Made by a program: the position numbers and the translations under genes | The notes under the pieces: generated by a model | The model's input: the letters and a program-made list of their open reading frames with translations, nothing else | What the model was told of the DNA's origin: nothing | Database searches by the model: none | Source of the DNA: Klebsiella aerogenes KCTC 2190 | Lineage (GTDB): Bacteria > Pseudomonadota > Gammaproteobacteria > Enterobacterales > Enterobacteriaceae | Direction: 5' to 3' | NCBI RefSeq assembly: GCF_000215745.1 | Contig: NC_015663.1 | Coordinates: 2,666,001 to 2,730,000, forward strand | DNA length: 64,000 nucleotides | Part shown: piece by piece, positions 1-64,000 of the stretch | Position numbering within the stretch: position 1 is the stretch's first letter | Layout: the number at the start of each line of letters is the position of its first letter

Positions 1-1080
1 CAGTTCGCTCAGCGTTTCCCGCTGAACGCCGGCCAGAATGCGTTCACGCTGGGCGCGACTGCGACGCACCAGCAACACTTCCACCGGCAGCGATTCGGTC
101 TGCTGCTGAATTTTTCTTTGGATATCGTGCAGGTATTCATCGCTGGTGATTTCGATATCCAGCCATACCGGCGGCTGCTGCGCGCTATCCTGCCACTGCT
201 GAAGTTGTTCGGTGATGCTGGCGAAATCGCCTTTCAGTACCGCCAGCGGCTGGGTGATCGGCACCGTTAGCGGGGTGACTTCACTGAGCTTGCCCTCGCT
301 GAATGAGACCAGATTAACGCTTTTGTTTTTTCCGGTTTCATCAAAACTCAGCGGCAGCGGCGAACCGCTGTAGCGAATATGCTCGCAGCCGCCAACCAAC
401 TGGGCGCGATGAATATGGCCGAGCGCGATGTAATCGGCGGGCGGAAAGCGGTTGGCCGGGAAGGCGTCGAGGGTGCCGATATAGATTTCACGGACCGCGT
501 CGCTTTTGCTGGCGCCGACGGTGGTGAGGTGGCCGCTGGCAATAATCGGTAGTGCCCGTTCGCCGCGCAGATCGCAGGCCTGCTGATATTGCTGCTGATA
601 GTAGTCGCTGATGGCGGTGAGCAACTGCTGCTGTTTTTCGCCGCTGGAGTGGCCAGCCTGGCTGACCACCAGTTCGCGCGGGCGCAAAAACGGCACCGGG
701 CAGAAGACCGCGCCGGGCGCGCCGTCGCGCCGCGGCAAGATAAAGGGCGCGTGGCCGGCGTTGGCGACCACGGTGGTTTTCAGGAAGGCGAGTATTTCGC
801 GCGACTCGTTTAACGTCGCCACCGAATCGTGGTTGCCCGCCAGCACCACCAACTGGCAGCCGGTTTGCTGCAGTTGAACGACAAAACGGTTATACAGTTC
901 GCGGGCGTAGCTCGGCGGAGAGCCGGTATCAAAAATATCGCCAGCGACGATAATGGCATCCACCTCGTGTTCCTGCGCGCGCGCCAGCAGCCAGTCGAGA
1001 AAGGCGGCGTGTTCGTCCGCGCGGCTTTTGCTATAGAAGTTCTGGCCGAGGTGCCAGTCGGAGGTATGAAGGATGCGCAT
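1..1080 (-). CDS. sbcD: SbcD nuclease subunit, 3' end cut by window edge
   Basis: Mre11-type subunit of the SbcCD ATP-dependent nuclease, which cleaves DNA hairpins and protein-blocked ends. The reverse-strand reading starts at ATG 1080 with MRILHTSDWHLG. It shows the calcineurin-like phosphoesterase metal motifs: DWHLG near the N-terminus, AGDIFDTGSPP, AGNHD and GHIHRAQ. It stays open for 360 codons to the window edge. The K-12 protein is about 400 residues, so roughly the last 40 are missing. sbcC would be expected beyond the edge. It is transcribed divergently from phoB, as in K-12. Confidence 0.95.
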   Translation of the reverse strand, partial: MRILHTSDWHLGQNFYSKSRADEHAAFLDWLLARAQEHEVDAIIVAGDIFDTGSPPSYARELYNRFVVQLQQTGCQLVVLAGNHDSVATLNESREILAFLKTTVVANAGHAPFILPRRDGAPGAVFCPVPFLRPRELVVSQAGHSSGEKQQQLLTAISDYYQQQYQQACDLRGERALPIIASGHLTTVGASKSDAVREIYIGTLDAFPANRFPPADYIALGHIHRAQLVGGCEHIRYSGSPLPLSFDETGKNKSVNLVSFSEGKLSEVTPLTVPITQPLAVLKGDFASITEQLQQWQDSAQQPPVWLDIEITSDEYLHDIQRKIQQQTESLPVEVLLVRRSRAQRERILAGVQRETLSEL

Positions 1081-1231
1081 AAAAATTCCGTTGCGATAAA
1101 AGCCAGGCGGCCATTATAACGTTGATCCCGCCGCCCGTATTCCTTTTGCCATATTACCGCGAGACAGGATGCGTTAAGTGCGTGTCATCATTCAAAATCC
1201 GCATTCATCAGACGGTCATTTTTTCATAAAT

Positions 1232-1254
1232 CTGTCACAAATCTGACGCATAAT
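1232..1254 (+). promoter_or_regulatory. phoB promoter: Pho box plus -10
   Basis: An 18-bp Pho box is read at 1232-1249: two 7-bp CTGTCA-like repeats, CTGTCAC and CTGACGC, separated by the AT-rich AAAT. A -10-like CATAAT follows at 1249-1254. The box occupies the -35 position, the known arrangement for PhoB-activated autoregulation of phoBR, and the sequence closely resembles the K-12 phoB promoter. PhoB start is about 45 bp downstream. Confidence 0.88.
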
Positions 1255-1299
1255 GGCCGCGCACTTCTATACTGATGGCTAAAAAACACAGGGTAAATA

Positions 1300-1989
1300 A
1301 TGGCGAGAAGAATTCTGGTCGTTGAAGATGAAGCTCCAATCCGCGAAATGGTCTGCTTTGTTCTGGAGCAAAACGGCTTTCAGCCCGTCGAGGCGGAAGA
1401 TTTTGACAGTGCGGTGAATCAACTCAATGAACCCTGGCCCGATTTGATTCTCCTTGACTGGATGTTGCCGGGCGGATCGGGGCTACAGTTTATTAAACAG
1501 CTTAAGCGCGAAGCGATGACCCGCGATATTCCGGTGGTGATGCTGACGGCGCGCGGCGAAGAAGAAGATCGCGTTCGCGGTCTGGAAACCGGTGCGGATG
1601 ATTACATTACCAAACCGTTTTCGCCGAAGGAGCTGGTGGCGCGAATTAAGGCGGTGATGCGGCGTATTTCGCCAATGGCGGTCGAAGAGGTGATTGAGAT
1701 GCAGGGGCTGAGCCTGGATCCCTCCTCGCATCGTGTCATGACCGGTGAAAACCCGCTGGATATGGGGCCGACCGAGTTTAAATTATTACACTTCTTTATG
1801 ACCCACCCGGAACGCGTATACAGCCGTGAACAGCTGCTGAATCACGTTTGGGGAACCAACGTTTACGTTGAAGACCGGACGGTGGATGTGCATATTCGCC
1901 GCCTGCGCAAAGCGCTGGAACATAGCGGCCATGACCGGATGGTACAGACGGTTCGCGGCACGGGATATCGTTTCTCCGCCCGTTTCTGA
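1300..1989 (+). CDS. phoB: Phosphate regulon response regulator PhoB
   Basis: OmpR/PhoB-family response regulator activating the phosphate-starvation regulon. The 229-residue product matches the usual length. The N-terminal receiver domain shows the acidic pocket (VVEDE), the phospho-acceptor Asp in LLDWMLPG, and the conserved Thr and Lys ([12 protein letters not shown]). The C-terminal winged helix, from about residue 130, has the TEFKLLHFF and [11 protein letters not shown] signatures. It is preceded by a Pho box and followed 21 bp later by phoR, forming the classical two-gene operon. Confidence 0.97.
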
Positions 1990-2010
1990 ATTTTGACAGG
2001 AGTGTGACCC

Positions 2011-3306
2011 GTGCTGGAACGGCTGTCATGGAAAAGGCTGGCGCTTGAGCTTTTCTTATGTTGTATACCGGCCCTGATCCTCGGGGCGTTTTTCGGTCAT
2101 CTGCCGTGGTTTTTACTGGCGGCGGTGACCGGATTGCTTATTTGGCATTTCTGGAATTTGTTACGTCTGTCGTGGTGGCTGTGGGTCGATCGCAGTATGA
2201 CGCCGCCGCCGGGAAGCGGCAGTTGGGAACCGCTGCTGTATGGTCTGCATCAAATGCAGATGCGTAATAAAAAACGTCGTCGCGAACTGGGAAGCCTCAT
2301 CAAGCGCTTTCGCAGCGGGGCGGAATCCTTACCCGATGCGGTGGTGCTGACCACCGAAGAGGGCGCCATCTTCTGGTGTAATGGCCTGGCGCAACAAATC
2401 CTTAATCTACGCTGGCCGGACGATAGCGGGCAGAATATCCTCAACCTGCTGCGCTACCCAGAGTTTGCTAACTATCTGAAAAACCGTGATTTCACCAAGC
2501 CCCTTAATCTGGTGCTCAATAACGCCCGTCATCTGGAAATTCGCGTGATGCCTTATAGCGATAAACAGTGGTTGATGGTGGCGCGCGATGTCACGCAAAT
2601 GCACCAGTTGGAAGGCGCGCGGCGCAACTTTTTCGCCAACGTCAGCCACGAGCTGCGCACGCCGCTCACCGTACTGCAGGGTTATCTCGAGATGATGCAG
2701 GAGCAGGTGCTGGAAGGGCCGACGCGGGAAAAAGCGCTGCATACCATGCGTGAGCAAACGCAGCGGATGGAAGGGTTGGTGAAGCAGTTGCTGACGCTCT
2801 CGCGTATTGAAGCCGCGCCGGTGCTGGCGATGAATGATAAAATCGACGTCCCGATGATGCTGCGGGTGGTTGAGCGCGAGGCGCAAACCCTCAGCCAGGG
2901 TAAGCATCAGCTGCACTTTAGCGTCGATGAAACGCTCCAGGTGATGGGCAACGAAGAGCAGTTGCGCAGCGCGATTTCCAATCTGGTGTACAACGCCGTT
3001 AACCATACGCCAGCGGGAACTGAGATTCACGTCAGCTGGCAGCGGGCGCCGCACGGCGCGCTGTTCAGCGTTGAAGACAACGGTCCGGGCATTGCGCCTG
3101 AACATTTACCCCGGCTAACCGAGCGGTTCTACCGCGTCGACAAGGCGCGCTCCCGGCAAACCGGCGGCAGCGGTTTAGGGCTGGCTATTGTGAAACATGC
3201 GGTTAGCCATCACGAAAGCCGGCTGGAAATCGAAAGTACGGTCGGGAAGGGAACGCGCTTTAGCTTCCTGTTGCCGGAACGTTTAATTGCCAAAAATGTC
3301 GCCTGA
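2011..3306 (+). CDS. phoR: Phosphate regulon sensor kinase PhoR
   Basis: Membrane histidine kinase that phosphorylates PhoB in low phosphate. The GTG start at 2011 follows a CAGGAG ribosome site and gives the conserved [11 protein letters not shown]-terminus. Two hydrophobic segments lie in the first 60 residues. A PAS domain precedes the phospho-acceptor His in [10 protein letters not shown]. The ATPase domain shows the N box ([10 protein letters not shown]), G1 (EDNGPGI) and G2 (GGSGLGLAI). The 431-residue length is normal for the family. A hairpin terminator follows. Confidence 0.97.
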
Positions 3307-3332
3307 CGCGGCGTCTGTCAGCTTTCCTTGCC

Positions 3333-3360
3333 AATGACCAGCTTCGGCTGGTCATTTTCA
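3333..3360 (+). terminator. Terminator after phoR
   Basis: A perfect 10-bp inverted repeat, AATGACCAGC at 3333-3342 and GCTGGTCATT at 3347-3356, has a stable TTCG loop and is followed by a short T-rich stretch. It lies 27 bp after the phoR stop. Confidence 0.8.
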
Positions 3361-3719
3361 TTTGCAGTCAACTTTTCGTTGCGTATTAAACGAACGCCTG
3401 GTTATTTATTGTTCGCATGATTAGCCACGCGTTTTGCGTCGTTATGGTCAATTAATCCAGGTTCAAAATCATAGTTAGCATAATCATCTGGTTTTACGAT
3501 CCCACCTTGCTTTAAAACGTTATAAGCGTTTAAATTGCCCCCTATGCAGTCCCGGTAAGACTGCTTTTGCGTGGTAATTCAAAAAACAATTCTTTTCCAC
3601 GCCGCTTCGAGAGCATATCTCGCTGAGTTTACAGGCAATGGCCGCTGTATCATCCCGAAAGGAAGGCACGGTATTTTTCCGTTTTTTACAACACCACATC
3701 CACAGGCAGTAATGAATTT
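3361..3719. other. Long phoR-brnQ intergenic region with an open but start-less reverse frame
   Basis: About 360 bp separate the phoR terminator from brnQ. The reverse strand is open from 3578 down to a TAA at 3402 (58 codons). The translation looks protein-like, with pieces such as GGIVKPDDYANYDFEPG and a Lys/Asn/His-rich end, but I find no ATG, GTG or TTG near its beginning. It could be the tail of a decayed gene or chance. The right part should hold the brnQ promoter and leader; I could not assign -35/-10 boxes with confidence. A short imperfect repeat (CAGTCCCGGTAAGACTG) lies at 3546-3562. Confidence 0.35.
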
Positions 3720-5039
3720 ATGACCCATCAGTTAAAATCTCGCGACATCATCGCGCTGGGCTTTATGACCTTCGCGCTGTTCGTTGGCGCAGGCAACATT
3801 ATCTTCCCTCCGATGGTTGGCTTACAGGCCGGCGAACACGTCTGGACCGCAGCCATTGGCTTCCTGATTACCGCCGTGGGTTTGCCGGTGCTAACGGTAG
3901 TCGCGCTGGCGAAAGTCGGCGGCGGCGTTGAGCGTCTGAGCTCGCCAATCGGCAAAGTTGCGGGCATTCTGCTGGCCGTGGTGTGCTACCTGGCGGTTGG
4001 GCCGCTGTTCGCGACCCCGCGTACCGCAACCGTTTCATTTGAAGTGGGGATTGCTCCACTGACCGGCGACGGCGCGCTGCCGCTGCTTATCTATAGCGTT
4101 ATCTATTTCGCGCTGGTGATTCTGGTTTCCCTCTATCCGGGCAAACTGCTGGATACCGTCGGCAATTTCCTGGCGCCGCTGAAAATTATCGCCCTGGTCG
4201 TGCTCGCGGTGGCTGCGGTTATCTGGCCGGCTGGCCCGATTAGCGACGCGATGGAAGCCTATCGTACCGCGCCGTTCTCTAATGGTTTCGTCAATGGTTA
4301 TCTGACCATGGACACGCTGGGGGCGATGGTCTTTGGTATCGTTATCGTCAATGCCGCGCGTTCCCGCGGCGTTAGCGAAGCCCGATTGCTGACCCGATAC
4401 ACCGTCTGGGCTGGTCTGATGGCCGGCGTGGGCCTGACGCTGCTGTACCTGGCGCTGTTCCGCCTGGGTTCCGATAGCGCGACGCTGGTCGATCAGTCGG
4501 CAAACGGCGCGGCTATTCTGCACTCCTACGTGCAGCATACCTTCGGCGGCGCGGGCAGCTTCCTGCTGGCGGCATTGATATTTATCGCCTGTCTGGTCAC
4601 CGCGGTTGGCCTGACCTGCGCCTGCGCTGAGTTCTTCGCGCAGTATCTGCCGCTGTCGTATCGTTCGCTGGTGTTTATTCTCGGCCTGTTCTCCATGGCG
4701 GTTTCTAACCTGGGGCTCAGCCATCTGATTCAGATCTCGATTCCGGTGTTAACCGCTATTTATCCGCCGTGTATCGCACTGGTGGTATTAAGCTTTACCC
4801 GCGGTTGGTGGCATAATTCCTCCCGCGTTATCGCGCCGGCAATGTTTATCAGCCTGATGTTTGGTATCATTGACGGTGTTAAAGCATCGGCGTTCGCAGA
4901 TATCCTGCCGCAATGGACCGCGAGCCTGCCGCTGGCAGCGCAAGGTCTGGCATGGTTGCTGCCAACCGCGGTGATGGCTGTGCTGGCCGCGATCATCGAT
5001 CGCGCAGCGGGTAGCCCGGTGGTCTCAAAAGCCCACTAA
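3720..5039 (+). CDS. brnQ: Branched-chain amino acid transporter BrnQ
   Basis: Inner-membrane sodium-coupled carrier for leucine, isoleucine and valine (LIVCS family). The 439-residue product is almost wholly hydrophobic, with about twelve membrane segments. It has the family N-terminus, including [14 protein letters not shown], and the [11 protein letters not shown] segment near residue 100. It stands alone between the phoR terminator and its own terminator at 5062, as in K-12. The ATG at 3720 directly follows the long leader. Confidence 0.95.
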
Positions 5040-5061
5040 CCGACGCTTTACGCAGGTGTTT

Positions 5062-5100
5062 AACCACGGGACTTAAGGTCCCGTGGTTTTTTGTTTTTTT
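5062..5100 (+). terminator. Rho-independent terminator after brnQ
   Basis: An 11-bp stem, AACCACGGGAC at 5062-5072 and GTCCCGTGGTT at 5078-5088, is followed by a long T-rich tract. It is a strong canonical terminator 22 bp after the brnQ stop. Confidence 0.92.
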
Positions 5101-5162
5101 GGTCATTCCCTTTTGCGTTTTGCCCCCGCAAAGCACAAACGAGAAAAACGGCATGGAACACG

Positions 5163-6536
5163 ATGGAAAGTAGTAACAAGCTTAAGCGCGGGCTAAGTAC
5201 CCGGCACATTCGCTTTATGGCCCTTGGTTCCGCTATTGGTACCGGCCTGTTCTATGGTTCGGCAGACGCCATTAAAATGGCGGGGCCGAGCGTATTGTTG
5301 GCATACATTATCGGCGGCGTGGCGGCGTATATCATCATGCGCGCGCTGGGCGAAATGTCGGTGCATAACCCTTCCGCCAGCTCTTTCTCACGTTATGCGC
5401 AGGAGAACCTCGGCGGGCTGGCCGGCTATATCACCGGCTGGACCTATTGTTTTGAAATCCTGATCGTCGCGATTGCCGACGTGACCGCCTTCGGTATCTA
5501 TATGGGCGTCTGGTTCCCGGCGGTGCCGCACTGGATATGGGTACTAAGCGTGGTGCTGATTATCTGCGCCGTCAATCTGATGAGCGTGAAGGTGTTCGGC
5601 GAACTGGAGTTCTGGTTCTCATTCTTTAAAGTCGCCACGATTATCATCATGATCCTTGCCGGTTTCGGCATCATCATCTGGGGTATCGGCAACGGCGGTC
5701 AGCCAACCGGTATTCATAACTTATGGAGTAACGGCGGCTTCTTCAGTAACGGCTGGCTGGGGATGGTGATGTCGCTGCAGATGGTGATGTTCGCCTACGG
5801 CGGAATTGAGATTATCGGTATCACCGCCGGTGAAGCGAAGGATCCGGAAAAATCCATTCCGCGGGCGATTAATTCGGTGCCGATGCGTATCCTGGTGTTC
5901 TACGTGGGGACGCTGTTCGTCATTATGTCTATCTATCCCTGGAACCTGGTGGGGACTAACGGCAGCCCGTTCGTGTTGACCTTCCAGCATATGGGAATTA
6001 CCTTTGCCGCCGGCATCCTGAACTTCGTGGTGTTAACCGCCTCGCTATCGGCGATTAACAGCGACGTATTCGGCGTTGGCCGTATGCTGCACGGAATGGC
6101 CGAGCAGGGGAGCGCGCCGAAAGTGTTCGCCAAAACGTCGCGTCGCGGTACGCCGTGGGTGACGGTGCTGGTGATGACCGTGGCGCTGCTGTTTGCGGTC
6201 TATCTCAACTACATCATGCCGGAAAACGTCTTCCTGGTGATTGCGTCGTTGGCGACCTTCGCCACTGTGTGGGTGTGGATTATGATCCTGCTGTCGCAAA
6301 TCGCTTTCCGTCGCCGCCTGTCGCCGGAAGAGGTGAAAGCGCTGAAGTTTAAAGTACCGGGCGGCGTGGCCACCACCGTGGTCGGCCTGCTGTTCCTGGT
6401 CTTTATCATCGCGCTTATCGGCTACCATCCGGATACCCGCATTTCGCTGTACGTCGGCTTTGCGTGGATCGTGCTGCTGCTGGTTGGCTGGAAAATTAAG
6501 ACCCGCCGCGATCGCCAGTTAGCGCAGGCGCAGTAA
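5163..6536 (+). CDS. proY: ProY amino-acid permease (APC family)
   Basis: Inner-membrane APC-family amino-acid permease. It is annotated as a cryptic proline permease in E. coli, and the true substrate is poorly established. The ATG at 5163 ([18 protein letters not shown]) is preferred over an in-frame ATG at 5091, because 5091 lies inside the brnQ terminator and homologues begin at MES. Family signatures are [13 protein letters not shown] in the first membrane helix and a conserved acidic [14 protein letters not shown] segment. About twelve hydrophobic segments are present. The length, 457 residues, is normal. Confidence 0.92.
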
Positions 6537-6546
6537 TTCTCCACTC

Positions 6547-6576
6547 TTCCGGGTCCGGCTTTGCCGCGGCCCGGAA
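6547..6576 (+). terminator. GC-rich hairpin after proY
   Basis: An imperfect stem, TTCCGGG at 6547-6553 pairing with CCCGGAA at 6570-6576, encloses an inner GGC/GCC pairing. It lies 11 bp past the proY stop. No T-run follows, so termination is uncertain; it could instead be a short REP-like palindrome. Confidence 0.45.
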
Positions 6577-6682
6577 AATCACATCCTCCTCCTTTCTCCT
6601 CCCCCAATTATTCTATTGATGATGAGTTATACGCCTGTTCACTGTGGCAAGGTGTGGCCATTACGCAAAAAGAGGAATGATG

Positions 6683-8500
6683 ATGTTGAAGGCCTGGCAC
6701 CTGCCGGTTGCTCCTTTTATTAAAGAGCAGCAGGAACGACTCGTTATCACATTGTGGCTAAGCGGCGAAACAATGCCACAGCGAATTACGCTGCGCGCAG
6801 AAGAAGACAATGAAGAGCTGTCGTTGCCCATGCAGCGCCTGCGCCAATCCCCACACGCCGATGTCGTCGCCTGGCGTGGAGAGATAAACCTGATGAACGG
6901 CCAGCCGCGCCGCCGCTATAGCTTTAAGCTGCTGTGGGCGGACCGTCAGTTGTGGTTTACGCCGCAGGGATTCCAGCGTTTCCCGCCCGCGAGGCTGGAG
7001 CAGTTTGCGGTCGATGTGCCGGATAGCGGCCCGCAGTGGGTCCCCGATCAGGTCTTTTATCAAATTTTCCCCGATCGTTTCGCCCGTAGCGAGGCGCGAG
7101 AAGCCGGGCAGGACGAGGTTTATTACCACCATGCGGCCGGCCAGGATATTGTGCTAAAAGCGTGGGATGAGCCGTTAACCGGCGAGGCGGGCGGTTCGAC
7201 CTTTTATGGCGGCGACCTCGACGGTATTAGCGAGAAGCTTCCTTATCTGAAGCAGCTTGGCGTGACCGCGCTGTATCTCAATCCGGTATTCGTCGCGCCC
7301 AGCGTACATAAATACGATACCGCTGATTATCGCCGTGTCGATCCGCAGTTCGGTGGCGATGCCGCGCTGCTGCGCCTGCGCCACAATACGCAGCGTGAAG
7401 GGATGCGCCTGATCCTCGACGGCGTGTTTAACCATACCGGTGACTCGCACCCGTGGTTCGATCGCCACCAGCAGGCGAGCAACGGCGCCTGCCATCAGCC
7501 GGATTCACCGTGGCGTGAGTGGTTTAATTTTTCCCCGGACGGGGTGGCGCATAACTGGCTGGGTTACGCCAGTCTGCCAAAACTTGACTACCGTTCATCG
7601 AGCCTGGTTAACGAAATCTATGCGGGTGAAGACAGCGTGGTGCGCCACTGGTTAAAAGCGCCGTGGAGTATGGACGGCTGGCGGCTGGACGTGGTGCATA
7701 TGCTGGGCGAGGATGGCGGCGCGCGTAATAACCTGCGTCATATTGCTGGTATCACCCAGGCGGCGAAGCGGGAGCAGCCGGAGGCTTTTGTATTCGGCGA
7801 ACATTTTGGCGATGCGCGTCAGTGGCTGCAGGCTGATGCCGAAGACGCGGCGATGAACTATCGCGGTTTTACCTTCCCGCTGTGGGGCTTCCTCGCCAAT
7901 ACCGATATTTCCTACGATCCGCAGCACATCGATGCGCAAACCTGTATGGCGTGGATGGACAACTATCGCGCCGGGCTGTCGCATCAGCAGCAATTGCGGA
8001 TGTTTAACCAACTGGACAGCCACGATACCGCACGTTTTAAATCCTTGCTGGGTAAGGATGTGGCGCGACTGCCGCTGGCGGTGGTCTGGCTGTTCTGTTG
8101 GCCGGGCGTTCCGTGTATTTACTATGGTGACGAAGTCGGCGTCGATGGCAACAACGATCCCTTCTGCCGTAAACCCTTCCCATGGGATCCGGCGCTGCAG
8201 GATGAAAACTTGTTGGCGTTATATAAGCGTATGACCACCTTGCGTAAGGGGCATCAGGCGCTGCGCTATGGCGGCTGCCAGGTCATCTATGCGGAAGATA
8301 ACGTGGTGGTCTTTGTTCGCGTTTACAAACAGCAGCGGGTGCTGGTGGCGATAAACCGCGGTCATGCCTGCGAGGTGGTAATCGACGCATCGCCTTTGCT
8401 GGAGGGGAAAACGTGGCAGCGAAAAGAAGGCGCGGGCGAGATGCACGATGATGTGCTGAGTTTGCCCGCGATTTCCGCAAGCGTCTGGTGTAGCCGTTAA
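6683..8500 (+). CDS. malZ: Maltodextrin glucosidase MalZ
   Basis: Cytoplasmic GH13 enzyme that releases glucose from the reducing end of maltodextrins. An N-terminal beta domain (to about residue 120) precedes the TIM barrel. GH13 regions are visible: DGVFNHTG, the catalytic Asp in GWRLDVVH, the catalytic Glu in FGEHFGDA, and LDSHDTAR. I chose ATG 6683 among three adjacent ATGs (6677, 6680, 6683) because homologues begin MLxAWHLP and the AGAGG at 6671-6675 is well placed. This gives 605 residues, the family length. It converges on the LysR gene, overlapping by 4 bp at the stops. In K-12 this gene belongs to the MalT regulon; I did not locate MalT boxes. Confidence 0.95.
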
Positions 8501-9399
8501 CGGTAGAGCTGGCTCAGACAGCTATCTTCGAGAATAGCCTCTCGCCACCAGCGCTGAGCCAGACCGTTATTGCCGCTACGCCAGGCCATATAGGTTATAT
8601 CTTTCTCACGGCTCGAAATCACCGGTTTCTCCAGCAACTCACCGCTCTCCAGCCACGGGAGGGCGATGTGGCGGGGCAGGAATCCGCATCCCAAACCGGC
8701 GCGCAGGAGCGCGACTTTGGTGGCGAAATCATCTACCCGGATTTGCTCCTGCTCATCGAGCAGGTTGCTGTTCAGTGGATGACAGTAGCGGGCGCTATCG
8801 CTAATAACCACCGCGCGATGCAGGCTGAGTTGTTTGTTGGTCAGCGGCTGGGTCGTTGCCGCCAGCGGGTGGCCGGGCGCGACAACGAACACGTTGTCCA
8901 TCGCGCCGAGCATTTTCCACGACCATTCCGCTGAAGTCGGCGGTTCGTTAATCGCCCCAAGAATAATATCCGCGCCGTTGTGAGTCAGTTCTTCCCACGA
9001 GCCCGCCAGGGTATGGTGGGTAAAGTTGAGCCGGGTTTGCGGATATTGCGCGTAAAACTTTTCAATCAGCGGCAATAGCGCCTGGAAAGGGAAAGAGTCG
9101 TCCAGCGCAATCGCCAGATCCCGCTCCCATCCGGAACTCAGCAGCTGCGCCTGTTTTTCCAGATCGTTGGCGGCATTGAGCAGCAGGCGCCCCTTTTCCA
9201 GCATCATTTTACCGGTATCGGTAAATTTCGCCCGGTGTCCGGAACGATCCAGTAGACTGATGTTTAGATCGTTTTCCAGTTTTTGGATCATATAGCTCAG
9301 CGCGGCGGGGGTTTTAAATAGCGACTCCGCCGCCAGCGCGAACGAGCCATGCCTATCCAGAGCATCAAGAATCAAAAGTACATCAAGGTTTAAACGCAT
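8497..9399 (-). CDS. LysR-family transcriptional regulator
   Basis: A 300-residue LysR-type regulator. The N-terminal winged HTH covers about residues 1-60 ([20 protein letters not shown], then a dimerisation helix). The C-terminal effector-binding domain shows the typical [12 protein letters not shown] near residue 255. N-terminal features ([32 protein letters not shown]) resemble the YhaJ/PunR-type subgroup. It is divergent from the isochorismatase-like gene across a 278-bp AT-rich region, which suggests it controls that cassette. The effector is unknown. Confidence 0.88.
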
Positions 9400-9677
9400 T
9401 AGTCTCGATCCGCCAGTCTAATAATAACGTTGTTTTACCGAAGGCCGATGTTCAATTCCAGTGAATAAATTAGAACAGTTCCCATTAATTTTTTGATTAG
9501 TCTTTTTTTAATTATTCAAACGGTCACTATTTTTACTCAAGTGAATTAAAACGGAAAGATTTCTTTAATAACTCGTTAGAAATTACTGACTATACTCATC
9601 ATGCGTTATTGGCCACAATCAGCACAGCACAACGGCAGTGTATTATCTTCCTAACTAATTGATTAATAGGATGTGTT
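9400..9677. promoter_or_regulatory. Divergent regulatory region between LysR gene and hydrolase cassette
   Basis: This 278-bp gene-free stretch is much more AT-rich than its flanks and separates two divergently transcribed genes. LysR regulators usually bind such regions at T-N11-A motifs. I did not fix promoter boxes. The hydrolase start at 9678 has a purine-rich TTAATAGGATG ribosome site just upstream. Confidence 0.5.
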
Positions 9678-10319
9678 ATGTCTATTCGTGAACTGATTGA
9701 TCCGTCTAATTCCACCCTTATTTTTATTGACCACCAGCCGCAAATGGCTTTTGGTGTGGCCAATATCGATCGCCAGACGCTGAAAAATAACACCGTCGCG
9801 TTGGCCAAAGCGGGCAAGATTTTTAACGTTCCGGTTATTTATACCTCTGTCGAAACCAAAAGCTTCAGCGGCTATATCTGGCCAGAACTGCTGGCGGTTC
9901 ATCCTGAAGTGAAACCGATTGAACGTACTTCTATGAACTCCTGGGAAGACGCCGGTTTTGTTAATGCGGTGAAAGCCACCGGACGTAAAAAACTGATTAT
10001 TTCCGCGCTGTGGACTGAAGTGTGCCTGACCTTCCCGGCGCTGATGGCGCTGGAAGAAGATTATGAAGTGTACGTGGTAACCGATACCTCCGGCGGTACC
10101 TCCGTTGACGCTCACGAGCGCGCCATCGACCGTATGGTGCAGGCCGGCGCGGTACCGGTGACCTGGCAGCAGGTCCTGCTGGAGTACCAGCGCGACTGGT
10201 CACGTAAAGAGACTTATGACGCGGTGATGGATCTGGTTCGCGAACATAGCGGCGCCTACGGTATGGGCGTGGATTATGCTTATACCATGGTGCACGGCGC
10301 GCCGGAACGTAAAGCCTAA
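9678..10319 (+). CDS. Isochorismatase-like cysteine hydrolase (YcaC type)
   Basis: 213-residue isochorismatase-superfamily hydrolase, resembling the E. coli YcaC group rather than true isochorismatases. The expected catalytic triad is recognisable: Asp in LIFIDHQPQMAFG, Lys in ATGRKKLIISAL, and nucleophilic Cys in WTEVCLTFPALMA. The substrate is unknown; family members act on amides, N-carbamoyl compounds or isochorismate. It is first in a co-directional run with the ABM-domain gene and the amidohydrolase, facing a divergent LysR gene, so catabolism of an amide-like compound is a reasonable guess. Confidence 0.85.
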   Translation: MSIRELIDPSNSTLIFIDHQPQMAFGVANIDRQTLKNNTVALAKAGKIFNVPVIYTSVETKSFSGYIWPELLAVHPEVKPIERTSMNSWEDAGFVNAVKATGRKKLIISALWTEVCLTFPALMALEEDYEVYVVTDTSGGTSVDAHERAIDRMVQAGAVPVTWQQVLLEYQRDWSRKETYDAVMDLVREHSGAYGMGVDYAYTMVHGAPERKA

Positions 10320-10358
10320 AACACTTCATCCTGCAAGCTGCCTCTTTGTTGGCTTCGC

Positions 10359-10405
10359 TTGCCCGCCCCGGTCACTGGCTGATGTCAGCGCTCGAGGGCG
10401 GGCAA
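10359..10405. repeat. Long GC-rich hairpin in intergenic region
   Basis: TTGCCCGCCC at 10359-10368 pairs with GGGCGGGCAA at 10396-10405. The loop includes a TGGCTGATGTCAGCG segment that itself folds back. It lies 40 bp after the hydrolase stop with no T-run, so it looks like a dispersed enterobacterial intergenic palindrome. It could still modulate expression within the cassette. Confidence 0.5.
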
Positions 10406-10503
10406 TCTTGCCGCCTCAATGCGGCATGAATGATTTTGTGTATTGTCATTTATGTCTGATGGCGGGAGAAATCCCGTCATTCCCCTGAAGCAAGGAACTC
10501 TTA

Positions 10504-11049
10504 ATGGCGCAACAGAAATCAGTGACGCTGGTCATCAGTCATCATCTCGATCCACAAAACGGCCAGCGGTATGAAGCATGGTTGGGCAAAATCATGCCGG
10601 TTGCGGCGGAGTTTCCCGGCCATCTTGGCGCCAACGTGATCCGTCCGGCGGCCGGGCAAAATCTCTGGAGCGTGATAATTCGCTTCGACACCATTGAACA
10701 TCTCTACGCCTGGACGCAGTCGGAAACCCGTCGTGAATTAGTCGCGGAAATCGCGCCGTTTCTCAATGATGGCGATCGTACCGAAATCCGCACCGAACCG
10801 GCGTTCTGGTTTACCCCGCCTGCGGCCAATATTCGCCAGCCGCTGCGCTGGAAACAGTTCCTGATAACCCTGCTGGTCATCTTCCCAAGTACCAACCTGG
10901 TACCATGGCTGACCGGCATGGCGCTACCGGAGTTACGGGGAAGCTTGTTACTGCATCTGATTAACGATGCCCTGGTGGTCGCGTTGGTGGTCTGGTTGTG
11001 GATGCCTATCGTGACCCGTCTGTTTGCCGGTTGGTTGAAAAAAAACTAG
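10504..11049 (+). CDS. ABM-domain protein with C-terminal membrane anchor
   Basis: 181-residue protein. Residues about 5-95 look like an antibiotic biosynthesis monooxygenase (ABM, ferredoxin-like) domain, with the pattern YEAWLGKIMPVAAEFPGHLG then a strand and IEHLYAWTQSE. Residues about 115-175 hold two hydrophobic segments ending in a Lys-rich tail, so it is probably a membrane protein. Similar two-part proteins are annotated as putative monooxygenases, but no catalytic residue can be pointed to. Its position between hydrolase and amidohydrolase genes suggests a shared cassette. Confidence 0.75.
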   Translation: MAQQKSVTLVISHHLDPQNGQRYEAWLGKIMPVAAEFPGHLGANVIRPAAGQNLWSVIIRFDTIEHLYAWTQSETRRELVAEIAPFLNDGDRTEIRTEPAFWFTPPAANIRQPLRWKQFLITLLVIFPSTNLVPWLTGMALPELRGSLLLHLINDALVVALVVWLWMPIVTRLFAGWLKKN

Positions 11050-11074
11050 CTCAACCAGCTTAAAGGAGTGCGTT

Positions 11075-12943
11075 ATGTCGCAAACTGCCACACTGATTCT
11101 GACCCACGGTCAGATTCATACACTCGACCGCGCGAACCCACTGGCGGAAGCCGTGGCCATCGCCGATGGAAAAATTCTCGCGACCGGAAGCCACGATCGA
11201 ATCATGACGTTCGCCGCCGAGGGGACGCAAATTGTCGATCTTAAAGGCCATACGGTGATCCCAGGTCTTAACGACTCCCACCTGCACCTGATTCGTGGCG
11301 GCCTGAACTATAACCTCGAGCTGCGCTGGGAAGGCGTGCCATCGCTGGCGGATGCGCTGCGTATGCTAAAAGATCAGGCCGATCGCACGCCGTCGCCGCA
11401 GTGGGTGAGGGTGGTCGGCGGCTGGAGCGAATTCCAGTTTGCCGAACGCCGCATGCCGACGCTGGAAGAGCTGAATGAAGCGGCGCCTGACACGCCGGTA
11501 TTCGTGCTGCATCTGTACGATCGCGCGCTGCTTAACCGCGCGGCGCTGAAAGCCGTTGGCTATACCAAAGAGACGCCGGACCCGGCGGGCGGCGAGATCG
11601 TTCGCGATAACAACGGCAACCCGACCGGAATGCTGATCGCCAAACCTAATGCCATGATCCTGTATGCGACGCTGGCCAAAGGACCGAAGCTGCCGCTTGA
11701 GCTGCAGGTCAACTCCACGCGCCAGTTTATGCGCGAACTGAACCGTTTAGGATTAACCAGCGCCATCGATGCCGGCGGTGGTTTCCAGAACTACCCGGAA
11801 GATTACGAAATTATCGAGCAACTGCACGCCAAAGAGCAGATGACCGTTCGTATCGCCTATAACCTCTTTACCCAGCGGCCCAAGCAGGAGCTGGACGATT
11901 TCGAGCGCTGGACCGATATGCTGAAGCCGGGGCAGGGCACCGATTTCTATCGTGCCAACGGCGCTGGTGAAATGCTGGTCTTCTCGGCGGCGGATTTTGA
12001 AGATTTCCTGCAGCCGCGGCCGGATCTGCCGCAAGGCATGGAAGATGAGCTGGAGCGGGTGGTGCGTCATCTGGTGGAACACCGCTGGCCTTTCCGTCTG
12101 CATGCCACCTACGATGAGTCGATTAGCCGAATGCTGGATGTGTTCGAAAAGGTGAACCGCGATATTCCGTTTAACGGCCTGCACTGGTTCTTCGATCACG
12201 CCGAGACCATCACCGAACGTAATATTGAACGCGTGAAGGCGCTAGGCGGCGGTATCGCGGTGCAGCACCGGATGGCTTTCCAGGGCGAGTATTTCGTCGA
12301 TCGCTACGGCAAAGAGGCGGTGAAACATACGCCGCCGGTGGCGAAAATGCTGGAACTGGACGTACCGGTAGGCTTGGGTACCGATGCGACCCGCGTCGCC
12401 AGTTATAACCCGTGGACCGCGCTGTACTGGCTGGTTTCCGGACGTACCGTCGGCGGCATGGCGATGTACGACGATAACAACCGTTTGCCGCGCGACGTCG
12501 CCCTTGAGCTATGGACCGCCGGTAGCGCATGGTTCTCCAGCGAGCAGGGTAAAAAAGGACGCATTGAGAAAGGGCAACTGGCTGACCTGGTGGTGCTGTC
12601 AAAAGACTACTTCAGCGTTGCGGAAGAGGAAATTAAAGGTATTGAGTCGGTATTGACCGTCGTTGATGGCAAGGTGGTGTACGCGGCCGGCCATTTCTCG
12701 CCGCTGGCGCCGCCGCCAATTCCGGTATTGCCGGAGTGGTCGCCGGTGGTAAAAGTGCCAGGGCATTATCGCTCGGCGCCGCCTGCGGCCGCGAAGATTG
12801 GCGCGGTGGTGCAGATGCACCAGTGCTGCGGCAGCTGCGGCGTGCACGGACATCAGCATGATATTGCGCGCAAGTCGTCGATTCCGGTGGCGGATGAGCA
12901 GGCTTTCTGGGGCGTATTAGGCTGTTCTTGCTTCGCGTTCTGA
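11075..12943 (+). CDS. Amidohydrolase (YtcJ/Amidohydro_3 type) with Cys/His-rich tail
   Basis: 622-residue metal-dependent amidohydrolase. An N-terminal beta domain is followed by the barrel with HxH in NDSHLHL, a later His in RLHATYDES, another in FFDHAET, and the catalytic Asp region GLGTDATRVASYNPW. The end returns to the beta domain (KGRIEKGQLADLVVLSKDY). Beyond the usual family end is a tail with a CCGSCGVHGHQHD cluster and a final GCSCF, which could bind a metal. The substrate is unknown. It follows the ABM gene by 25 bp with a good AAAGGAG ribosome site. Confidence 0.88.
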   Translation: MSQTATLILTHGQIHTLDRANPLAEAVAIADGKILATGSHDRIMTFAAEGTQIVDLKGHTVIPGLNDSHLHLIRGGLNYNLELRWEGVPSLADALRMLKDQADRTPSPQWVRVVGGWSEFQFAERRMPTLEELNEAAPDTPVFVLHLYDRALLNRAALKAVGYTKETPDPAGGEIVRDNNGNPTGMLIAKPNAMILYATLAKGPKLPLELQVNSTRQFMRELNRLGLTSAIDAGGGFQNYPEDYEIIEQLHAKEQMTVRIAYNLFTQRPKQELDDFERWTDMLKPGQGTDFYRANGAGEMLVFSAADFEDFLQPRPDLPQGMEDELERVVRHLVEHRWPFRLHATYDESISRMLDVFEKVNRDIPFNGLHWFFDHAETITERNIERVKALGGGIAVQHRMAFQGEYFVDRYGKEAVKHTPPVAKMLELDVPVGLGTDATRVASYNPWTALYWLVSGRTVGGMAMYDDNNRLPRDVALELWTAGSAWFSSEQGKKGRIEKGQLADLVVLSKDYFSVAEEEIKGIESVLTVVDGKVVYAAGHFSPLAPPPIPVLPEWSPVVKVPGHYRSAPPAAAKIGAVVQMHQCCGSCGVHGHQHDIARKSSIPVADEQAFWGVLGCSCFAF

Positions 12944-12950
12944 TACTTTT

Positions 12951-12976
12951 GCCCGGTGGCGCTGCGCTTATCGGGC
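12951..12976. repeat. REP-like palindrome
   Basis: GCCCGGTGGCG and its near complement ending TATCGGGC form an imperfect GC-rich palindrome typical of enterobacterial REP/BIME units. It lies just after the amidohydrolase stop. Confidence 0.65.
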
Positions 12977-12999
12977 TCACAGCGAATATAACAGGCACA

Positions 13000-13027
13000 A
13001 AAAAGGCTCGCATTTGCGAGCCTTTTT
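13000..13027. terminator. Bidirectional terminator between amidohydrolase and peroxiredoxin genes
   Basis: GGCTCGCA at 13005-13012 and TGCGAGCC at 13015-13022 form a perfect stem, with an A-run on the left and a T-run on the right. It can therefore stop transcription from both convergent genes. Confidence 0.9.
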
Positions 13028-13045
13028 ATGGAAACGTCTAGCCGA

Positions 13046-13648
13046 TTACAGGCTGGATACGTTTTCGGTCAGGTATTTAGCTACGCCTTCCGGAGAAGCG
13101 GCCATACCTTCTTTTCCTTTTTCCCACTGAGCCGGGCAAACTTCACCGTGCTCTTCGTGGAACTGCAGCGCGTCAACCATACGCAGCATTTCGTCGATGT
13201 TACGGCCCAGCGGCAGGTCGTTAACAACCTGGTGGCGAACGATGCCGTTAGCGTCGATCAGGAAGGAACCACGCAGCGCAACGCCTTCGTCCGGATGCTC
13301 GATGCCGTAAGCTTTCTGAATTTCACGTTTGATGTCGGCAACCATCGCGTATTTAACCGGGCCAATACCGCCCTGGTCTACCGGGGTGTTACGCCATGCG
13401 TTGTGAACGAACTCGGAGTCAAAGGAAACGCCAACCACTTCTACGCCGCGTTTCTGGAATTCTTCGTAGCGCTTGTCGAAAGCGATCAGTTCAGACGGGC
13501 AAACGAAAGTGAAGTCCATTGGCCAGAAGAACAGGACGGTAGCTTTACCGTTGGTGTGCTGTTTGAAGTTGAATTTCTCAACGATTTCGCCGTTACCTAA
13601 TACTGCTGCAGCGGTAAAGTCCGGAGCCTGACGAGTAACCAGAACCAT
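13046..13648 (-). CDS. tsaA: Typical 2-Cys peroxiredoxin (TsaA/AhpC family)
   Basis: 200-residue thiol peroxidase reducing hydrogen peroxide and organic peroxides. The peroxidatic Cys is in DFTFVCPSE (about residue 50) and the resolving Cys in GEVCPAQW (about residue 170), with the downstream Arg in the ALRGSFLID region. A gene of this type sits between malZ and acpH in Salmonella (tsaA), and I use that symbol on that basis. It differs from canonical AhpC of the ahpCF operon; no ahpF is adjacent. A good AGGAGAAT ribosome site precedes the ATG. Confidence 0.88.
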   Translation of the reverse strand: MVLVTRQAPDFTAAAVLGNGEIVEKFNFKQHTNGKATVLFFWPMDFTFVCPSELIAFDKRYEEFQKRGVEVVGVSFDSEFVHNAWRNTPVDQGGIGPVKYAMVADIKREIQKAYGIEHPDEGVALRGSFLIDANGIVRHQVVNDLPLGRNIDEMLRMVDALQFHEEHGEVCPAQWEKGKEGMAASPEGVAKYLTENVSSL

Positions 13649-13816
13649 ATGATTCTCCTGTTATTACTAAGGTTAATTGGAACGCAACGCGGGCCAGTAT
13701 AGGCAGAGGCGGGCAGGAACTCAATGCGGCGCTGACAATCGATGAGATAGGTTTTGCCTATTGATAATTATTCAATAGCGCTTTCAGAATAATCGTTTTG
13801 TGAGAAAGCGCAAGGT

Positions 13817-14398
13817 TTACAGCGTTCTCTTTTTCGCCTGCTCCATCATTCGCGGATAAAAACGCCAGAATTGCTGCTCCAGCTGCCCATAGTGGTTATC
13901 AAGGTCGTACCATGAATCACGCAGCGCATCGAGGCGCGGGCGGCGACTGGCCATACCGTTCAGGACGCGCTGAATGAATTCCATATCCTGATAACGTTCC
14001 AGCCAGCGTTCGGACCACATATATTCGTTGAGATTAACAAAGCGCGGCGGCGAATCCGGCAGAATTTGCGCTACCTGCGCGTGGGCGTAACGCACAAACT
14101 CGTTTAGCGGCAGATCCGGCGACAGCTGCGCCCAGTGATGCGACAGGAAATGATCCCACATGACGTCGAGGGAAATTGGCGCGACGCGGCGGGTCTCGGG
14201 GCGAAACCATTCGCGCGCCGTTTTAACTTCCGCCAGATTGTCGGTCATTACATCTATACGCCGATGCATATAAATGCCGTCAACCACATCCGCAGGATAC
14301 TCGCCCTGCGGGTTACCGCGGACAAAATCGGCCAGCAGGTTGCCCGGCAGCGAGCTATCCGCAAGATGGGCGAGATGTAAATGCGCGAGAAAATTCAT
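13817..14398 (-). CDS. acpH: ACP phosphodiesterase AcpH
   Basis: 193-residue cytoplasmic hydrolase that removes the 4'-phosphopantetheine arm from holo-acyl carrier protein. It has the characteristic start [20 protein letters not shown] followed by the LLADFVRG metal-binding segment, an HD-like fold family. The length is normal. It is divergent from queA, as in K-12. Confidence 0.93.
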
Positions 14399-14548
14399 AT
14401 CGACTTCAATCCTTCACACGGTCATGCCGTTCTTGCTGGTTAATCATGGTATTCCGCTATTATATCCAGCGTTGAATAGGGTAACGGTTGCAGGAAGACC
14501 CGCCCGGCACTAGACTACCCGCCTCTTTATTTAGTCTGAGTCATCGTC

Positions 14549-15613
14549 ATGCGCGTTACCGATTTTTCCTTTGAATTACCTGAATCCCTGATTGCTCACT
14601 ATCCGCAGCCGGAGCGCAGTAGCTGCCGCTTGCTGTCGCTGGACGGGCCGACGGGCGCGCTGACGCACGGTACTTTCACCGATCTGCTCGATAAGCTCAA
14701 CCCTGGCGATCTGCTGGTCTTTAACAACACCCGGGTGATCCCGGCGCGTCTGTTTGGCCGTAAAGCCAGCGGCGGCAAGATTGAAGTGCTGGTCGAGCGA
14801 ATGCTGGATGATAAACGTATTCTGGCACATATTCGCGCCTCTAAAGCGCCGAAGCCGGGGGCGGAGCTGCTGTTAGGCGATGACGAAAGCATTAACGCCA
14901 CAATGCTGGCGCGCCACGGCGCACTGTTTGAAGTTGAGTTCAACGATGAGCGCCCGGTGCTCGATATTCTGAACAGCATCGGTCATATGCCGCTGCCGCC
15001 GTATATCGACCGCCCGGACGAACACGCCGATCGCGAGCTGTACCAGACAGTTTACGGCACCAAGCCGGGCGCGGTCGCCGCGCCGACCGCCGGCTTGCAT
15101 TTTGACGACCCGCTGCTGGAAAAACTGCGCGCTAAAGGCATTGAGATGGCGTTTGTGACGCTGCACGTTGGCGCGGGGACCTTCCAGCCGGTGCGAGTCG
15201 ACAGCATCGAAGAGCACATCATGCACTCAGAATATGCGGAGGTGCCGCAGGATGTGGTTGATGCGGTTCTGGCGGCGAAAGCGCGCGGTAACCGCGTCAT
15301 CGCCGTCGGCACCACTTCCGTGCGTTCGCTGGAAAGCGCGGCGCAGGCGGCTAAAAATGGCCTGATTGAGCCGTTCTTTGCCGATACGCAGATCTTTATC
15401 TATCCGGGATATCAGTACAAAGTCATCGATGCGCTGGTGACTAACTTCCATCTCCCTGAATCCACACTGATTATGTTGGTCTCCGCTTTCGCTGGCTATC
15501 AGCACACCATGAACGCCTATAAGGCTGCGGTAGAACAAAAATATCGCTTTTTTAGCTACGGGGACGCGATGTTTATCACGTACAATCCGCAGGCTATTTC
15601 TGAGCGTCCCTAA
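14549..15613 (+). CDS. queA: tRNA preQ1(34) S-adenosylmethionine ribosyltransferase-isomerase QueA
   Basis: Transfers the ribosyl moiety of SAM to preQ1 in tRNA to give epoxyqueuosine. 354 residues, the family length. Recognised by the N-terminus ([16 protein letters not shown]), [16 protein letters not shown], and the conserved [19 protein letters not shown] and [13 protein letters not shown] blocks. It forms the queuosine/secretion gene string queA-tgt-yajC-secDF. A weak hairpin lies before tgt. Confidence 0.97.
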
Positions 15614-15636
15614 AAAGGCCGGCACGCCGGCTTTCT
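15614..15636 (+). terminator. Short hairpin between queA and tgt
   Basis: AAAG and CCGG segments at 15614-15622 pair with CCGG and CTTT at 15627-15634, with a single bulge, just after the queA stop. The stem is short and the T-run minimal, so it may only attenuate. Confidence 0.4.
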
Positions 15637-15688
15637 GACGCCTTGACGCATTTTTTAGCTACGGAATCATTCCGTGGCGAGTATTTAA

Positions 15689-16849
<1,161 letters not shown>

Positions 16850-16871
16850 TTTTAATAATGAGGGAATTTCA

Positions 16872-17204
16872 ATGAGCTTTTTTATTTCTGATGCGGTAGC
16901 AGCAACCGGCGCGCCGGCGCAGGGCAGCCCAATGTCTCTGATTCTGATGCTGGTGGTGTTCGGTCTGATTTTTTACTTCATGATCCTGCGCCCACAGCAG
17001 AAACGTACTAAAGAGCACAAGAATCTGATGAACTCCATCGCCAAAGGTGATGAAGTCCTGACTAACGGCGGTCTGGTTGGTCGCGTGACTAAAGTCGCGG
17101 AAAACGGCTACATCGCTATCGCGCTGAACGATACCACCGAAGTGGTTATCAAACGTGACTTCGTAGCTGCCGTTCTGCCGAAAGGCACCATGAAGGCGCT
17201 GTAA
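16872..17204 (+). CDS. yajC: Sec translocase accessory subunit YajC
   Basis: Small single-span inner-membrane protein of the SecDF-YajC complex. The ATG at 16872 gives [11 protein letters not shown] and has a GAGGGA ribosome site. An in-frame ATG at 16842 inside tgt would add ten unlike residues and is rejected. One membrane helix (about residues 20-40, [17 protein letters not shown]) is followed by the conserved [10 protein letters not shown] stretch. It is followed by secD 26 bp downstream. Confidence 0.95.
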
Positions 17205-17230
17205 TTACCATTTTCCCTAAGGGAACTGCC

Positions 17231-19078
17231 GTGTTAAACCGTTATCCTTTGTGGAAGTACGTGATGCTGGTCGTCGTGATTATCGTCGGCCTGATTTACG
17301 CGCTTCCCAACCTGTATGGTGAGGATCCGGCTGTTCAAATCACTGGCGCGCGCGGCGTCGCCGCCAGTGAGCAAACGCTGATCCAGGTCCAGAAAACTTT
17401 ACAAGAAGAAAAAATCACCGCGAAGTCTGTGGCACTGGAAGAGGGCGCAATTCTTGCGCGCTTCGACACCACCGACACTCAGCTGCGAGCGCGTGAAGCG
17501 CTGGTTAACCTGCTGGGTGACAAATACGTCGTGGCGCTAAACCTTGCTCCTGCTACCCCGCGCTGGCTGGCGGCGATGTATGCCGAGCCGATGAAGCTGG
17601 GTCTTGACCTACGCGGCGGCGTGCACTTCCTGATGGAAGTAGACATGGACACCGCATTAGGCAAACTGCAGGAACAAAACATCGATAGCCTGCGCAGCGA
17701 GCTGCGTGACAAAGGCATTCCTTACTCCACCGTGCGTAAGGAAGACAACTACGGTCTGAGCATCGTCTTCCGCGACAGCGCGGCGCGCGACCAGGCTATC
17801 TCTTATCTCAGCCCGCGCCATCGCGATCTGGTTATTTCAAGCCAGGGTAACAATGCGCTGAAAGCGGTGATGACCGACGAACGTCTGAAAGAAGCCCGTG
17901 AATACGCCGTTCAGCAGAACATCAACATTCTGCGTAACCGTGTAAACCAGCTCGGCGTGGCCGAACCGCTGGTGCAGCGTCAGGGTTCCGACCGTATCGT
18001 GGTTGAACTGCCGGGTATCCAGGATACCGCGCGTGCGAAGGAAATCCTTGGCGCGACCGCGACGCTGGAATTCCGTCTGGTGAACACCAACGTCGATCAG
18101 TCCGCAGCCGCTTCTGGCCGCGTACCGGGCGATTCGGAAGTGAAAGATACCCGTGAAGGCCGTCCGGTGGTGCTGTATAAGCGCGTGATCCTGACCGGCG
18201 ACCATATCACTGACTCCACTTCCAGCATGGACGAGTACAACCAGCCGCAGGTTAACATCTCGCTCGATAGCGCGGGTGGCAACATCATGTCTAACTTCAC
18301 CAAGGACAATATCGGTAAACCGATGGCGACCCTGTTCGTGGAGTACAAAGACAGCGGTAAGAAAGATGCCAACGGTCGCGCTATCCTTGCGAAAGAGGAA
18401 GAGGTGATTAACATCGCCAATATCCAGTCTCGCCTTGGCAATAGCTTCCGTATCACCGGTATCAGCAACCCGACCGAAGCGCGTCAGCTTTCTCTGCTGC
18501 TGCGTGCGGGCGCCCTGATTGCGCCGATTCAGATCGTTGAAGAGCGTACTATCGGCCCAACTCTGGGTATGCAGAACATCAAGCAGGGCCTGGAAGCGTG
18601 TCTGGCCGGTCTGGTGGTCTCTATCCTGTTCATGATCTTCTTCTATAAGAAGTTCGGCCTGATTGCGACTTCCGCGCTGATTGCTAACCTGGTGCTGATT
18701 GTCGGCATTATGTCCCTGATTCCTGGGGCAACGCTGACCATGCCGGGTATCGCGGGTATCGTCTTAACCCTTGCGGTGGCGGTCGATGCTAACGTACTGA
18801 TTAACGAGCGTATCAAAGAAGAGCTGAGCAACGGACGTACCGTTCAGCAGGCGATTGACGAAGGTTATAAGGGCGCATTTAGCTCTATCTTCGACGCCAA
18901 CGTGACGACGCTAATTAAGGTTATCATCCTGTACGCGGTCGGTACCGGTGCCATTAAAGGGTTTGCGATTACTACCGGTATCGGTATCGCGACCTCAATG
19001 TTTACCGCTATCGTCGGCACCCGTGCCATCGTGAACCTGCTGTACGGCGGCAAGCGCGTGAAAAAGCTGTCTATCTGA
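17231..19078 (+). CDS. secD: Protein translocase subunit SecD
   Basis: RND-like inner-membrane subunit that uses the proton gradient to pull preproteins through SecYEG. GTG start at 17231; 615 residues, the E. coli length. One N-terminal membrane helix and a large periplasmic P1 domain precede five C-terminal helices. The signature [16 protein letters not shown] and the functional Asp region [14 protein letters not shown] are present. Confidence 0.97.
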
Positions 19079-19088
19079 GGAGTGCGTT

Positions 19089-20060
19089 GTGGCACAGGAA
19101 TATACTGTTGAACAATTGAACCACGGCCGTAAAGTCTGGGACTTTATGCGCTGGGACTACTGGGCCTTCGGCATTTCAGGTTTTCTGCTGATTGTGTCGA
19201 TCGCCATCATCGGCGTCCGCGGGTTTAACTGGGGTCTCGATTTCACCGGCGGTACGGTGATTGAAATTACCCTCGAAAAACCGGTTGATATGGACCAGCT
19301 GCGCGATTCGCTGCAGAAAGCAGGCTTTGAGGAGCCGCAGTTGCAGAACTTCGGCAGCAGCCGCGACATCATGGTGCGTATGCCGCCGGTACACGATGCC
19401 AACGGCAGCCAGGAGCTGGGCAGCAAAGTCGTTAACGTGATTAACGAATCGACCAGCCAAAGCGCGACGGTGAAACGTATTGAGTTCGTTGGCCCGAGCG
19501 TGGGCGCGGACCTTGCGCAAACCGGCGCTCTGGCGCTGATTGCGGCGCTGGTGTGTATCCTTATCTATGTCGGCTTCCGCTTTGAATGGCGACTGGCGGC
19601 AGGGGTCGTTATTGCACTGGCGCACGACGTGGTGATTACCATGGGCGTACTGTCGTTGTTCCACATCGAGATTGACCTGACCATCGTCGCATCACTGATG
19701 TCGGTAATTGGTTACTCGTTGAACGATAGTATCGTGGTGTCGGACCGTATCCGTGAAAACTTCCGTAAGATCCGTCGCGGTACGCCGTACGAAATCTTTA
19801 ACGTGTCGTTGACCCAGACGCTGCACCGTACCTTGATCACCTCCGGTACCACCCTGATGGTGATCCTGATGCTGTTCCTCTTCGGCGGCCCGATTCTGGA
19901 AGGCTTCTCGCTGACCATGCTGATCGGTGTATCCATCGGTACGGCTTCTTCTATCTACGTCGCGTCCGCGCTGGCGTTGAAACTGGGCATGAAGCGCGAG
20001 CATCTGATCCAGCAGAAGGTCGAAAAAGAAGGGGCGGATCAGCCGTCCATTCTGCCGTAA
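19089..20060 (+). CDS. secF: Protein translocase subunit SecF
   Basis: Partner of SecD; six membrane segments and a short periplasmic domain in 323 residues. GTG start at 19089, 10 bp after the secD stop, with a GAGGAGTG ribosome site. Signatures: [14 protein letters not shown] and [17 protein letters not shown]. It is followed by a strong terminator. Confidence 0.97.
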
Positions 20061-20081
20061 TCGGTTCAGTTGAGATAAAGC

Positions 20082-20111
20082 AATCCCGGCCTTGTGGCCG
20101 GGATTTTTTTT
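20082..20111 (+). terminator. Rho-independent terminator after secF
   Basis: AATCCCGGCC at 20082-20091, loop TTGT, and GGCCGGGATT at 20096-20105 are followed by a T-run. It is a canonical terminator closing the yajC-secDF operon. Confidence 0.95.
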
Positions 20112-20194
20112 GCCCGCCAGAAACCTGCTGACAGTATGCTGTCAGGAGCCCTCTCGTACACTGCTTCTGAACTCACTAACGAGCAGGAGGAAGT

Positions 20195-20560
20195 ATGAAC
20201 AACGTGATTAACTGGTTTGAAATTCCGGTCGCTGATATGGATCGCGCCGTCGCGTTTTATGAGCCGGTAATGCAGGTGACGCTGCGTCGTGAAACCATGG
20301 ATTGTGCGGACCTGGCTGTCTTCCCGCATCAGGATCCGGCTCCCGGCGGCGCGTTGGCTAAATTTGACGGTATCGCGCCATCGCCGCAGGGCGCTATTAT
20401 TTATCTGCATACCGACAACCTGGCCGCCACGCTGGATCGTATCGCCTCGGCGGGAGGAGCGTGCGTATTTGGCCCGCTGGCGCTGCCGAATGATATTGGC
20501 ACCATCGCCCTGTTTACCGACAGCGAAGGTAACCGCGTAGGTTTGCATCAACCGGTTTAA
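20195..20560 (+). CDS. VOC-family (glyoxalase/bleomycin-resistance fold) protein
   Basis: 121-residue vicinal-oxygen-chelate protein with the paired beta-alpha-beta-beta-beta modules. The start NWFEIPVADMDRAVAFYEPV and the end GTIALFTDSEGNRVGLHQP are typical, including a C-terminal Glu and His that often bind metal. The enzymatic role is unknown. It lies 24 bp before a YafY-like regulator and probably shares a transcript. In K-12 this place is occupied by yajD. Confidence 0.85.
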   Translation: MNNVINWFEIPVADMDRAVAFYEPVMQVTLRRETMDCADLAVFPHQDPAPGGALAKFDGIAPSPQGAIIYLHTDNLAATLDRIASAGGACVFGPLALPNDIGTIALFTDSEGNRVGLHQPV

Positions 20561-20584
20561 CCTGACTATTTAGCGAAACGAGAA

Positions 20585-21274
20585 ATGACCCGACGCGCCG
20601 ACCGTTTATTTCAGATTGTACAGATCCTGCGCGGCAGGCGGCTAACCACCGCGGCGCTGCTGGCGGAGCGGTTGGGCGTGTCGGAGCGAACCGTCTATCG
20701 CGATATCCGCGACCTCTCGCTCTCCGGTGTACCGGTTGAGGGCGAGGCCGGGAGCGGTTATCGTCTGCTGGCGGGCTATGATCTGCCGCCGCTGATGCTG
20801 ACCAGCAAAGAATCCGAAGCGCTAATCGCCGCGATTCGACTACTGAAGACCTGGGGCGGAGATGCGCTTTCGCAGTCGTTGGAGTCAGCTCAGGAAAAAA
20901 TGCTGGCGATTTTGCCGGAAGACCGGCGGCGCAAAGCGGAGCAGACCCGGCTGTTTGCCCCTGACCTTGGCGCGCATCGTTATGCTAAAACCCATTTTGA
21001 CGTTATCCATCAGGCCGTATCCAATCAGCAGGTGTTGCAGCTTCACTATCAGGATGAATCTGGTCAGGTAACGCGGCGTGAAGTGCTGCCGCTGGGGCTA
21101 TTTTTCTGGGGGGAGCGTTGGCTGCTGGTGGCCTGGTGCGAACTGCGCAGTGATTATCGTAACTTTCGTCTCGATCGTTGTCTGGAGGTGAAGGTGATCG
21201 AACGTCGTTTCAGCGAGTGCGCCGACCGTTCACTGAGCGATTTCTTACGTAAGGTGAGATGTGGGGAGCGATAA
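20585..21274 (+). CDS. YafY-type HTH/WYL-domain transcriptional regulator
   Basis: 229-residue regulator. The N-terminal HTH (about residues 5-55) includes LAERLGVSERTVYRDIRDL. A WYL domain follows at about residues 135-205, with VLQLHYQDESGQ, EVLPLGLFFWGERWLLVAWC and the conserved Arg in YRNFRLDRC. The ligand is unknown. It is likely co-transcribed with the VOC gene and may regulate the pair. Confidence 0.87.
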   Translation: MTRRADRLFQIVQILRGRRLTTAALLAERLGVSERTVYRDIRDLSLSGVPVEGEAGSGYRLLAGYDLPPLMLTSKESEALIAAIRLLKTWGGDALSQSLESAQEKMLAILPEDRRRKAEQTRLFAPDLGAHRYAKTHFDVIHQAVSNQQVLQLHYQDESGQVTRREVLPLGLFFWGERWLLVAWCELRSDYRNFRLDRCLEVKVIERRFSECADRSLSDFLRKVRCGER

Positions 21275-21313
21275 AAAAACGCCCGGTAAGCGTAAAACGC
21301 GTCCCGGGCGCTG
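21273..21313 (-). terminator. Terminator of tsx
   Basis: CGCCCGG near 21281-21287 pairs with CCGGGCG near 21304-21311, enclosing a smaller GCGT/ACGC stem. Read on the reverse strand the hairpin is followed by seven T residues, placing it as the end of the tsx transcript. The run overlaps the last codons of the WYL gene. Confidence 0.8.
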
Positions 21314-21330
21314 TCTTGCTGTATCAGCAA

Positions 21331-22215
21331 TTAGAAGTTGTAACCGACAACGAAGTAGCCACCCCAGCCGGTAGAGCGAACGCTGAAGTCGCCGTCGCCG
21401 AAGTTCAGCTTAGCATCATCAGCCCACTGGCCGCCGTTATGGAAGTAACGCGCGACGATAGAGTAGTGCCAGTGCGCGTAGTTCAGCGCCAGGATGTGGC
21501 TGGACGCGATAGAGTTGCTGGTACGCGCGTGCTTACCGTTCATATCGTAGAAGTTGTCGTCGCCAAGGTCAGAACCCCAGTCGAAGTTGGTGAAGCCAAT
21601 ATAGCTCAGCGAACCGCCCCACAGGTCGGTCAGCGGAACGAAGTATTTCACCTTGAAGCGGTAGCCGTCCCACTCGTTTTCGTTGGAGGCGCCGTAGTTC
21701 TGCCACTGGTATTTAGCATAGATATTCAGCGACAGGCTCATCGGCAGACCGGTATCGATGTCGGTACCCAGACCCATATACCAGGTGCTCTGCTCCTGAG
21801 AGTCGTTGCGGCCCATATCGTAGATATAGTTGTTCGCGAAGTACCACTCTTTGAACGGCCCGAAGCTCAGGTCGGTGTTGGTCAGCTTGTCGATAGAGAA
21901 ACGCGGTTCGATCTCCATAAACAGCGGGGAGCCTTTGTTCCAGATACCTTTCGCCGTGCTGTTGCCGCCGAAGAAGACCGGCGCATCAATATAGCCGTAG
22001 AAATCAAACCAATCTTTTTTAGCAAACGCTTCGTATTCCAGATAGGTATCGTTACGGATCTGCGGTCCAAAACGAGTGTGGTAGCTACCGACTACGTTCA
22101 CACTCTGGTGCCACCAATCAGACAGGTACTGCGGTTTTTCAGTTTCTGCCGCGCCAGCGGTGAAAGAAGCGGAAAGCGCCACAACAGCGCTCGCTGCCAG
22201 TAATGTTTTTTTCAT
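21331..22215 (-). CDS. tsx: Nucleoside-specific channel Tsx
   Basis: Outer-membrane beta-barrel channel for nucleosides, also a phage and colicin receptor in E. coli. 294 residues with a clear signal peptide ([22 protein letters not shown]). The mature start is highly conserved ([20 protein letters not shown]) and the C-terminus ends in Phe (FVVGYNF), as barrels do. Transcribed alone with its own promoter and terminator. Confidence 0.97.
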
Positions 22216-22440
22216 GTTGATGCCATTGTTTAAATTAAGCCAAAAGGCGTTAAGAAAATTGCCGAAGCGTTGCTAAATATTTCGTCTTTCTGTGGGGGTC
22301 TATTATAGAAATCATTGCTCACAAAAATACGTGTTGTTTCACATAACCAGAACATGCGTAATCGATTGCGTTCACGATTCTATGCATTTCTTGACAAAAT
22401 GCTACTGAAAATCGCCTACAGGAGCGATTTCTAATGAACT
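22216..22440 (-). promoter_or_regulatory. tsx upstream control region
   Basis: On the reverse strand a perfect -10 TATAAT lies at 22307-22302. Upstream are two TGTGA CRP half-sites (22343-22339 and 22323-22319), the first centred about 41 bp from a plausible transcription start. Further up is a palindromic segment around 22356-22371 (GCGTAATCGATTGCGT). This fits the known CRP/CytR control of K-12 tsx, but operator assignment here is by eye. Confidence 0.55.
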
Positions 22441-22478
22441 CTTATGAAAAGTTGTAAATGGATAACTTCGATAGATGA

Positions 22479-22508
22479 AAAGCGGGCGCCGGGCCGTTTT
22501 GCCCGGCG
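22479..22508 (-). terminator. Terminator after yajI
   Basis: On the reverse strand CGCCGGGC (22508-22501) pairs with GCCCGGCG (22494-22487) and is followed by a T-containing stretch. It lies just past the yajI stop. Confidence 0.75.
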
Positions 22509-22515
22509 TGAGCGC

Positions 22516-23055
22516 TTACTGCGCGCTGGCGGGTTGGATATCGTGGATACGAATAAAGCCGACTTTATCAGGCGTCACATTCAGGCGCAGCGGGATATCC
22601 ACATCGCTGGGCGCCAGGATGCTGGCCGGGGCGCTAATCAGCTGATCCTGGACGTTGACTTCCTGATAGCTGTGGGTGGTGCCGGTAATCTGTCCGGAAG
22701 CGACGGTCGCGGTGAAGGCCGGGAGCGGATCGTTAGACTCGCCCTGGATGCGTAAGGTCAGGCGCGAACCGTCGCCATCTGGCGTAATGCTACCCACTGA
22801 CATGCGCAGGGTGCCGATCTGGCTCTCCAGCCGCGCGGGGGTTTTGGCCTCCGGGAGCAGATAAACGCCGCGGGTTGATTTAGCATTCAGTGCGTTTTGC
22901 TGGGTGATTTTTATCGTTTGCTGATTCAGTTGGGTCATCTCTTTGCTCAGCGTACTGACGCTCTCGTTCATCTGACGAACTTCGCTTTGCTGGGCGCAGG
23001 CGGTAAGGGTGAACAGGCTGCCGATGATAGCCAGTTGTAGGTAACGTCTTGTCAT
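22516..23055 (-). CDS. yajI: Lipoprotein YajI (DUF3251 type)
   Basis: 179-residue predicted lipoprotein of unknown function. A signal peptide ends in the lipobox LTAC (Cys about residue 20). A coiled-coil-prone Gln/Asn-rich stretch follows (about 25-60), then a beta-rich C-terminal domain. It matches the K-12 neighbour of tsx and nrdR in position and sequence style. Confidence 0.88.
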   Translation of the reverse strand: MTRRYLQLAIIGSLFTLTACAQQSEVRQMNESVSTLSKEMTQLNQQTIKITQQNALNAKSTRGVYLLPEAKTPARLESQIGTLRMSVGSITPDGDGSRLTLRIQGESNDPLPAFTATVASGQITGTTHSYQEVNVQDQLISAPASILAPSDVDIPLRLNVTPDKVGFIRIHDIQPASAQ

Positions 23056-23166
23056 GGTCAGGATTCCGTTTACAGAGGATGATTAATGGTAGCTAAACTG
23101 AATTGACCTACCATAGATCCTTTGTCTCAAAAGCTCTTTCTTTGTAGTCCGCTGACTTCAGGGTAA

Positions 23167-23652
<486 letters not shown>

Positions 23653-23655
23653 GCC

Positions 23656-24759
23656 ATGCAGGACGAAATGTACATGGCGCGAGCGCTGAAGCTTGCCGCG
23701 CGCGGACGCTTTACTACCCATCCTAATCCCAACGTCGGCTGTGTGATTGTAAAAGACGGCGAGATCGTCGGCGAGGGTTTCCACTATCGGGCCGGCGAGC
23801 CGCACGCCGAAGTGCACGCGCTGCGTATGGCCGGCGATAAAGCCAAAGGCGCGACCGCCTACGTCACCCTGGAGCCCTGTAGCCACCATGGTCGCACGCC
23901 GCCGTGCTGCGACGCGCTGATCGCCGCAGGCGTGGCTCGCGTGGTAGCGGCAATGCAGGACCCGAATCCACAGGTGGCCGGTCGCGGCCTGTACCGCCTG
24001 CAGCAGGCCGGCATTGACGTCAGCCATGGGCTGATGATGAATGAAGCGGAAGCGCTGAATAAAGGTTTTCTCAAGCGGATGCGCACCGGTTTTCCGTGGA
24101 TCCAGCTGAAGATGGGCGCTTCGCTTGATGGCCGTACGGCGATGGCCAGCGGTGAAAGTCAGTGGATCACCTCGCCACAGGCGCGACGCGACGTGCAGCG
24201 CCTGCGCGCGCAGAGCCACGCTATTCTCACCAGCAGCGCGACCGTGCTGGCGGACGATCCGGCGCTGACCGTGCGCTGGCAGGAGCTGAGCGCCGATACG
24301 CAGGCGCTCTATCCGCAGGAGAACCTGCGTCAGCCGCTGCGTATCGTCATCGATAGCCAAAACCGCGTCACGCCGGAGCATCGAATTATCCAGCAGCAAG
24401 GTGAAACCCTGTTCGCTCGCACCCATGCCGATGAACGTGCCTGGCCTGACAACGTGCGTACCCTACTGGTGCCGGAGCATAACGGCCATCTCGACCTCGT
24501 GTTGCTAATGATGCAGCTCGGTAAACAGCAGGTGAACAGCATTTGGGTGGAAGCGGGGCCGACGCTGGCCGGCGCTTTGCTACAGGCCGGGCTGGTGGAT
24601 GAGCTTATCGTCTATATTGCGCCTAAACTGTTAGGCAGTGACGCGCGCGGTTTATGCGCGCTGCCGGGGCTTGAGAAACTGAGCCAGGCCCCCCATTTCA
24701 AATTCAACGAGATACGTCAGGTCGGGCCCGATGTCTGCCTGCATTTAACGACTGCGTGA
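23656..24759 (+). CDS. ribD: Riboflavin biosynthesis bifunctional deaminase/reductase RibD
   Basis: Carries out the deamination and reduction steps converting diaminohydroxyribosylaminopyrimidine phosphate toward the ribitylamino-uracil intermediate. The N-terminal deaminase (about 1-145) has the zinc motif HAEVHAL and PCSHHGRTPPC. The C-terminal reductase domain starts with LKMGASLDGRTA. 367 residues, normal. Confidence 0.96.
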   Translation: MQDEMYMARALKLAARGRFTTHPNPNVGCVIVKDGEIVGEGFHYRAGEPHAEVHALRMAGDKAKGATAYVTLEPCSHHGRTPPCCDALIAAGVARVVAAMQDPNPQVAGRGLYRLQQAGIDVSHGLMMNEAEALNKGFLKRMRTGFPWIQLKMGASLDGRTAMASGESQWITSPQARRDVQRLRAQSHAILTSSATVLADDPALTVRWQELSADTQALYPQENLRQPLRIVIDSQNRVTPEHRIIQQQGETLFARTHADERAWPDNVRTLLVPEHNGHLDLVLLMMQLGKQQVNSIWVEAGPTLAGALLQAGLVDELIVYIAPKLLGSDARGLCALPGLEKLSQAPHFKFNEIRQVGPDVCLHLTTA

Positions 24760-24845
24760 TGTATTCCTAATATTAGGAAGCAGCGCCCAGAATATTATGA
24801 TAAAATCCGCCCCCCTTGCGGGGCACATGAACCCGAAGGAAGAGT

Positions 24846-25316
24846 ATGAACATTATTGAAGCTAACGTTGCTACCCCGGACGCTCGCGTCGCCATCACCA
24901 TTGCGCGTTTCAACAACTTTATCAATGACAGCCTGCTGGAAGGCGCGATTGACGCCCTCAAGCGCATTGGTCAGGTAAAAGATGAAAACATCACCGTTGT
25001 TTGGGTTCCAGGCGCGTATGAGCTGCCGCTGGCGGCTGGCGCACTGGCAAAAACCGGTAAATATGACGCGGTAATCGCGCTGGGTACGGTGATTCGCGGC
25101 GGTACCGCCCACTTTGAATATGTGGCTGGCGGTGCAAGCAATGGCCTGGCGCACGTCGCTCAGGACAGTGAAATCCCGGTAGCCTTCGGTGTTCTGACGA
25201 CTGAAAGTATTGAACAAGCCATCGAACGCGCTGGCACCAAAGCCGGTAACAAAGGCGCAGAAGCCGCGCTGACCGCGCTGGAAATGATTAACGTATTGAA
25301 AGCCATCAAGGCCTGA
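24846..25316 (+). CDS. ribH: 6,7-dimethyl-8-ribityllumazine synthase RibH
   Basis: Penultimate enzyme of riboflavin synthesis, forming a 60-mer shell. 156 residues with [11 protein letters not shown], the [14 protein letters not shown] substrate loop including the catalytic His, and [10 protein letters not shown]. Upstream sequence (24763-24828) holds two small palindromes, TTCCTAATATTAGGAA and a CCCC/GGGG stem, before the GGAAG ribosome site. No FMN riboswitch is apparent. Confidence 0.97.
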
Positions 25317-25336
25317 TTTTTTGTAAGGGGAATTCC

Positions 25337-25756
25337 GTGAAACCTGCTGCTCGTCGCCGCGCCCGTGAGTGTGCCGTCCAGGCGCTCTACTCCTGGCAGT
25401 TGTCCCAGAACGACATCGCTGATGTTGAATACCAGTTCCTGGCGGAACAGGATGTAAAAGATGTAGACGTTCTGTATTTCCGTGAACTGCTGTCCGGAGT
25501 GGCGACTAACAGCGCGTATCTCGACGGTCTGATGAAGCCATACCTGTCACGTCAGTTGGAAGAGCTGGGTCAGGTAGAAAAAGCGGTACTGCGTATTGCG
25601 CTGTTTGAGCTGTCGAAGCGTGACGACGTGCCGTACAAAGTGGCTATCAACGAAGCTATCGAGCTGGCGAAAACCTTCGGCGCTGAAGATAGCCACAAGT
25701 TCGTCAACGGCGTGCTGGATAAAGCGGCCCCGGTAATCCGTCCCCGCAAAAAGTAA
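25337..25756 (+). CDS. nusB: Transcription antitermination factor NusB
   Basis: 139-residue all-helical RNA-binding protein that, with NusE/S10, binds boxA for rRNA antitermination. GTG start at 25337 ([23 protein letters not shown]) with a strong AAGGGGAA ribosome site. The C-terminal signature [20 protein letters not shown] is present. Confidence 0.96.
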
Positions 25757-25761
25757 ACTGC

Positions 25762-25810
25762 AGGCCGGGCTTTGCAGGATCTGATCCTGCGAACCCGGCC
25801 TTATTCTTTT
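25762..25810 (+). terminator. Two-tier hairpin between nusB and thiL
   Basis: AGGCCGGG at 25762-25769 pairs with CCCGGCCT around 25794-25801, and an inner GCAGGATC pairs with GATCCTGC (25774-25790). A T-rich stretch (TTATTCTTTTC) follows, so partial termination between nusB and thiL is likely. Confidence 0.7.
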
Positions 25811-25829
25811 CTTTGCTGAGGCATAACGT

Positions 25830-26807
25830 ATGGCATGCGGCGAATTTTCCCTGATTGCCCGTTATTTTGATCGCGTTAAAAGCGCCCGCCTTGATGTTGA
25901 AACCGGCATCGGCGATGACTGCGCGCTCCTGAATATCCCCGAGAAAAAAACGCTGGCAATCAGCACCGACACCCTGGTGGCGGGCAACCACTTTTTAGCC
26001 GACATCGACCCTGCCGACCTGGCGTATAAAGCGCTGGCGGTGAACCTGAGCGATTTGGCGGCGATGGGGGCGGAACCAGCATGGTTGACGCTGGCCCTCA
26101 CTTTGCCGGAAGCAGACGAAGCGTGGCTTGAAGCCTTTAGCGACAGTCTGTTTGTCCAGCTTAACTATTACGATATGCAGCTGATCGGCGGCGACACCAC
26201 CCGTGGGCCGCTGTCGATGACGCTGGGTATCCACGGCTTTGTGCCGCCGGGCCGCGCGATGAAGCGTTCCGGGGCCAGGCCTGGCGACTGGATTTATGTC
26301 ACCGGCACGCCCGGTGATAGCGCCGCCGGGCTGGCGCTTTTACAGGACCGGCTAACGGTAGATTCGCCAGCGGATGCCGATTATCTGCTGGCGCGCCATT
26401 TGCGTCCAATGCCCCGCGTGCTGCAGGGGCAGGCGCTGCGCGATCTGGCTAATTCAGCGATCGATCTCTCTGACGGTCTTATCTCTGACCTTGGTCATAT
26501 TCTCAAGGCCAGCGCCTGCGGCGCGCGTATCGATCTCGATGCGATGCCGTATTCCGATGCCATGCTGCGCCAGGTTGATCCTGAACAGGCGCTACGCTGG
26601 GCGCTCGCCGGCGGCGAAGATTATGAACTGTGCTTTACCGTTCCCGAGCTGAACCGCGGAGCGTTGGATGTCGCGATTGGTCAGCTTGGCGCACGCTTTA
26701 CCTGTATCGGCCAGATCGTGGCGGAAGCGGATGGACTGCAGTTTACCCGTGAGGGTAAGCCGATTAAATTGGATTTAAAGGGGTACGATCATTTTGGCAC
26801 GCAGTAG
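25830..26807 (+). CDS. thiL: Thiamine-monophosphate kinase ThiL
   Basis: Phosphorylates thiamine phosphate to thiamine pyrophosphate with ATP. 325 residues of the PurM/ThiL fold. Motifs: GIGDDCALL with paired metal-binding Asp, [20 protein letters not shown], and [15 protein letters not shown]. Its end overlaps the pgpA start by 14 bp, suggesting translational coupling. Confidence 0.95.
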
Positions 26808-27300
26808 AGACGAGGCGAAAAGCCGCCTCAATATGCGCAATCCCTGGCATCTGCTGGCGACCGGGTTCGGCAGTGGGCTGAGCCCGGTGGTGCCGGGAAC
26901 GATGGGGTCTCTGGCGGCGATTCCGTTCTGGTATCTGATGACTTCTCTCCCCTGGCAGCTCTATTCGCTGGTGGTGATGATGAGCATCTGTATCGGCGTC
27001 TATCTTTGTCACCGTACGGCTAAAGATATGGGCACTCATGACCACGGCAGCATCGTTTGGGATGAGTTTGTCGGGATGTGGATCACTTTGATGGCGTTAC
27101 CGACGATGGACTGGCAGTGGGTGGCCGCCGGTTTCGTTATTTTCCGCATTTTTGATATGTGGAAGCCGTGGCCAATTCGTTGGTTCGACCGCAACATCCA
27201 TGGTGGAATGGGGATCATGGTCGACGATATCGTCGCCGGGGTGATCTCCGCCGGCGTACTGTATCTGATTGGCCACCACTGGCCGATAGGTCTGCTCTAA
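26794..27300 (+). CDS. pgpA: Phosphatidylglycerophosphatase A
   Basis: Inner-membrane phosphatase converting phosphatidylglycerol phosphate to phosphatidylglycerol. The TTG at 26794, inside the thiL end, gives 168 residues and matches homologue length; an internal ATG at 26833 is the alternative. Signatures: [29 protein letters not shown], and [12 protein letters not shown]. Several hydrophobic segments. Confidence 0.92.
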
Positions 27301-27306
27301 ATCTGC

Positions 27307-27330
27307 ACCCCGGCGCGGCCGGGGTTTAAA
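27307..27330. terminator. Terminator between pgpA and yajO
   Basis: ACCCCGGC at 27307-27314 and GCCGGGGT at 27318-27325 form a tight hairpin with a TTTAAATT tail, between two convergent genes. Confidence 0.65.
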
Positions 27331-27338
27331 TTGCGGCG

Positions 27339-28313
27339 TTACTTGAAGCCGACGATTGGGTGGGGCCGATAGGGCGCCTCCAGCTTGTCGATCTGTTCTG
27401 GCGTCAGGGTTAAATCGACGGCATGCAGGAGCTCATCCAGCTGTTCCTGCCGCGAGGCGCCAATAATCGGCGCAGCCACGCCGGGCTTGCTTAATAGCCA
27501 GGCCAGCGCCACCTGCGCGCGGTTGGCGTCTAACTCCTCAGCCACTTCCTCCAGCTTCTGCGCAATCTGCTCATCATTGGCGTCGGTGGCGCTATACAGC
27601 GATTTGCCGAATTCATCGGAGACGAGACGCGCGGTCGTTTCTCCCCATGGTCGTGTTAGTCGACCGCGCGCCAGCGGGCTCCACGGCATGACCGCAATCC
27701 CTTTGCGCTGGCAGAGCGGCAGCATCTCGTTTTCTTCTTCGCGATAAATCAGGTTGTAGTGATCCTGCATGGTGACGAAGCGTGCCCAATTGTTCTGTTC
27801 CTGCAGGGCGAGCGCCTGGGCGAACTGGCGGGCATGCATTGATGATGCGCCGATATAGCGCGCTTTCCCGGCGCGTACGATGTCGCTGAGCGCCTCCAGC
27901 GTCTCTTCGATGGGCGTGGAGTAATCCCAGCGGTGGATCTGCAACAGGTCGACATAGTCCATTCCCAGGCGACGCAGGCTATCGTCAATGGATCGCATGA
28001 TTTGCGCGCGAGACAGCCCCTGCGGCAGATCGCCGACCTGATGATAAACTTTGGTGGCGACGATCACCGAATCGCGGCGAGCATACTCCCGCAGCGCGCG
28101 GCCGAGGATCTCTTCGCTGCTGCCGTCGGAGTAGTTGTTCGAGGTATCGAAGAAGTTAATTCCGCCTTCCAGCGCACGTTTAATCAGCGGACGGCTACTC
28201 TCTTCTGGCAGCGTCCAGGCATGATTGCCGCGGTCAGGTTCGCCGAAGGTCATGCAGCCGAGACAGAGTCGGGAAACGCGAAGATGGGTATCGCCAAGAG
28301 GAATGTAGTGCAT
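27339..28313 (-). CDS. yajO: Aldo/keto reductase YajO
   Basis: 324-residue NADPH-dependent aldo/keto reductase. The catalytic tetrad elements are visible: Asp in FFDTSNNYSDGSSEE with its Tyr, Lys in VIVATKVYH, and His in LLQIHRWDY. The C-terminal cofactor loop is WLLSKPGVAAPIIGASR. In E. coli YajO has been linked to xylulose or 2-carboxybenzaldehyde reduction; the physiological substrate is unsettled. Located next to dxs, as in K-12. Confidence 0.92.
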   Translation of the reverse strand: MHYIPLGDTHLRVSRLCLGCMTFGEPDRGNHAWTLPEESSRPLIKRALEGGINFFDTSNNYSDGSSEEILGRALREYARRDSVIVATKVYHQVGDLPQGLSRAQIMRSIDDSLRRLGMDYVDLLQIHRWDYSTPIEETLEALSDIVRAGKARYIGASSMHARQFAQALALQEQNNWARFVTMQDHYNLIYREEENEMLPLCQRKGIAVMPWSPLARGRLTRPWGETTARLVSDEFGKSLYSATDANDEQIAQKLEEVAEELDANRAQVALAWLLSKPGVAAPIIGASRQEQLDELLHAVDLTLTPEQIDKLEAPYRPHPIVGFK

Positions 28314-28372
28314 AAGACGCTCCTGCTACTTTAAAAGGTATCCTTTAAGCATAGCAGGAGCGGTATGGGCAA

Positions 28373-30235
28373 TTATGCCAACCAGTCGCGGATTTTGGCT
28401 TCGATACCGGCGGCATCCAGGCCGAGGTCGGCGCGAACTTCTTCCTGAGTCCCCTGCGGGATAAAGAAGTCCGGCAGACCGATATTCAGCACCGGCACCG
28501 CGCGACGGTGGGCCATCAACAGCTCGTTTACGCCGCTGCCAGCGCCGCCCATGATAGCGTTCTCTTCAAGGGTGACCAGCACTTCGTGATCGGCGGCAAG
28601 CTGCAGGATCAGCGCCTCATCAAGCGGTTTCACAAAACGCATATCGACCAGCGTCGCATTGAGTTTTTCCGCAACCTGAGCGGCTTCCGGCAGTAAAGTC
28701 CCGAAGTTAAGGATCGCCAGCTTCTCGCCGTTTCTTTTCACCACGCCTTTCCCGAGCGGCAGCGGCGCCAGTGGTTCTAGTTCCGCGCCGGTACCTGTGC
28801 CGCGCGGATAGCGTACCGCGCTAGGGCCATCGTTATAGTGGTATCCGGTGTAGAGCATCTGGCGACATTCATTTTCGTCGCTCGGGGTCATGATCACCAT
28901 TTCCGGAATGCAGCGCAGGAAGGAGAGATCGAACGCTCCCTGGTGGGTCTGACCGTCGGCGCCGACGATGCCCGCACGATCGATTGCAAACAGCACCGGC
29001 AGCTTTTGAATGGCGACGTCATGGATCACCTGATCGTAAGCGCGCTGCAGGAAGGTGGAATAGATCGCCACGATCGGCTTATAGCCGCCAATCGCCATCC
29101 CGGCGGCAAAGGTCACCGCGTGCTGTTCGGCAATCGCGACATCGAAATAGCGATCGGGGAATTTTTTCGAGAACTCGACCATCCCGGACCCTTCACGCAT
29201 CGCCGGGGTGACTGCCATCAGTTTGTCGTCTTTGGCCGCGGTTTCGCACAGCCAGTCTCCAAAGATTTTCGAATAGGAAGGCAGGCCGCCGCTGCTTTTC
29301 GGCAGCACGCCGCTGGTGTGATCGAATTTCGGTACCGCGTGGAAGGTGATGGGATCTTTTTCCGCCGGTTCATATCCACGGCCTTTTTTGGTCATGATAT
29401 GCAGGAACTGCGGCCCTTTCAGGTCGCGCATATTTTTCAGCGTATTGACCAGACCCAGCACATCGTGGCCATCTACCGGGCCGATGTAGTTAAAGCCCAT
29501 CTCTTCAAACAGCGTGCCGGGCACCACCATACCTTTAATATGCTCTTCGGTACGTTTAAGCAGTTCTTTAATCGGCGGTACGCCGGAGAAGACTTTTTTG
29601 CCGCCTTCACGCAGCGAGGAATACAGCTTGCCGGACAGCAGCTGCGCCAGGTGATTATTCAGCGCCCCGACGTTTTCTGAAATCGACATTTCATTGTCGT
29701 TCAGCACCACCAGCATGTCTGGTTTGATATCGCCCGCGTGGTTCATCGCCTCAAACGCCATCCCGGCGGTGATAGCCCCATCGCCGATGACGCAAACGGT
29801 GCGCCGCTGTTTGCCTTCTTTTTCGGCGGCAATAGCCACACCAATACCCGCGGAGATAGAGGTAGAAGAGTGGCCAACGCTCAGTACGTCATATTCGCTT
29901 TCGCCGCGCCACGGGAACGGATGCAGGCCGCCTTTCTGGCGGATAGTGCCGATTTTGTCGCGGCGGCCGGTGAGAATTTTGTGCGGGTAAGCCTGGTGGC
30001 CGACATCCCAAATTAAGCGGTCGAACGGCGTGTTGTAGACATAGTGCAGCGCCACGGTCAGTTCAACCGTGCCAAGGCCAGAGGCAAAATGGCCGCTTGA
30101 GCGGCTCACGCTGTCCAGAAGATAGCGGCGCAGCTCATCGCAAAGCTTGGGCAGGCTATCTTTTGGCAGCAGGCGCAACTCCTGGGTGGAATCTACCAGC
30201 GCCAGGGTTGGGTATTTGGCAATATCAAAACTCAT
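28373..30235 (-). CDS. dxs: 1-deoxy-D-xylulose-5-phosphate synthase Dxs
   Basis: First enzyme of the MEP isoprenoid pathway: condenses pyruvate and glyceraldehyde 3-phosphate using thiamine diphosphate. 620 residues. The ThDP motif [18 protein letters not shown] ends in the DNEMSIS region; the catalytic Glu lies in [15 protein letters not shown]. It is reverse-strand and 18 bp after ispA, in the conserved xseB-ispA-dxs operon. Confidence 0.97.
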
Positions 30236-30253
30236 CAGAGACTCATTTATTGT

Positions 30254-31153
30254 TTATTTATCGCGCTGAATAATGTAATTCGCGAGCGCTTCCAGTGCCG
30301 TGGTATCCAGCGATTGCGCAGCCAGTTCATCTAAAGCCTGGCGGGCATCGGCAATCAGATCGCGCGCTTTCTGCTGGGCTTGCTCAAGACCCAAAAGCGC
30401 CGGATAGGTACTTTTGCCTAACTGTTGGTCGGCACCCTGACGTTTGCCAAGAGTCGCAGTATCACCTACCACATCCAGAATGTCATCCTGCACCTGGAAG
30501 GCGAGACCGATATTCTCCGCAAAGCGATCGAGTGCTGGTAGCGCCTGACGGCCACGCTCGCCGGCGCTCAGCGCGCCAAGGCGAACCGCCGCGCGAATAA
30601 GCGCTCCGGTCTTATGGCGGTGAATTCGCTCCAGCGCCTGTAGATCGACCTGCTTGCCTTCCGCCTCGAGATCCAACGCCTGACCGCCGCACATTCCGGC
30701 GACGCCGCTGGCCTGGGCCAGTTCGGAAACCATCGCCAGACGGTCGCGATCCGGTACTTCCGGCATCGGCGTATCACTCAGTATAGAAAATGCCAGCGTT
30801 TGCAGGGCGTCACCGGCAAGAATAGCGTTCGCTTCGCCAAACTTGATGTGGCACGTGGGTTGACCGCGGCGCAGATCGTCGTCGTCCATCGCCGGCAGAT
30901 CGTCATGCATCAGCGAGTAGGCATGAATGCATTCGACGGCAGCGGCTGGGGCATCCAGTGTGGAACGGCTAACGCCGAACATCTCGCCGGTGGCGTAAAC
31001 CAGGAAAGGACGCAGGCGTTTGCCGCCTAATAATGCGCCATAGTGCATGGCTTCAACCAGCGGAGTGTTCTGAAATGGCAGCGGAGAGATAAAACGGCGC
31101 AGCGCGTCATTGGCCTGGGTGACACAGGTCTGTAATTGTTGCGGGAAGTCCAT
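30254..31153 (-). CDS. ispA: Farnesyl diphosphate synthase IspA
   Basis: Adds isopentenyl diphosphate to DMAPP and GPP to give FPP. 299 residues with both aspartate-rich motifs: HDDLPAMDDDDLRRG (FARM) and QVQDDILDVVGD (SARM). It starts immediately after the xseB stop. Confidence 0.97.
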   Translation of the reverse strand: MDFPQQLQTCVTQANDALRRFISPLPFQNTPLVEAMHYGALLGGKRLRPFLVYATGEMFGVSRSTLDAPAAAVECIHAYSLMHDDLPAMDDDDLRRGQPTCHIKFGEANAILAGDALQTLAFSILSDTPMPEVPDRDRLAMVSELAQASGVAGMCGGQALDLEAEGKQVDLQALERIHRHKTGALIRAAVRLGALSAGERGRQALPALDRFAENIGLAFQVQDDILDVVGDTATLGKRQGADQQLGKSTYPALLGLEQAQQKARDLIADARQALDELAAQSLDTTALEALANYIIQRDK

Positions 31154-31396
31154 TTATTCAGCGTCCGGCGTAAAGGGAGTCAACGGCGCATCTTCGCTAT
31201 CGGCCAGCAGGATTTGGACACGCTGCTCGGCCTGTTGCAGTTTCGTCTGGCCCTGGCGCGCGAGCTGCACGCCGCGTTCAAATTCGCTGAGCGCTTCTTC
31301 CAGCGGTAGTGAGCCGCTTTCCAGACGATTAACGATCTGCTCGAGTTCGCCTAAAGCGCTCTCAAAGCTGGCCGGGGCCTCATTTTTCTTTGGCAT
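31154..31396 (-). CDS. xseB: Exodeoxyribonuclease VII small subunit XseB
   Basis: 80-residue helical subunit of exonuclease VII. It has the typical [19 protein letters not shown] start and [19 protein letters not shown] heptad-rich body. It directly abuts ispA and is the first gene of the reverse-strand operon. Confidence 0.95.
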
Positions 31397-31630
31397 AGTG
31401 AATATAGACTCTTGTTATGTCTCGATGGCTATCAGTATGGTAACGGAGTCGGGCGGTTAAGCAAACTCGCGGCATTCACCCTACGGATACATTTTTGCGA
31501 AAATGCGCAATGCCAGGCGAAAAGCGAACAATGATGGTATACTCCGCGCCCTGGATGCAGACGCTGTATCGCGCCTGTACAACTTTTTTGCTTAAAGCCC
31601 CGTCGGGCTTGCCAACGAACTATTGTCGCC

Positions 31631-33079
31631 ATGAAGTTTATCATTAAATTGTTCCCGGAAATCACCATCAAAAGCCAATCTGTGCGGTTGCGCTTTATTA
31701 AAATCTTAACCGGGAACATTCGTAACGTTCTCAAAAACTATGATGAGACGCTCGCCGTCGTTCGTCATTGGGATCATATCGAAGTTCGCGCGAAAGACGA
31801 AAACCAGCGGCCGGTTATTCGCGATGCGCTGACCCGTATCCCTGGCATTCATCATATTCTGGAAGTGGAGGACGTACCTTTCACTTCTCTGCATAACATT
31901 TTTGAACAGACGCTACCGCTGTGGCGTGAACAGCTCGAAGGCAAAAGCTTCTGCGTGCGTGTGAAGCGCCGTGGTAAACATGAATTCACCTCAATTGAGG
32001 TTGAGCGCTACGTTGGCGGCGGCCTGAACCAGCATATCGAATCGGCGCGCGTGAAGCTCACCGATCCGGACGTGACGGTTAACCTGGAAATCGAAAACGA
32101 TCGTCTGTTGCTGGTGAAAGGGCGCTATGAAGGTATTGGCGGCTTCCCCATTGGTACTCAGGAAGATGTGCTGTCGCTTATTTCCGGCGGCTTCGACTCC
32201 GGCGTCTCCAGCTATATGCTGATGCGTCGCGGCTGCCGCGTACACTACTGCTTCTTCAACCTCGGCGGCGCCGCGCATGAAATTGGCGTTCGTCAGGTGG
32301 CGCACTATTTGTGGAACCGCTTCGGCAGCTCCCATCGCGTTCGCTTCGTGGCAATCAATTTCGAGCCGGTGGTTGGCGAAATCCTTGAGAAAGTCGAGGA
32401 TGGCCAGATGGGCGTGGTGCTCAAACGTATGATGGTGCGTGCAGCATCGAAAGTCGCTGAGCGTTATGGCGTGCAGGCACTGGTGACCGGCGAAGCCTTG
32501 GGCCAGGTATCCAGCCAGACTCTGACTAACCTGCGTCTTATCGATAATGTCTCAGACACGCTGATCCTGCGCCCGCTGATTTCTCACGATAAAGAACACA
32601 TTATCAATCTTGCGCGCGAAATCGGCACTGAAGATTTTGCCCGCACCATGCCGGAATACTGCGGCGTTATCTCGAAGAGCCCAACCATAAAAGCGGTAAA
32701 AGCGAAGATCGAAGCGGAAGAAGAAAACTTCGATTTTAGCATTCTGGATAAAGTGGTTGAGGAAGCGAATAACATCGACATTCGCGACATCGCTCAGCAA
32801 ACGCAGCAGGACGTGGTGGAAGTCGAAACCGTCAGCGGCTTCAGCGCGAACGACGTGATTCTCGATATTCGTTCTGTCGATGAGCAGGATGATAAGCCAT
32901 TGAAAGTGGAAGGCGTCGATGTTGTTTCGCTGCCGTTCTATAAACTGAGCACCCAATTCGGCAACCTCGATCAGAGCAAAACCTGGCTGTTGTGGTGTGA
33001 GCGCGGCGTAATGAGCCGTCTGCAGGCGCTGTACCTGCGTGAGCAGGGCTTTACTAACGTGAAAGTGTATCGCCCGTAA
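31631..33079 (+). CDS. thiI: tRNA 4-thiouridine sulfurtransferase ThiI
   Basis: Bifunctional enzyme for tRNA s4U formation and thiazole sulfur transfer. 482 residues: an N-terminal ferredoxin-like/THUMP region (to about 165), a PP-loop ATP-pyrophosphatase with [13 protein letters not shown], and a C-terminal rhodanese domain whose active Cys is in [10 protein letters not shown]. Divergent from xseB across 234 bp. Confidence 0.97.
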
Positions 33080-33095
33080 TTCACCTGTACTGATA

Positions 33096-33122
33096 AAAAA
33101 GCTCCCTTAGGGAAGGCTTTTT
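33096..33122. terminator. Bidirectional terminator after thiI
   Basis: AAAAAGC plus TCCC at 33096-33106 pair with GGGA and GCTTTTT at 33110-33122. A-run and T-run flank the stem, between two convergent genes. Confidence 0.85.
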
Positions 33123-33132
33123 ACATCTGGGT

Positions 33133-33609
33133 TTAGCGTAGCGTCATCGCCAGGGCATTCAACTGATCGATAACGATATTCCAGCCTTCAAAAAATCCCA
33201 TCTTTTCGTGTTGCTCACGGGTTTCATCATCTGCATGCAGTACCGTTGCCGTATAGCGACAGCCGTCGTTTTCATCCGCAAAGGTGATAATAGCCGTCAT
33301 GGCAAATGGGGAAACGGCAGGGCGAAAGTCTGCGGTCAGCATTGAGGTCATGACTAATTTTTGCTGCGGAATGACTTCAAGAAAGCAGCCGGGATTATCG
33401 CTACGTTCACCGTCAGGGCCGTGCATCACGGTGTGAAAAGCCCCTCCGGGACGCAAATCAAAGGCCAGAACGTCGGTATACCATGGCTTAGGACACCACC
33501 AGGTTTTGAGTAAAGCCGGGTCGGCCCACGCGCGCCAGAGGGCTGTCGTGGGGGCGCTGAGTAGGCGGCTGATGACGAGGTCACGAGAATCGGTTGCGCT
33601 ACGGGACAT
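33133..33609 (-). CDS. SRPBCC/AHSA1-domain protein
   Basis: Small START-like (Aha1 C-terminal type) protein of about 158 residues. The ATG at 33609 is preferred over an upstream one at 33624 because GAGGAG sits 7 bp before it. Diagnostic pieces: ISRLLSAPTTALWRAWADPALLKTWW near the N-terminus and GFFEGWNIVIDQL at the end. Such proteins bind hydrophobic ligands; no specific function can be given. I recall no K-12 counterpart between thiI and yajL. Confidence 0.82.
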   Translation of the reverse strand: MSRSATDSRDLVISRLLSAPTTALWRAWADPALLKTWWCPKPWYTDVLAFDLRPGGAFHTVMHGPDGERSDNPGCFLEVIPQQKLVMTSMLTADFRPAVSPFAMTAIITFADENDGCRYTATVLHADDETREQHEKMGFFEGWNIVIDQLNALAMTLR

Positions 33610-33659
33610 GCTACGGCTCCTCAAGAAGGGGGGAACCAGCCCGCTGCGCGGACCGGCTA

Positions 33660-34253
33660 TCAGGATTCGTAGTAATTATAGATGCCAGCAGCCATGACCA
33701 ACTGCGAAGCCACTTCGTATGCTTTTTCGCGACCGACCAGCAGGTCAATCATTTTTAGCGCGAAATCAATAGAGGTTCCCGGACCCTGACTGGTTAACAG
33801 ATTAACCCTTGGGTCCCAGACGACGCGCTTATCCTGCCACTGTTCGGCGGGGATTTGCTCTTTTAGCGCCGGGAAACCGGTAATGTTGCCGATAGGAAAC
33901 AGATTATGCGGCACCAGAACGGTCGCTGGCGCGGCGCAGATAGCCGCCACGATGCGCCCGGATAAATGAAATTGTCTCACGGTTTCTACCAGCAAAGGGC
34001 TGTCGCGAAAGCACTCGGCGCCTTTAATACCGCCAGGTAAAACAATGATATCAAAATCGCCATCAGCGACTTCGACCAGCGGCGCATCCGCAAGTAGCTT
34101 CACGCCGCGCGAGCAAACGATGGTCAGATTGCCATCACTGGCGACGCTGGCGGTAGTCACTTTCACGCCGCCGCGCGCTAATAAATCGATAGTGGTGACC
34201 GCTTCGGTCTCTTCACTACCAGGGGCGAGGCAAATCAGTGCCGACGCGCTCAT
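33660..34253 (-). CDS. yajL: DJ-1/PfpI-family protein YajL
   Basis: 197-residue DJ-1 superfamily protein reported as a chaperone/deglycase; the deglycase activity is debated. The reactive Cys lies in the nucleophile elbow [11 protein letters not shown], with the conserved Glu in [11 protein letters not shown]. Its start lies within the 3' end of panE (38-bp overlap), indicating coupling. Confidence 0.94.
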
Positions 34254-35127
34254 AAGTATTCTCCTTCCGCTTTACCTGTTCAAATAAACGGGCATTTTCT
34301 GGTACTGACAGACCGTGGGCCCGGGCGCGATTCAGCAGAAAACCGGTGATGTAGTCGATTTCCGTATGCCGCTGCGCGCGAATATCCTGCAACATCGATG
34401 AGATATTGTCTGCTGTACTTTCAATTACCTGATTTACATACAATAACAGGTTTTCCGCAGATGTATGAATGCCTTCACGTTGCATTACCGCTGCGACTTC
34501 ATGACAGATTGCGCCGATCTCTTGCGGAAAATCTCGCAGATCGCCGTTTCTACAATCTTTCAGCGCAGTCAGGGGATTAATCACACAGTTGACGGCCAGC
34601 TTACTCCAAAGAGCAGGGTGAATATTGTCGTGCCAGGCGACATCCGGCAGGACGTTTTGCAGAATGTCGGCGAGGCCGCTGTAATCTTCGCTATAGCTTT
34701 TGGCTGGTCCAATATGAGTTGTTCCCTGCGCGACGTGAATGATGACGTTGCCATCGCGGCGGGCGGCATGAGTGGTGGACGCCAGCAGCAGTGGGTGTTT
34801 AACGCTTTTTAATTCATCAAGAGTGCCCATGCCGTTATGAATGAGCAAGATAGGCGCAGAAGCCGGTAAGATAGCAGCCAGATTTCTCACTGCCTGGGAA
34901 ACCTGCCATGCCTTTAGCGTCACCAGTAGTAAATCGCTGGTGGCGAGAAAATCAGGATCGTTAGCGGTCATTGATTCGTTGAAATTACTACCGTCAGTCT
35001 CAATGAGATTAACGCTACAAAATGGTTGCGGGACGCGTAACCAGCCCTGAACCTCATGTCCGTTTTTATACAGCGCGGTTAACCATAGTTGCCCCAATGC
35101 ACCGCATCCCAGTACGGTTACTTTCAT
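34216..35127 (-). CDS. panE: 2-dehydropantoate 2-reductase PanE
   Basis: NADPH-dependent reduction of ketopantoate to pantoate in pantothenate/CoA synthesis. 303 residues. The Rossmann motif GCGALGQLW is at the N-terminus; the catalytic Lys is in [16 protein letters not shown], and the later Glu/Asn region is [15 protein letters not shown]. Length matches the K-12 protein. Confidence 0.95.
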
Positions 35128-35265
35128 TATTCCTCCTCACCTGCGACTTCCCAGGCGCTTGTAGCTAAAGTATAGCGTTATCAGCTAAGCTTCCGGGATA
35201 ACAAGTTGAGTTATGCCGCGTTGTGGGTATTATGCAACGCAAAAGAAACGGAAGGAGAGGAAAAG

Positions 35266-35757
35266 ATGCCATCTTTCGATATTGTCTCTGAAGTCGATCT
35301 TCAGGAAGCGCGTAATGCGGTCGAAAACGCAAGCCGCGAAGTCGAGTCACGATTTGATTTTCGTAATGTTGAAGCCACCTTTGAGCTGAATGAAACCAGT
35401 AAAACCATCAAGGTGCTGAGTGAGTCTGATTTCCAGGTCAATCAGTTATTAGATATTTTACGCGCGAAGCTGCTCAAGCGCGGCATTGAGGGAAGTTCGC
35501 TCGACGTACCAGAATCCTTTGTACATAGCGGAAAAACCTGGTTTGTCGAAGCTAAGCTGAAACAGGGCATTGAGAGCGCAATACAGAAGAAAATCGTTAA
35601 ATTGATTAAAGACAGCAAGCTAAAAGTACAAACGCAGATTCAGGGCGAAGAAATTCGTGTCACAGGTAAATCCCGTGACGATTTGCAGTCGGTAATGGCG
35701 TTGGTGCGTAGCGGCGATCTTGGCCAGCCATTCCAGTTCAAGAATTTCCGCGATTAA
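35266..35757 (+). CDS. yajQ: Nucleotide-binding protein YajQ
   Basis: 163-residue UPF0234 protein with two ferredoxin-like domains; homologues bind c-di-GMP or nucleotides. The ATG at 35266 ([19 protein letters not shown]) has a GGAGAGG ribosome site; the in-frame ATG at 35206 has none and adds unlike residues. This is the last core gene before the AT-rich island. Confidence 0.94.
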
Positions 35758-35765
35758 TAAGCAAA

Positions 35766-35831
35766 GCCCGATGGCGCAACGCCATTCGGGCATAATGTCG
35801 ATGCCGGAGAAGGCTTAAGCCGCTCTCCGGC
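35766..35831. repeat. Pair of REP-like palindromes after yajQ
   Basis: First palindrome: GCCCGATGGCG at 35766-35776 against CGCCATTCGGGC at 35780-35791. Second: GCCGGAGA and GGCTTAAGCC within about 35803-35831, closing with TCTCCGGC. They look like a BIME-type unit and mark the last GC-rich core sequence. The base composition becomes AT-rich soon after. Confidence 0.65.
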
Positions 35832-36412
35832 AAATTCAGCGCTCTCCACCCTCTCTTCTCTGACCTGCGTCACCCTTTACGATGCGTTTCACATTGCTTT
35901 TTCACTACCTACAGTTGGCTGGCATTACTATTTTTAATCAAATTGTAATTCATAAATATGAATTCATATAAACGTGAGGAAATTACGCGATCAATAATCG
36001 ATAAGGGCGGAGAGGCGTACATTGTTGATCTTAATCATGAAGTGAAGGAAGTTGATTATGCAGGTAAATAATTCACTTTTTATTCATTGTGTTAATCGGG
36101 GAAACTGTAACTGAATAAGGATATGGCGTGAAGTATGTCATTATTTATCACACAGCGCTCAAATACTGGACTTCGCGTGTGGTCAATATATGGATTACCG
36201 GCGCTTAAAAAAGTAATTAGTCTTCATGCATGGGCAAAGGATGTCTCATATTTTGTATGAATTTAATCAGCTTTCTTTGTTCCAGATGTGTATAAGCGGT
36301 CGCAATGTATTTATATAATTTTGCTGAGTAGAGCCGAATATAACGTTTGATGGGTTTACGTGCTTTTCACAGGGATTTGTACGCATAACGCGTGCTTAAA
36401 ATAGTCAGAAGA
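35832..36412. other. AT-rich island left flank, no confident gene
   Basis: About 580 bp between core yajQ and the operon leader. Two short forward ORFs are visible, 35958-36071 (37 codons) and 36135-36260 (41 codons), but neither has a convincing ribosome site and I do not call them genes. A -10-like TAAAAT lies at 36397-36402 without a good -35. No integrase, tRNA or attachment-site repeat is visible. The region probably holds the operon promoter and regulator sites. Confidence 0.45.
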
Positions 36413-36446
36413 GAATGCACCTGTACATGTGCAGGGCATTCCTTTT
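36413..36446 (+). promoter_or_regulatory. Strong leader hairpin ahead of tpsA
   Basis: GAATGC (36413-36418) plus CCTG (36420-36423) pair with CAGG (36432-36435) plus GCATTC (36436-36441). The central ACATGT is itself palindromic, and CTTTT follows. It sits about 40 bp upstream of the tpsA ATG and just downstream of a TAAAAT -10-like box. It may be a 5'-end stabilising stem-loop or an attenuator. Confidence 0.5.
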
Positions 36447-36483
36447 GGCTGCACTCAATCAATACTATCTTAGAAAGGTTCAT

Positions 36484-39144
36484 ATGAAATATCACGAAAA
36501 TAAAAAAAAGTCCGTTAAATTAAACCCGATTGCGGCATCATTATTACTGTTGATGCCTGTAATGGCGCAAGCGGAAATTTCGATTAAAAATGGCAGCGTT
36601 ACTGAAGCCTCCAATGGGGTGCCGGTTGTTAATATCGCGAAAGCGAACAGTAATGGCCTTTCACATAACGTATATGACACGCTGAATGTTGGCACCGAAG
36701 GCGTTATTTTTAATAACGCGACCAGCGCAGCACAGTCCGTGCTGGCAGGGCAGATTGCGGCTAACCCAAATCTTACCGACCGCAGCGCCATGGTTATTCT
36801 TAACGAAGTGACTTCAACGAATGCCAGTACCATTAATGGCATGATGGAAGTTGCAGGTGATTCCGCTCACTTAATCATTGCCAACCCTAATGGCATCACG
36901 ACTCAGGGTGGTGGGTTCATCAATGCTGAAAAAGGGACATTGACGACTGGTACGCCAAAGATAGGTGACGATGGGCTATTAAATGGCTATTCCGTAAATG
37001 GTGGAACGATTACTGTAAATGGATTTCAGAGCGAATCGCCGACCGAAATTCTGGCGCGTAGTATCGTTGTGAAGGGAGCGCTTTCTGCAAGTGAGCTTAA
37101 GATCGTCGCGGGGAGTAATGCGATCAACGCCGACGGTGTGGTCACCGACTCCGTTACGCCAACCGGTAACGCAAGTACCTATGGCGTGGATGTTTCTAAG
37201 CTCGGTGGTATGTATGCGAATAAAATTAGCCTGGTCAGCACCGAAAGTGGCGTAGGTGTACGTAACCTGGGGACGATTTCTGCCGGGGATAGCGGTATTA
37301 AGATTACCAGTAACGGTAAACTGCTTAACAACAACGCGGTTATACAATCCAGTGGCGATATCACCTTAAACACCAATGGTGTTCTGGAAAATAGTGCAGG
37401 AAAAATCAACAGCGATAAAATGATTGCTATTGATACTGCGGGCAATAAAGTAAGTAATATCAATGGTGGTAACATATTAGCAACCACTAACAACTACATT
37501 AATAGCGGTAAGTTCGATAATAGCAATGGGAAACTGGCTGCTGGCCAAACGCTGGCTGTCAATACCAGTGGCAATACTTTTACCAATACTGGTAAAGCTA
37601 AAACCGCGGGTATTGAGGCGGGTATCGTTGCTATCGAATCAGGTAGTTTTGATAATAACAACGGTCAGATTCATGCTGGCTATGTTGGCCTAAAAAATAC
37701 ATCATTAACCAATAATGGCGGTACTATTGATTCAACAGGCAATGTCGAAGTTGAAAGTACTGGAAACATTGAAAACGTAAGTGGCTTGATTCGCTCCAGT
37801 TCTGGTGCTGTAAAATTAACGACAACTAAAGCAGTAAAAAATAATGACAACAAATCGGCCGATACCACGGGCGGTGAATCCTTGGGTATCGTCTCAGGTA
37901 ATGGCATCGAGATTGCTGCTGACTACTTATTCAACTGGGCTGGCGAAATTGCCTCAGATGGTGATGTGAGTATCCAAACCACCAGTGATATTGATAACTA
38001 TATGGGTAAAATTGAAAGCAGTAAGACTGTTTCAATTACTGGTCGCGACATGAATACCAGCCAATCCGGTATTAACGGCGGAGAAGGTGTAAATATCGAT
38101 CTCGATAATTACTACAGTCGATTGGGAGTGATAACTTCAGTAAACGGTGATGTTACTATCAAAGCCAACACCGTTAGCACAGACAGTTCAGTCATTAAAG
38201 CTAAAAATATCAGTATCGAGTCCGGAGCTGATATCGATGCTAAATATACTATGATGGTTGCTGATCAAAAACTAGCGCTTAATGCGGTTGGTAAAATCAC
38301 CAGTACTGACAGTGACAAATTTGGTTTCTACGTGGGGCAATACTTCGGCTACGGGAATCAGCAAGGCGGTCTAATTGGCGGTGAAGGGGTTGATATTACG
38401 GCTAAGAGTCTGAATAACGAATCTGGCCGTATTATTGCGCAAACCGGTGATGTAAATATTAATCTGACTGGCGATCTCGCAAGTAACAAAGGGCAAATTA
38501 TTGCTAATTCCGGAAAAATGACGATTGCTGCGAAAAAAGTTGCTGCTGATTACGCAACAATTTATAGTTCAGGCAATATGCAGATTGATGCAACTACGAT
38601 ATCATCAAAAGCAAGTGGCTCTGTTGCCAAAAATACCGCTACCGGTATCATCTCTTCAGATAGTGATATTTTAATTAATATTACTGGTGACTACAATAAC
38701 ACTGGATGGGTGAATGCAGCAGGCAATCTGACAGTAAATACTTCCGGTTACGTGACAAATAATCACGCCTTTAATGCAGGTGGTGATTTAAATCTGACTG
38801 GCAAAACTATTACTAATAACAGCGATATTGCAGCTGGTAATACACTTAATATCACCACTGCTAATGATTTAACTAATAATCTCGGCGCGAATATTACAGC
38901 TAAGACTACTAATGTCACCGCTAAAAATATCTCGAACTGGTTTAACCTGGTTGCTGATAGTCAGTTAAATGTCACTGCAAGTAATAATATTTACAACTAC
39001 GGTAATTTGTATACCAGCGGTAAGGCTGTTATCAATGCCAAGAAAATAGTCAATACTGGTTTCTGGGCTGTATTAGGTGGCGCTCAAGGACTTGAGACTA
39101 CTGCCAATGTTGTAAATGTATTTGGTACCGTTGTAGGTAAATAA
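36484..39144 (+). CDS. Two-partner secretion exoprotein (TpsA, filamentous haemagglutinin type)
   Basis: 886-residue secreted protein. The ATG at 36484 is chosen because AGAAAGG lies 5 bp upstream and it begins an extended signal peptide (MKYHENKKKSVKLNPIAASL, then LLLLMPVMAQA). An in-frame ATG at 36415 lies in the leader hairpin and is rejected. The TPS domain follows (to about residue 250), with the hallmark NPNGI in IIANPNGITTQGGG. The rest is a beta-helix with many short Asn/Gly/Ser-rich repeats. It is short for the FHA family and ends without a recognisable toxin or adhesin tip. TpsB follows 58 bp later. First gene of the long operon; visibly AT-rich. Confidence 0.9.
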   Translation: MKYHENKKKSVKLNPIAASLLLLMPVMAQAEISIKNGSVTEASNGVPVVNIAKANSNGLSHNVYDTLNVGTEGVIFNNATSAAQSVLAGQIAANPNLTDRSAMVILNEVTSTNASTINGMMEVAGDSAHLIIANPNGITTQGGGFINAEKGTLTTGTPKIGDDGLLNGYSVNGGTITVNGFQSESPTEILARSIVVKGALSASELKIVAGSNAINADGVVTDSVTPTGNASTYGVDVSKLGGMYANKISLVSTESGVGVRNLGTISAGDSGIKITSNGKLLNNNAVIQSSGDITLNTNGVLENSAGKINSDKMIAIDTAGNKVSNINGGNILATTNNYINSGKFDNSNGKLAAGQTLAVNTSGNTFTNTGKAKTAGIEAGIVAIESGSFDNNNGQIHAGYVGLKNTSLTNNGGTIDSTGNVEVESTGNIENVSGLIRSSSGAVKLTTTKAVKNNDNKSADTTGGESLGIVSGNGIEIAADYLFNWAGEIASDGDVSIQTTSDIDNYMGKIESSKTVSITGRDMNTSQSGINGGEGVNIDLDNYYSRLGVITSVNGDVTIKANTVSTDSSVIKAKNISIESGADIDAKYTMMVADQKLALNAVGKITSTDSDKFGFYVGQYFGYGNQQGGLIGGEGVDITAKSLNNESGRIIAQTGDVNINLTGDLASNKGQIIANSGKMTIAAKKVAADYATIYSSGNMQIDATTISSKASGSVAKNTATGIISSDSDILINITGDYNNTGWVNAAGNLTVNTSGYVTNNHAFNAGGDLNLTGKTITNNSDIAAGNTLNITTANDLTNNLGANITAKTTNVTAKNISNWFNLVADSQLNVTASNNIYNYGNLYTSGKAVINAKKIVNTGFWAVLGGAQGLETTANVVNVFGTVVGK

Positions 39145-39202
39145 CTTAGGTTGAAGGTAAAAGCGGTAAGGGATTACTGCTTTTACCTGATTAGGGTATG
39201 AA

Positions 39203-40849
39203 ATGGATATTCGCAATATAGTAATTATTAGCCTGGTATTGTTGATTGCTGGCCCTGCAGTAGCGGCTGATGCTCAGTTAGGGCGGCTTGTAAAAGAGCA
39301 GCAAAACAATGATAACGCTGCTTTCAAAGACCGAAAAATAGAACAAAAGGATGTGTTCTCCGATGCTATCGCAAAAAAAGAAACCGATAGCACATTCCCG
39401 TTGGAAAATCCGTGTTTTCAAATTGATGAATTAGTACTTAGTAATGATTTTTTAGACGACCGCGGATTAAATAAAATAAAAAAACTGGTTGCTGGAAAAT
39501 GCTTAGGAATGAATGGGTTGAAAAAAGCGGCTGTGCTTTTTCAAGATTACTATATAAATGCAGGCTATATAACAACGAGGGTGGAAATTCCATCTCAAGA
39601 TCTCTTGACTAAAAAATTAAAGTTAGCAGTGATACCTGGAAGGATTTCTGAGATTATCATTGTTGATAACGATATAAGTAAGTGGGTTTTGCCATTTTCA
39701 CAAGGTGATATTCTCAATATTAGGGATGTTGAGCAGAGTTTGGAAAATATACAGAGAACACCTGAGGTTGATGTTAAAATTAACATAGTGCCAGGCCCTG
39801 AAAATGGCACGAGCAATCTGGTAATTAATACACAACGAAAAAAAATATGGAGTGCCAGAACTTCGTATAATAACTATGGTGATGACAGCACAGGAAACCA
39901 ACTTATTGGTGGAGTGGGGTATTTATATAATATCACTAGCTTGAGCGATGTTTTTTATCTTGCGGGAACAGGTAGCCAAACCGGGGGTTATAAAAATGCT
40001 AGTGCCTATTATAGTGTGCCTTTTGGTTACACCGATCTCAGTCTTTTTTATAGTAAAAGTAAATCAACTCAGGGTATTGATCTTGGTGCATATACTTTTG
40101 ACTATGTAGGTGAGACGGAATATTTCAGTCTCAAAAGTAATCGTATGCTTTACCGCAATGTGAACTCTAAATTGTCTGCGAGTGCCGAACTGATCAGACG
40201 GAAGTATGACTATACATTGGGAGGCACAGAGCTAGTTTTGCAAAAGCGTGATATGGGCAACATACGGTTAGGCTTAAATTATAAAAGAAACTTTACCGGA
40301 GCTGCGCTGGATTCAACGTTAACCTGGCAGCGGTTTACTAAGGCTTTTGGCGGTACTGATACACCAGACATGCGTACAGGGACCGTTAGTAAGCGAAGTC
40401 AGATTTTGAATCTGAATGTGAACTATGTGAAATGGTTAACTATGTTACCCGTTAACGCCTATTACGAACTGAATATTGGGGCTCAGTATTCACCAGATAA
40501 TTTGACGTTGCAGGATCAATTCACAATAGGCGATCGCTGGAGTGTGCGTGGTTTTCAAAATAGTGATGGTATTTATGGTAATAAAGGGTTCTTCTTACAA
40601 AACACGCTAAATGTGGTTGCTGGATATAATGGTTTCGTCCCCTATATTGGCACGGATTATGGTCAAATAATTGGTAAGCTACCTTCGCAGGATCTTAACG
40701 GTAAGAAAATAATAGGGGGAGTTTTCGGTATAAAAGGGGCTGTTAAAGCGCTGGAATATGATGCTTCATTATCTTCACCCTTTCTATATCCGGATGATCT
40801 GGATGTAGACAGCTATAAGATTAACTTTAATCTTGCTTACCAAATTTAA
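39203..40849 (+). CDS. TpsB outer-membrane transporter (ShlB/FhaC type)
   Basis: 548-residue Omp85-family transporter that should export TpsA. A signal peptide (MDIRNIVIISLVLLIAGPAVA) precedes a linker and POTRA domains at about 70-200, including the Cys-containing ShlB-type POTRA start (NPCFQIDELVLSND) and YYINAGYITTRVEIP. The barrel contains the family VRGF motif in RWSVRGFQNSDG. Order tpsA-tpsB with close spacing supports a cognate pair. Confidence 0.92.
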   Translation: MDIRNIVIISLVLLIAGPAVAADAQLGRLVKEQQNNDNAAFKDRKIEQKDVFSDAIAKKETDSTFPLENPCFQIDELVLSNDFLDDRGLNKIKKLVAGKCLGMNGLKKAAVLFQDYYINAGYITTRVEIPSQDLLTKKLKLAVIPGRISEIIIVDNDISKWVLPFSQGDILNIRDVEQSLENIQRTPEVDVKINIVPGPENGTSNLVINTQRKKIWSARTSYNNYGDDSTGNQLIGGVGYLYNITSLSDVFYLAGTGSQTGGYKNASAYYSVPFGYTDLSLFYSKSKSTQGIDLGAYTFDYVGETEYFSLKSNRMLYRNVNSKLSASAELIRRKYDYTLGGTELVLQKRDMGNIRLGLNYKRNFTGAALDSTLTWQRFTKAFGGTDTPDMRTGTVSKRSQILNLNVNYVKWLTMLPVNAYYELNIGAQYSPDNLTLQDQFTIGDRWSVRGFQNSDGIYGNKGFFLQNTLNVVAGYNGFVPYIGTDYGQIIGKLPSQDLNGKKIIGGVFGIKGAVKALEYDASLSSPFLYPDDLDVDSYKINFNLAYQI

Positions 40850-40867
40850 TCTCCATGGAAGGATATT

Positions 40868-41236
40868 ATGCGTATTGGTACTGATATAGTCGAAGTAGCC
40901 CGGATCGAAAAAGCTATAACCAATGAAAAATCAGGTTTTCTCTCGAGAGTTTTTACAGCTAATGAAATCAGAGATATTGGAATTATTGATTCTAATTATG
41001 AACGTGCGGCAGGTTTTTGGGCGGCGAAGGAGTCTTTGGTAAAAGCTGTTGGTTATGGATTTAGTCATGGCATTTGTTTTCATGATATTGAAGTCACGCA
41101 TGACGAAAATGGAAAACCAGACTTTATAGTGTCAGGCAAGATCAAAGATATACTTAATGAACAATATATTATGAATATTTCACTAAGCATTTCGCATTGT
41201 CGAACTTATGCGATAGCCGCAACCATTCTTTATTAA
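40868..41236 (+). CDS. Holo-ACP synthase-type phosphopantetheinyl transferase
   Basis: 122-residue AcpS-type PPTase that loads 4'-phosphopantetheine on an ACP. Magnesium-site motifs are intact: GTDIVEV at the start and the Glu in GFWAAKESLVKAVG. It differs from the housekeeping AcpS expected elsewhere in the genome and probably serves the ACP at 42581. It lies 18 bp after tpsB. A PPTase (CylK) also belongs to the streptococcal cyl locus. Confidence 0.92.
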   Translation: MRIGTDIVEVARIEKAITNEKSGFLSRVFTANEIRDIGIIDSNYERAAGFWAAKESLVKAVGYGFSHGICFHDIEVTHDENGKPDFIVSGKIKDILNEQYIMNISLSISHCRTYAIAATILY

Positions 41237-41255
41237 ATTAAGGCACTCACTATAA

Positions 41256-42011
41256 ATGTATAACTATAACGATCTAATAGGTAAGAAAGTGCTGGTTACT
41301 GGCGCCAGCGGCGACATAGGGCTTGCAATTTGTGGAAAGTTTCTCGAGCAAAAATGTACGGTTTATGCACTGTATAAGACGAATGCCGGGCCATTGCTTA
41401 GTCTGAAAGAAAATCACATCGCTGGTGAACTGCTTCACATCTTACCTTGCGATCTTTCGAAGCAAGACGAAGTTATAGCGCTGTGCGAGCACTTGACCAG
41501 AGAAGCCGGGAGACTGGATGTACTGGTAAATAATACAGGGATTGTTAAAGATAGCCTCTTTGCATCAATGACCTTTGATGATTTTTATTCGGTTATCAAT
41601 ACTAATCTCCTTAGTTTGTTCCGATTGACGAAAGAAGCACTAATGTTATTACGTTCAGCGGAAACACCCGCTGTAATTAATGTTGCGTCTGTGGCTGCTA
41701 TTGTTCCAAGCATCGGACAGGCCAACTATAGTGCATCAAAAGGGGCCATACTAAGCTTTACCCGTACGCTTGCGGCGGAACTGGCGCCACGGGGGGTACG
41801 TGTCAATGCGGTGGCGCCAGGGATGATTGAGTCTAAAATGGCGAAGAAGGTTCCACGCACTGTCGTTCGCGAAGTGACTAACTCTATTCCATTAAAAAGA
41901 CTAGGAAGGTGCGACGAAGTAGCTGATGTCATCGTTTATTTAAGCTCTGCCGCATCAAGCTATATCATTGGGCAAACCATCGTGGTCGATGGTGGCATGG
42001 TAATGCGGTGA
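41256..42011 (+). CDS. 3-oxoacyl-ACP reductase (FabG-like SDR)
   Basis: 251-residue short-chain dehydrogenase. The NADPH motif TGASGDIG is present, NNAG is NNTG here, and the catalytic Ser, Tyr and Lys lie in NVASVAA and YSASKGA. The C-terminus IIGQTIVVDGGMVM is typical of FabG. It should reduce the beta-keto group on ACP-bound chains. It is followed 3 bp later by the dehydratase gene. Confidence 0.93.
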   Translation: MYNYNDLIGKKVLVTGASGDIGLAICGKFLEQKCTVYALYKTNAGPLLSLKENHIAGELLHILPCDLSKQDEVIALCEHLTREAGRLDVLVNNTGIVKDSLFASMTFDDFYSVINTNLLSLFRLTKEALMLLRSAETPAVINVASVAAIVPSIGQANYSASKGAILSFTRTLAAELAPRGVRVNAVAPGMIESKMAKKVPRTVVREVTNSIPLKRLGRCDEVADVIVYLSSAASSYIIGQTIVVDGGMVMR

Positions 42012-42014
42012 TTT

Positions 42015-42584
42015 ATGTCTAAGTATTCAATACCAGCTAAAATTTTTCTTGCCATGGGAGGGTGGCGTCAACCGCTTATCATGGTCGATAAAATAGTTGA
42101 TTACAAATATGGAGAGAGTGGCTTCATTAAAGTTATTAAGCATGTAACTTACAATGACCCCTATCTACTTGGGCATTTTCCAGAAGACCCGATTATGCCT
42201 GGAGCCATTATCTCTGAGATATTTGGTCAGGCAAGTGAATATTATTCATTTCTGACTGACATTTGTGATATTTATCAACAACGCTATGGTGAAAATCTTA
42301 GTTCATTACGTGACCTCTACGCTCTTATCAGACATCCAGATATGCTGAGTACGATACGTACTCGGCGAGCCCAGGTCCGAGGCGTATTAGCTTCACAGAA
42401 TTTAAAATTTAAAGGGACAGCTTACCCCGGAGATACGATTGAAGTAGTAAGCAAACTTTCGTTTTCTGATGATAGTGGTTTTAAGCATTATTCAGTTACA
42501 GCTAACGTAGGGAAAAAGATTATTAGCCAGGGTGTAATTATTAATTTTAGAGAAGTTACTAAATTACAAGGAGAGCAGGCATGA
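42015..42584 (+). CDS. 3-hydroxyacyl-ACP dehydratase (FabA/FabZ-like hot-dog)
   Basis: 189-residue single hot-dog dehydratase. The active-site His is in LGHFPEDPIMPGAIISE and the acidic partner is the Glu in SEIFGQAS. It is longer than housekeeping FabZ because of an insert of about 40 residues after the central helix (ICDIYQQRYGENLSS onward). With no enoyl reductase in the operon, alternate KS-KR-DH cycles would leave conjugated double bonds. It overlaps the ACP gene by 4 bp. Confidence 0.9.
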   Translation: MSKYSIPAKIFLAMGGWRQPLIMVDKIVDYKYGESGFIKVIKHVTYNDPYLLGHFPEDPIMPGAIISEIFGQASEYYSFLTDICDIYQQRYGENLSSLRDLYALIRHPDMLSTIRTRRAQVRGVLASQNLKFKGTAYPGDTIEVVSKLSFSDDSGFKHYSVTANVGKKIISQGVIINFREVTKLQGEQA

Positions 42585-42862
42585 CCAATATCAATGACGA
42601 AATCGAAAAAAGAAAAAATATAATTGTTAAAATTAAAGCCGAGATTATCCAGCGTCTGAATGTTCAGCGTGAACCTCATCAAATTGATGATGATACGCCA
42701 TTGTTTGGAAACGGTTTGAAACTGGATTCTGTTGATGCAACAGAGATTATCGTTATGCTTGATAAAATCTTCGATATTCAGGTTTCTGAGGGTGATGATC
42801 CATCTTATATGCGAAGTGTAAATAATCTGGCATCTTTTATTTTAAAGAAGAAGTCTTTCTAA
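42581..42862 (+). CDS. Acyl carrier protein
   Basis: 93-residue ACP. The phosphopantetheine-attachment Ser is about residue 50 in GLKLDSVDATEI, within the usual helix II start. The preceding DDDTPLFGNG loop is typical of dedicated secondary-metabolite ACPs. The only carrier protein visible in the operon. ATGA overlap with the dehydratase gene implies translational coupling. Confidence 0.93.
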   Translation: MTNINDEIEKRKNIIVKIKAEIIQRLNVQREPHQIDDDTPLFGNGLKLDSVDATEIIVMLDKIFDIQVSEGDDPSYMRSVNNLASFILKKKSF

Positions 42863-42891
42863 GCTGATTATAATGTATAAAAGGACGTTTT

Positions 42892-44061
42892 ATGAAATTA
42901 CTTTCTGAACTTCACCTGCAAAATAATGCGCTAATGGGCATTTATAATGATAAATGCGTGCCTTCTTCATATCATGATATTTTTGAAGAGTATAAGGCCG
43001 TACGCGAAAATGTTTTGCTTGTTGATTATTCCCATATGTCAATTACCAGCGTGATGGGTGATGATGCATGGGCGCTAGTGAACTACATGGCTTCAGCAGA
43101 TGTATCAATTATCCGTGATGAGCAGGGTATTTATTCTCTAGTACTTAACGTTGATGGAACCATCCGCGGTGAAGTTTATATTCTTTGTGCTGAAGAAGGC
43201 TATTATATTTTGTCAGAGGATATGACTTCTAAGGAAATTATAAACATTCTAAATGAAGTTCTCCTTAAGGCCGAAGAGCTAGATATACAGGATATTCCAG
43301 AAATCAAATCGATGGACGGAGAAGATTGGGGGATTGTTATGCTGGAAGGCCCCTATGCCTGGGAAATAATGGCGGAAGCTTATGGTTTTGATATCATCGG
43401 TCTGCCTTATTACGAATATATGAATACCGATGATGGTTTAATGGTATTTCGCTGCGGTAAACATGGTGAGTTTGCATATCAATTAATCGGTTCTCAAGCA
43501 GTCCTGGTTACAATGTGGATGAGGCTACAAGAAATAGGATCAAAATATTTACTAAAAACGGGTGGTTTAGATTATCAAGGGCTGGTGAGGATTGAGAATC
43601 CAGGATGGGATGAAAGCCTTTATTCTAGTTACTCACGTAATCCAGTGGAATTGCAAATGCAGTGGGCGATTCAATACGATAAAGAGGATTTTATCGGTAA
43701 GAGCGCAGTCGAAGAGTTATCCCTTAAGAGTGCTGAACGTAAACTTGTTGGAATTATACCGGATGAAGGGTGTGGCCATATCGATTCTGATGACCTTGTG
43801 ATGGTAAATGGGCATCAGGTTGGTGTCATTGTTAACGCCGTATATTCTCCAGCGAAGCAAAACTGGATTGCGTTGGCACTTATTGATGAATGCTATGCGT
43901 TAGCGGATATTACTGGATTTAGTATTGTAACTACAAACGGAGAATTTGCTGCTAAAACGCAAAGTGTTCCATTTATTTATAATCGTAGTTTATTAATTAA
44001 CCCAACAACTCATAGCTATGTTGATGCTTCGAAGGCTAAGAGCGCGCTTGAAACGTATTAA
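42892..44061 (+). CDS. GcvT-like aminomethyltransferase (CylF-like)
   Basis: 389-residue protein of the glycine-cleavage T protein/YgfZ fold. N-terminal half: DYSHMSITSVMGDDAW, a variant of the family start, and SLVLNVDGTIRGEVYIL. In true GcvT this segment carries an Ile-Asp-Asp with the catalytic Asp; here it reads Arg-Gly-Glu, so the chemistry may differ. C-terminal half: GLDYQGLVRIE, DFIGKSAVEEL and the Gly-rich barrel end. No gcvH or gcvP is nearby, so glycine cleavage is unlikely. The streptococcal cyl locus has the same odd partner (CylF) beside its fatty-acid enzymes. Confidence 0.85.
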   Translation: MKLLSELHLQNNALMGIYNDKCVPSSYHDIFEEYKAVRENVLLVDYSHMSITSVMGDDAWALVNYMASADVSIIRDEQGIYSLVLNVDGTIRGEVYILCAEEGYYILSEDMTSKEIINILNEVLLKAEELDIQDIPEIKSMDGEDWGIVMLEGPYAWEIMAEAYGFDIIGLPYYEYMNTDDGLMVFRCGKHGEFAYQLIGSQAVLVTMWMRLQEIGSKYLLKTGGLDYQGLVRIENPGWDESLYSSYSRNPVELQMQWAIQYDKEDFIGKSAVEELSLKSAERKLVGIIPDEGCGHIDSDDLVMVNGHQVGVIVNAVYSPAKQNWIALALIDECYALADITGFSIVTTNGEFAAKTQSVPFIYNRSLLINPTTHSYVDASKAKSALETY

Positions 44062-44135
44062 TTGTTAGCCTCATTCATACTGTTTTTCCGTCAGTAACGG
44101 GATAATGATAAAAATTAAGGATATGTCAGGATATT

Positions 44136-46586
44136 ATGAAAACGAGCAGAAAAAGAGTAGTTATTACCGGTATGGGAATACTGTCGTCGCTGGCTGATAA
44201 TATTACAGACTTCAGACAAGCGCTGTTGGAGAAAAAAAATGGTATAACTGACAGTGCTCGTTTTTCTAAATGGTTTGAGAATGCCCGTGCGGCGGAAATG
44301 TTGCACGAAATTCATTGTCCTGAATTATCCGAAGAGATTGTCTCATCACTCGATAATGCCGCGCTTTGGGCGTATAAAGTCGGCAAGGAGGCACTAAATC
44401 AGGCGGACCTTTTCAGCAATCAACAGTGTCTGGAACAGATGGGTCTGATTGTTGGCGTGTCTTCGGCGGGGACTGAAGCATTTCTACCACTCTTTGAACA
44501 GCGTGTTGACGATTTCTCGTTACGTAAAGCTCTTTTCTCAGGCGGCTTTTCTTCATGTTGTTCCAGCGCTTCTACGCTTCTGGGTCTAAAGGGTGGAGTG
44601 GAACTCGTCGCAACGGCTTGTACGGCGAGTCCGAATGCTGTCGGCATGGCTTTTGATTATATCCAGAATGGCAAAAGCAAGGCGATGTTAGCGATAGGAA
44701 CGGAGCCTATCTATCTGCCTACCTTCGCTGGATTCTATGCCCTGAATGTTATGCATCCGCAATCATGCTCGCCATTTTCAGGGCAATCTGGGATGTCGAT
44801 TGGCGAAGGGGCCGGCGCCGTTGTACTGGAAGAGTACGAGCATGCGGTTGCTCGTGGCGCGACCATTTTTGGCGAAATTCTCTCTTATGCAACATCTTGC
44901 GATGCCTATCATGAAACCGGGCCTGACCCAAGAGCCAATGGCGCAGTGCAGGTTATGCAGAAAGCAATGGCGAATGCAGGGGTGCAACCTGAGCATATTG
45001 ATTACGTCAATGCGCATGGCACAGGCACTGAAGCCAATGATCAAATAGAGACTCTGGCGATGAAGAAAGTTTTCTCAGGGGCAGAAAATTTATTGATCAG
45101 CTCCACCAAGTCCTATTTTGGTCACAATATTGGCGCTGCCGGAATTGTTGAGCTGATTGCATGTTTGGTTACTCTGCCTGAGCAAAATGTTCTACCAACG
45201 TTGAATTTTTCACTGGCGCGCCCAAATTGCGATCTTGACTACGTTGCGAACGCATTCCGGGAAAAAGATATCAATATCTTTATGAAGAACAACTACGCAT
45301 TCGGCGGCAATAATTGCTGCATGATTGTGAGTACAAAACCTGGCTCTGTTCCTCTCACCTCCTATGACGCAAAACGTGTTGCCATTACAGGGATTGGCGC
45401 AGTATCGGCGATAGGCCACTCGATAAATGAAATCCTTCACTATATCCATGAAGCAGATAGCCCTGTAGAACTCAGCGGTGTCGTATTCCCTGATGATACA
45501 CTCGAGGAGGCGAATGCACTGTTGGATGTACTGGCAACAACCAATCAGCTTACAGAAATTTTCGGTCCTGAATATCAGAAAGAGACCTATCAACAGCCGG
45601 AGGATGAGAAGAATTTTAAAACTTACCAGGTAAAAGATCTGGAACCTCGTAAACATCTACGCCGATACGATCCGCGTAAAGCAACGCGCGGCGGGACTTT
45701 TGCTCTCATCGCACTCACTGAAACGTTGAATATGGCTAAACGTAAGATTAAACGCGATGGCAATGACCTGGGCATGGTGCTGGGAATGGCGCGAGGTCCA
45801 CAAGAGACAACCTATAAGTATTTGCAGAGTTTGAAACCTGACCCGAGAAAAGTACGTACTTCTGAATTTCCCGGTTCCCTGATGAACTCAATTACAACAT
45901 TCTGCGGGATTTCCGAGGGGATAAAAGGATATACGACAACGCTGGCGACAGGTGAAAACGCTGCGCTTGGCGCATTGACTTATGGTTATGAAATTGTTCG
46001 CCAGCAGCTCCAGCCGCAGGTGATTGTGGGCGGAGCCGATGAATATTTCCCTTCCATGTCTCTGTATATGGATGCTGTGACAAATAAAATTCATATGACC
46101 TCAGATGCTTCGGATTATCAGATATATGCTAAAGAGGCGAATGGATATGTTCCTGGCGAAGGTGCCTGTATGCTGTTATTAGAAGACCCACAGGCTGCGG
46201 TTTCTCGCGGAGCCGAGGTATTGGCCGAAATCGCCGGATATGGTAAGTCATGTAGTAATTCCTACTTTGATATCACTCAGGTTGAAGAAAAATCCGCAGC
46301 AATGTCTCTGGCCATTACTCGTGCGCTTGTTGATGCAGGTATTACATCGAAAGATATTGATTTGGTATGTGGTACCAGCAATGGCAGCGAAGTGAATTCT
46401 TTGATAGAAATGAATGCAATTTATATGTCGTTTAATTGCCATAATCCACGTGTCCCAGTAGTGAATTATAATGCTTTCTTTGGTTTTGTCGCTTCGGTTG
46501 CGGGTCTTTTAAACCTGTCAGTGATTCTTGATTGTATTAAAAAAACAATCAGTTCCTGCCATTCCCTATACACAAGCATTCGCTGA
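44136..46586 (+). CDS. Fused ketosynthase plus chain-length-factor-like protein, apparently frameshifted near its end
   Basis: 816-residue two-domain condensing enzyme. Domain 1 (about 1-405) keeps the full ketosynthase triad: Cys162 in VATACTASPN, His294 in NAHGTGTEAND, His330 with Lys325 in STKSYFGHNIGAAG. Domain 2 (from about 410, RVAITGIGAVSAIG) lacks the Cys (TLATGENAALG) and both His positions (VCGTSNGSE, NYNAFFGF), so it is CLF-like. The frame stops at 46586 before the usual KAS C-terminal strands. Removing one A from the A7 run at 46539-46545 restores a KAS-type tail (FADKRINFV to ATEGGNYYAIVIKG), ending at TAG 46693-46695, 4 bp before the next gene. The architecture recalls CylI-type KS-CLF proteins. 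Confidence 0.9.
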   Translation: MKTSRKRVVITGMGILSSLADNITDFRQALLEKKNGITDSARFSKWFENARAAEMLHEIHCPELSEEIVSSLDNAALWAYKVGKEALNQADLFSNQQCLEQMGLIVGVSSAGTEAFLPLFEQRVDDFSLRKALFSGGFSSCCSSASTLLGLKGGVELVATACTASPNAVGMAFDYIQNGKSKAMLAIGTEPIYLPTFAGFYALNVMHPQSCSPFSGQSGMSIGEGAGAVVLEEYEHAVARGATIFGEILSYATSCDAYHETGPDPRANGAVQVMQKAMANAGVQPEHIDYVNAHGTGTEANDQIETLAMKKVFSGAENLLISSTKSYFGHNIGAAGIVELIACLVTLPEQNVLPTLNFSLARPNCDLDYVANAFREKDINIFMKNNYAFGGNNCCMIVSTKPGSVPLTSYDAKRVAITGIGAVSAIGHSINEILHYIHEADSPVELSGVVFPDDTLEEANALLDVLATTNQLTEIFGPEYQKETYQQPEDEKNFKTYQVKDLEPRKHLRRYDPRKATRGGTFALIALTETLNMAKRKIKRDGNDLGMVLGMARGPQETTYKYLQSLKPDPRKVRTSEFPGSLMNSITTFCGISEGIKGYTTTLATGENAALGALTYGYEIVRQQLQPQVIVGGADEYFPSMSLYMDAVTNKIHMTSDASDYQIYAKEANGYVPGEGACMLLLEDPQAAVSRGAEVLAEIAGYGKSCSNSYFDITQVEEKSAAMSLAITRALVDAGITSKDIDLVCGTSNGSEVNSLIEMNAIYMSFNCHNPRVPVVNYNAFFGFVASVAGLLNLSVILDCIKKTISSCHSLYTSIR

Positions 46587-46699
46587 TAAAAGGATTAATT
46601 TTGTGCATAAGCCATTAAATCTAAATATCAAGTATGCTCTTTTAATTGGTGCTACCGAAGGTGGTAATTATTACGCAATTGTAATAAAAGGATAGCCCG

Positions 46700-47932
46700 G
46701 TGAACGAAAGAGCAATTATTTCTGGTTTCAGTGTTTGTTTGCCTTATGCAGAGAATAGTTCGCTGCTAATTGAAAGTTTAAAGCAGGGAAAATGCGTGAA
46801 CTTATCTCCATGGTTTGCATCAGATAACCAAGCTATAGAATGTGGGTTCTCTGGCAATATAAATATTGCAAAACTAAAGCAGAATAATGATAGCGCTCTT
46901 GACCATTTGTATAGACTTATCGATGAAGCCTTACTTCAGGCTGGTCTCAATGATGACTGCCTGAAAGGCGACAGGGTCAGAGTGTACATTACTGGGATCG
47001 GTCCTCGTGTCGATGTCATGGATTATAGAAATTTCTATAATTATAATGATATGGAGGATGTGTCGGTAACATCCTCAATTAAAAATCTGGCTGTGAAAAA
47101 TATGTCTCAGGATAGCTTTTCTTACAATCTGGCGAAGAAATATGAATTAAGTTACCTTCCGCCGAATATGAACTGCACAAGTAACTCGTCGCTAACAGCT
47201 ATCCATCTGGCCACCAGAGCAATTGAAAAAAATGGTATTGATCTTGCACTGATTATCAATATCTCAAAAATTAAATATCAAGATCTGGGGTTTCTTGCGA
47301 GCCAGGGAATGCTGGATAGTGAGATTGTTCAACCCTTTGGTGTGAATAGCAATGGTGTGCTTTTTGCTGAGGGTTATGGTGTTATGCTGCTGGAAAACCA
47401 ACGACATCGATTAGGGCGAGGGAAAAGTCCAGGAATAAGCATTTACTCGGCTTATAAACAAATTAATGCTGGTCGTAGTAATGATGCCTACTGGCAAAGT
47501 GCCAGCATTCTAAAATTAATAAATTCACTGCTGAATGATTCGGGTGTGCAAAAAGAAGAACTTTGTGCATTTATACCTCACGGTAATGGCACCTCATCAA
47601 GTGATAATGTTGAAGCAAAAGCTATCGCTATATTTACAAGTGAAATGACTCTTCCAGTACTGGCCTATAAGGGACAAATCGGTTATACCGCAACCGGTTC
47701 AGGATTGATAGATATAGTAATTGGTTATCACTCTTTGAAAAACGGTGAGTTAATTTTCCCTGTTGTTAATGATGACATCATAAATGATGTCTCGCGCCAT
47801 ATACCGACAGAGGGCAGGGTAAGCAGACATGACAAGAAACATTTATTAAAGACTGGGTTGGGTGTAGATGGTTCCGTCATTGCACTCTTAATGACTAATT
47901 TAAATACCAACACTGGCTACGAGGGAGAGTGA
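46700..47932 (+). CDS. Degenerate ketosynthase (second CLF-like protein)
   Basis: 410-residue thiolase-fold protein. GTG start at 46700 preceded by AAAGGATAG. KAS landmarks are recognisable but altered. The nucleophile region reads MNCTSNSSLTAIHLA, with the Cys two positions off the normal ACSSS site. HGNGTSSSDNVE keeps the first His. The second His region is YKGQIGYTATGSG, with Tyr in place of His. It is therefore probably a non-catalytic partner or a starter/priming-type enzyme. It directly follows the KS-CLF gene and precedes the unknown gene by 1 bp. Confidence 0.82.
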   Translation: MNERAIISGFSVCLPYAENSSLLIESLKQGKCVNLSPWFASDNQAIECGFSGNINIAKLKQNNDSALDHLYRLIDEALLQAGLNDDCLKGDRVRVYITGIGPRVDVMDYRNFYNYNDMEDVSVTSSIKNLAVKNMSQDSFSYNLAKKYELSYLPPNMNCTSNSSLTAIHLATRAIEKNGIDLALIINISKIKYQDLGFLASQGMLDSEIVQPFGVNSNGVLFAEGYGVMLLENQRHRLGRGKSPGISIYSAYKQINAGRSNDAYWQSASILKLINSLLNDSGVQKEELCAFIPHGNGTSSSDNVEAKAIAIFTSEMTLPVLAYKGQIGYTATGSGLIDIVIGYHSLKNGELIFPVVNDDIINDVSRHIPTEGRVSRHDKKHLLKTGLGVDGSVIALLMTNLNTNTGYEGE

Positions 47933-47933
47933 T

Positions 47934-48887
47934 ATGTATCTGTCATCATATTCTTTCCTTGAACCGGAAGAACCATTTTATTTATATTATCCAAGCTGGC
48001 TAAATGTTTGGGAATCACACTCCTACAATACAGCATTGAAGGCAACTGGAGCTAATGGTTGGAGGTTCAAACGCTTTGGAACAAGAAATGATGTATACAC
48101 GCGCGAGATTACAAGACGACCAGATCATATACCTTATATAAATGCTCTTGATAAGGTATCAGATGCCGCTTTACACAGCTTGTCAGCAAAAGAACGGATG
48201 TTATTACTTAAATCGCGAACCGCATTTATCTATATCGATTCATGGGGAGAGTCAGGCGTGTTTGAATACAATATCAGTAGCCTTAATTTATCCACTATTG
48301 ATACTTTACCAAAGAGTCTGATCAAAAAATTTTCCATCAATGATGTAACCTGCAAAATTCGCGGTGAAAATAGTTCACTCTTTCAGGCTATGGCAATGGC
48401 TCAAGATTATCTCGGCTGGGATGTTTTTGATTTTGTCGTTATCTGTGGTGGATACCGAGCTGTACCATTGTTAGCTTTCACTGCAGAAAGTATGAAACAA
48501 CGTAAAGAAAAAAAGAAATATCATCATATTCCTGGTGTGAATTTATCTATCGAACGGGTAGGTTGCTTTGTTTTTAGTAAAAGAGAAGGTGGTTTCAAAG
48601 TACACTGCAGCCCATACACATATGCTGATGTAAATGAAATTAGTCTGCCGGGTCATAAAAATATCAATGATATTGACTGCATTGCCTATGCCGGAGGTAT
48701 AAATAAATCCATAACAGCCTCTGAGAACGTGATAGATCTTATCGCTCGCTACGGTTGCAGCGGATGTGTGACACCGGCGTTAACTTGGCAATATATTAAC
48801 CAGTACGCATTACATAATGGTTGTATCAGAACCGTTATTCCGGGAGTAGCTAGCGGCTATGCCTACTTTGATACCTGGTACCAATAG
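47934..48887 (+). CDS. Unknown 317-residue protein of the lipid operon
   Basis: I do not recognise this protein with confidence. It has no signal peptide or membrane helix. A segment around residues 150-185 (AQDYLGWDVFDFVVICGGYR, then AVPLLAF) and the glycine-rich end (TVIPGVASGYAYFDTW) are faintly reminiscent of the thiolase/ketosynthase fold, but no catalytic Cys/His set is evident. Four Cys cluster around SGCVTP and upstream. It follows the degenerate ketosynthase by 1 bp, so it may partner it. It occupies the place where a chain-release or acyl-transfer enzyme might be expected, but that is a guess. Confidence 0.7.
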   Translation: MYLSSYSFLEPEEPFYLYYPSWLNVWESHSYNTALKATGANGWRFKRFGTRNDVYTREITRRPDHIPYINALDKVSDAALHSLSAKERMLLLKSRTAFIYIDSWGESGVFEYNISSLNLSTIDTLPKSLIKKFSINDVTCKIRGENSSLFQAMAMAQDYLGWDVFDFVVICGGYRAVPLLAFTAESMKQRKEKKKYHHIPGVNLSIERVGCFVFSKREGGFKVHCSPYTYADVNEISLPGHKNINDIDCIAYAGGINKSITASENVIDLIARYGCSGCVTPALTWQYINQYALHNGCIRTVIPGVASGYAYFDTWYQ

Positions 48888-48895
48888 GAGGGAAT

Positions 48896-49603
48896 ATGCG
48901 CAGCAATATAACAGAACTACCGGATATTTCGTTATCTGGAATATATAAGACCTATGGTTGTCTGGACAATATAACTTATGCTTTAAACAATATTAATCTG
49001 GACGTTGTGAAAGGCGAGTTTCTTGTATTGTGTGGGCCTTCCGGTAGCGGAAAGAGTACTTTGCTAAATATACTTTCTGGTATTGATATGCCAACTTCAG
49101 GCCATGTCTTCTTTCTGCATAAAAATCTCAATGTGTTGTCTGAAAAAAATCTTGCACACCTTCGCAGTCGACATCTAGGTTTCATTTTTCAATTTTTTAA
49201 TTTAATACCGGTGCTTAGTGTTTTTGATAATGTTTATTATCCCCTGACGCTGAATGGTCATTTTAATGCGAAAGAGGCCCGAGAGCGAACGCTGCATTTC
49301 CTCGATAGTGTTGGTTTATCCCACTTATTGGCTAGAAAACCTGGCCAGTTGTCAGGTGGTCAACAGCAAAGGGTCGCTATTGCAAGGGCACTAGCGCATA
49401 GCCCTGAAGTTATTGTTGCTGACGAACCTACCGGTAACTTGGATCTGGCTACCGGTGAATCGATTTTGGACCTCCTGGTTGAGATTAATCAGCGAACGAA
49501 AACAACTTTTATTATCTCAACCCATTCGACTCAACTTAAAGATCGCGCAAGACGGAGCGTGGAAATTAAGGATGGAGCAATAATTTATGATTCAGCGAAG
49601 TAA
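48896..49603 (+). CDS. ABC transporter ATP-binding protein (LolD/MacB type)
   Basis: 235-residue ATPase. Walker A GPSGSGKST, Q-loop in LGFIFQFFNLIPVL, signature LSGGQQQRVAIARAL, Walker B VIVADEPTGNLD and H-loop ISTHS are all intact. The spacing and the PTSGHVFF and NLIPVLSVFDNVYYPL segments place it in the LolD/MacB/FtsE group, which powers mechanotransmission rather than classical import. The partner permease is at 50238. Confidence 0.93.
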   Translation: MRSNITELPDISLSGIYKTYGCLDNITYALNNINLDVVKGEFLVLCGPSGSGKSTLLNILSGIDMPTSGHVFFLHKNLNVLSEKNLAHLRSRHLGFIFQFFNLIPVLSVFDNVYYPLTLNGHFNAKEARERTLHFLDSVGLSHLLARKPGQLSGGQQQRVAIARALAHSPEVIVADEPTGNLDLATGESILDLLVEINQRTKTTFIISTHSTQLKDRARRSVEIKDGAIIYDSAK

Positions 49604-50237
49604 TCTTTTTAAAATTCTCCTCCTGTGTCTGACCATGTTTACATTTGCAGTATTTGCTGAGATGGGATCAACTCCTGCGACCTCCCGTGTCTTACAGAAC
49701 GGATTTCCTGGTGAGCCAGAAGCTTTAGCATCTATCACTGCTGATTTATTTAAAGAATATGAACATACTAACAACGTCGGCGCGCTGATCTTTTACTCAT
49801 GGGGAATGTTGCGACAGGCTAACTATTATCAGAGCGTTAATGATCTAATTAACGCTTCTGAATACGCGAAGACTGGATTCTTTTATCTGGATGAATCAGT
49901 AGATGCTAATGAAGATAACATGCTAATTCGATATTTGCGTGCAAGAGTGGATGCCTGGCTTCCCGTGGAATTAGGTCGCTGCGTGATTACAATCGAAGAT
50001 ACTGATTTACTTCTTGAAAATAAAGAAAAATTTAGCGGTGAGGTTATTAATAATATAATTACAATGCGTTTGCGAGCACTGCATAATTGCCATCGCAAAC
50101 AGCAAGAAAAGCAACTCACTGAGCATCTTCGCAGAATCAATCAGCAGCGTGAAATTGATTTTGAAAGTAACCAGTCGCCGGTTTGGGAAATGGCTGAAGT
50201 CATGCAGGTTATCGTTCCTGTTATTAAGGGTGATTAA
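49587..50237 (+). CDS. Unknown periplasmic protein between ABC subunits
   Basis: 216 residues; not recognised. The N-terminus (NLFKILLLCLTMFTFAVFAE) looks like a signal peptide or anchor. The remainder is helical, with paired-helix, TPR-like character (ALIFYSWGMLRQANYY, INASEYAKTGFFYL), and two Cys (GRCVITIED, LHNCHRKQ) that could form a disulfide. It overlaps the ATPase gene by 17 bp and abuts the permease gene, so it is probably an accessory subunit of this exporter. Confidence 0.75.
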   Translation: MIQRSNLFKILLLCLTMFTFAVFAEMGSTPATSRVLQNGFPGEPEALASITADLFKEYEHTNNVGALIFYSWGMLRQANYYQSVNDLINASEYAKTGFFYLDESVDANEDNMLIRYLRARVDAWLPVELGRCVITIEDTDLLLENKEKFSGEVINNIITMRLRALHNCHRKQQEKQLTEHLRRINQQREIDFESNQSPVWEMAEVMQVIVPVIKGD

Positions 50238-51548
50238 ATGTCAAAGGATATGATATTTTTTAATTCTATTCTGGTTTTAATATTGATGTTTGTTATTTAT
50301 AATGTCATCTTTAATTTTGGCGATGCAAAATTCTCATTTTTGAACTTGCTACGACATCGGCGGAGAACAATATCTACTCTTTCTGCCATCATTTTAGGTG
50401 GTTGCGCAATATTTTTGTATGGTGGTTTTATCAACTACTCTTTTTGGATACTCAAAGAACAAACGATACGTACCAACATTGGTCATGTGCAAATTTATAA
50501 CAGGACCTATTTTGAAACCGCTAACAAAAATAAGAGCCTGATCTCTGATTATGCTACGTTAAAAAATAAAATTTTACATAACGCCGATTTTTCTAATGAG
50601 ATTTCAACAATAGCTGGCCAGCTTGAATTTACCGGAATAATTTCACACTACGAAAGTGAAACGTCAAATTATTTTTCAGCACAAGGCGTAGAACCTTTAC
50701 CAGCCCTGAAGTTAGGGGCATTTGATAAGATAGTTTTTGGTAGCGATTTATCTCGCGTAAAACACAATGAAGTTACTATTGGCAGTGGTCTGGCAAAAAC
50801 ACTAGATAGCCACTATGGTGACTGGCTTGATGTCATGGCGGTTAATATAGCCGGAGGGCAGGGGGCTATCTCTGTCAAACTACGCGGCGTCTTTGAATCA
50901 GGAATAAAGGATTATGACGATGTTGTTATAAAAATGCCTCTTGAGACTGCGCAGCGAATTATGGGGACTGATGGTGTTAGTAAGATAGTCATCTTGCTAA
51001 ACAACGATGATGTAACATCTTTTGTTAAGAAAATGAGAGAGTATATAGCAGACCAGCATTTGCCTCTGATCGTTAAGGACTGGAAGGAGAACTCTATTTT
51101 TTACCAGCAGGTGGAGGGCATGCTGTCGGGGATCTATTTTTTTATTAAACTTATTGTGGCGCTAATCGTGGTTTTCATGATCGGTAATTCAATGACGATG
51201 AATATTGTTGAACGAACCCGGGAAATTACTACACTTCGCGCAATTGGTTTACAATCAAGTCGTGTTACGCGTTTATTCTGGATGGAAGGCATATATATTG
51301 GTATCTTTGGCGCATTGGGGAGTCTTTTCTTTGGTTTCACTATTGCTGCCATAATTAATATTTCTGGTATTGCGATGCCACCTTCGCCGGGCCAATCAGT
51401 AGGCTACACCGCATTTATTAAAACAAATGATGTTGAATTGATCTGGGTAACCATGATATTACCAATTTTAACATCAGTCGTGGCTTCCATTATTCCCGCA
51501 TACCGTGCATCGCGCCTTAACATCACTGATGCATTCAAATTTTCATAG
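50238..51548 (+). CDS. ABC permease of LolC/E-MacB (FtsX-like) family
   Basis: 436-residue permease with a large periplasmic domain. A first hydrophobic segment (about 8-27) precedes the family's usual first helix (about 45-65, after FLNLLRHRRRTISTLSA), so there is one helix more than in typical LolE. The periplasmic domain spans about 70-295. Three C-terminal helices contain NIVERTREITTLRAIGLQ and IIPAYRASRLNITDAF, the hallmark ends of FtsX-like permeases. With the LolD-like ATPase and LolA-like protein it suggests extraction of a lipid-like product from the inner membrane. Confidence 0.9.
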   Translation: MSKDMIFFNSILVLILMFVIYNVIFNFGDAKFSFLNLLRHRRRTISTLSAIILGGCAIFLYGGFINYSFWILKEQTIRTNIGHVQIYNRTYFETANKNKSLISDYATLKNKILHNADFSNEISTIAGQLEFTGIISHYESETSNYFSAQGVEPLPALKLGAFDKIVFGSDLSRVKHNEVTIGSGLAKTLDSHYGDWLDVMAVNIAGGQGAISVKLRGVFESGIKDYDDVVIKMPLETAQRIMGTDGVSKIVILLNNDDVTSFVKKMREYIADQHLPLIVKDWKENSIFYQQVEGMLSGIYFFIKLIVALIVVFMIGNSMTMNIVERTREITTLRAIGLQSSRVTRLFWMEGIYIGIFGALGSLFFGFTIAAIINISGIAMPPSPGQSVGYTAFIKTNDVELIWVTMILPILTSVVASIIPAYRASRLNITDAFKFS

Positions 51549-51556
51549 AGGAAAGT

Positions 51557-52345
51557 ATGAAAACCAGTGTATTGTATTTATTTATCATAGCTATATATTT
51601 GCATTCTGTCCCGGTGCAGGCTACGAGTAATAGCCTGCAAGCTCTGAATATAATTCGGAGAGCTGATGATGTTCGCTCACCAAATGAGCCTTTTCGCTAT
51701 AACGTGACTGTACTTGAGTATAAAGAGGGTGGCAAAGTGCCTGAAAACATGCAGTCGCTAGATATATCGATGCGCTTTATTAAACCAGAAAACGGTTTGA
51801 AAGCTGATGCTCGTTCACTTATCCGTTTTACCTATCCTCCGCGAGATAAAGGCAAGATCATGTTATCTGATTGGTATGACTTATGGTTTTATACGCCAGA
51901 ATTACGCAGGCCTATTCCTATTTCGCGCTCACAACGATTAATCGGTCAGATCTCTAATGGCGATGTTATAGTGACGAACTTCGAGTATGCTTATGATTCG
52001 ACCCTGGAAGGGGAAGAGCCTTGTGGAGATAAAATTTGCTATCGACTGTCTCTCACTCGGAAATCTGAGGCCGTTACTTATCCTAAAGTGATTTACCTGG
52101 TGGAAAAAAATGCGGAATATCGGCCATTTAAAGCATCATATTATTCTCTTGATAATCAACTTCTCAAAAGTGTCTTGTATAAAAACTATCAGATAGTATT
52201 AGGGAAGAATCGTCCAACAGAGATTATTGTGCAGAATGCTCGCTATGAAAAAGGTTATTCTGTCATGAAGTATAGTGATGTTCGCCTTGAATCGTTGCCT
52301 GAATTCCACTTCACTAAAGAGTTTATTCAGCGAGGCGCGAAGTGA
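51557..52345 (+). CDS. LolA-like outer-membrane lipid/lipoprotein-sorting protein
   Basis: 262-residue secreted protein with a signal peptide (MKTSVLYLFIIAIYLHSVPV, then QA). The beta-rich body resembles the 'outer membrane lipoprotein-sorting protein' group (COG2834-like): MRFIKPENGLKADARSLIRF, PPRDKGKIMLSDWYDLWFY, SYYSLDNQLLKSVLYKNY. This fold carries hydrophobic cargo across the periplasm. Placed between permease and barrel genes; the stop overlaps the next start by 4 bp. Confidence 0.85.
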   Translation: MKTSVLYLFIIAIYLHSVPVQATSNSLQALNIIRRADDVRSPNEPFRYNVTVLEYKEGGKVPENMQSLDISMRFIKPENGLKADARSLIRFTYPPRDKGKIMLSDWYDLWFYTPELRRPIPISRSQRLIGQISNGDVIVTNFEYAYDSTLEGEEPCGDKICYRLSLTRKSEAVTYPKVIYLVEKNAEYRPFKASYYSLDNQLLKSVLYKNYQIVLGKNRPTEIIVQNARYEKGYSVMKYSDVRLESLPEFHFTKEFIQRGAK

Positions 52346-53730
52346 AGGGCCATCTGGGTACATTGCTATTTGCTTTGTCACTAACACCATTATGGGGAAT
52401 GGCTAATTGTCTGTCAGGTGACCAAATACGCTCGAATGGCCAGATTATTTTGAACGCGCAGGCATCTTTTGCGCACAAAAGTGACTCCATTTGGCGCATC
52501 AATGGCGCTAATCCATACACGGCCGATAACGCGTATAATGATATTTCTATTAATCTTTCAAGCGCTTGTTCCTTCATTGAGGATGTGCTGGGATTAGATT
52601 TTTCATTATATAGTTTAGGATATTATGCGATAAAAGAAGTAGGATTATTCGAACAGGATGATCATCGCGCAAAAATATTAATTGATCGGCTCAAGATTAA
52701 CTGGTCGTTGTCTGATAGCATAAGTTTTGAAGGTGGAAAAATAAATTCATTTCCAGGTGCCTTTCATTTAAAATCACCAGCATCACTGTTGACTTCCTAT
52801 TATGCCGGATTTAAACCGACACGAATATACGATCCGAAGCTGGAGTCCGCCTATAGCGAGTCGTATTGGGGGGGGCGGTTAGCCAAAGAATTTCGTGATT
52901 ATGCATTCTCGCTTACTGTTATACCCAAATTAGCAAGTATCGATAAATATTATGAATCATCCAGTAACTGGACAGCCAATCAAAGGGCTAACAGCAGTGA
53001 ATACTATTTATTAAGTTATACCGATTATCGGCTTGTTAACCATCGGCTAGCAGCGAATATAATGCTTGGCGACTCTCCTTCATTGGCACTATCTGATGGC
53101 TATAATTTAACTCCTCAGTTTGTTGTCAACGTAGAAGCGGCTTTGCACAAAACGCAACAGTGGCGTCACTTTTCTGTTGAAAAACGGAACGAGGTGCTTT
53201 CTGGGCTATATCCTTCATCGCTATATGCGCAGAATGACAAAAAAGGTTATGAATTAGCCGTTGGTGGGCAATACACCACTGACTTTTTTAGTGTGTTTGG
53301 CATTGAGTACTACTATCAAAGCGAAGGCTACTCAAAATCGGCATGGCGAGAGCAGGCTGATTTTATTAGGCTATTAAGTAAAAAAACCGGTTATTCCAGC
53401 TTAGACCAAGTATTAGATGATTATAAGTATCTGATGGGTTCAGAAATAAGTAATACAGGAAATAAAGGTATGCTGCAGGGGCGGCATTACATTACTTCAT
53501 GGTTAAGTTTACAGAGTATAGATCATTCAACTTTTCAGCCTTATTTAGTGGTGAACTTAGTCGATGGTAGCTCCTTAATCGGGGCCCATTTTGTCCAGCC
53601 ATTAAAAGGGGTGAGCGAACAGGCTGAGACTTATACGGGGTTGTATAGCGCATTAGGTAGTCGTGATTCTGAGTTCGCACTTTTTGGCGAGACTCTCGGA
53701 GTTTACGTTGGATTTAAATATTATTTATAA
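52342..53730 (+). CDS. Probable outer-membrane beta-barrel protein
   Basis: 462 residues. A signal-like N-terminus (GTLLFALSLTPLWGMA) precedes alternating amphipathic strands throughout. It has many aromatic belts (YYLLSYTDYRLVNHRLA, GGQYTTDFFSVFGIEYYYQ) and ends YVGFKYYL, a barrel-like terminal strand with Leu instead of Phe. I cannot name a family. By context it may be the outer-membrane receptor or channel of the Lol-like export route. Confidence 0.72.
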   Translation: MKGHLGTLLFALSLTPLWGMANCLSGDQIRSNGQIILNAQASFAHKSDSIWRINGANPYTADNAYNDISINLSSACSFIEDVLGLDFSLYSLGYYAIKEVGLFEQDDHRAKILIDRLKINWSLSDSISFEGGKINSFPGAFHLKSPASLLTSYYAGFKPTRIYDPKLESAYSESYWGGRLAKEFRDYAFSLTVIPKLASIDKYYESSSNWTANQRANSSEYYLLSYTDYRLVNHRLAANIMLGDSPSLALSDGYNLTPQFVVNVEAALHKTQQWRHFSVEKRNEVLSGLYPSSLYAQNDKKGYELAVGGQYTTDFFSVFGIEYYYQSEGYSKSAWREQADFIRLLSKKTGYSSLDQVLDDYKYLMGSEISNTGNKGMLQGRHYITSWLSLQSIDHSTFQPYLVVNLVDGSSLIGAHFVQPLKGVSEQAETYTGLYSALGSRDSEFALFGETLGVYVGFKYYL

Positions 53731-53743
53731 GGATATTTTTTCT

Positions 53744-54673
53744 ATGATAAAGCTATCAGACCAGCCAACGGTGCTTATTTTTGCCGGTCAGGGAAATCCT
53801 GCCGTCGGAATGGGAGCTGATTTATGGGATTTGAATACAACGACGAGACAAATCTGGGACTGCGCCAGCGATGTGACAGGGTTAGATCTTCGTCGGTTGT
53901 GTCAGAAGGGACCGATGAATCGTCTGGTGAAAACGACGACGCAGCAGTCGGCGGTGACAGCTATCAATATCACTCTCTATAGTTTGTATGCCGAGCGATT
54001 CGCTGACGCTAACGTTGTTGGTTCGTGCGGCCATAGCGTTGGTGAATATAGCGCACTTTATGCGGCCGGCGCCTTAACGCTGGAAAATGTGTTCAAGCTA
54101 ATATTGGCGCGCTCTACTATCATGGGCGATTTAAGCAATATTCATAAAGGCGCGATGCTAGCCGTGAGAGGTGCCGATTTTCAAACGGTAAGTCAGTTGA
54201 TTATCGACTCCGGAAGCCCGGTCGTGGTGAGTTGTGATAATAGTCCCTCTCAGCAGGTGATTGGCGGTACGCTACCAGATTTAAGTGAATTCTCTGGGGT
54301 TCTGATGGGGGCTGGTCTGGATGCTGTCAAGCTAGGTGTTAGCGGAGCCTGGCATACGCCTCTTATGTCTGAGGGGATTCAGCCCATGCGGGATGTGCTC
54401 AAGACGGTGGAGATTGTACGGCCAAATTATCCTGTACTGATGAATGTCACTGGACGGGAAGAATATAATCCGGAGAAAATTAAAGAGAACTTATCTTTGC
54501 ATTTGACCCATAGAGTACGGTGGAGCGCATCGATAGCCGCCTTTTTACAACATATCCCCTCCGTCAGGTTTGTTGAAATCAGTAACAAGGTGTATCTTGG
54601 GCATCTGCTAAATGATTTCGACGGTTTCTCTGTAGAATATTTTACACATTGTCGAAAAATGTTGGCGGCGTAA
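53744..54673 (+). CDS. Malonyl-CoA:ACP transacylase (FabD-like)
   Basis: 309-residue acyltransferase supplying malonyl units. The ATG at 53744 (MIKLSDQPTVLIFAGQGNPA) is chosen because AAGGA lies 10 bp upstream; the upstream in-frame ATG at 53663 is within the barrel gene. Active-site motifs: GQGNPAVGMG oxyanion loop, nucleophile Ser in GHSVGEYSA, catalytic His in GAWHTPLM. Equivalent to CylD of the streptococcal locus. Confidence 0.92.
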   Translation: MIKLSDQPTVLIFAGQGNPAVGMGADLWDLNTTTRQIWDCASDVTGLDLRRLCQKGPMNRLVKTTTQQSAVTAINITLYSLYAERFADANVVGSCGHSVGEYSALYAAGALTLENVFKLILARSTIMGDLSNIHKGAMLAVRGADFQTVSQLIIDSGSPVVVSCDNSPSQQVIGGTLPDLSEFSGVLMGAGLDAVKLGVSGAWHTPLMSEGIQPMRDVLKTVEIVRPNYPVLMNVTGREEYNPEKIKENLSLHLTHRVRWSASIAAFLQHIPSVRFVEISNKVYLGHLLNDFDGFSVEYFTHCRKMLAA

Positions 54674-54683
54674 CGAGGGTATC

Positions 54684-55673
54684 ATGATTCCGGATTATTT
54701 AACGTTTATTCGTCGTCAGGATCGGTCGCTTTTACCGTATTTGTACTTTCTTACTACATTACTAATTGCATTTTACGTCAAAAACAGAGGGTATCTGTTA
54801 ACCGTAGAGGATGCCTTTCCAGTAAGTGCCATCTTTTCGTTAACTATGTTCAGCTTTGTTTATGAGTTAAAGGGATATTGGGCATATAAATATGCGATAA
54901 GGAATATCAATTTTTCTTGGTTGCAGGGGAAAAGCTATTCGCGATTTGAGATAATACTGTGGCAGCCGCTTGTCGCTACAACGTGCTGTTTACTGAGTTG
55001 CTATCTGGTTGTTACAGGATTTCTACTCTTTTTTTCAACCATTGTAGCCATGTTCTGTATTGCTATTTTTGTGCCAATGATAATCTATATAATGTGTTGG
55101 ATGGCGAGAAATTGTTACGTCAAGCAGTTGCAGCAGGCAACTATCTATACGCTTAAATATCGTAATCTCCATCACTATACCTGCTTGAACGTTACCGTGA
55201 CTGTCTTGACCAGTTTTGCGGTTATCAGTCCGCTGATTGCAGATGATGATTTTTCCTTAGCCGATGGTTTTTTTTCACCTCGCTTGATGGTGGCTATGCT
55301 GATCCTATGTTCATTAATCCTGCTGGTTAATCTGTCTTTCGCTCACCCTTCCAGGCGTTATACCTTTTTAGGTAGACTTTTGCAAAAAGAGTTTGATGTA
55401 AACCTTGTCAATACGATGATACTTCCTGGGATAAATAGCAAACCTTTGTGGCTTAGATTGGTTATTTTCTTCACCCTTCAGGTTTTCTGGATTGTGACTG
55501 TTAGTCTGTTGTTGAAACTTTTAGGGTGGGAAATATATTTTTATGCATATTTTATTTTATGTATGATACCTGCGATAGGATACTTTTACTTGCATGTCTA
55601 TTGGAAGTGGCATGAAGATTACATGACTGCCTGTGATATGTATCTCAGATGTGGTGAAAATAATAAAAATTAG
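54684..55673 (+). CDS. Unknown polytopic membrane protein
   Basis: 329 residues with about seven to eight hydrophobic segments, e.g. near 17-32, 100-145 in two or three spans, 175-190, 205-225, 265-290 and 290-315. It is not recognised. There is no ATPase motif or obvious catalytic pair. The pattern of spans separated by a basic cytoplasmic loop (MARNCYVKQLQQATIY) vaguely resembles ABC-2-type permeases or small lipid-modifying membrane enzymes. Last gene of the operon, ending 16 bp before a strong terminator. Confidence 0.75.
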   Translation: MIPDYLTFIRRQDRSLLPYLYFLTTLLIAFYVKNRGYLLTVEDAFPVSAIFSLTMFSFVYELKGYWAYKYAIRNINFSWLQGKSYSRFEIILWQPLVATTCCLLSCYLVVTGFLLFFSTIVAMFCIAIFVPMIIYIMCWMARNCYVKQLQQATIYTLKYRNLHHYTCLNVTVTVLTSFAVISPLIADDDFSLADGFFSPRLMVAMLILCSLILLVNLSFAHPSRRYTFLGRLLQKEFDVNLVNTMILPGINSKPLWLRLVIFFTLQVFWIVTVSLLLKLLGWEIYFYAYFILCMIPAIGYFYLHVYWKWHEDYMTACDMYLRCGENNKN

Positions 55674-55685
55674 AAATTGAAAGGA

Positions 55686-55722
55686 AAATAAGGCCAGTCA
55701 GAATGCTGACTGGCCTTATTCT
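55686..55722. terminator. Bidirectional terminator ending the operon and the first microcin-like gene
   Basis: GGCCAGTCAG and CTGACTGGCC form a perfect 10-bp stem around an AATG loop (about 55692-55715), with an A-rich left side and TTATTC right side. It serves the forward operon and the converging peptide gene. Confidence 0.93.
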
Positions 55723-55724
55723 AT

Positions 55725-56051
55725 TTAGCTTTGCAGGGCATCAACAACGCCGCCCCAATCAGTCGCAGCATTATAAACAAAATTAGACCAAACCCCAGAT
55801 TCGGCATACAGCAGGGAGTTGATATGGTCGGTCAGAATGCTTCCCAGGCTGGATGGCGAACCACCAAGAATATTGGAAACCAGGTCAATCGTGGTTTCCA
55901 GAGCGGAGGAGGCCAGAATCATACCAGCATTAATACCCGCAGCAACCAGACCCAGTGCAGATTGAATCGTGAAATCAACCAAAGCACAAGGCAGGTCGAT
56001 AATACCTGCACCAGAGATATATTCCATTTCGTTTGCGGTTAATTCTTTCAT
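55725..56051 (-). CDS. Microcin-like precursor peptide 1 (double-glycine-type leader)
   Basis: 108-residue peptide. The ATG at 56051 is preferred over one at 56063: AGGA precedes it at good distance and the sibling peptide starts the same way. The leader MKELTANEMEYISGAG matches the colicin V/microcin H47-type leader, cut after GA or GG. The mature part is hydrophobic and Gly/Ala-rich (SALGLVAAGINAGMILASSA), with a single Cys near residue 22. The C-terminus WSNFVYNAATDW is shared with peptide 2. No immunity gene or C39-peptidase exporter is visible nearby. Confidence 0.8.
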   Translation of the reverse strand: MKELTANEMEYISGAGIIDLPCALVDFTIQSALGLVAAGINAGMILASSALETTIDLVSNILGGSPSSLGSILTDHINSLLYAESGVWSNFVYNAATDWGGVVDALQS

Positions 56052-56063
56052 TTTAAATTCCAT

Positions 56064-56240
56064 CCTAGATTAATGAATTGTTAATGATGTACCTTTGCAC
56101 ACCGGGCAATATACTAATCAGAGGGTTTTTTATATAATAGTGAATATTTAAATGATCTATTAATTTTAATGTGAATTAAACTTCACAAACGACGCTTAGA
56201 TAAGCGATGGGTATTATTTCGCAACTTCATATTTGAAAAC
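56064..56240 (-). promoter_or_regulatory. AT-rich upstream region of peptide 1
   Basis: This gene-free stretch between the peptide start and the yajR terminator is very AT-rich. On the reverse strand it contains TATATAA and TATATT stretches (around 56110-56140) that could be -10 elements, but no convincing -35. I see no clear Fur box, although class II microcins are often iron-regulated. Confidence 0.35.
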
Positions 56241-56264
56241 AGAAGATACTCGAGAGTATCTTCT
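56241..56264 (-). terminator. Perfect palindrome after yajR, likely terminator
   Basis: Eleven-base arms (AGAAGATACTC and GAGTATCTTCT) flank a 2-base centre. On the reverse strand the stem is followed by GTTTTC. It lies about 50 bp past the yajR stop. Confidence 0.65.
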
Positions 56265-56314
56265 GTATGAGCAATTGTTCGACTTATTGTTTAGAGGTCA
56301 GAAATTCAGGTCTA

Positions 56315-57682
56315 TTATGAAGTTGCAATGATGGTCTGTTCAACCTCGGAGCGGTTGGTCACTTTGCTGTCAATTTTTATGTAGGCCGAACGTTCTTCAG
56401 CGACAATCATAACCTGCTCTATGCCTGGTTTCGACTGCAGACGGCGCTGTAGTTCATCATTAATGATGACATCATCCGGGATCTCAACACGAAGACTACT
56501 GACATAAGGCGGTTCACTCATGGTGCTGGCCACCAGTAGCCACAGCATCGCCAGTAGCGCACCCAGTAAAAACACGGTCTGCGAGTCAAAGAATCCATCT
56601 ACCCAGCCGCCCAGGGCGCCACCGATGGCCACACCGATAAACTGGCTGGTAGAATAAATCCCCATTGCTGTGCCTTTGTAGCCTGCTGGAGACTCCTTAC
56701 TGATTAACGAAGGCAATAACGCTTCCAGCAGATTGAAGGCGAGGAAGAATAGTTGAACACCAGCGACCAACTCCCAGAAATAGCCACCTGCTCCCCAGAG
56801 TACAATTTCCGCTATCAGTAGCAGAGCGACGCAGAACAGGAACACACGTTTCATCTTGCGCTTCACTTCCGCATAGATGATGAACGGCACCACGGCGATA
56901 AAGGAAATGACCATGGTCACCAGGTAAATTTTCCAGTGTTCGGCTGCCGGGAAACCTGCGGCCTCCAGTTGTCCAGGTAGCGCAACAAAAGTCGACATCA
57001 ACATGATGTGCAGGCACATAATGCCGAAGTTCAGCTTGAGGAGTTTAGGTTCAGCAAGCACTTTGCTGAAACAGCCCTTTACCATGCCAGATTCACGGTT
57101 CAGTACATGATTGTGGCTATTTGGTACTACCCACAAAGTCAGCAAAATACCGAGGCTGGCCAGAATAGCGATCATCCAGAATAGCGCATGCAACCCTAAC
57201 TGGTGAGTGACAATAGGGCCGAGCACCATAGCGATGGCAAAGGTCACGCCAAAACTGACGCCAATGAAGGCCATAGCCTTGGTGCGGTTCTGCTCACGGG
57301 TTAAATCGGAAAGGAGGGCCATGACCGCAGCGGCAATAGCACCAGAGCCCTGCAATGCGCGGCCAAGAATAATGCCCCAAATGGAGTCGGTCAGGGCAGC
57401 GATGATGCTGCCAATGACGAAGATTAGCAGTCCTCCGACAATTAGCGGTTTGCGGCCAATTCGGTCAGACAGTAGACCAAACGGGATCTGGAAGATAGCC
57501 TGAGCAAGCCCGTAAATGCCAATGGCCAAACCAATCAGCGCTTCACTGGCCCCCTGCAGCGCCATGCCATATGTGGTCAAAACGGGCAGGACCATAAACA
57601 TGCCGAGCATGCGCAGTGAAAATACGGTCCCTAAACCCCAGGTTGCGCGCAGTTCTCCTGGCGTCATTTTGTTATCGTTCAT
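56315..57682 (-). CDS. yajR: MFS transporter YajR
   Basis: Inner-membrane major facilitator drug/H+ antiporter-type protein with a C-terminal cytosolic ferredoxin-like domain. The ATG at 57682 (MNDNKMTPGELRATWGLGT) matches homologues and has GAGGTGG upstream; the longer in-frame start at 57841 adds an unrelated stretch. Motif A is present (GLLSDRIGRKPLI), and the soluble C-terminus (PYVSSLRVEIPDDV onward, about residue 390) is typical. In K-12 it is adjacent to yajQ; here the island and peptide 1 intervene. Confidence 0.94.
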   Translation of the reverse strand: MNDNKMTPGELRATWGLGTVFSLRMLGMFMVLPVLTTYGMALQGASEALIGLAIGIYGLAQAIFQIPFGLLSDRIGRKPLIVGGLLIFVIGSIIAALTDSIWGIILGRALQGSGAIAAAVMALLSDLTREQNRTKAMAFIGVSFGVTFAIAMVLGPIVTHQLGLHALFWMIAILASLGILLTLWVVPNSHNHVLNRESGMVKGCFSKVLAEPKLLKLNFGIMCLHIMLMSTFVALPGQLEAAGFPAAEHWKIYLVTMVISFIAVVPFIIYAEVKRKMKRVFLFCVALLLIAEIVLWGAGGYFWELVAGVQLFFLAFNLLEALLPSLISKESPAGYKGTAMGIYSTSQFIGVAIGGALGGWVDGFFDSQTVFLLGALLAMLWLLVASTMSEPPYVSSLRVEIPDDVIINDELQRRLQSKPGIEQVMIVAEERSAYIKIDSKVTNRSEVEQTIIATS

Positions 57683-57845
57683 TACCACCTCAATATAAAA
57701 ACTGCGACTAGTGTAGTGGTGGGATAAGGACGCGTAAATAAATGTTTGTTTAGCAGATATTACGACTGTGTTGCGTAATAGAAGAAGGGATGAGAACCAG
57801 ACGATAAAATGGTGAAGAGCTGAATAAATAATGTAAAACAACAGA

Positions 57846-57871
57846 AAGGGCAGCGTGAAAAATCTGCCCTT
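57846..57871 (-). terminator. Terminator of microcin-like gene 2
   Basis: AAGGGCAG (57846-57853) and CTGCCCTT (57864-57871) form a stem. On the reverse strand a T-containing tail follows, 14 bp past the peptide stop. Confidence 0.75.
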
Positions 57872-57884
57872 AATATAGCTCCGA

Positions 57885-58217
57885 TTAGGAAGCGGCCTGC
57901 TCCAGGAAGCTATTCCAGTCGGTAGCGGCGTTGTTCACGAATGTGTTCCAGCTGTTACCAGCGGTAGAAACGAAGTTTGCCCAGTTCTCTTGACCTGTGC
58001 TAACGACGCTTTCCCAGTTTGCCTGACCAAGGAGGAACTTGCCAAACTCAATCGCGCTATCGCCAACGAAAGAGGCAAAAGCCAGACCGGAAGTCAGCGC
58101 AAATGAGGTAAACCCAGCCGCAGAATTAGCGACAAAGCTAGCGAAGCCAGTTGCAGCGCTCACCAGGTTAAAACCACCTGAGACAGATTCCATTTCGTTG
58201 AATGTTAGTTCTTTCAT
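57885..58217 (-). CDS. Microcin-like precursor peptide 2 with 11-residue aromatic repeats
   Basis: 110-residue peptide; start preceded by AAGGAA. The leader MKELTFNEMESVSGG is almost the colicin V leader and ends in Gly-Gly. After it the chain repeats every 11 residues: aromatic-x-x-Phe-Val-x-x-x-Ala-x-x, with Phe at 25, 36, 47, 58 and Trp at 68, 79, 90, 101 (one step of 10). There is no Cys. The C-terminal unit shares NAATDW with peptide 1. Strong amphipathic helix character suggests membrane binding. Lies between yajR and cyoE with its own terminator. Confidence 0.82.
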   Translation of the reverse strand: MKELTFNEMESVSGGFNLVSAATGFASFVANSAAGFTSFALTSGLAFASFVGDSAIEFGKFLLGQANWESVVSTGQENWANFVSTAGNSWNTFVNNAATDWNSFLEQAAS

Positions 58218-58419
58218 TGTTATTCCTTGCTGTTAAATCCATGTTTTCCGTAGGCGTTTGCCTACTGCACAAGGCTAGCACTATCTCCGCTAATGGCGCG
58301 AGATGGCTGACTGTTAGCGATGCTCAATTTTTTCTCAATTTTTAACTATTTAATGAATGAAGAAAATGAAGTGCAAGAGTGAGGGGAGGGCGGTATGAAT
58401 GAAGTAATCCTATGTTGGC
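58218..58419 (-). promoter_or_regulatory. Upstream region and 5' hairpin of peptide 2
   Basis: A perfect stem GTAGGC (58250-58255), loop GTTT, GCCTAC (58260-58265) lies 33 bp upstream of the peptide start, probably in its 5' leader. Further up, two copies of CTCAATTTTT lie next to each other near 58322-58343 and could be an operator or an UP-like element. Promoter boxes were not fixed. Confidence 0.4.
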
Positions 58420-58423
58420 GTAT

Positions 58424-58456
58424 AAAAAAAAGCCCCCGGCTAGCGGAGGCTCTTTT
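58424..58456 (-). terminator. Terminator of the cyo operon
   Basis: Read on the reverse strand, GCCTCCG and CGGGGGC form a stem around CTAGC, followed by eight T. It lies about 20 bp past the cyoE stop. Confidence 0.88.
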
Positions 58457-58477
58457 CATTTCACATTTAGCGTAATC

Positions 58478-59365
58478 TTATCTGACGTAAGCCAGCAGAT
58501 TATGTGAATCCGGCACCATGAAGTCGACAGACATCATGACTGACAGCGCGGTGATAGCGACGATGGAAAAGACGAACAGCTTACGCGCCCAGACTTTATC
58601 ATCCGCCACTTTATATCCGCGCAGCGCCATGCCAAGCCACCAGACGCTGACTGCGGCCGCTACGACCAGATATTTATATCCGGCGTACCCCCCCAGAGAA
58701 AGCATCAGCGTTGCCACGGCAAAGGCCACGATGTACAGCGTGATATGGTTTTTCGCGACTGAGATGCCTTTCACTACCGGCAGAACCGGAATATTCGCCG
58801 CCTGATAATCCTTGAAACGGAAGATCGCGATGGCGTAAGAGTGAGGCATCTGCCACAGGCTAAAGATCGCCAGCAGAATCGCCGCGCCGCTGTCAAAATC
58901 ACCGGTAACTGCGCAGTAGCCAATCACCGGCGGCGCAGCGCCGGAGAGTGAGCCAATCAGCGTGCCGTAGACAGAGTGGCGTTTCATATACAGGCTATAG
59001 ATGCCGACATAAACCACAAACCCCATCACGCCAAGCCAGCAGGCCAGCGGGTTAGCGCCGAACCACAGCAGCATGAAGCCAGCAATACCCAGCAAGGTGG
59101 CGTATACCAGCGATGATTCTGGCGAGATCAGCCCTTTGACCAGCACCCGGTTTTTCGTCCGTTCCATCTTACGATCGATATCACGGTCGATGTAGTTGTT
59201 GAAAACACAACCCGAGGCGACCACCAGGGATACTCCGAGGAGCGTCCAGACGAACAGCGGATAGTCGATGTGGCCTTTGGAGGCCAGCAGGAAACCGCCG
59301 ATCACGGAGATCAGGTTGCCAAAAATGATGCCTGGTTTCGTTACTTGCAGGTATTGCTTAAACAT
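58478..59365 (-). CDS. cyoE: Haem O synthase CyoE (protohaem IX farnesyltransferase)
   Basis: Polytopic UbiA-type prenyltransferase converting haem B to haem O for cytochrome bo. The ATG at 59365 ([20 protein letters not shown]) matches homologues; the longer frame from 59482 overlaps cyoD and is rejected. The Asp-rich motif [18 protein letters not shown] is intact. 295 residues. Last gene of cyoABCDE. Confidence 0.95.
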
Positions 59366-59376
59366 ACTCGCCGCTC

Positions 59377-59705
59377 TTAGTGCATCATCATGTTGTAGTT
59401 GAGGTTCCACATAATCCAGATGGAGCCGACAACAACGATAGCAATGATGATTACGGTGAAGATAAACGCGGTCAGGTTCCAACCTTCGTCAGATTTACTG
59501 TTCATGTGCAGGAAGTACACCAGGTGCACCAGAATCTGCACTACAGCCGTGACCAGGATGGTTCCCAGAATCGCTGCATGCGAGGCAGAGCCACTCATAA
59601 CCATTGCAAACGGGATTGCCGTCAGAATGATCGACAGGATGAACCCTGTCATGTAGCTCTTCACGCTGCCGTGAGAAGCGCCGCTATGATCGGTAGAATG
59701 ACTCA

Positions 59706-59706
<1 letters not shown>
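59377..59706 (-). CDS. cyoD: Cytochrome bo oxidase subunit IV CyoD
   Basis: 109-residue three-helix inner-membrane subunit aiding assembly of the copper site. ATG at 59706 ([19 protein letters not shown]); its first base is the last base of the cyoC stop. The ending [10 protein letters not shown] is as in E. coli. Confidence 0.95.
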
Positions 59707-63262
<3,556 letters not shown>

Positions 63263-63742
63263 TTAACGACCTCAATTCCACGGGATCTGGTGGCGTTTAA
63301 AGTGTACGGGCATTTTACGGTAAGGTTGCATTACTGTAAACACGATTGGATCTGTGTCAGTTCTGTGTTAGCGGGTTCTGCTTGGATTGTCACATATGTT
63401 ACGGAATGTGACGTAATTGCTTGCAAAGCCTGATTTACGCTGGATCTATAACGAAAGGGATAAGAAAGGGAATGCTTATGGGTGTACGGGTATAAACATG
63501 GTTAAAATAACACAAATAATTAACAATTAATTATCAAATAAAAGACATAAAGAAAACGTTAAAATAAAGTAACGCTGCTGAATCGGTTAAATTAATTAAA
63601 GAAACGCGTAAAAATTGTCAATAATTTCCAGAAATCTAAAACGCACAAAACAACAAATCAGCTCCCAAGGAAAATAAAATCGCTAATAAGCCGTTATAAT
63701 TACCTCGGGTAATTAAAACGGCTATTAACGGTTTGGCGAAAA
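63263..63742 (-). promoter_or_regulatory. cyo promoter region
   Basis: A 480-bp gap between ampG and cyoA, very AT-rich at 63490-63660. It should contain the cyo promoter. In E. coli it is repressed by ArcA and Fnr, and stretches such as TTAACAATTAATTA (about 63520-63533) and GGTTAAATTAATTA fit an ArcA-like repeat loosely. No gene seen. Confidence 0.5.
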
Positions 63743-64000
63743 TTAAATCAGCTGCGTTTTGCGTAGCGCCATATAGTCCAGAATCGCGCCGAGCAAAATA
63801 CCACCGATAGCGGTCAGCGCGGCGACTTCCAGCAGGCCAGGCAGGAAGGAGAAAGAGGTGTAATCCAGCGCGTTCATCGCCAACAGCAGCAGCCATATCG
63901 CCAGCATCAAGCAACCTACCGCCAGGATAAGCAGCGCCAGGGCGTAAGTCTGAGGGTATTGCGTGCGCGGCAAGAAGCTTTCCGTGCGTTGGGTATATTC
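63743..64000 (-). CDS. ampG: Muropeptide permease AmpG, C-terminal end only
   Basis: 86 codons of the end of a membrane protein, open to the window edge. Two hydrophobic spans and the closing FSFLPGLLEV ... LDYMALRKTQL match the C-terminus of AmpG, the inner-membrane GlcNAc-anhydromuropeptide importer. The internal ATG at 63973 is not the real start. Position upstream of cyoA is as in E. coli. Confidence 0.88.
   Translation of the reverse strand, partial: EYTQRTESFLPRTQYPQTYALALLILAVGCLMLAIWLLLLAMNALDYTSFSFLPGLLEVAALTAIGGILLGAILDYMALRKTQLI

What the first reader, a model, noticed from the sequence alone, without database searches (positions are those of the whole stretch)
36484..55673. Gram-negative cyl-like polyene/lipid operon joined to a two-partner secretion system
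Seen: one 19-kb co-oriented operon with TpsA, TpsB, PPTase, FabG, dehydratase, ACP, GcvT-like protein, KS-CLF, degenerate KS, ABC pair, LolA-like protein, barrel, FabD and unknowns; gaps are mostly under 30 bp or overlaps. Known: the group B Streptococcus cyl operon has FabD, FabG, ACP, FabZ, ABC pair, GcvT-like CylF, KS CylI and PPTase CylK, and makes the haemolytic polyene granadaene. Inference: this locus makes a polyene- or lipid-type product with its own outer-membrane delivery. There is no enoyl reductase (fits a polyene) and no aryl-loading genes (unlike aryl polyenes). Neither CylE (acyltransferase) nor CylJ (glycosyltransferase) has a clear match, so the head group must differ. I know of no described cyl/TPS hybrid.
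Basis: partly seen in the sequence, partly recalled or inferred. Interest (0 to 1): 0.92.

Follow-up and report, generated by a model that had tools for sequence, protein, structure and literature searches.

The report
Cyl-related lipid operon with surface export
A 17-gene Klebsiella operon, also present in E. coli O157 as an unexplained island, pairs enzymes related to those that make the Streptococcus blood-cell-lysing pigment with its own export route and a secreted surface protein, so an old orphan island now has a testable product.

Summary
A 19-kb, AT-rich, 17-gene operon lies between yajQ and yajR in a Klebsiella (probably K. aerogenes) chromosome. It is a conserved Enterobacterales module: 37 named loci in a species-level scan, 24 of 295 sampled family genomes, and 366 of 5426 complete E. 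coli genomes. By content and position it is E. coli O157 O-island 47, in print as "adhesin and fatty-acid biosynthesis"; my searches found no product. K-12 ymdE-ycdU looks like its remnant.

The cyl comparison is partly right. FabD, FabG, ACP, FabZ, GcvT-like and KS-CLF proteins have counterparts in Lactococcus allomyrinae and Lactiplantibacillus plantarum cyl operons; the GcvT-like protein groups with CylF (99/99). CylE and CylJ have no counterpart, so it is not a cyl operon. KS placement is unresolved.

New here: KS2 has an invariant Ser at the aligned nucleophile position, and the 317-aa "unknown" has a KS fold; the two may be an acyl-transfer pair replacing CylE. Three architectures exist: A (TPS, no enoyl reductase), B (extra FabL-like SDR, no TPS upstream), C (TpsA without TpsB, degenerate ABC ATPase). 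Best reading: a polyene-type lipid sent to the outer membrane beside a TPS exoprotein. This strain's KS-CLF frame is broken near its end.

The parts
36484..39144 (+). TpsA: two-partner secreted filamentous protein; signal peptide by eye; no Pfam toxin domain (the ORF as listed opens at 36415)
   Evidence: Pfam TPS 3.5e-37; upstream copies of 834-1292 aa in related loci
39203..40849 (+). TpsB outer-membrane transporter
   Evidence: Pfam ShlB 1.8e-66 and POTRA domains
40868..41236 (+). AcpS-type phosphopantetheinyl transferase
   Evidence: Pfam ACPS 6.1e-18; NCBIfam acpS
41256..42011 (+). FabG-type ketoreductase
   Evidence: Pfam; Tyr158 and Lys162 in 39 of 39 rows
42015..42584 (+). FabZ-like dehydratase
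   Evidence: Pfam FabA 2.8e-15; His54 and Glu68 in 39 of 39 rows
42581..42862 (+). Acyl carrier protein
   Evidence: Pfam PP-binding 9.5e-7; Ser50 in 39 of 39 rows
42892..44061 (+). GcvT-like protein, relative of CylF
   Evidence: Pfam GCV_T 3.4e-28; grouped with the CylF-position protein of L. allomyrinae, 99/99
44136..46586 (+). Fused ketosynthase and chain-length factor; the reading frame is broken near the C-terminus in this strain
   Evidence: Pfam double KS; Cys162, His294, Lys325, His330 in 40 of 40 rows; frame break
46700..47932 (+). KS2: KS-like protein with Ser at the aligned nucleophile position, His kept, second His replaced by Tyr
   Evidence: Pfam ketoacyl-synt 2.2e-11; Ser 42 of 42, His 41 of 42 and Tyr 41 of 42, one gap each
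47934..48887 (+). KSx: compact KS-fold protein; by eye no Cys at the nucleophile place
48896..49603 (+). ABC ATPase, LolD-like
   Evidence: Pfam ABC_tran 7.6e-35; Walker A intact
49587..50237 (+). U216: protein of unknown family, signal peptide by eye
   Evidence: No Pfam match; conserved between ABC and FtsX genes
50238..51548 (+). FtsX/MacB-type permease, LolCE-like
   Evidence: Pfam FtsX 2.9e-15, MacB_PCD 4.6e-10
51557..52345 (+). LolA-like periplasmic carrier
   Evidence: Pfam LolA_like 1.1e-35; closest solved chain 3buu, 1.1e-39
52342..53730 (+). Presumed outer-membrane barrel (by eye), no known family; fold not modelled
   Evidence: No Pfam match; conserved after the LolA-like gene; Cys23 and Cys76 invariant in 29 rows
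53744..54673 (+). FabD-type malonyl transferase (ORF as listed opens at 53663)
   Evidence: Pfam Acyl_transf_1 9.5e-27; Ser125 and His231 (listed ORF numbering) in 39 of 39 rows
54684..55673 (+). YcdU: polytopic helical membrane protein, no fold match
   Evidence: Orthologue of E. coli YcdU, about 40% identity; model pLDDT 89.8; no fold match
55685..55722 (.). Terminator-like hairpin closing the operon
   Evidence: 17-pair stem

Best explanation
The operon is a Gram-negative acyl-chain factory built on a core related to that of the granadaene (cyl) operons, joined to a dedicated envelope export line. Proposed steps: AcpS arms the ACP; FabD loads malonate; the KS-CLF fusion extends the chain iteratively; FabG and the FabZ-like enzyme reduce and dehydrate each unit; with no enoyl reductase in the operon the double bonds remain, giving a polyene-type acyl-ACP. 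The KS2/KSx pair (Ser at the nucleophile place in one, no nucleophile seen in the other), perhaps with the GcvT-like protein and YcdU, transfers the chain to an unknown head group in place of CylE. The ABC/FtsX/U216 complex lifts the lipid from the inner membrane, the LolA-like protein carries it across the periplasm, and the presumed barrel receives it at the outer membrane. TpsA is a partner exoprotein at the same surface. Shown here: gene content, conservation, active-site residues, GcvT-CylF grouping, KSx fold. Inferred: product class, order of steps, head-group transfer, export route, role of TpsA.
For: The six biosynthetic families match cyl proteins of L. allomyrinae (GcvT 2.6e-24, KS 9.2e-59, FabG 2.2e-67, FabZ 1.4e-22, ACP 1.1e-20, FabD 6.8e-12; E-values in a set of 11 proteins), and the GcvT-like gene sits directly before the KS gene there, in L. 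plantarum and in Priestia. The GcvT-like protein groups with CylF, 99/99. Catalytic residues of KS, DH, ACP, FabD and FabG are invariant in the 39-40 rows aligned. KSx has a KS fold. LolA_like, FtsX and ABC domains were found. Among 37 named loci, 20 have TpsA-TpsB directly upstream and 4 Morganellaceae keep TpsA without TpsB. 16 of those 20 have every gene from TpsB to YcdU at 90% or more of family length. dN/dS is 0 to 0.29 for 16 genes between E. coli alleles, two pairs, one ratio undefined, TpsA not measured.
Against: No product has been seen. KS phylogeny is unresolved; the AU test neither rejects nor shows a clade with the cyl-like KSs (p 0.179). Housekeeping FabI could reduce the chain in trans. 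Type B relatives carry a FabL-like SDR, so not every member need make a polyene. Export parts are missing or degenerate in Morganellaceae. KS-CLF is frame-broken in the window and on the Rahnella sikkimica plasmid, so some carriers may not make the product. The operon's PPTase matched neither the L. allomyrinae protein after CylJ nor its neighbours. The barrel fold was not tested.
Confidence: 0.55

Rival explanations
1. It makes a partly reduced or hydroxylated specialised fatty acid or similar tail, not a conjugated polyene; reduction is supplied in trans by housekeeping FabI or, in type B relatives, by the operon's own FabL-like SDR.
For: Type B operons carry an extra SDR in 10 of 10 named loci; the one representative scanned has FabL as its best NCBIfam model (176.7 bits, below the cut-off of 328).
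Against: No match to it in type A and C loci over the stretches held. The SDR shows neither Y-x3-K nor Y-x6-K in 11 of 11 sequences, so it may not be an active reductase. The core is related to cyl-type polyene makers.
Confidence: 0.25
2. The lipid pathway serves the TPS exoprotein: the acyl chain is attached to TpsA or stays bound to it, so that TpsA is a lipid-bearing surface adhesin or carrier.
For: TpsA stays linked in types A and C, and downstream in 3 Erwinia loci, even where no TpsB was found in the stretch held; type C also lacks LolA-like and barrel genes. KS2 keeps an invariant Ser and His.
Against: Seven of 10 named type B loci have the biosynthetic and export genes with no TpsA match within the 20 kb held. 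No acyl-acceptor motif was looked for.
Confidence: 0.12
3. A decaying genomic island with no present function in most hosts.
For: KS-CLF frame breaks in the window and in Rahnella sikkimica; TpsA frameshift in E. coli RM14516; the remnant in K-12; broken pieces in G1073 and an interrupting ORF in G016; short genes in L121, L126, L127 and L137.
Against: Invariant catalytic residues in 39-42 rows; dN/dS 0 to 0.29 between E. coli alleles; 16 of 20 named type A loci with full-length TpsB to YcdU.
Confidence: 0.08

Closest known systems
E. [quoted passage not shown]
   Same: Same 17-gene order and orthologous proteins ending in ycdU, next to the integrase of the following island
   Different: Different insertion site. 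Identified by content and position, not by EDL933 coordinates. The review passages read name only GrvA as studied there (PMC8565820). No product found in searches
cyl operon (granadaene; surveyed in PMC6985545, abstract and passages read)
   Same: FabD, FabG, ACP, FabZ, CylF-type GcvT protein directly before KS; ABC export
   Different: No CylE or CylJ counterpart; permease is FtsX/MacB type, not ABC-2; adds KS2, KSx, LolA-like, presumed barrel, YcdU, TPS. The term 'Gram-negative' occurs 0 times in that survey's main text
Aryl polyene (APE) clusters
   Same: Type II KS genes, dehydratase, reductase, LolA-like carrier, outer-membrane destination (PMC8253772 passages)
   Different: None of the 17 genes is an RND exporter, DUF3261 protein or acyl-ACP synthetase; LolCDE-like ABC instead
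Priestia megaterium pBM500 cluster (L144)
   Same: PPTase, FabD, FabG, ACP, FabZ, GcvT-like, KS-CLF fusion
   Different: Thioesterase and MFS transporter; no annotated KS2, LolA-like or TPS gene
Two-partner secretion (TpsA/TpsB)
   Same: TPS domain exoprotein plus ShlB-type transporter
   Different: Embedded in a lipid operon; no TpsB in the stretches held of Morganellaceae relatives

Membership tests
cyl operon (granadaene type) | CylF, a GcvT-like protein described as present in all cyl operons (PMC6985545) | tested here: met
   Match 2.6e-24 to the L. allomyrinae protein at the CylF place; split 99/99 from seven housekeeping or other GcvT rows
cyl operon (granadaene type) | CylE acyltransferase, described as present in all cyl operons (PMC6985545) | tested here: not met
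   No operon family matches the CylE-place proteins of L. plantarum or L. allomyrinae, by hmmsearch or by hhalign above 15% and 10%
cyl operon (granadaene type) | KS/CLF, FabG, FabZ, ACP core | tested here: met
   hmmsearch FabG 2.2e-67, KS 9.2e-59, FabZ 1.4e-22, ACP 1.1e-20, CLF 8.9e-10
cyl operon (granadaene type) | KS phylogeny with cyl KS | tested here: inconclusive
   AU p 0.179; long branches
cyl operon (granadaene type) | Ornithine rhamno-polyene product, haemolysis | not testable with these tools
   Needs chemistry
Aryl polyene cluster | RND exporter and DUF3261 protein in the cluster | tested here: not met
   None found among the 17 genes
Two-partner secretion system | TPS-domain exoprotein next to ShlB/FhaC-type transporter | tested here: met
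   Pfam 3.5e-37 and 1.8e-66
E. coli O-island 47 operon | Orthologous genes in the same order | tested here: met
   17 of 17 in L023 and in L026; full annotated set in O157 SS52
LolCDE-like lipid export | ABC ATPase, FtsX-type permease and LolA-type carrier | tested here: met
   Pfam; Walker A intact in 35 of 41 aligned rows, changed in 5 Proteus/Providencia rows, gap in 1
LolCDE-like lipid export | Carries a lipid to the outer membrane | not testable with these tools
   Needs experiment

The most novel reading that the evidence does not exclude
A new kind of envelope lipid system in which a KS-fold pair (KS2 with a Ser nucleophile, KSx as its partner) hands a polyene chain to the secreted TpsA protein or to a surface lipid that TpsA displays, so that one operon makes, exports and presents a polyene at the Gram-negative surface; Gram-positive cyl and this operon then share one ancestral core but independently evolved release and export.
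Probability: 0.15. Interest if true: 0.88.

Novelty: new variant of a known kind. Interest (0 to 1): 0.66.

Why it matters
The 'adhesin and fatty-acid biosynthesis' island of E. coli O157 has been in print for years without a product that I could find in open papers. Placing its enzymes beside those of granadaene gives a chemical prediction that can be tested in harmless natural carriers, explains the K-12 genes ymdE and ycdU as a likely remnant, and extends a cyl-type core beyond Gram-positive bacteria. If the product is a surface polyene, it would add a second envelope polyene family to Enterobacterales beside aryl polyenes.

Full report
What is there. The window is part of a 5.28-Mb single-contig genome without a name. 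NCTC10006, a Klebsiella aerogenes, carries near-identical proteins in the same yajR-side setting, which is why I call the host probably K. aerogenes. Seventeen co-directional genes run from 36484 to 55673 between yajQ and yajR, in DNA of 38-47% GC against 51-59% over 1-34000. A terminator-like hairpin follows the last gene.

Distribution. The KSx marker (A3) was found in 24 of 295 family genomes, 4 of 295 order genomes, 1 of 369 class genomes (own only) and 2 of 299 phylum genomes; each count includes the own genome, and the samples overlap. In the named species collection 37 loci were confirmed out of 74 pattern matches; they include Klebsiella, Enterobacter, Leclercia, Kosakonia, Pantoea, Mixta, Rahnella, Serratia, Erwinia, Providencia, Proteus, Morganella and one Acinetobacter sp. 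In E. coli, 366 of 5426 complete genomes hold at least 80% of the operon in one place and 2652 of 5426 hold some part; of the 40 rows of the spread listing, 6 hold the whole, 33 only the ycdU/FabD end (K-12 MG1655 among them) and 1 a 92-base scrap. Three Klebsiella-genus genomes (G000, G009, G016) share the yajQ-yajR site; of 20 genus genomes these three hold YcdU. In E. coli it lies near a tRNA-Ser gene and ghrA, and in Enterobacter bugandensis and Rahnella sikkimica on plasmids.

Three architectures (37 named loci). Type A: TpsA-TpsB, then the biosynthetic and export genes, 20 loci, plus two cut by contig ends (L116, L123). Type B: no TPS upstream and an extra SDR between the FtsX and LolA-like genes, 10 loci, three of them (Erwinia) with a TpsA downstream. 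Type C: Morganellaceae, TpsA but no TpsB, LolA-like or barrel match, 4 loci plus one cut contig (L135). TpsA is cut by the locus edge in the type A named loci; complete copies are seen. In Proteus and Providencia (L024, L129, L131, L132, L135) the ABC ATPase has lost Walker A; it is intact in 35 of 41 rows, with one gap. Morganella's ABC gene matched only its own degenerate form. The window operon has no such gene.

Relation to cyl. I used cyl operons of non-pathogens as yardsticks. L. allomyrinae (L163) has FabG, ACP, FabZ, ABC permease, a GNAT-annotated protein at the CylE place, an aminomethyltransferase, KS, CLF and a gene named 'cylJ protein'. L. plantarum (L146) has the same order up to the KS, and its 666-aa protein matches the L. 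allomyrinae one at 26.5% (2e-37). Profiles built from the operon loci (34-42 rows each; TpsA 9, TpsB 24) match the cyl GcvT-like protein, KS, CLF, FabG, FabZ, ACP and FabD. KSx, YcdU, U216, FtsX, LolA-like, barrel, TpsA, TpsB and the PPTase match nothing in L. allomyrinae, and nothing matches the CylE or CylJ proteins. Its ABC ATPase is not in the annotation listed and was not compared; that of L. plantarum matches (2.6e-30). The GcvT tree separates the operon, Priestia and cyl sequences (13 rows) from seven housekeeping or other GcvT rows at 99/99, with long branches. The 13 rows share the loss of the first Asp of the DD motif, but so does the Phaeobacter row; what it does to catalysis was not tested. 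The KS tree leaves the operon's KS as its own 100/100 clade of unresolved position.

Mechanism. A dedicated ACP pathway without an enoyl reductase should leave double bonds; this is inference, as housekeeping FabI could act. The ABC/FtsX/LolA-like set resembles the Lol route and, in its LolA-like part, the aryl polyene export proposed in PMC8253772 (passages). The role of TpsA is the least certain part.

Function in this strain. The KS-CLF ORF is about 36 residues short, and the homologous C-terminal stretch continues in another frame, at a short A run; the NCTC10006 assembly, which has many frame breaks, changes frame at the same place. It may be a real loss, slippage or a sequencing fault. 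KS-CLF is also broken in Rahnella sikkimica. In contrast, 16 of 20 named type A loci have TpsB to YcdU at 90% or more of family length; of the other four, one is cut by its contig end. E. coli alleles show dN/dS of 0 to 0.29 (16 genes, two pairs, one undefined ratio, TpsA left out).

Literature. Searches covered open PubMed Central texts only. O-island 47 is named as 'adhesin and fatty-acid biosynthesis' (PMC5567499 passage; the same paper lists a fimbrial cluster there) and spans z1528-z1556 with GrvA as its studied gene (PMC8565820 passages). An OI-47 deletion raised type III secretion in one screen (PMC3378721 passage). ycdU lies directly upstream of OI-48 (PMC3064760 passage), which fits L027. 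I recall that the 2001 EDL933 genome paper described a polyketide or fatty-acid system; I did not see that paper. The cyl survey (PMC6985545, outline, abstract and passages) treats firmicutes, actinobacteria and Thermosporothrix and calls CylE and CylF universal.

Verdict. Real, widespread, conserved; a relative of the cyl core, not a cyl operon; by content and position the same operon as O-island 47. New variant of a known kind.

Noticed in passing
window 46540-46692: KS-CLF reading frame broken near the C-terminus at an A run; the same place changes frame in K. aerogenes NCTC10006 (L025).
   Followed up: partly
L022:17232-19630: KS-CLF is also in two frames on the Rahnella sikkimica plasmid, and no CDS is annotated there.
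   Followed up: partly
L022:8474-9025: A tyrosine-type DNA invertase gene lies upstream of the operon on the Rahnella sikkimica plasmid; phase variation was not tested beyond a repeat scan.
   Followed up: partly
L024, L129, L131, L132, L135: Proteus and Providencia operons keep an open ABC gene that has lost Walker A; where the upstream side is held they keep TpsA without TpsB.
   Followed up: partly
L122: A type A operon in Acinetobacter sp. ANC 4558, outside Enterobacterales, suggesting transfer.
   Followed up: no
L130: Serratia microhaemolytica carries a type B operon; its name suggests haemolysis, not checked.
   Followed up: no
L063 and L105, first 7 kb: Two TpsA-like ORFs in tandem before TpsB in two type A loci (G1049, G1155).
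   Followed up: no
G000:C1:1162548-1166123: Two further KS genes elsewhere in the same genome, possibly an aryl polyene cluster.
   Followed up: no
E. coli K-12 ymdE-ycdU: The mastitis-associated ymdE-ycdU pair (PMC4951805 passages) looks like the remnant of this operon's last two genes.
   Followed up: partly
L146, L163: Cyl-type operons on plasmids of insect-gut Lactiplantibacillus plantarum and Lactococcus allomyrinae.
   Followed up: partly
L086:1035-1832 and relatives: Some type B loci have an extra exported-looking protein of about 250 aa between KSx and ABC genes; no Pfam family in the two scanned.
   Followed up: no
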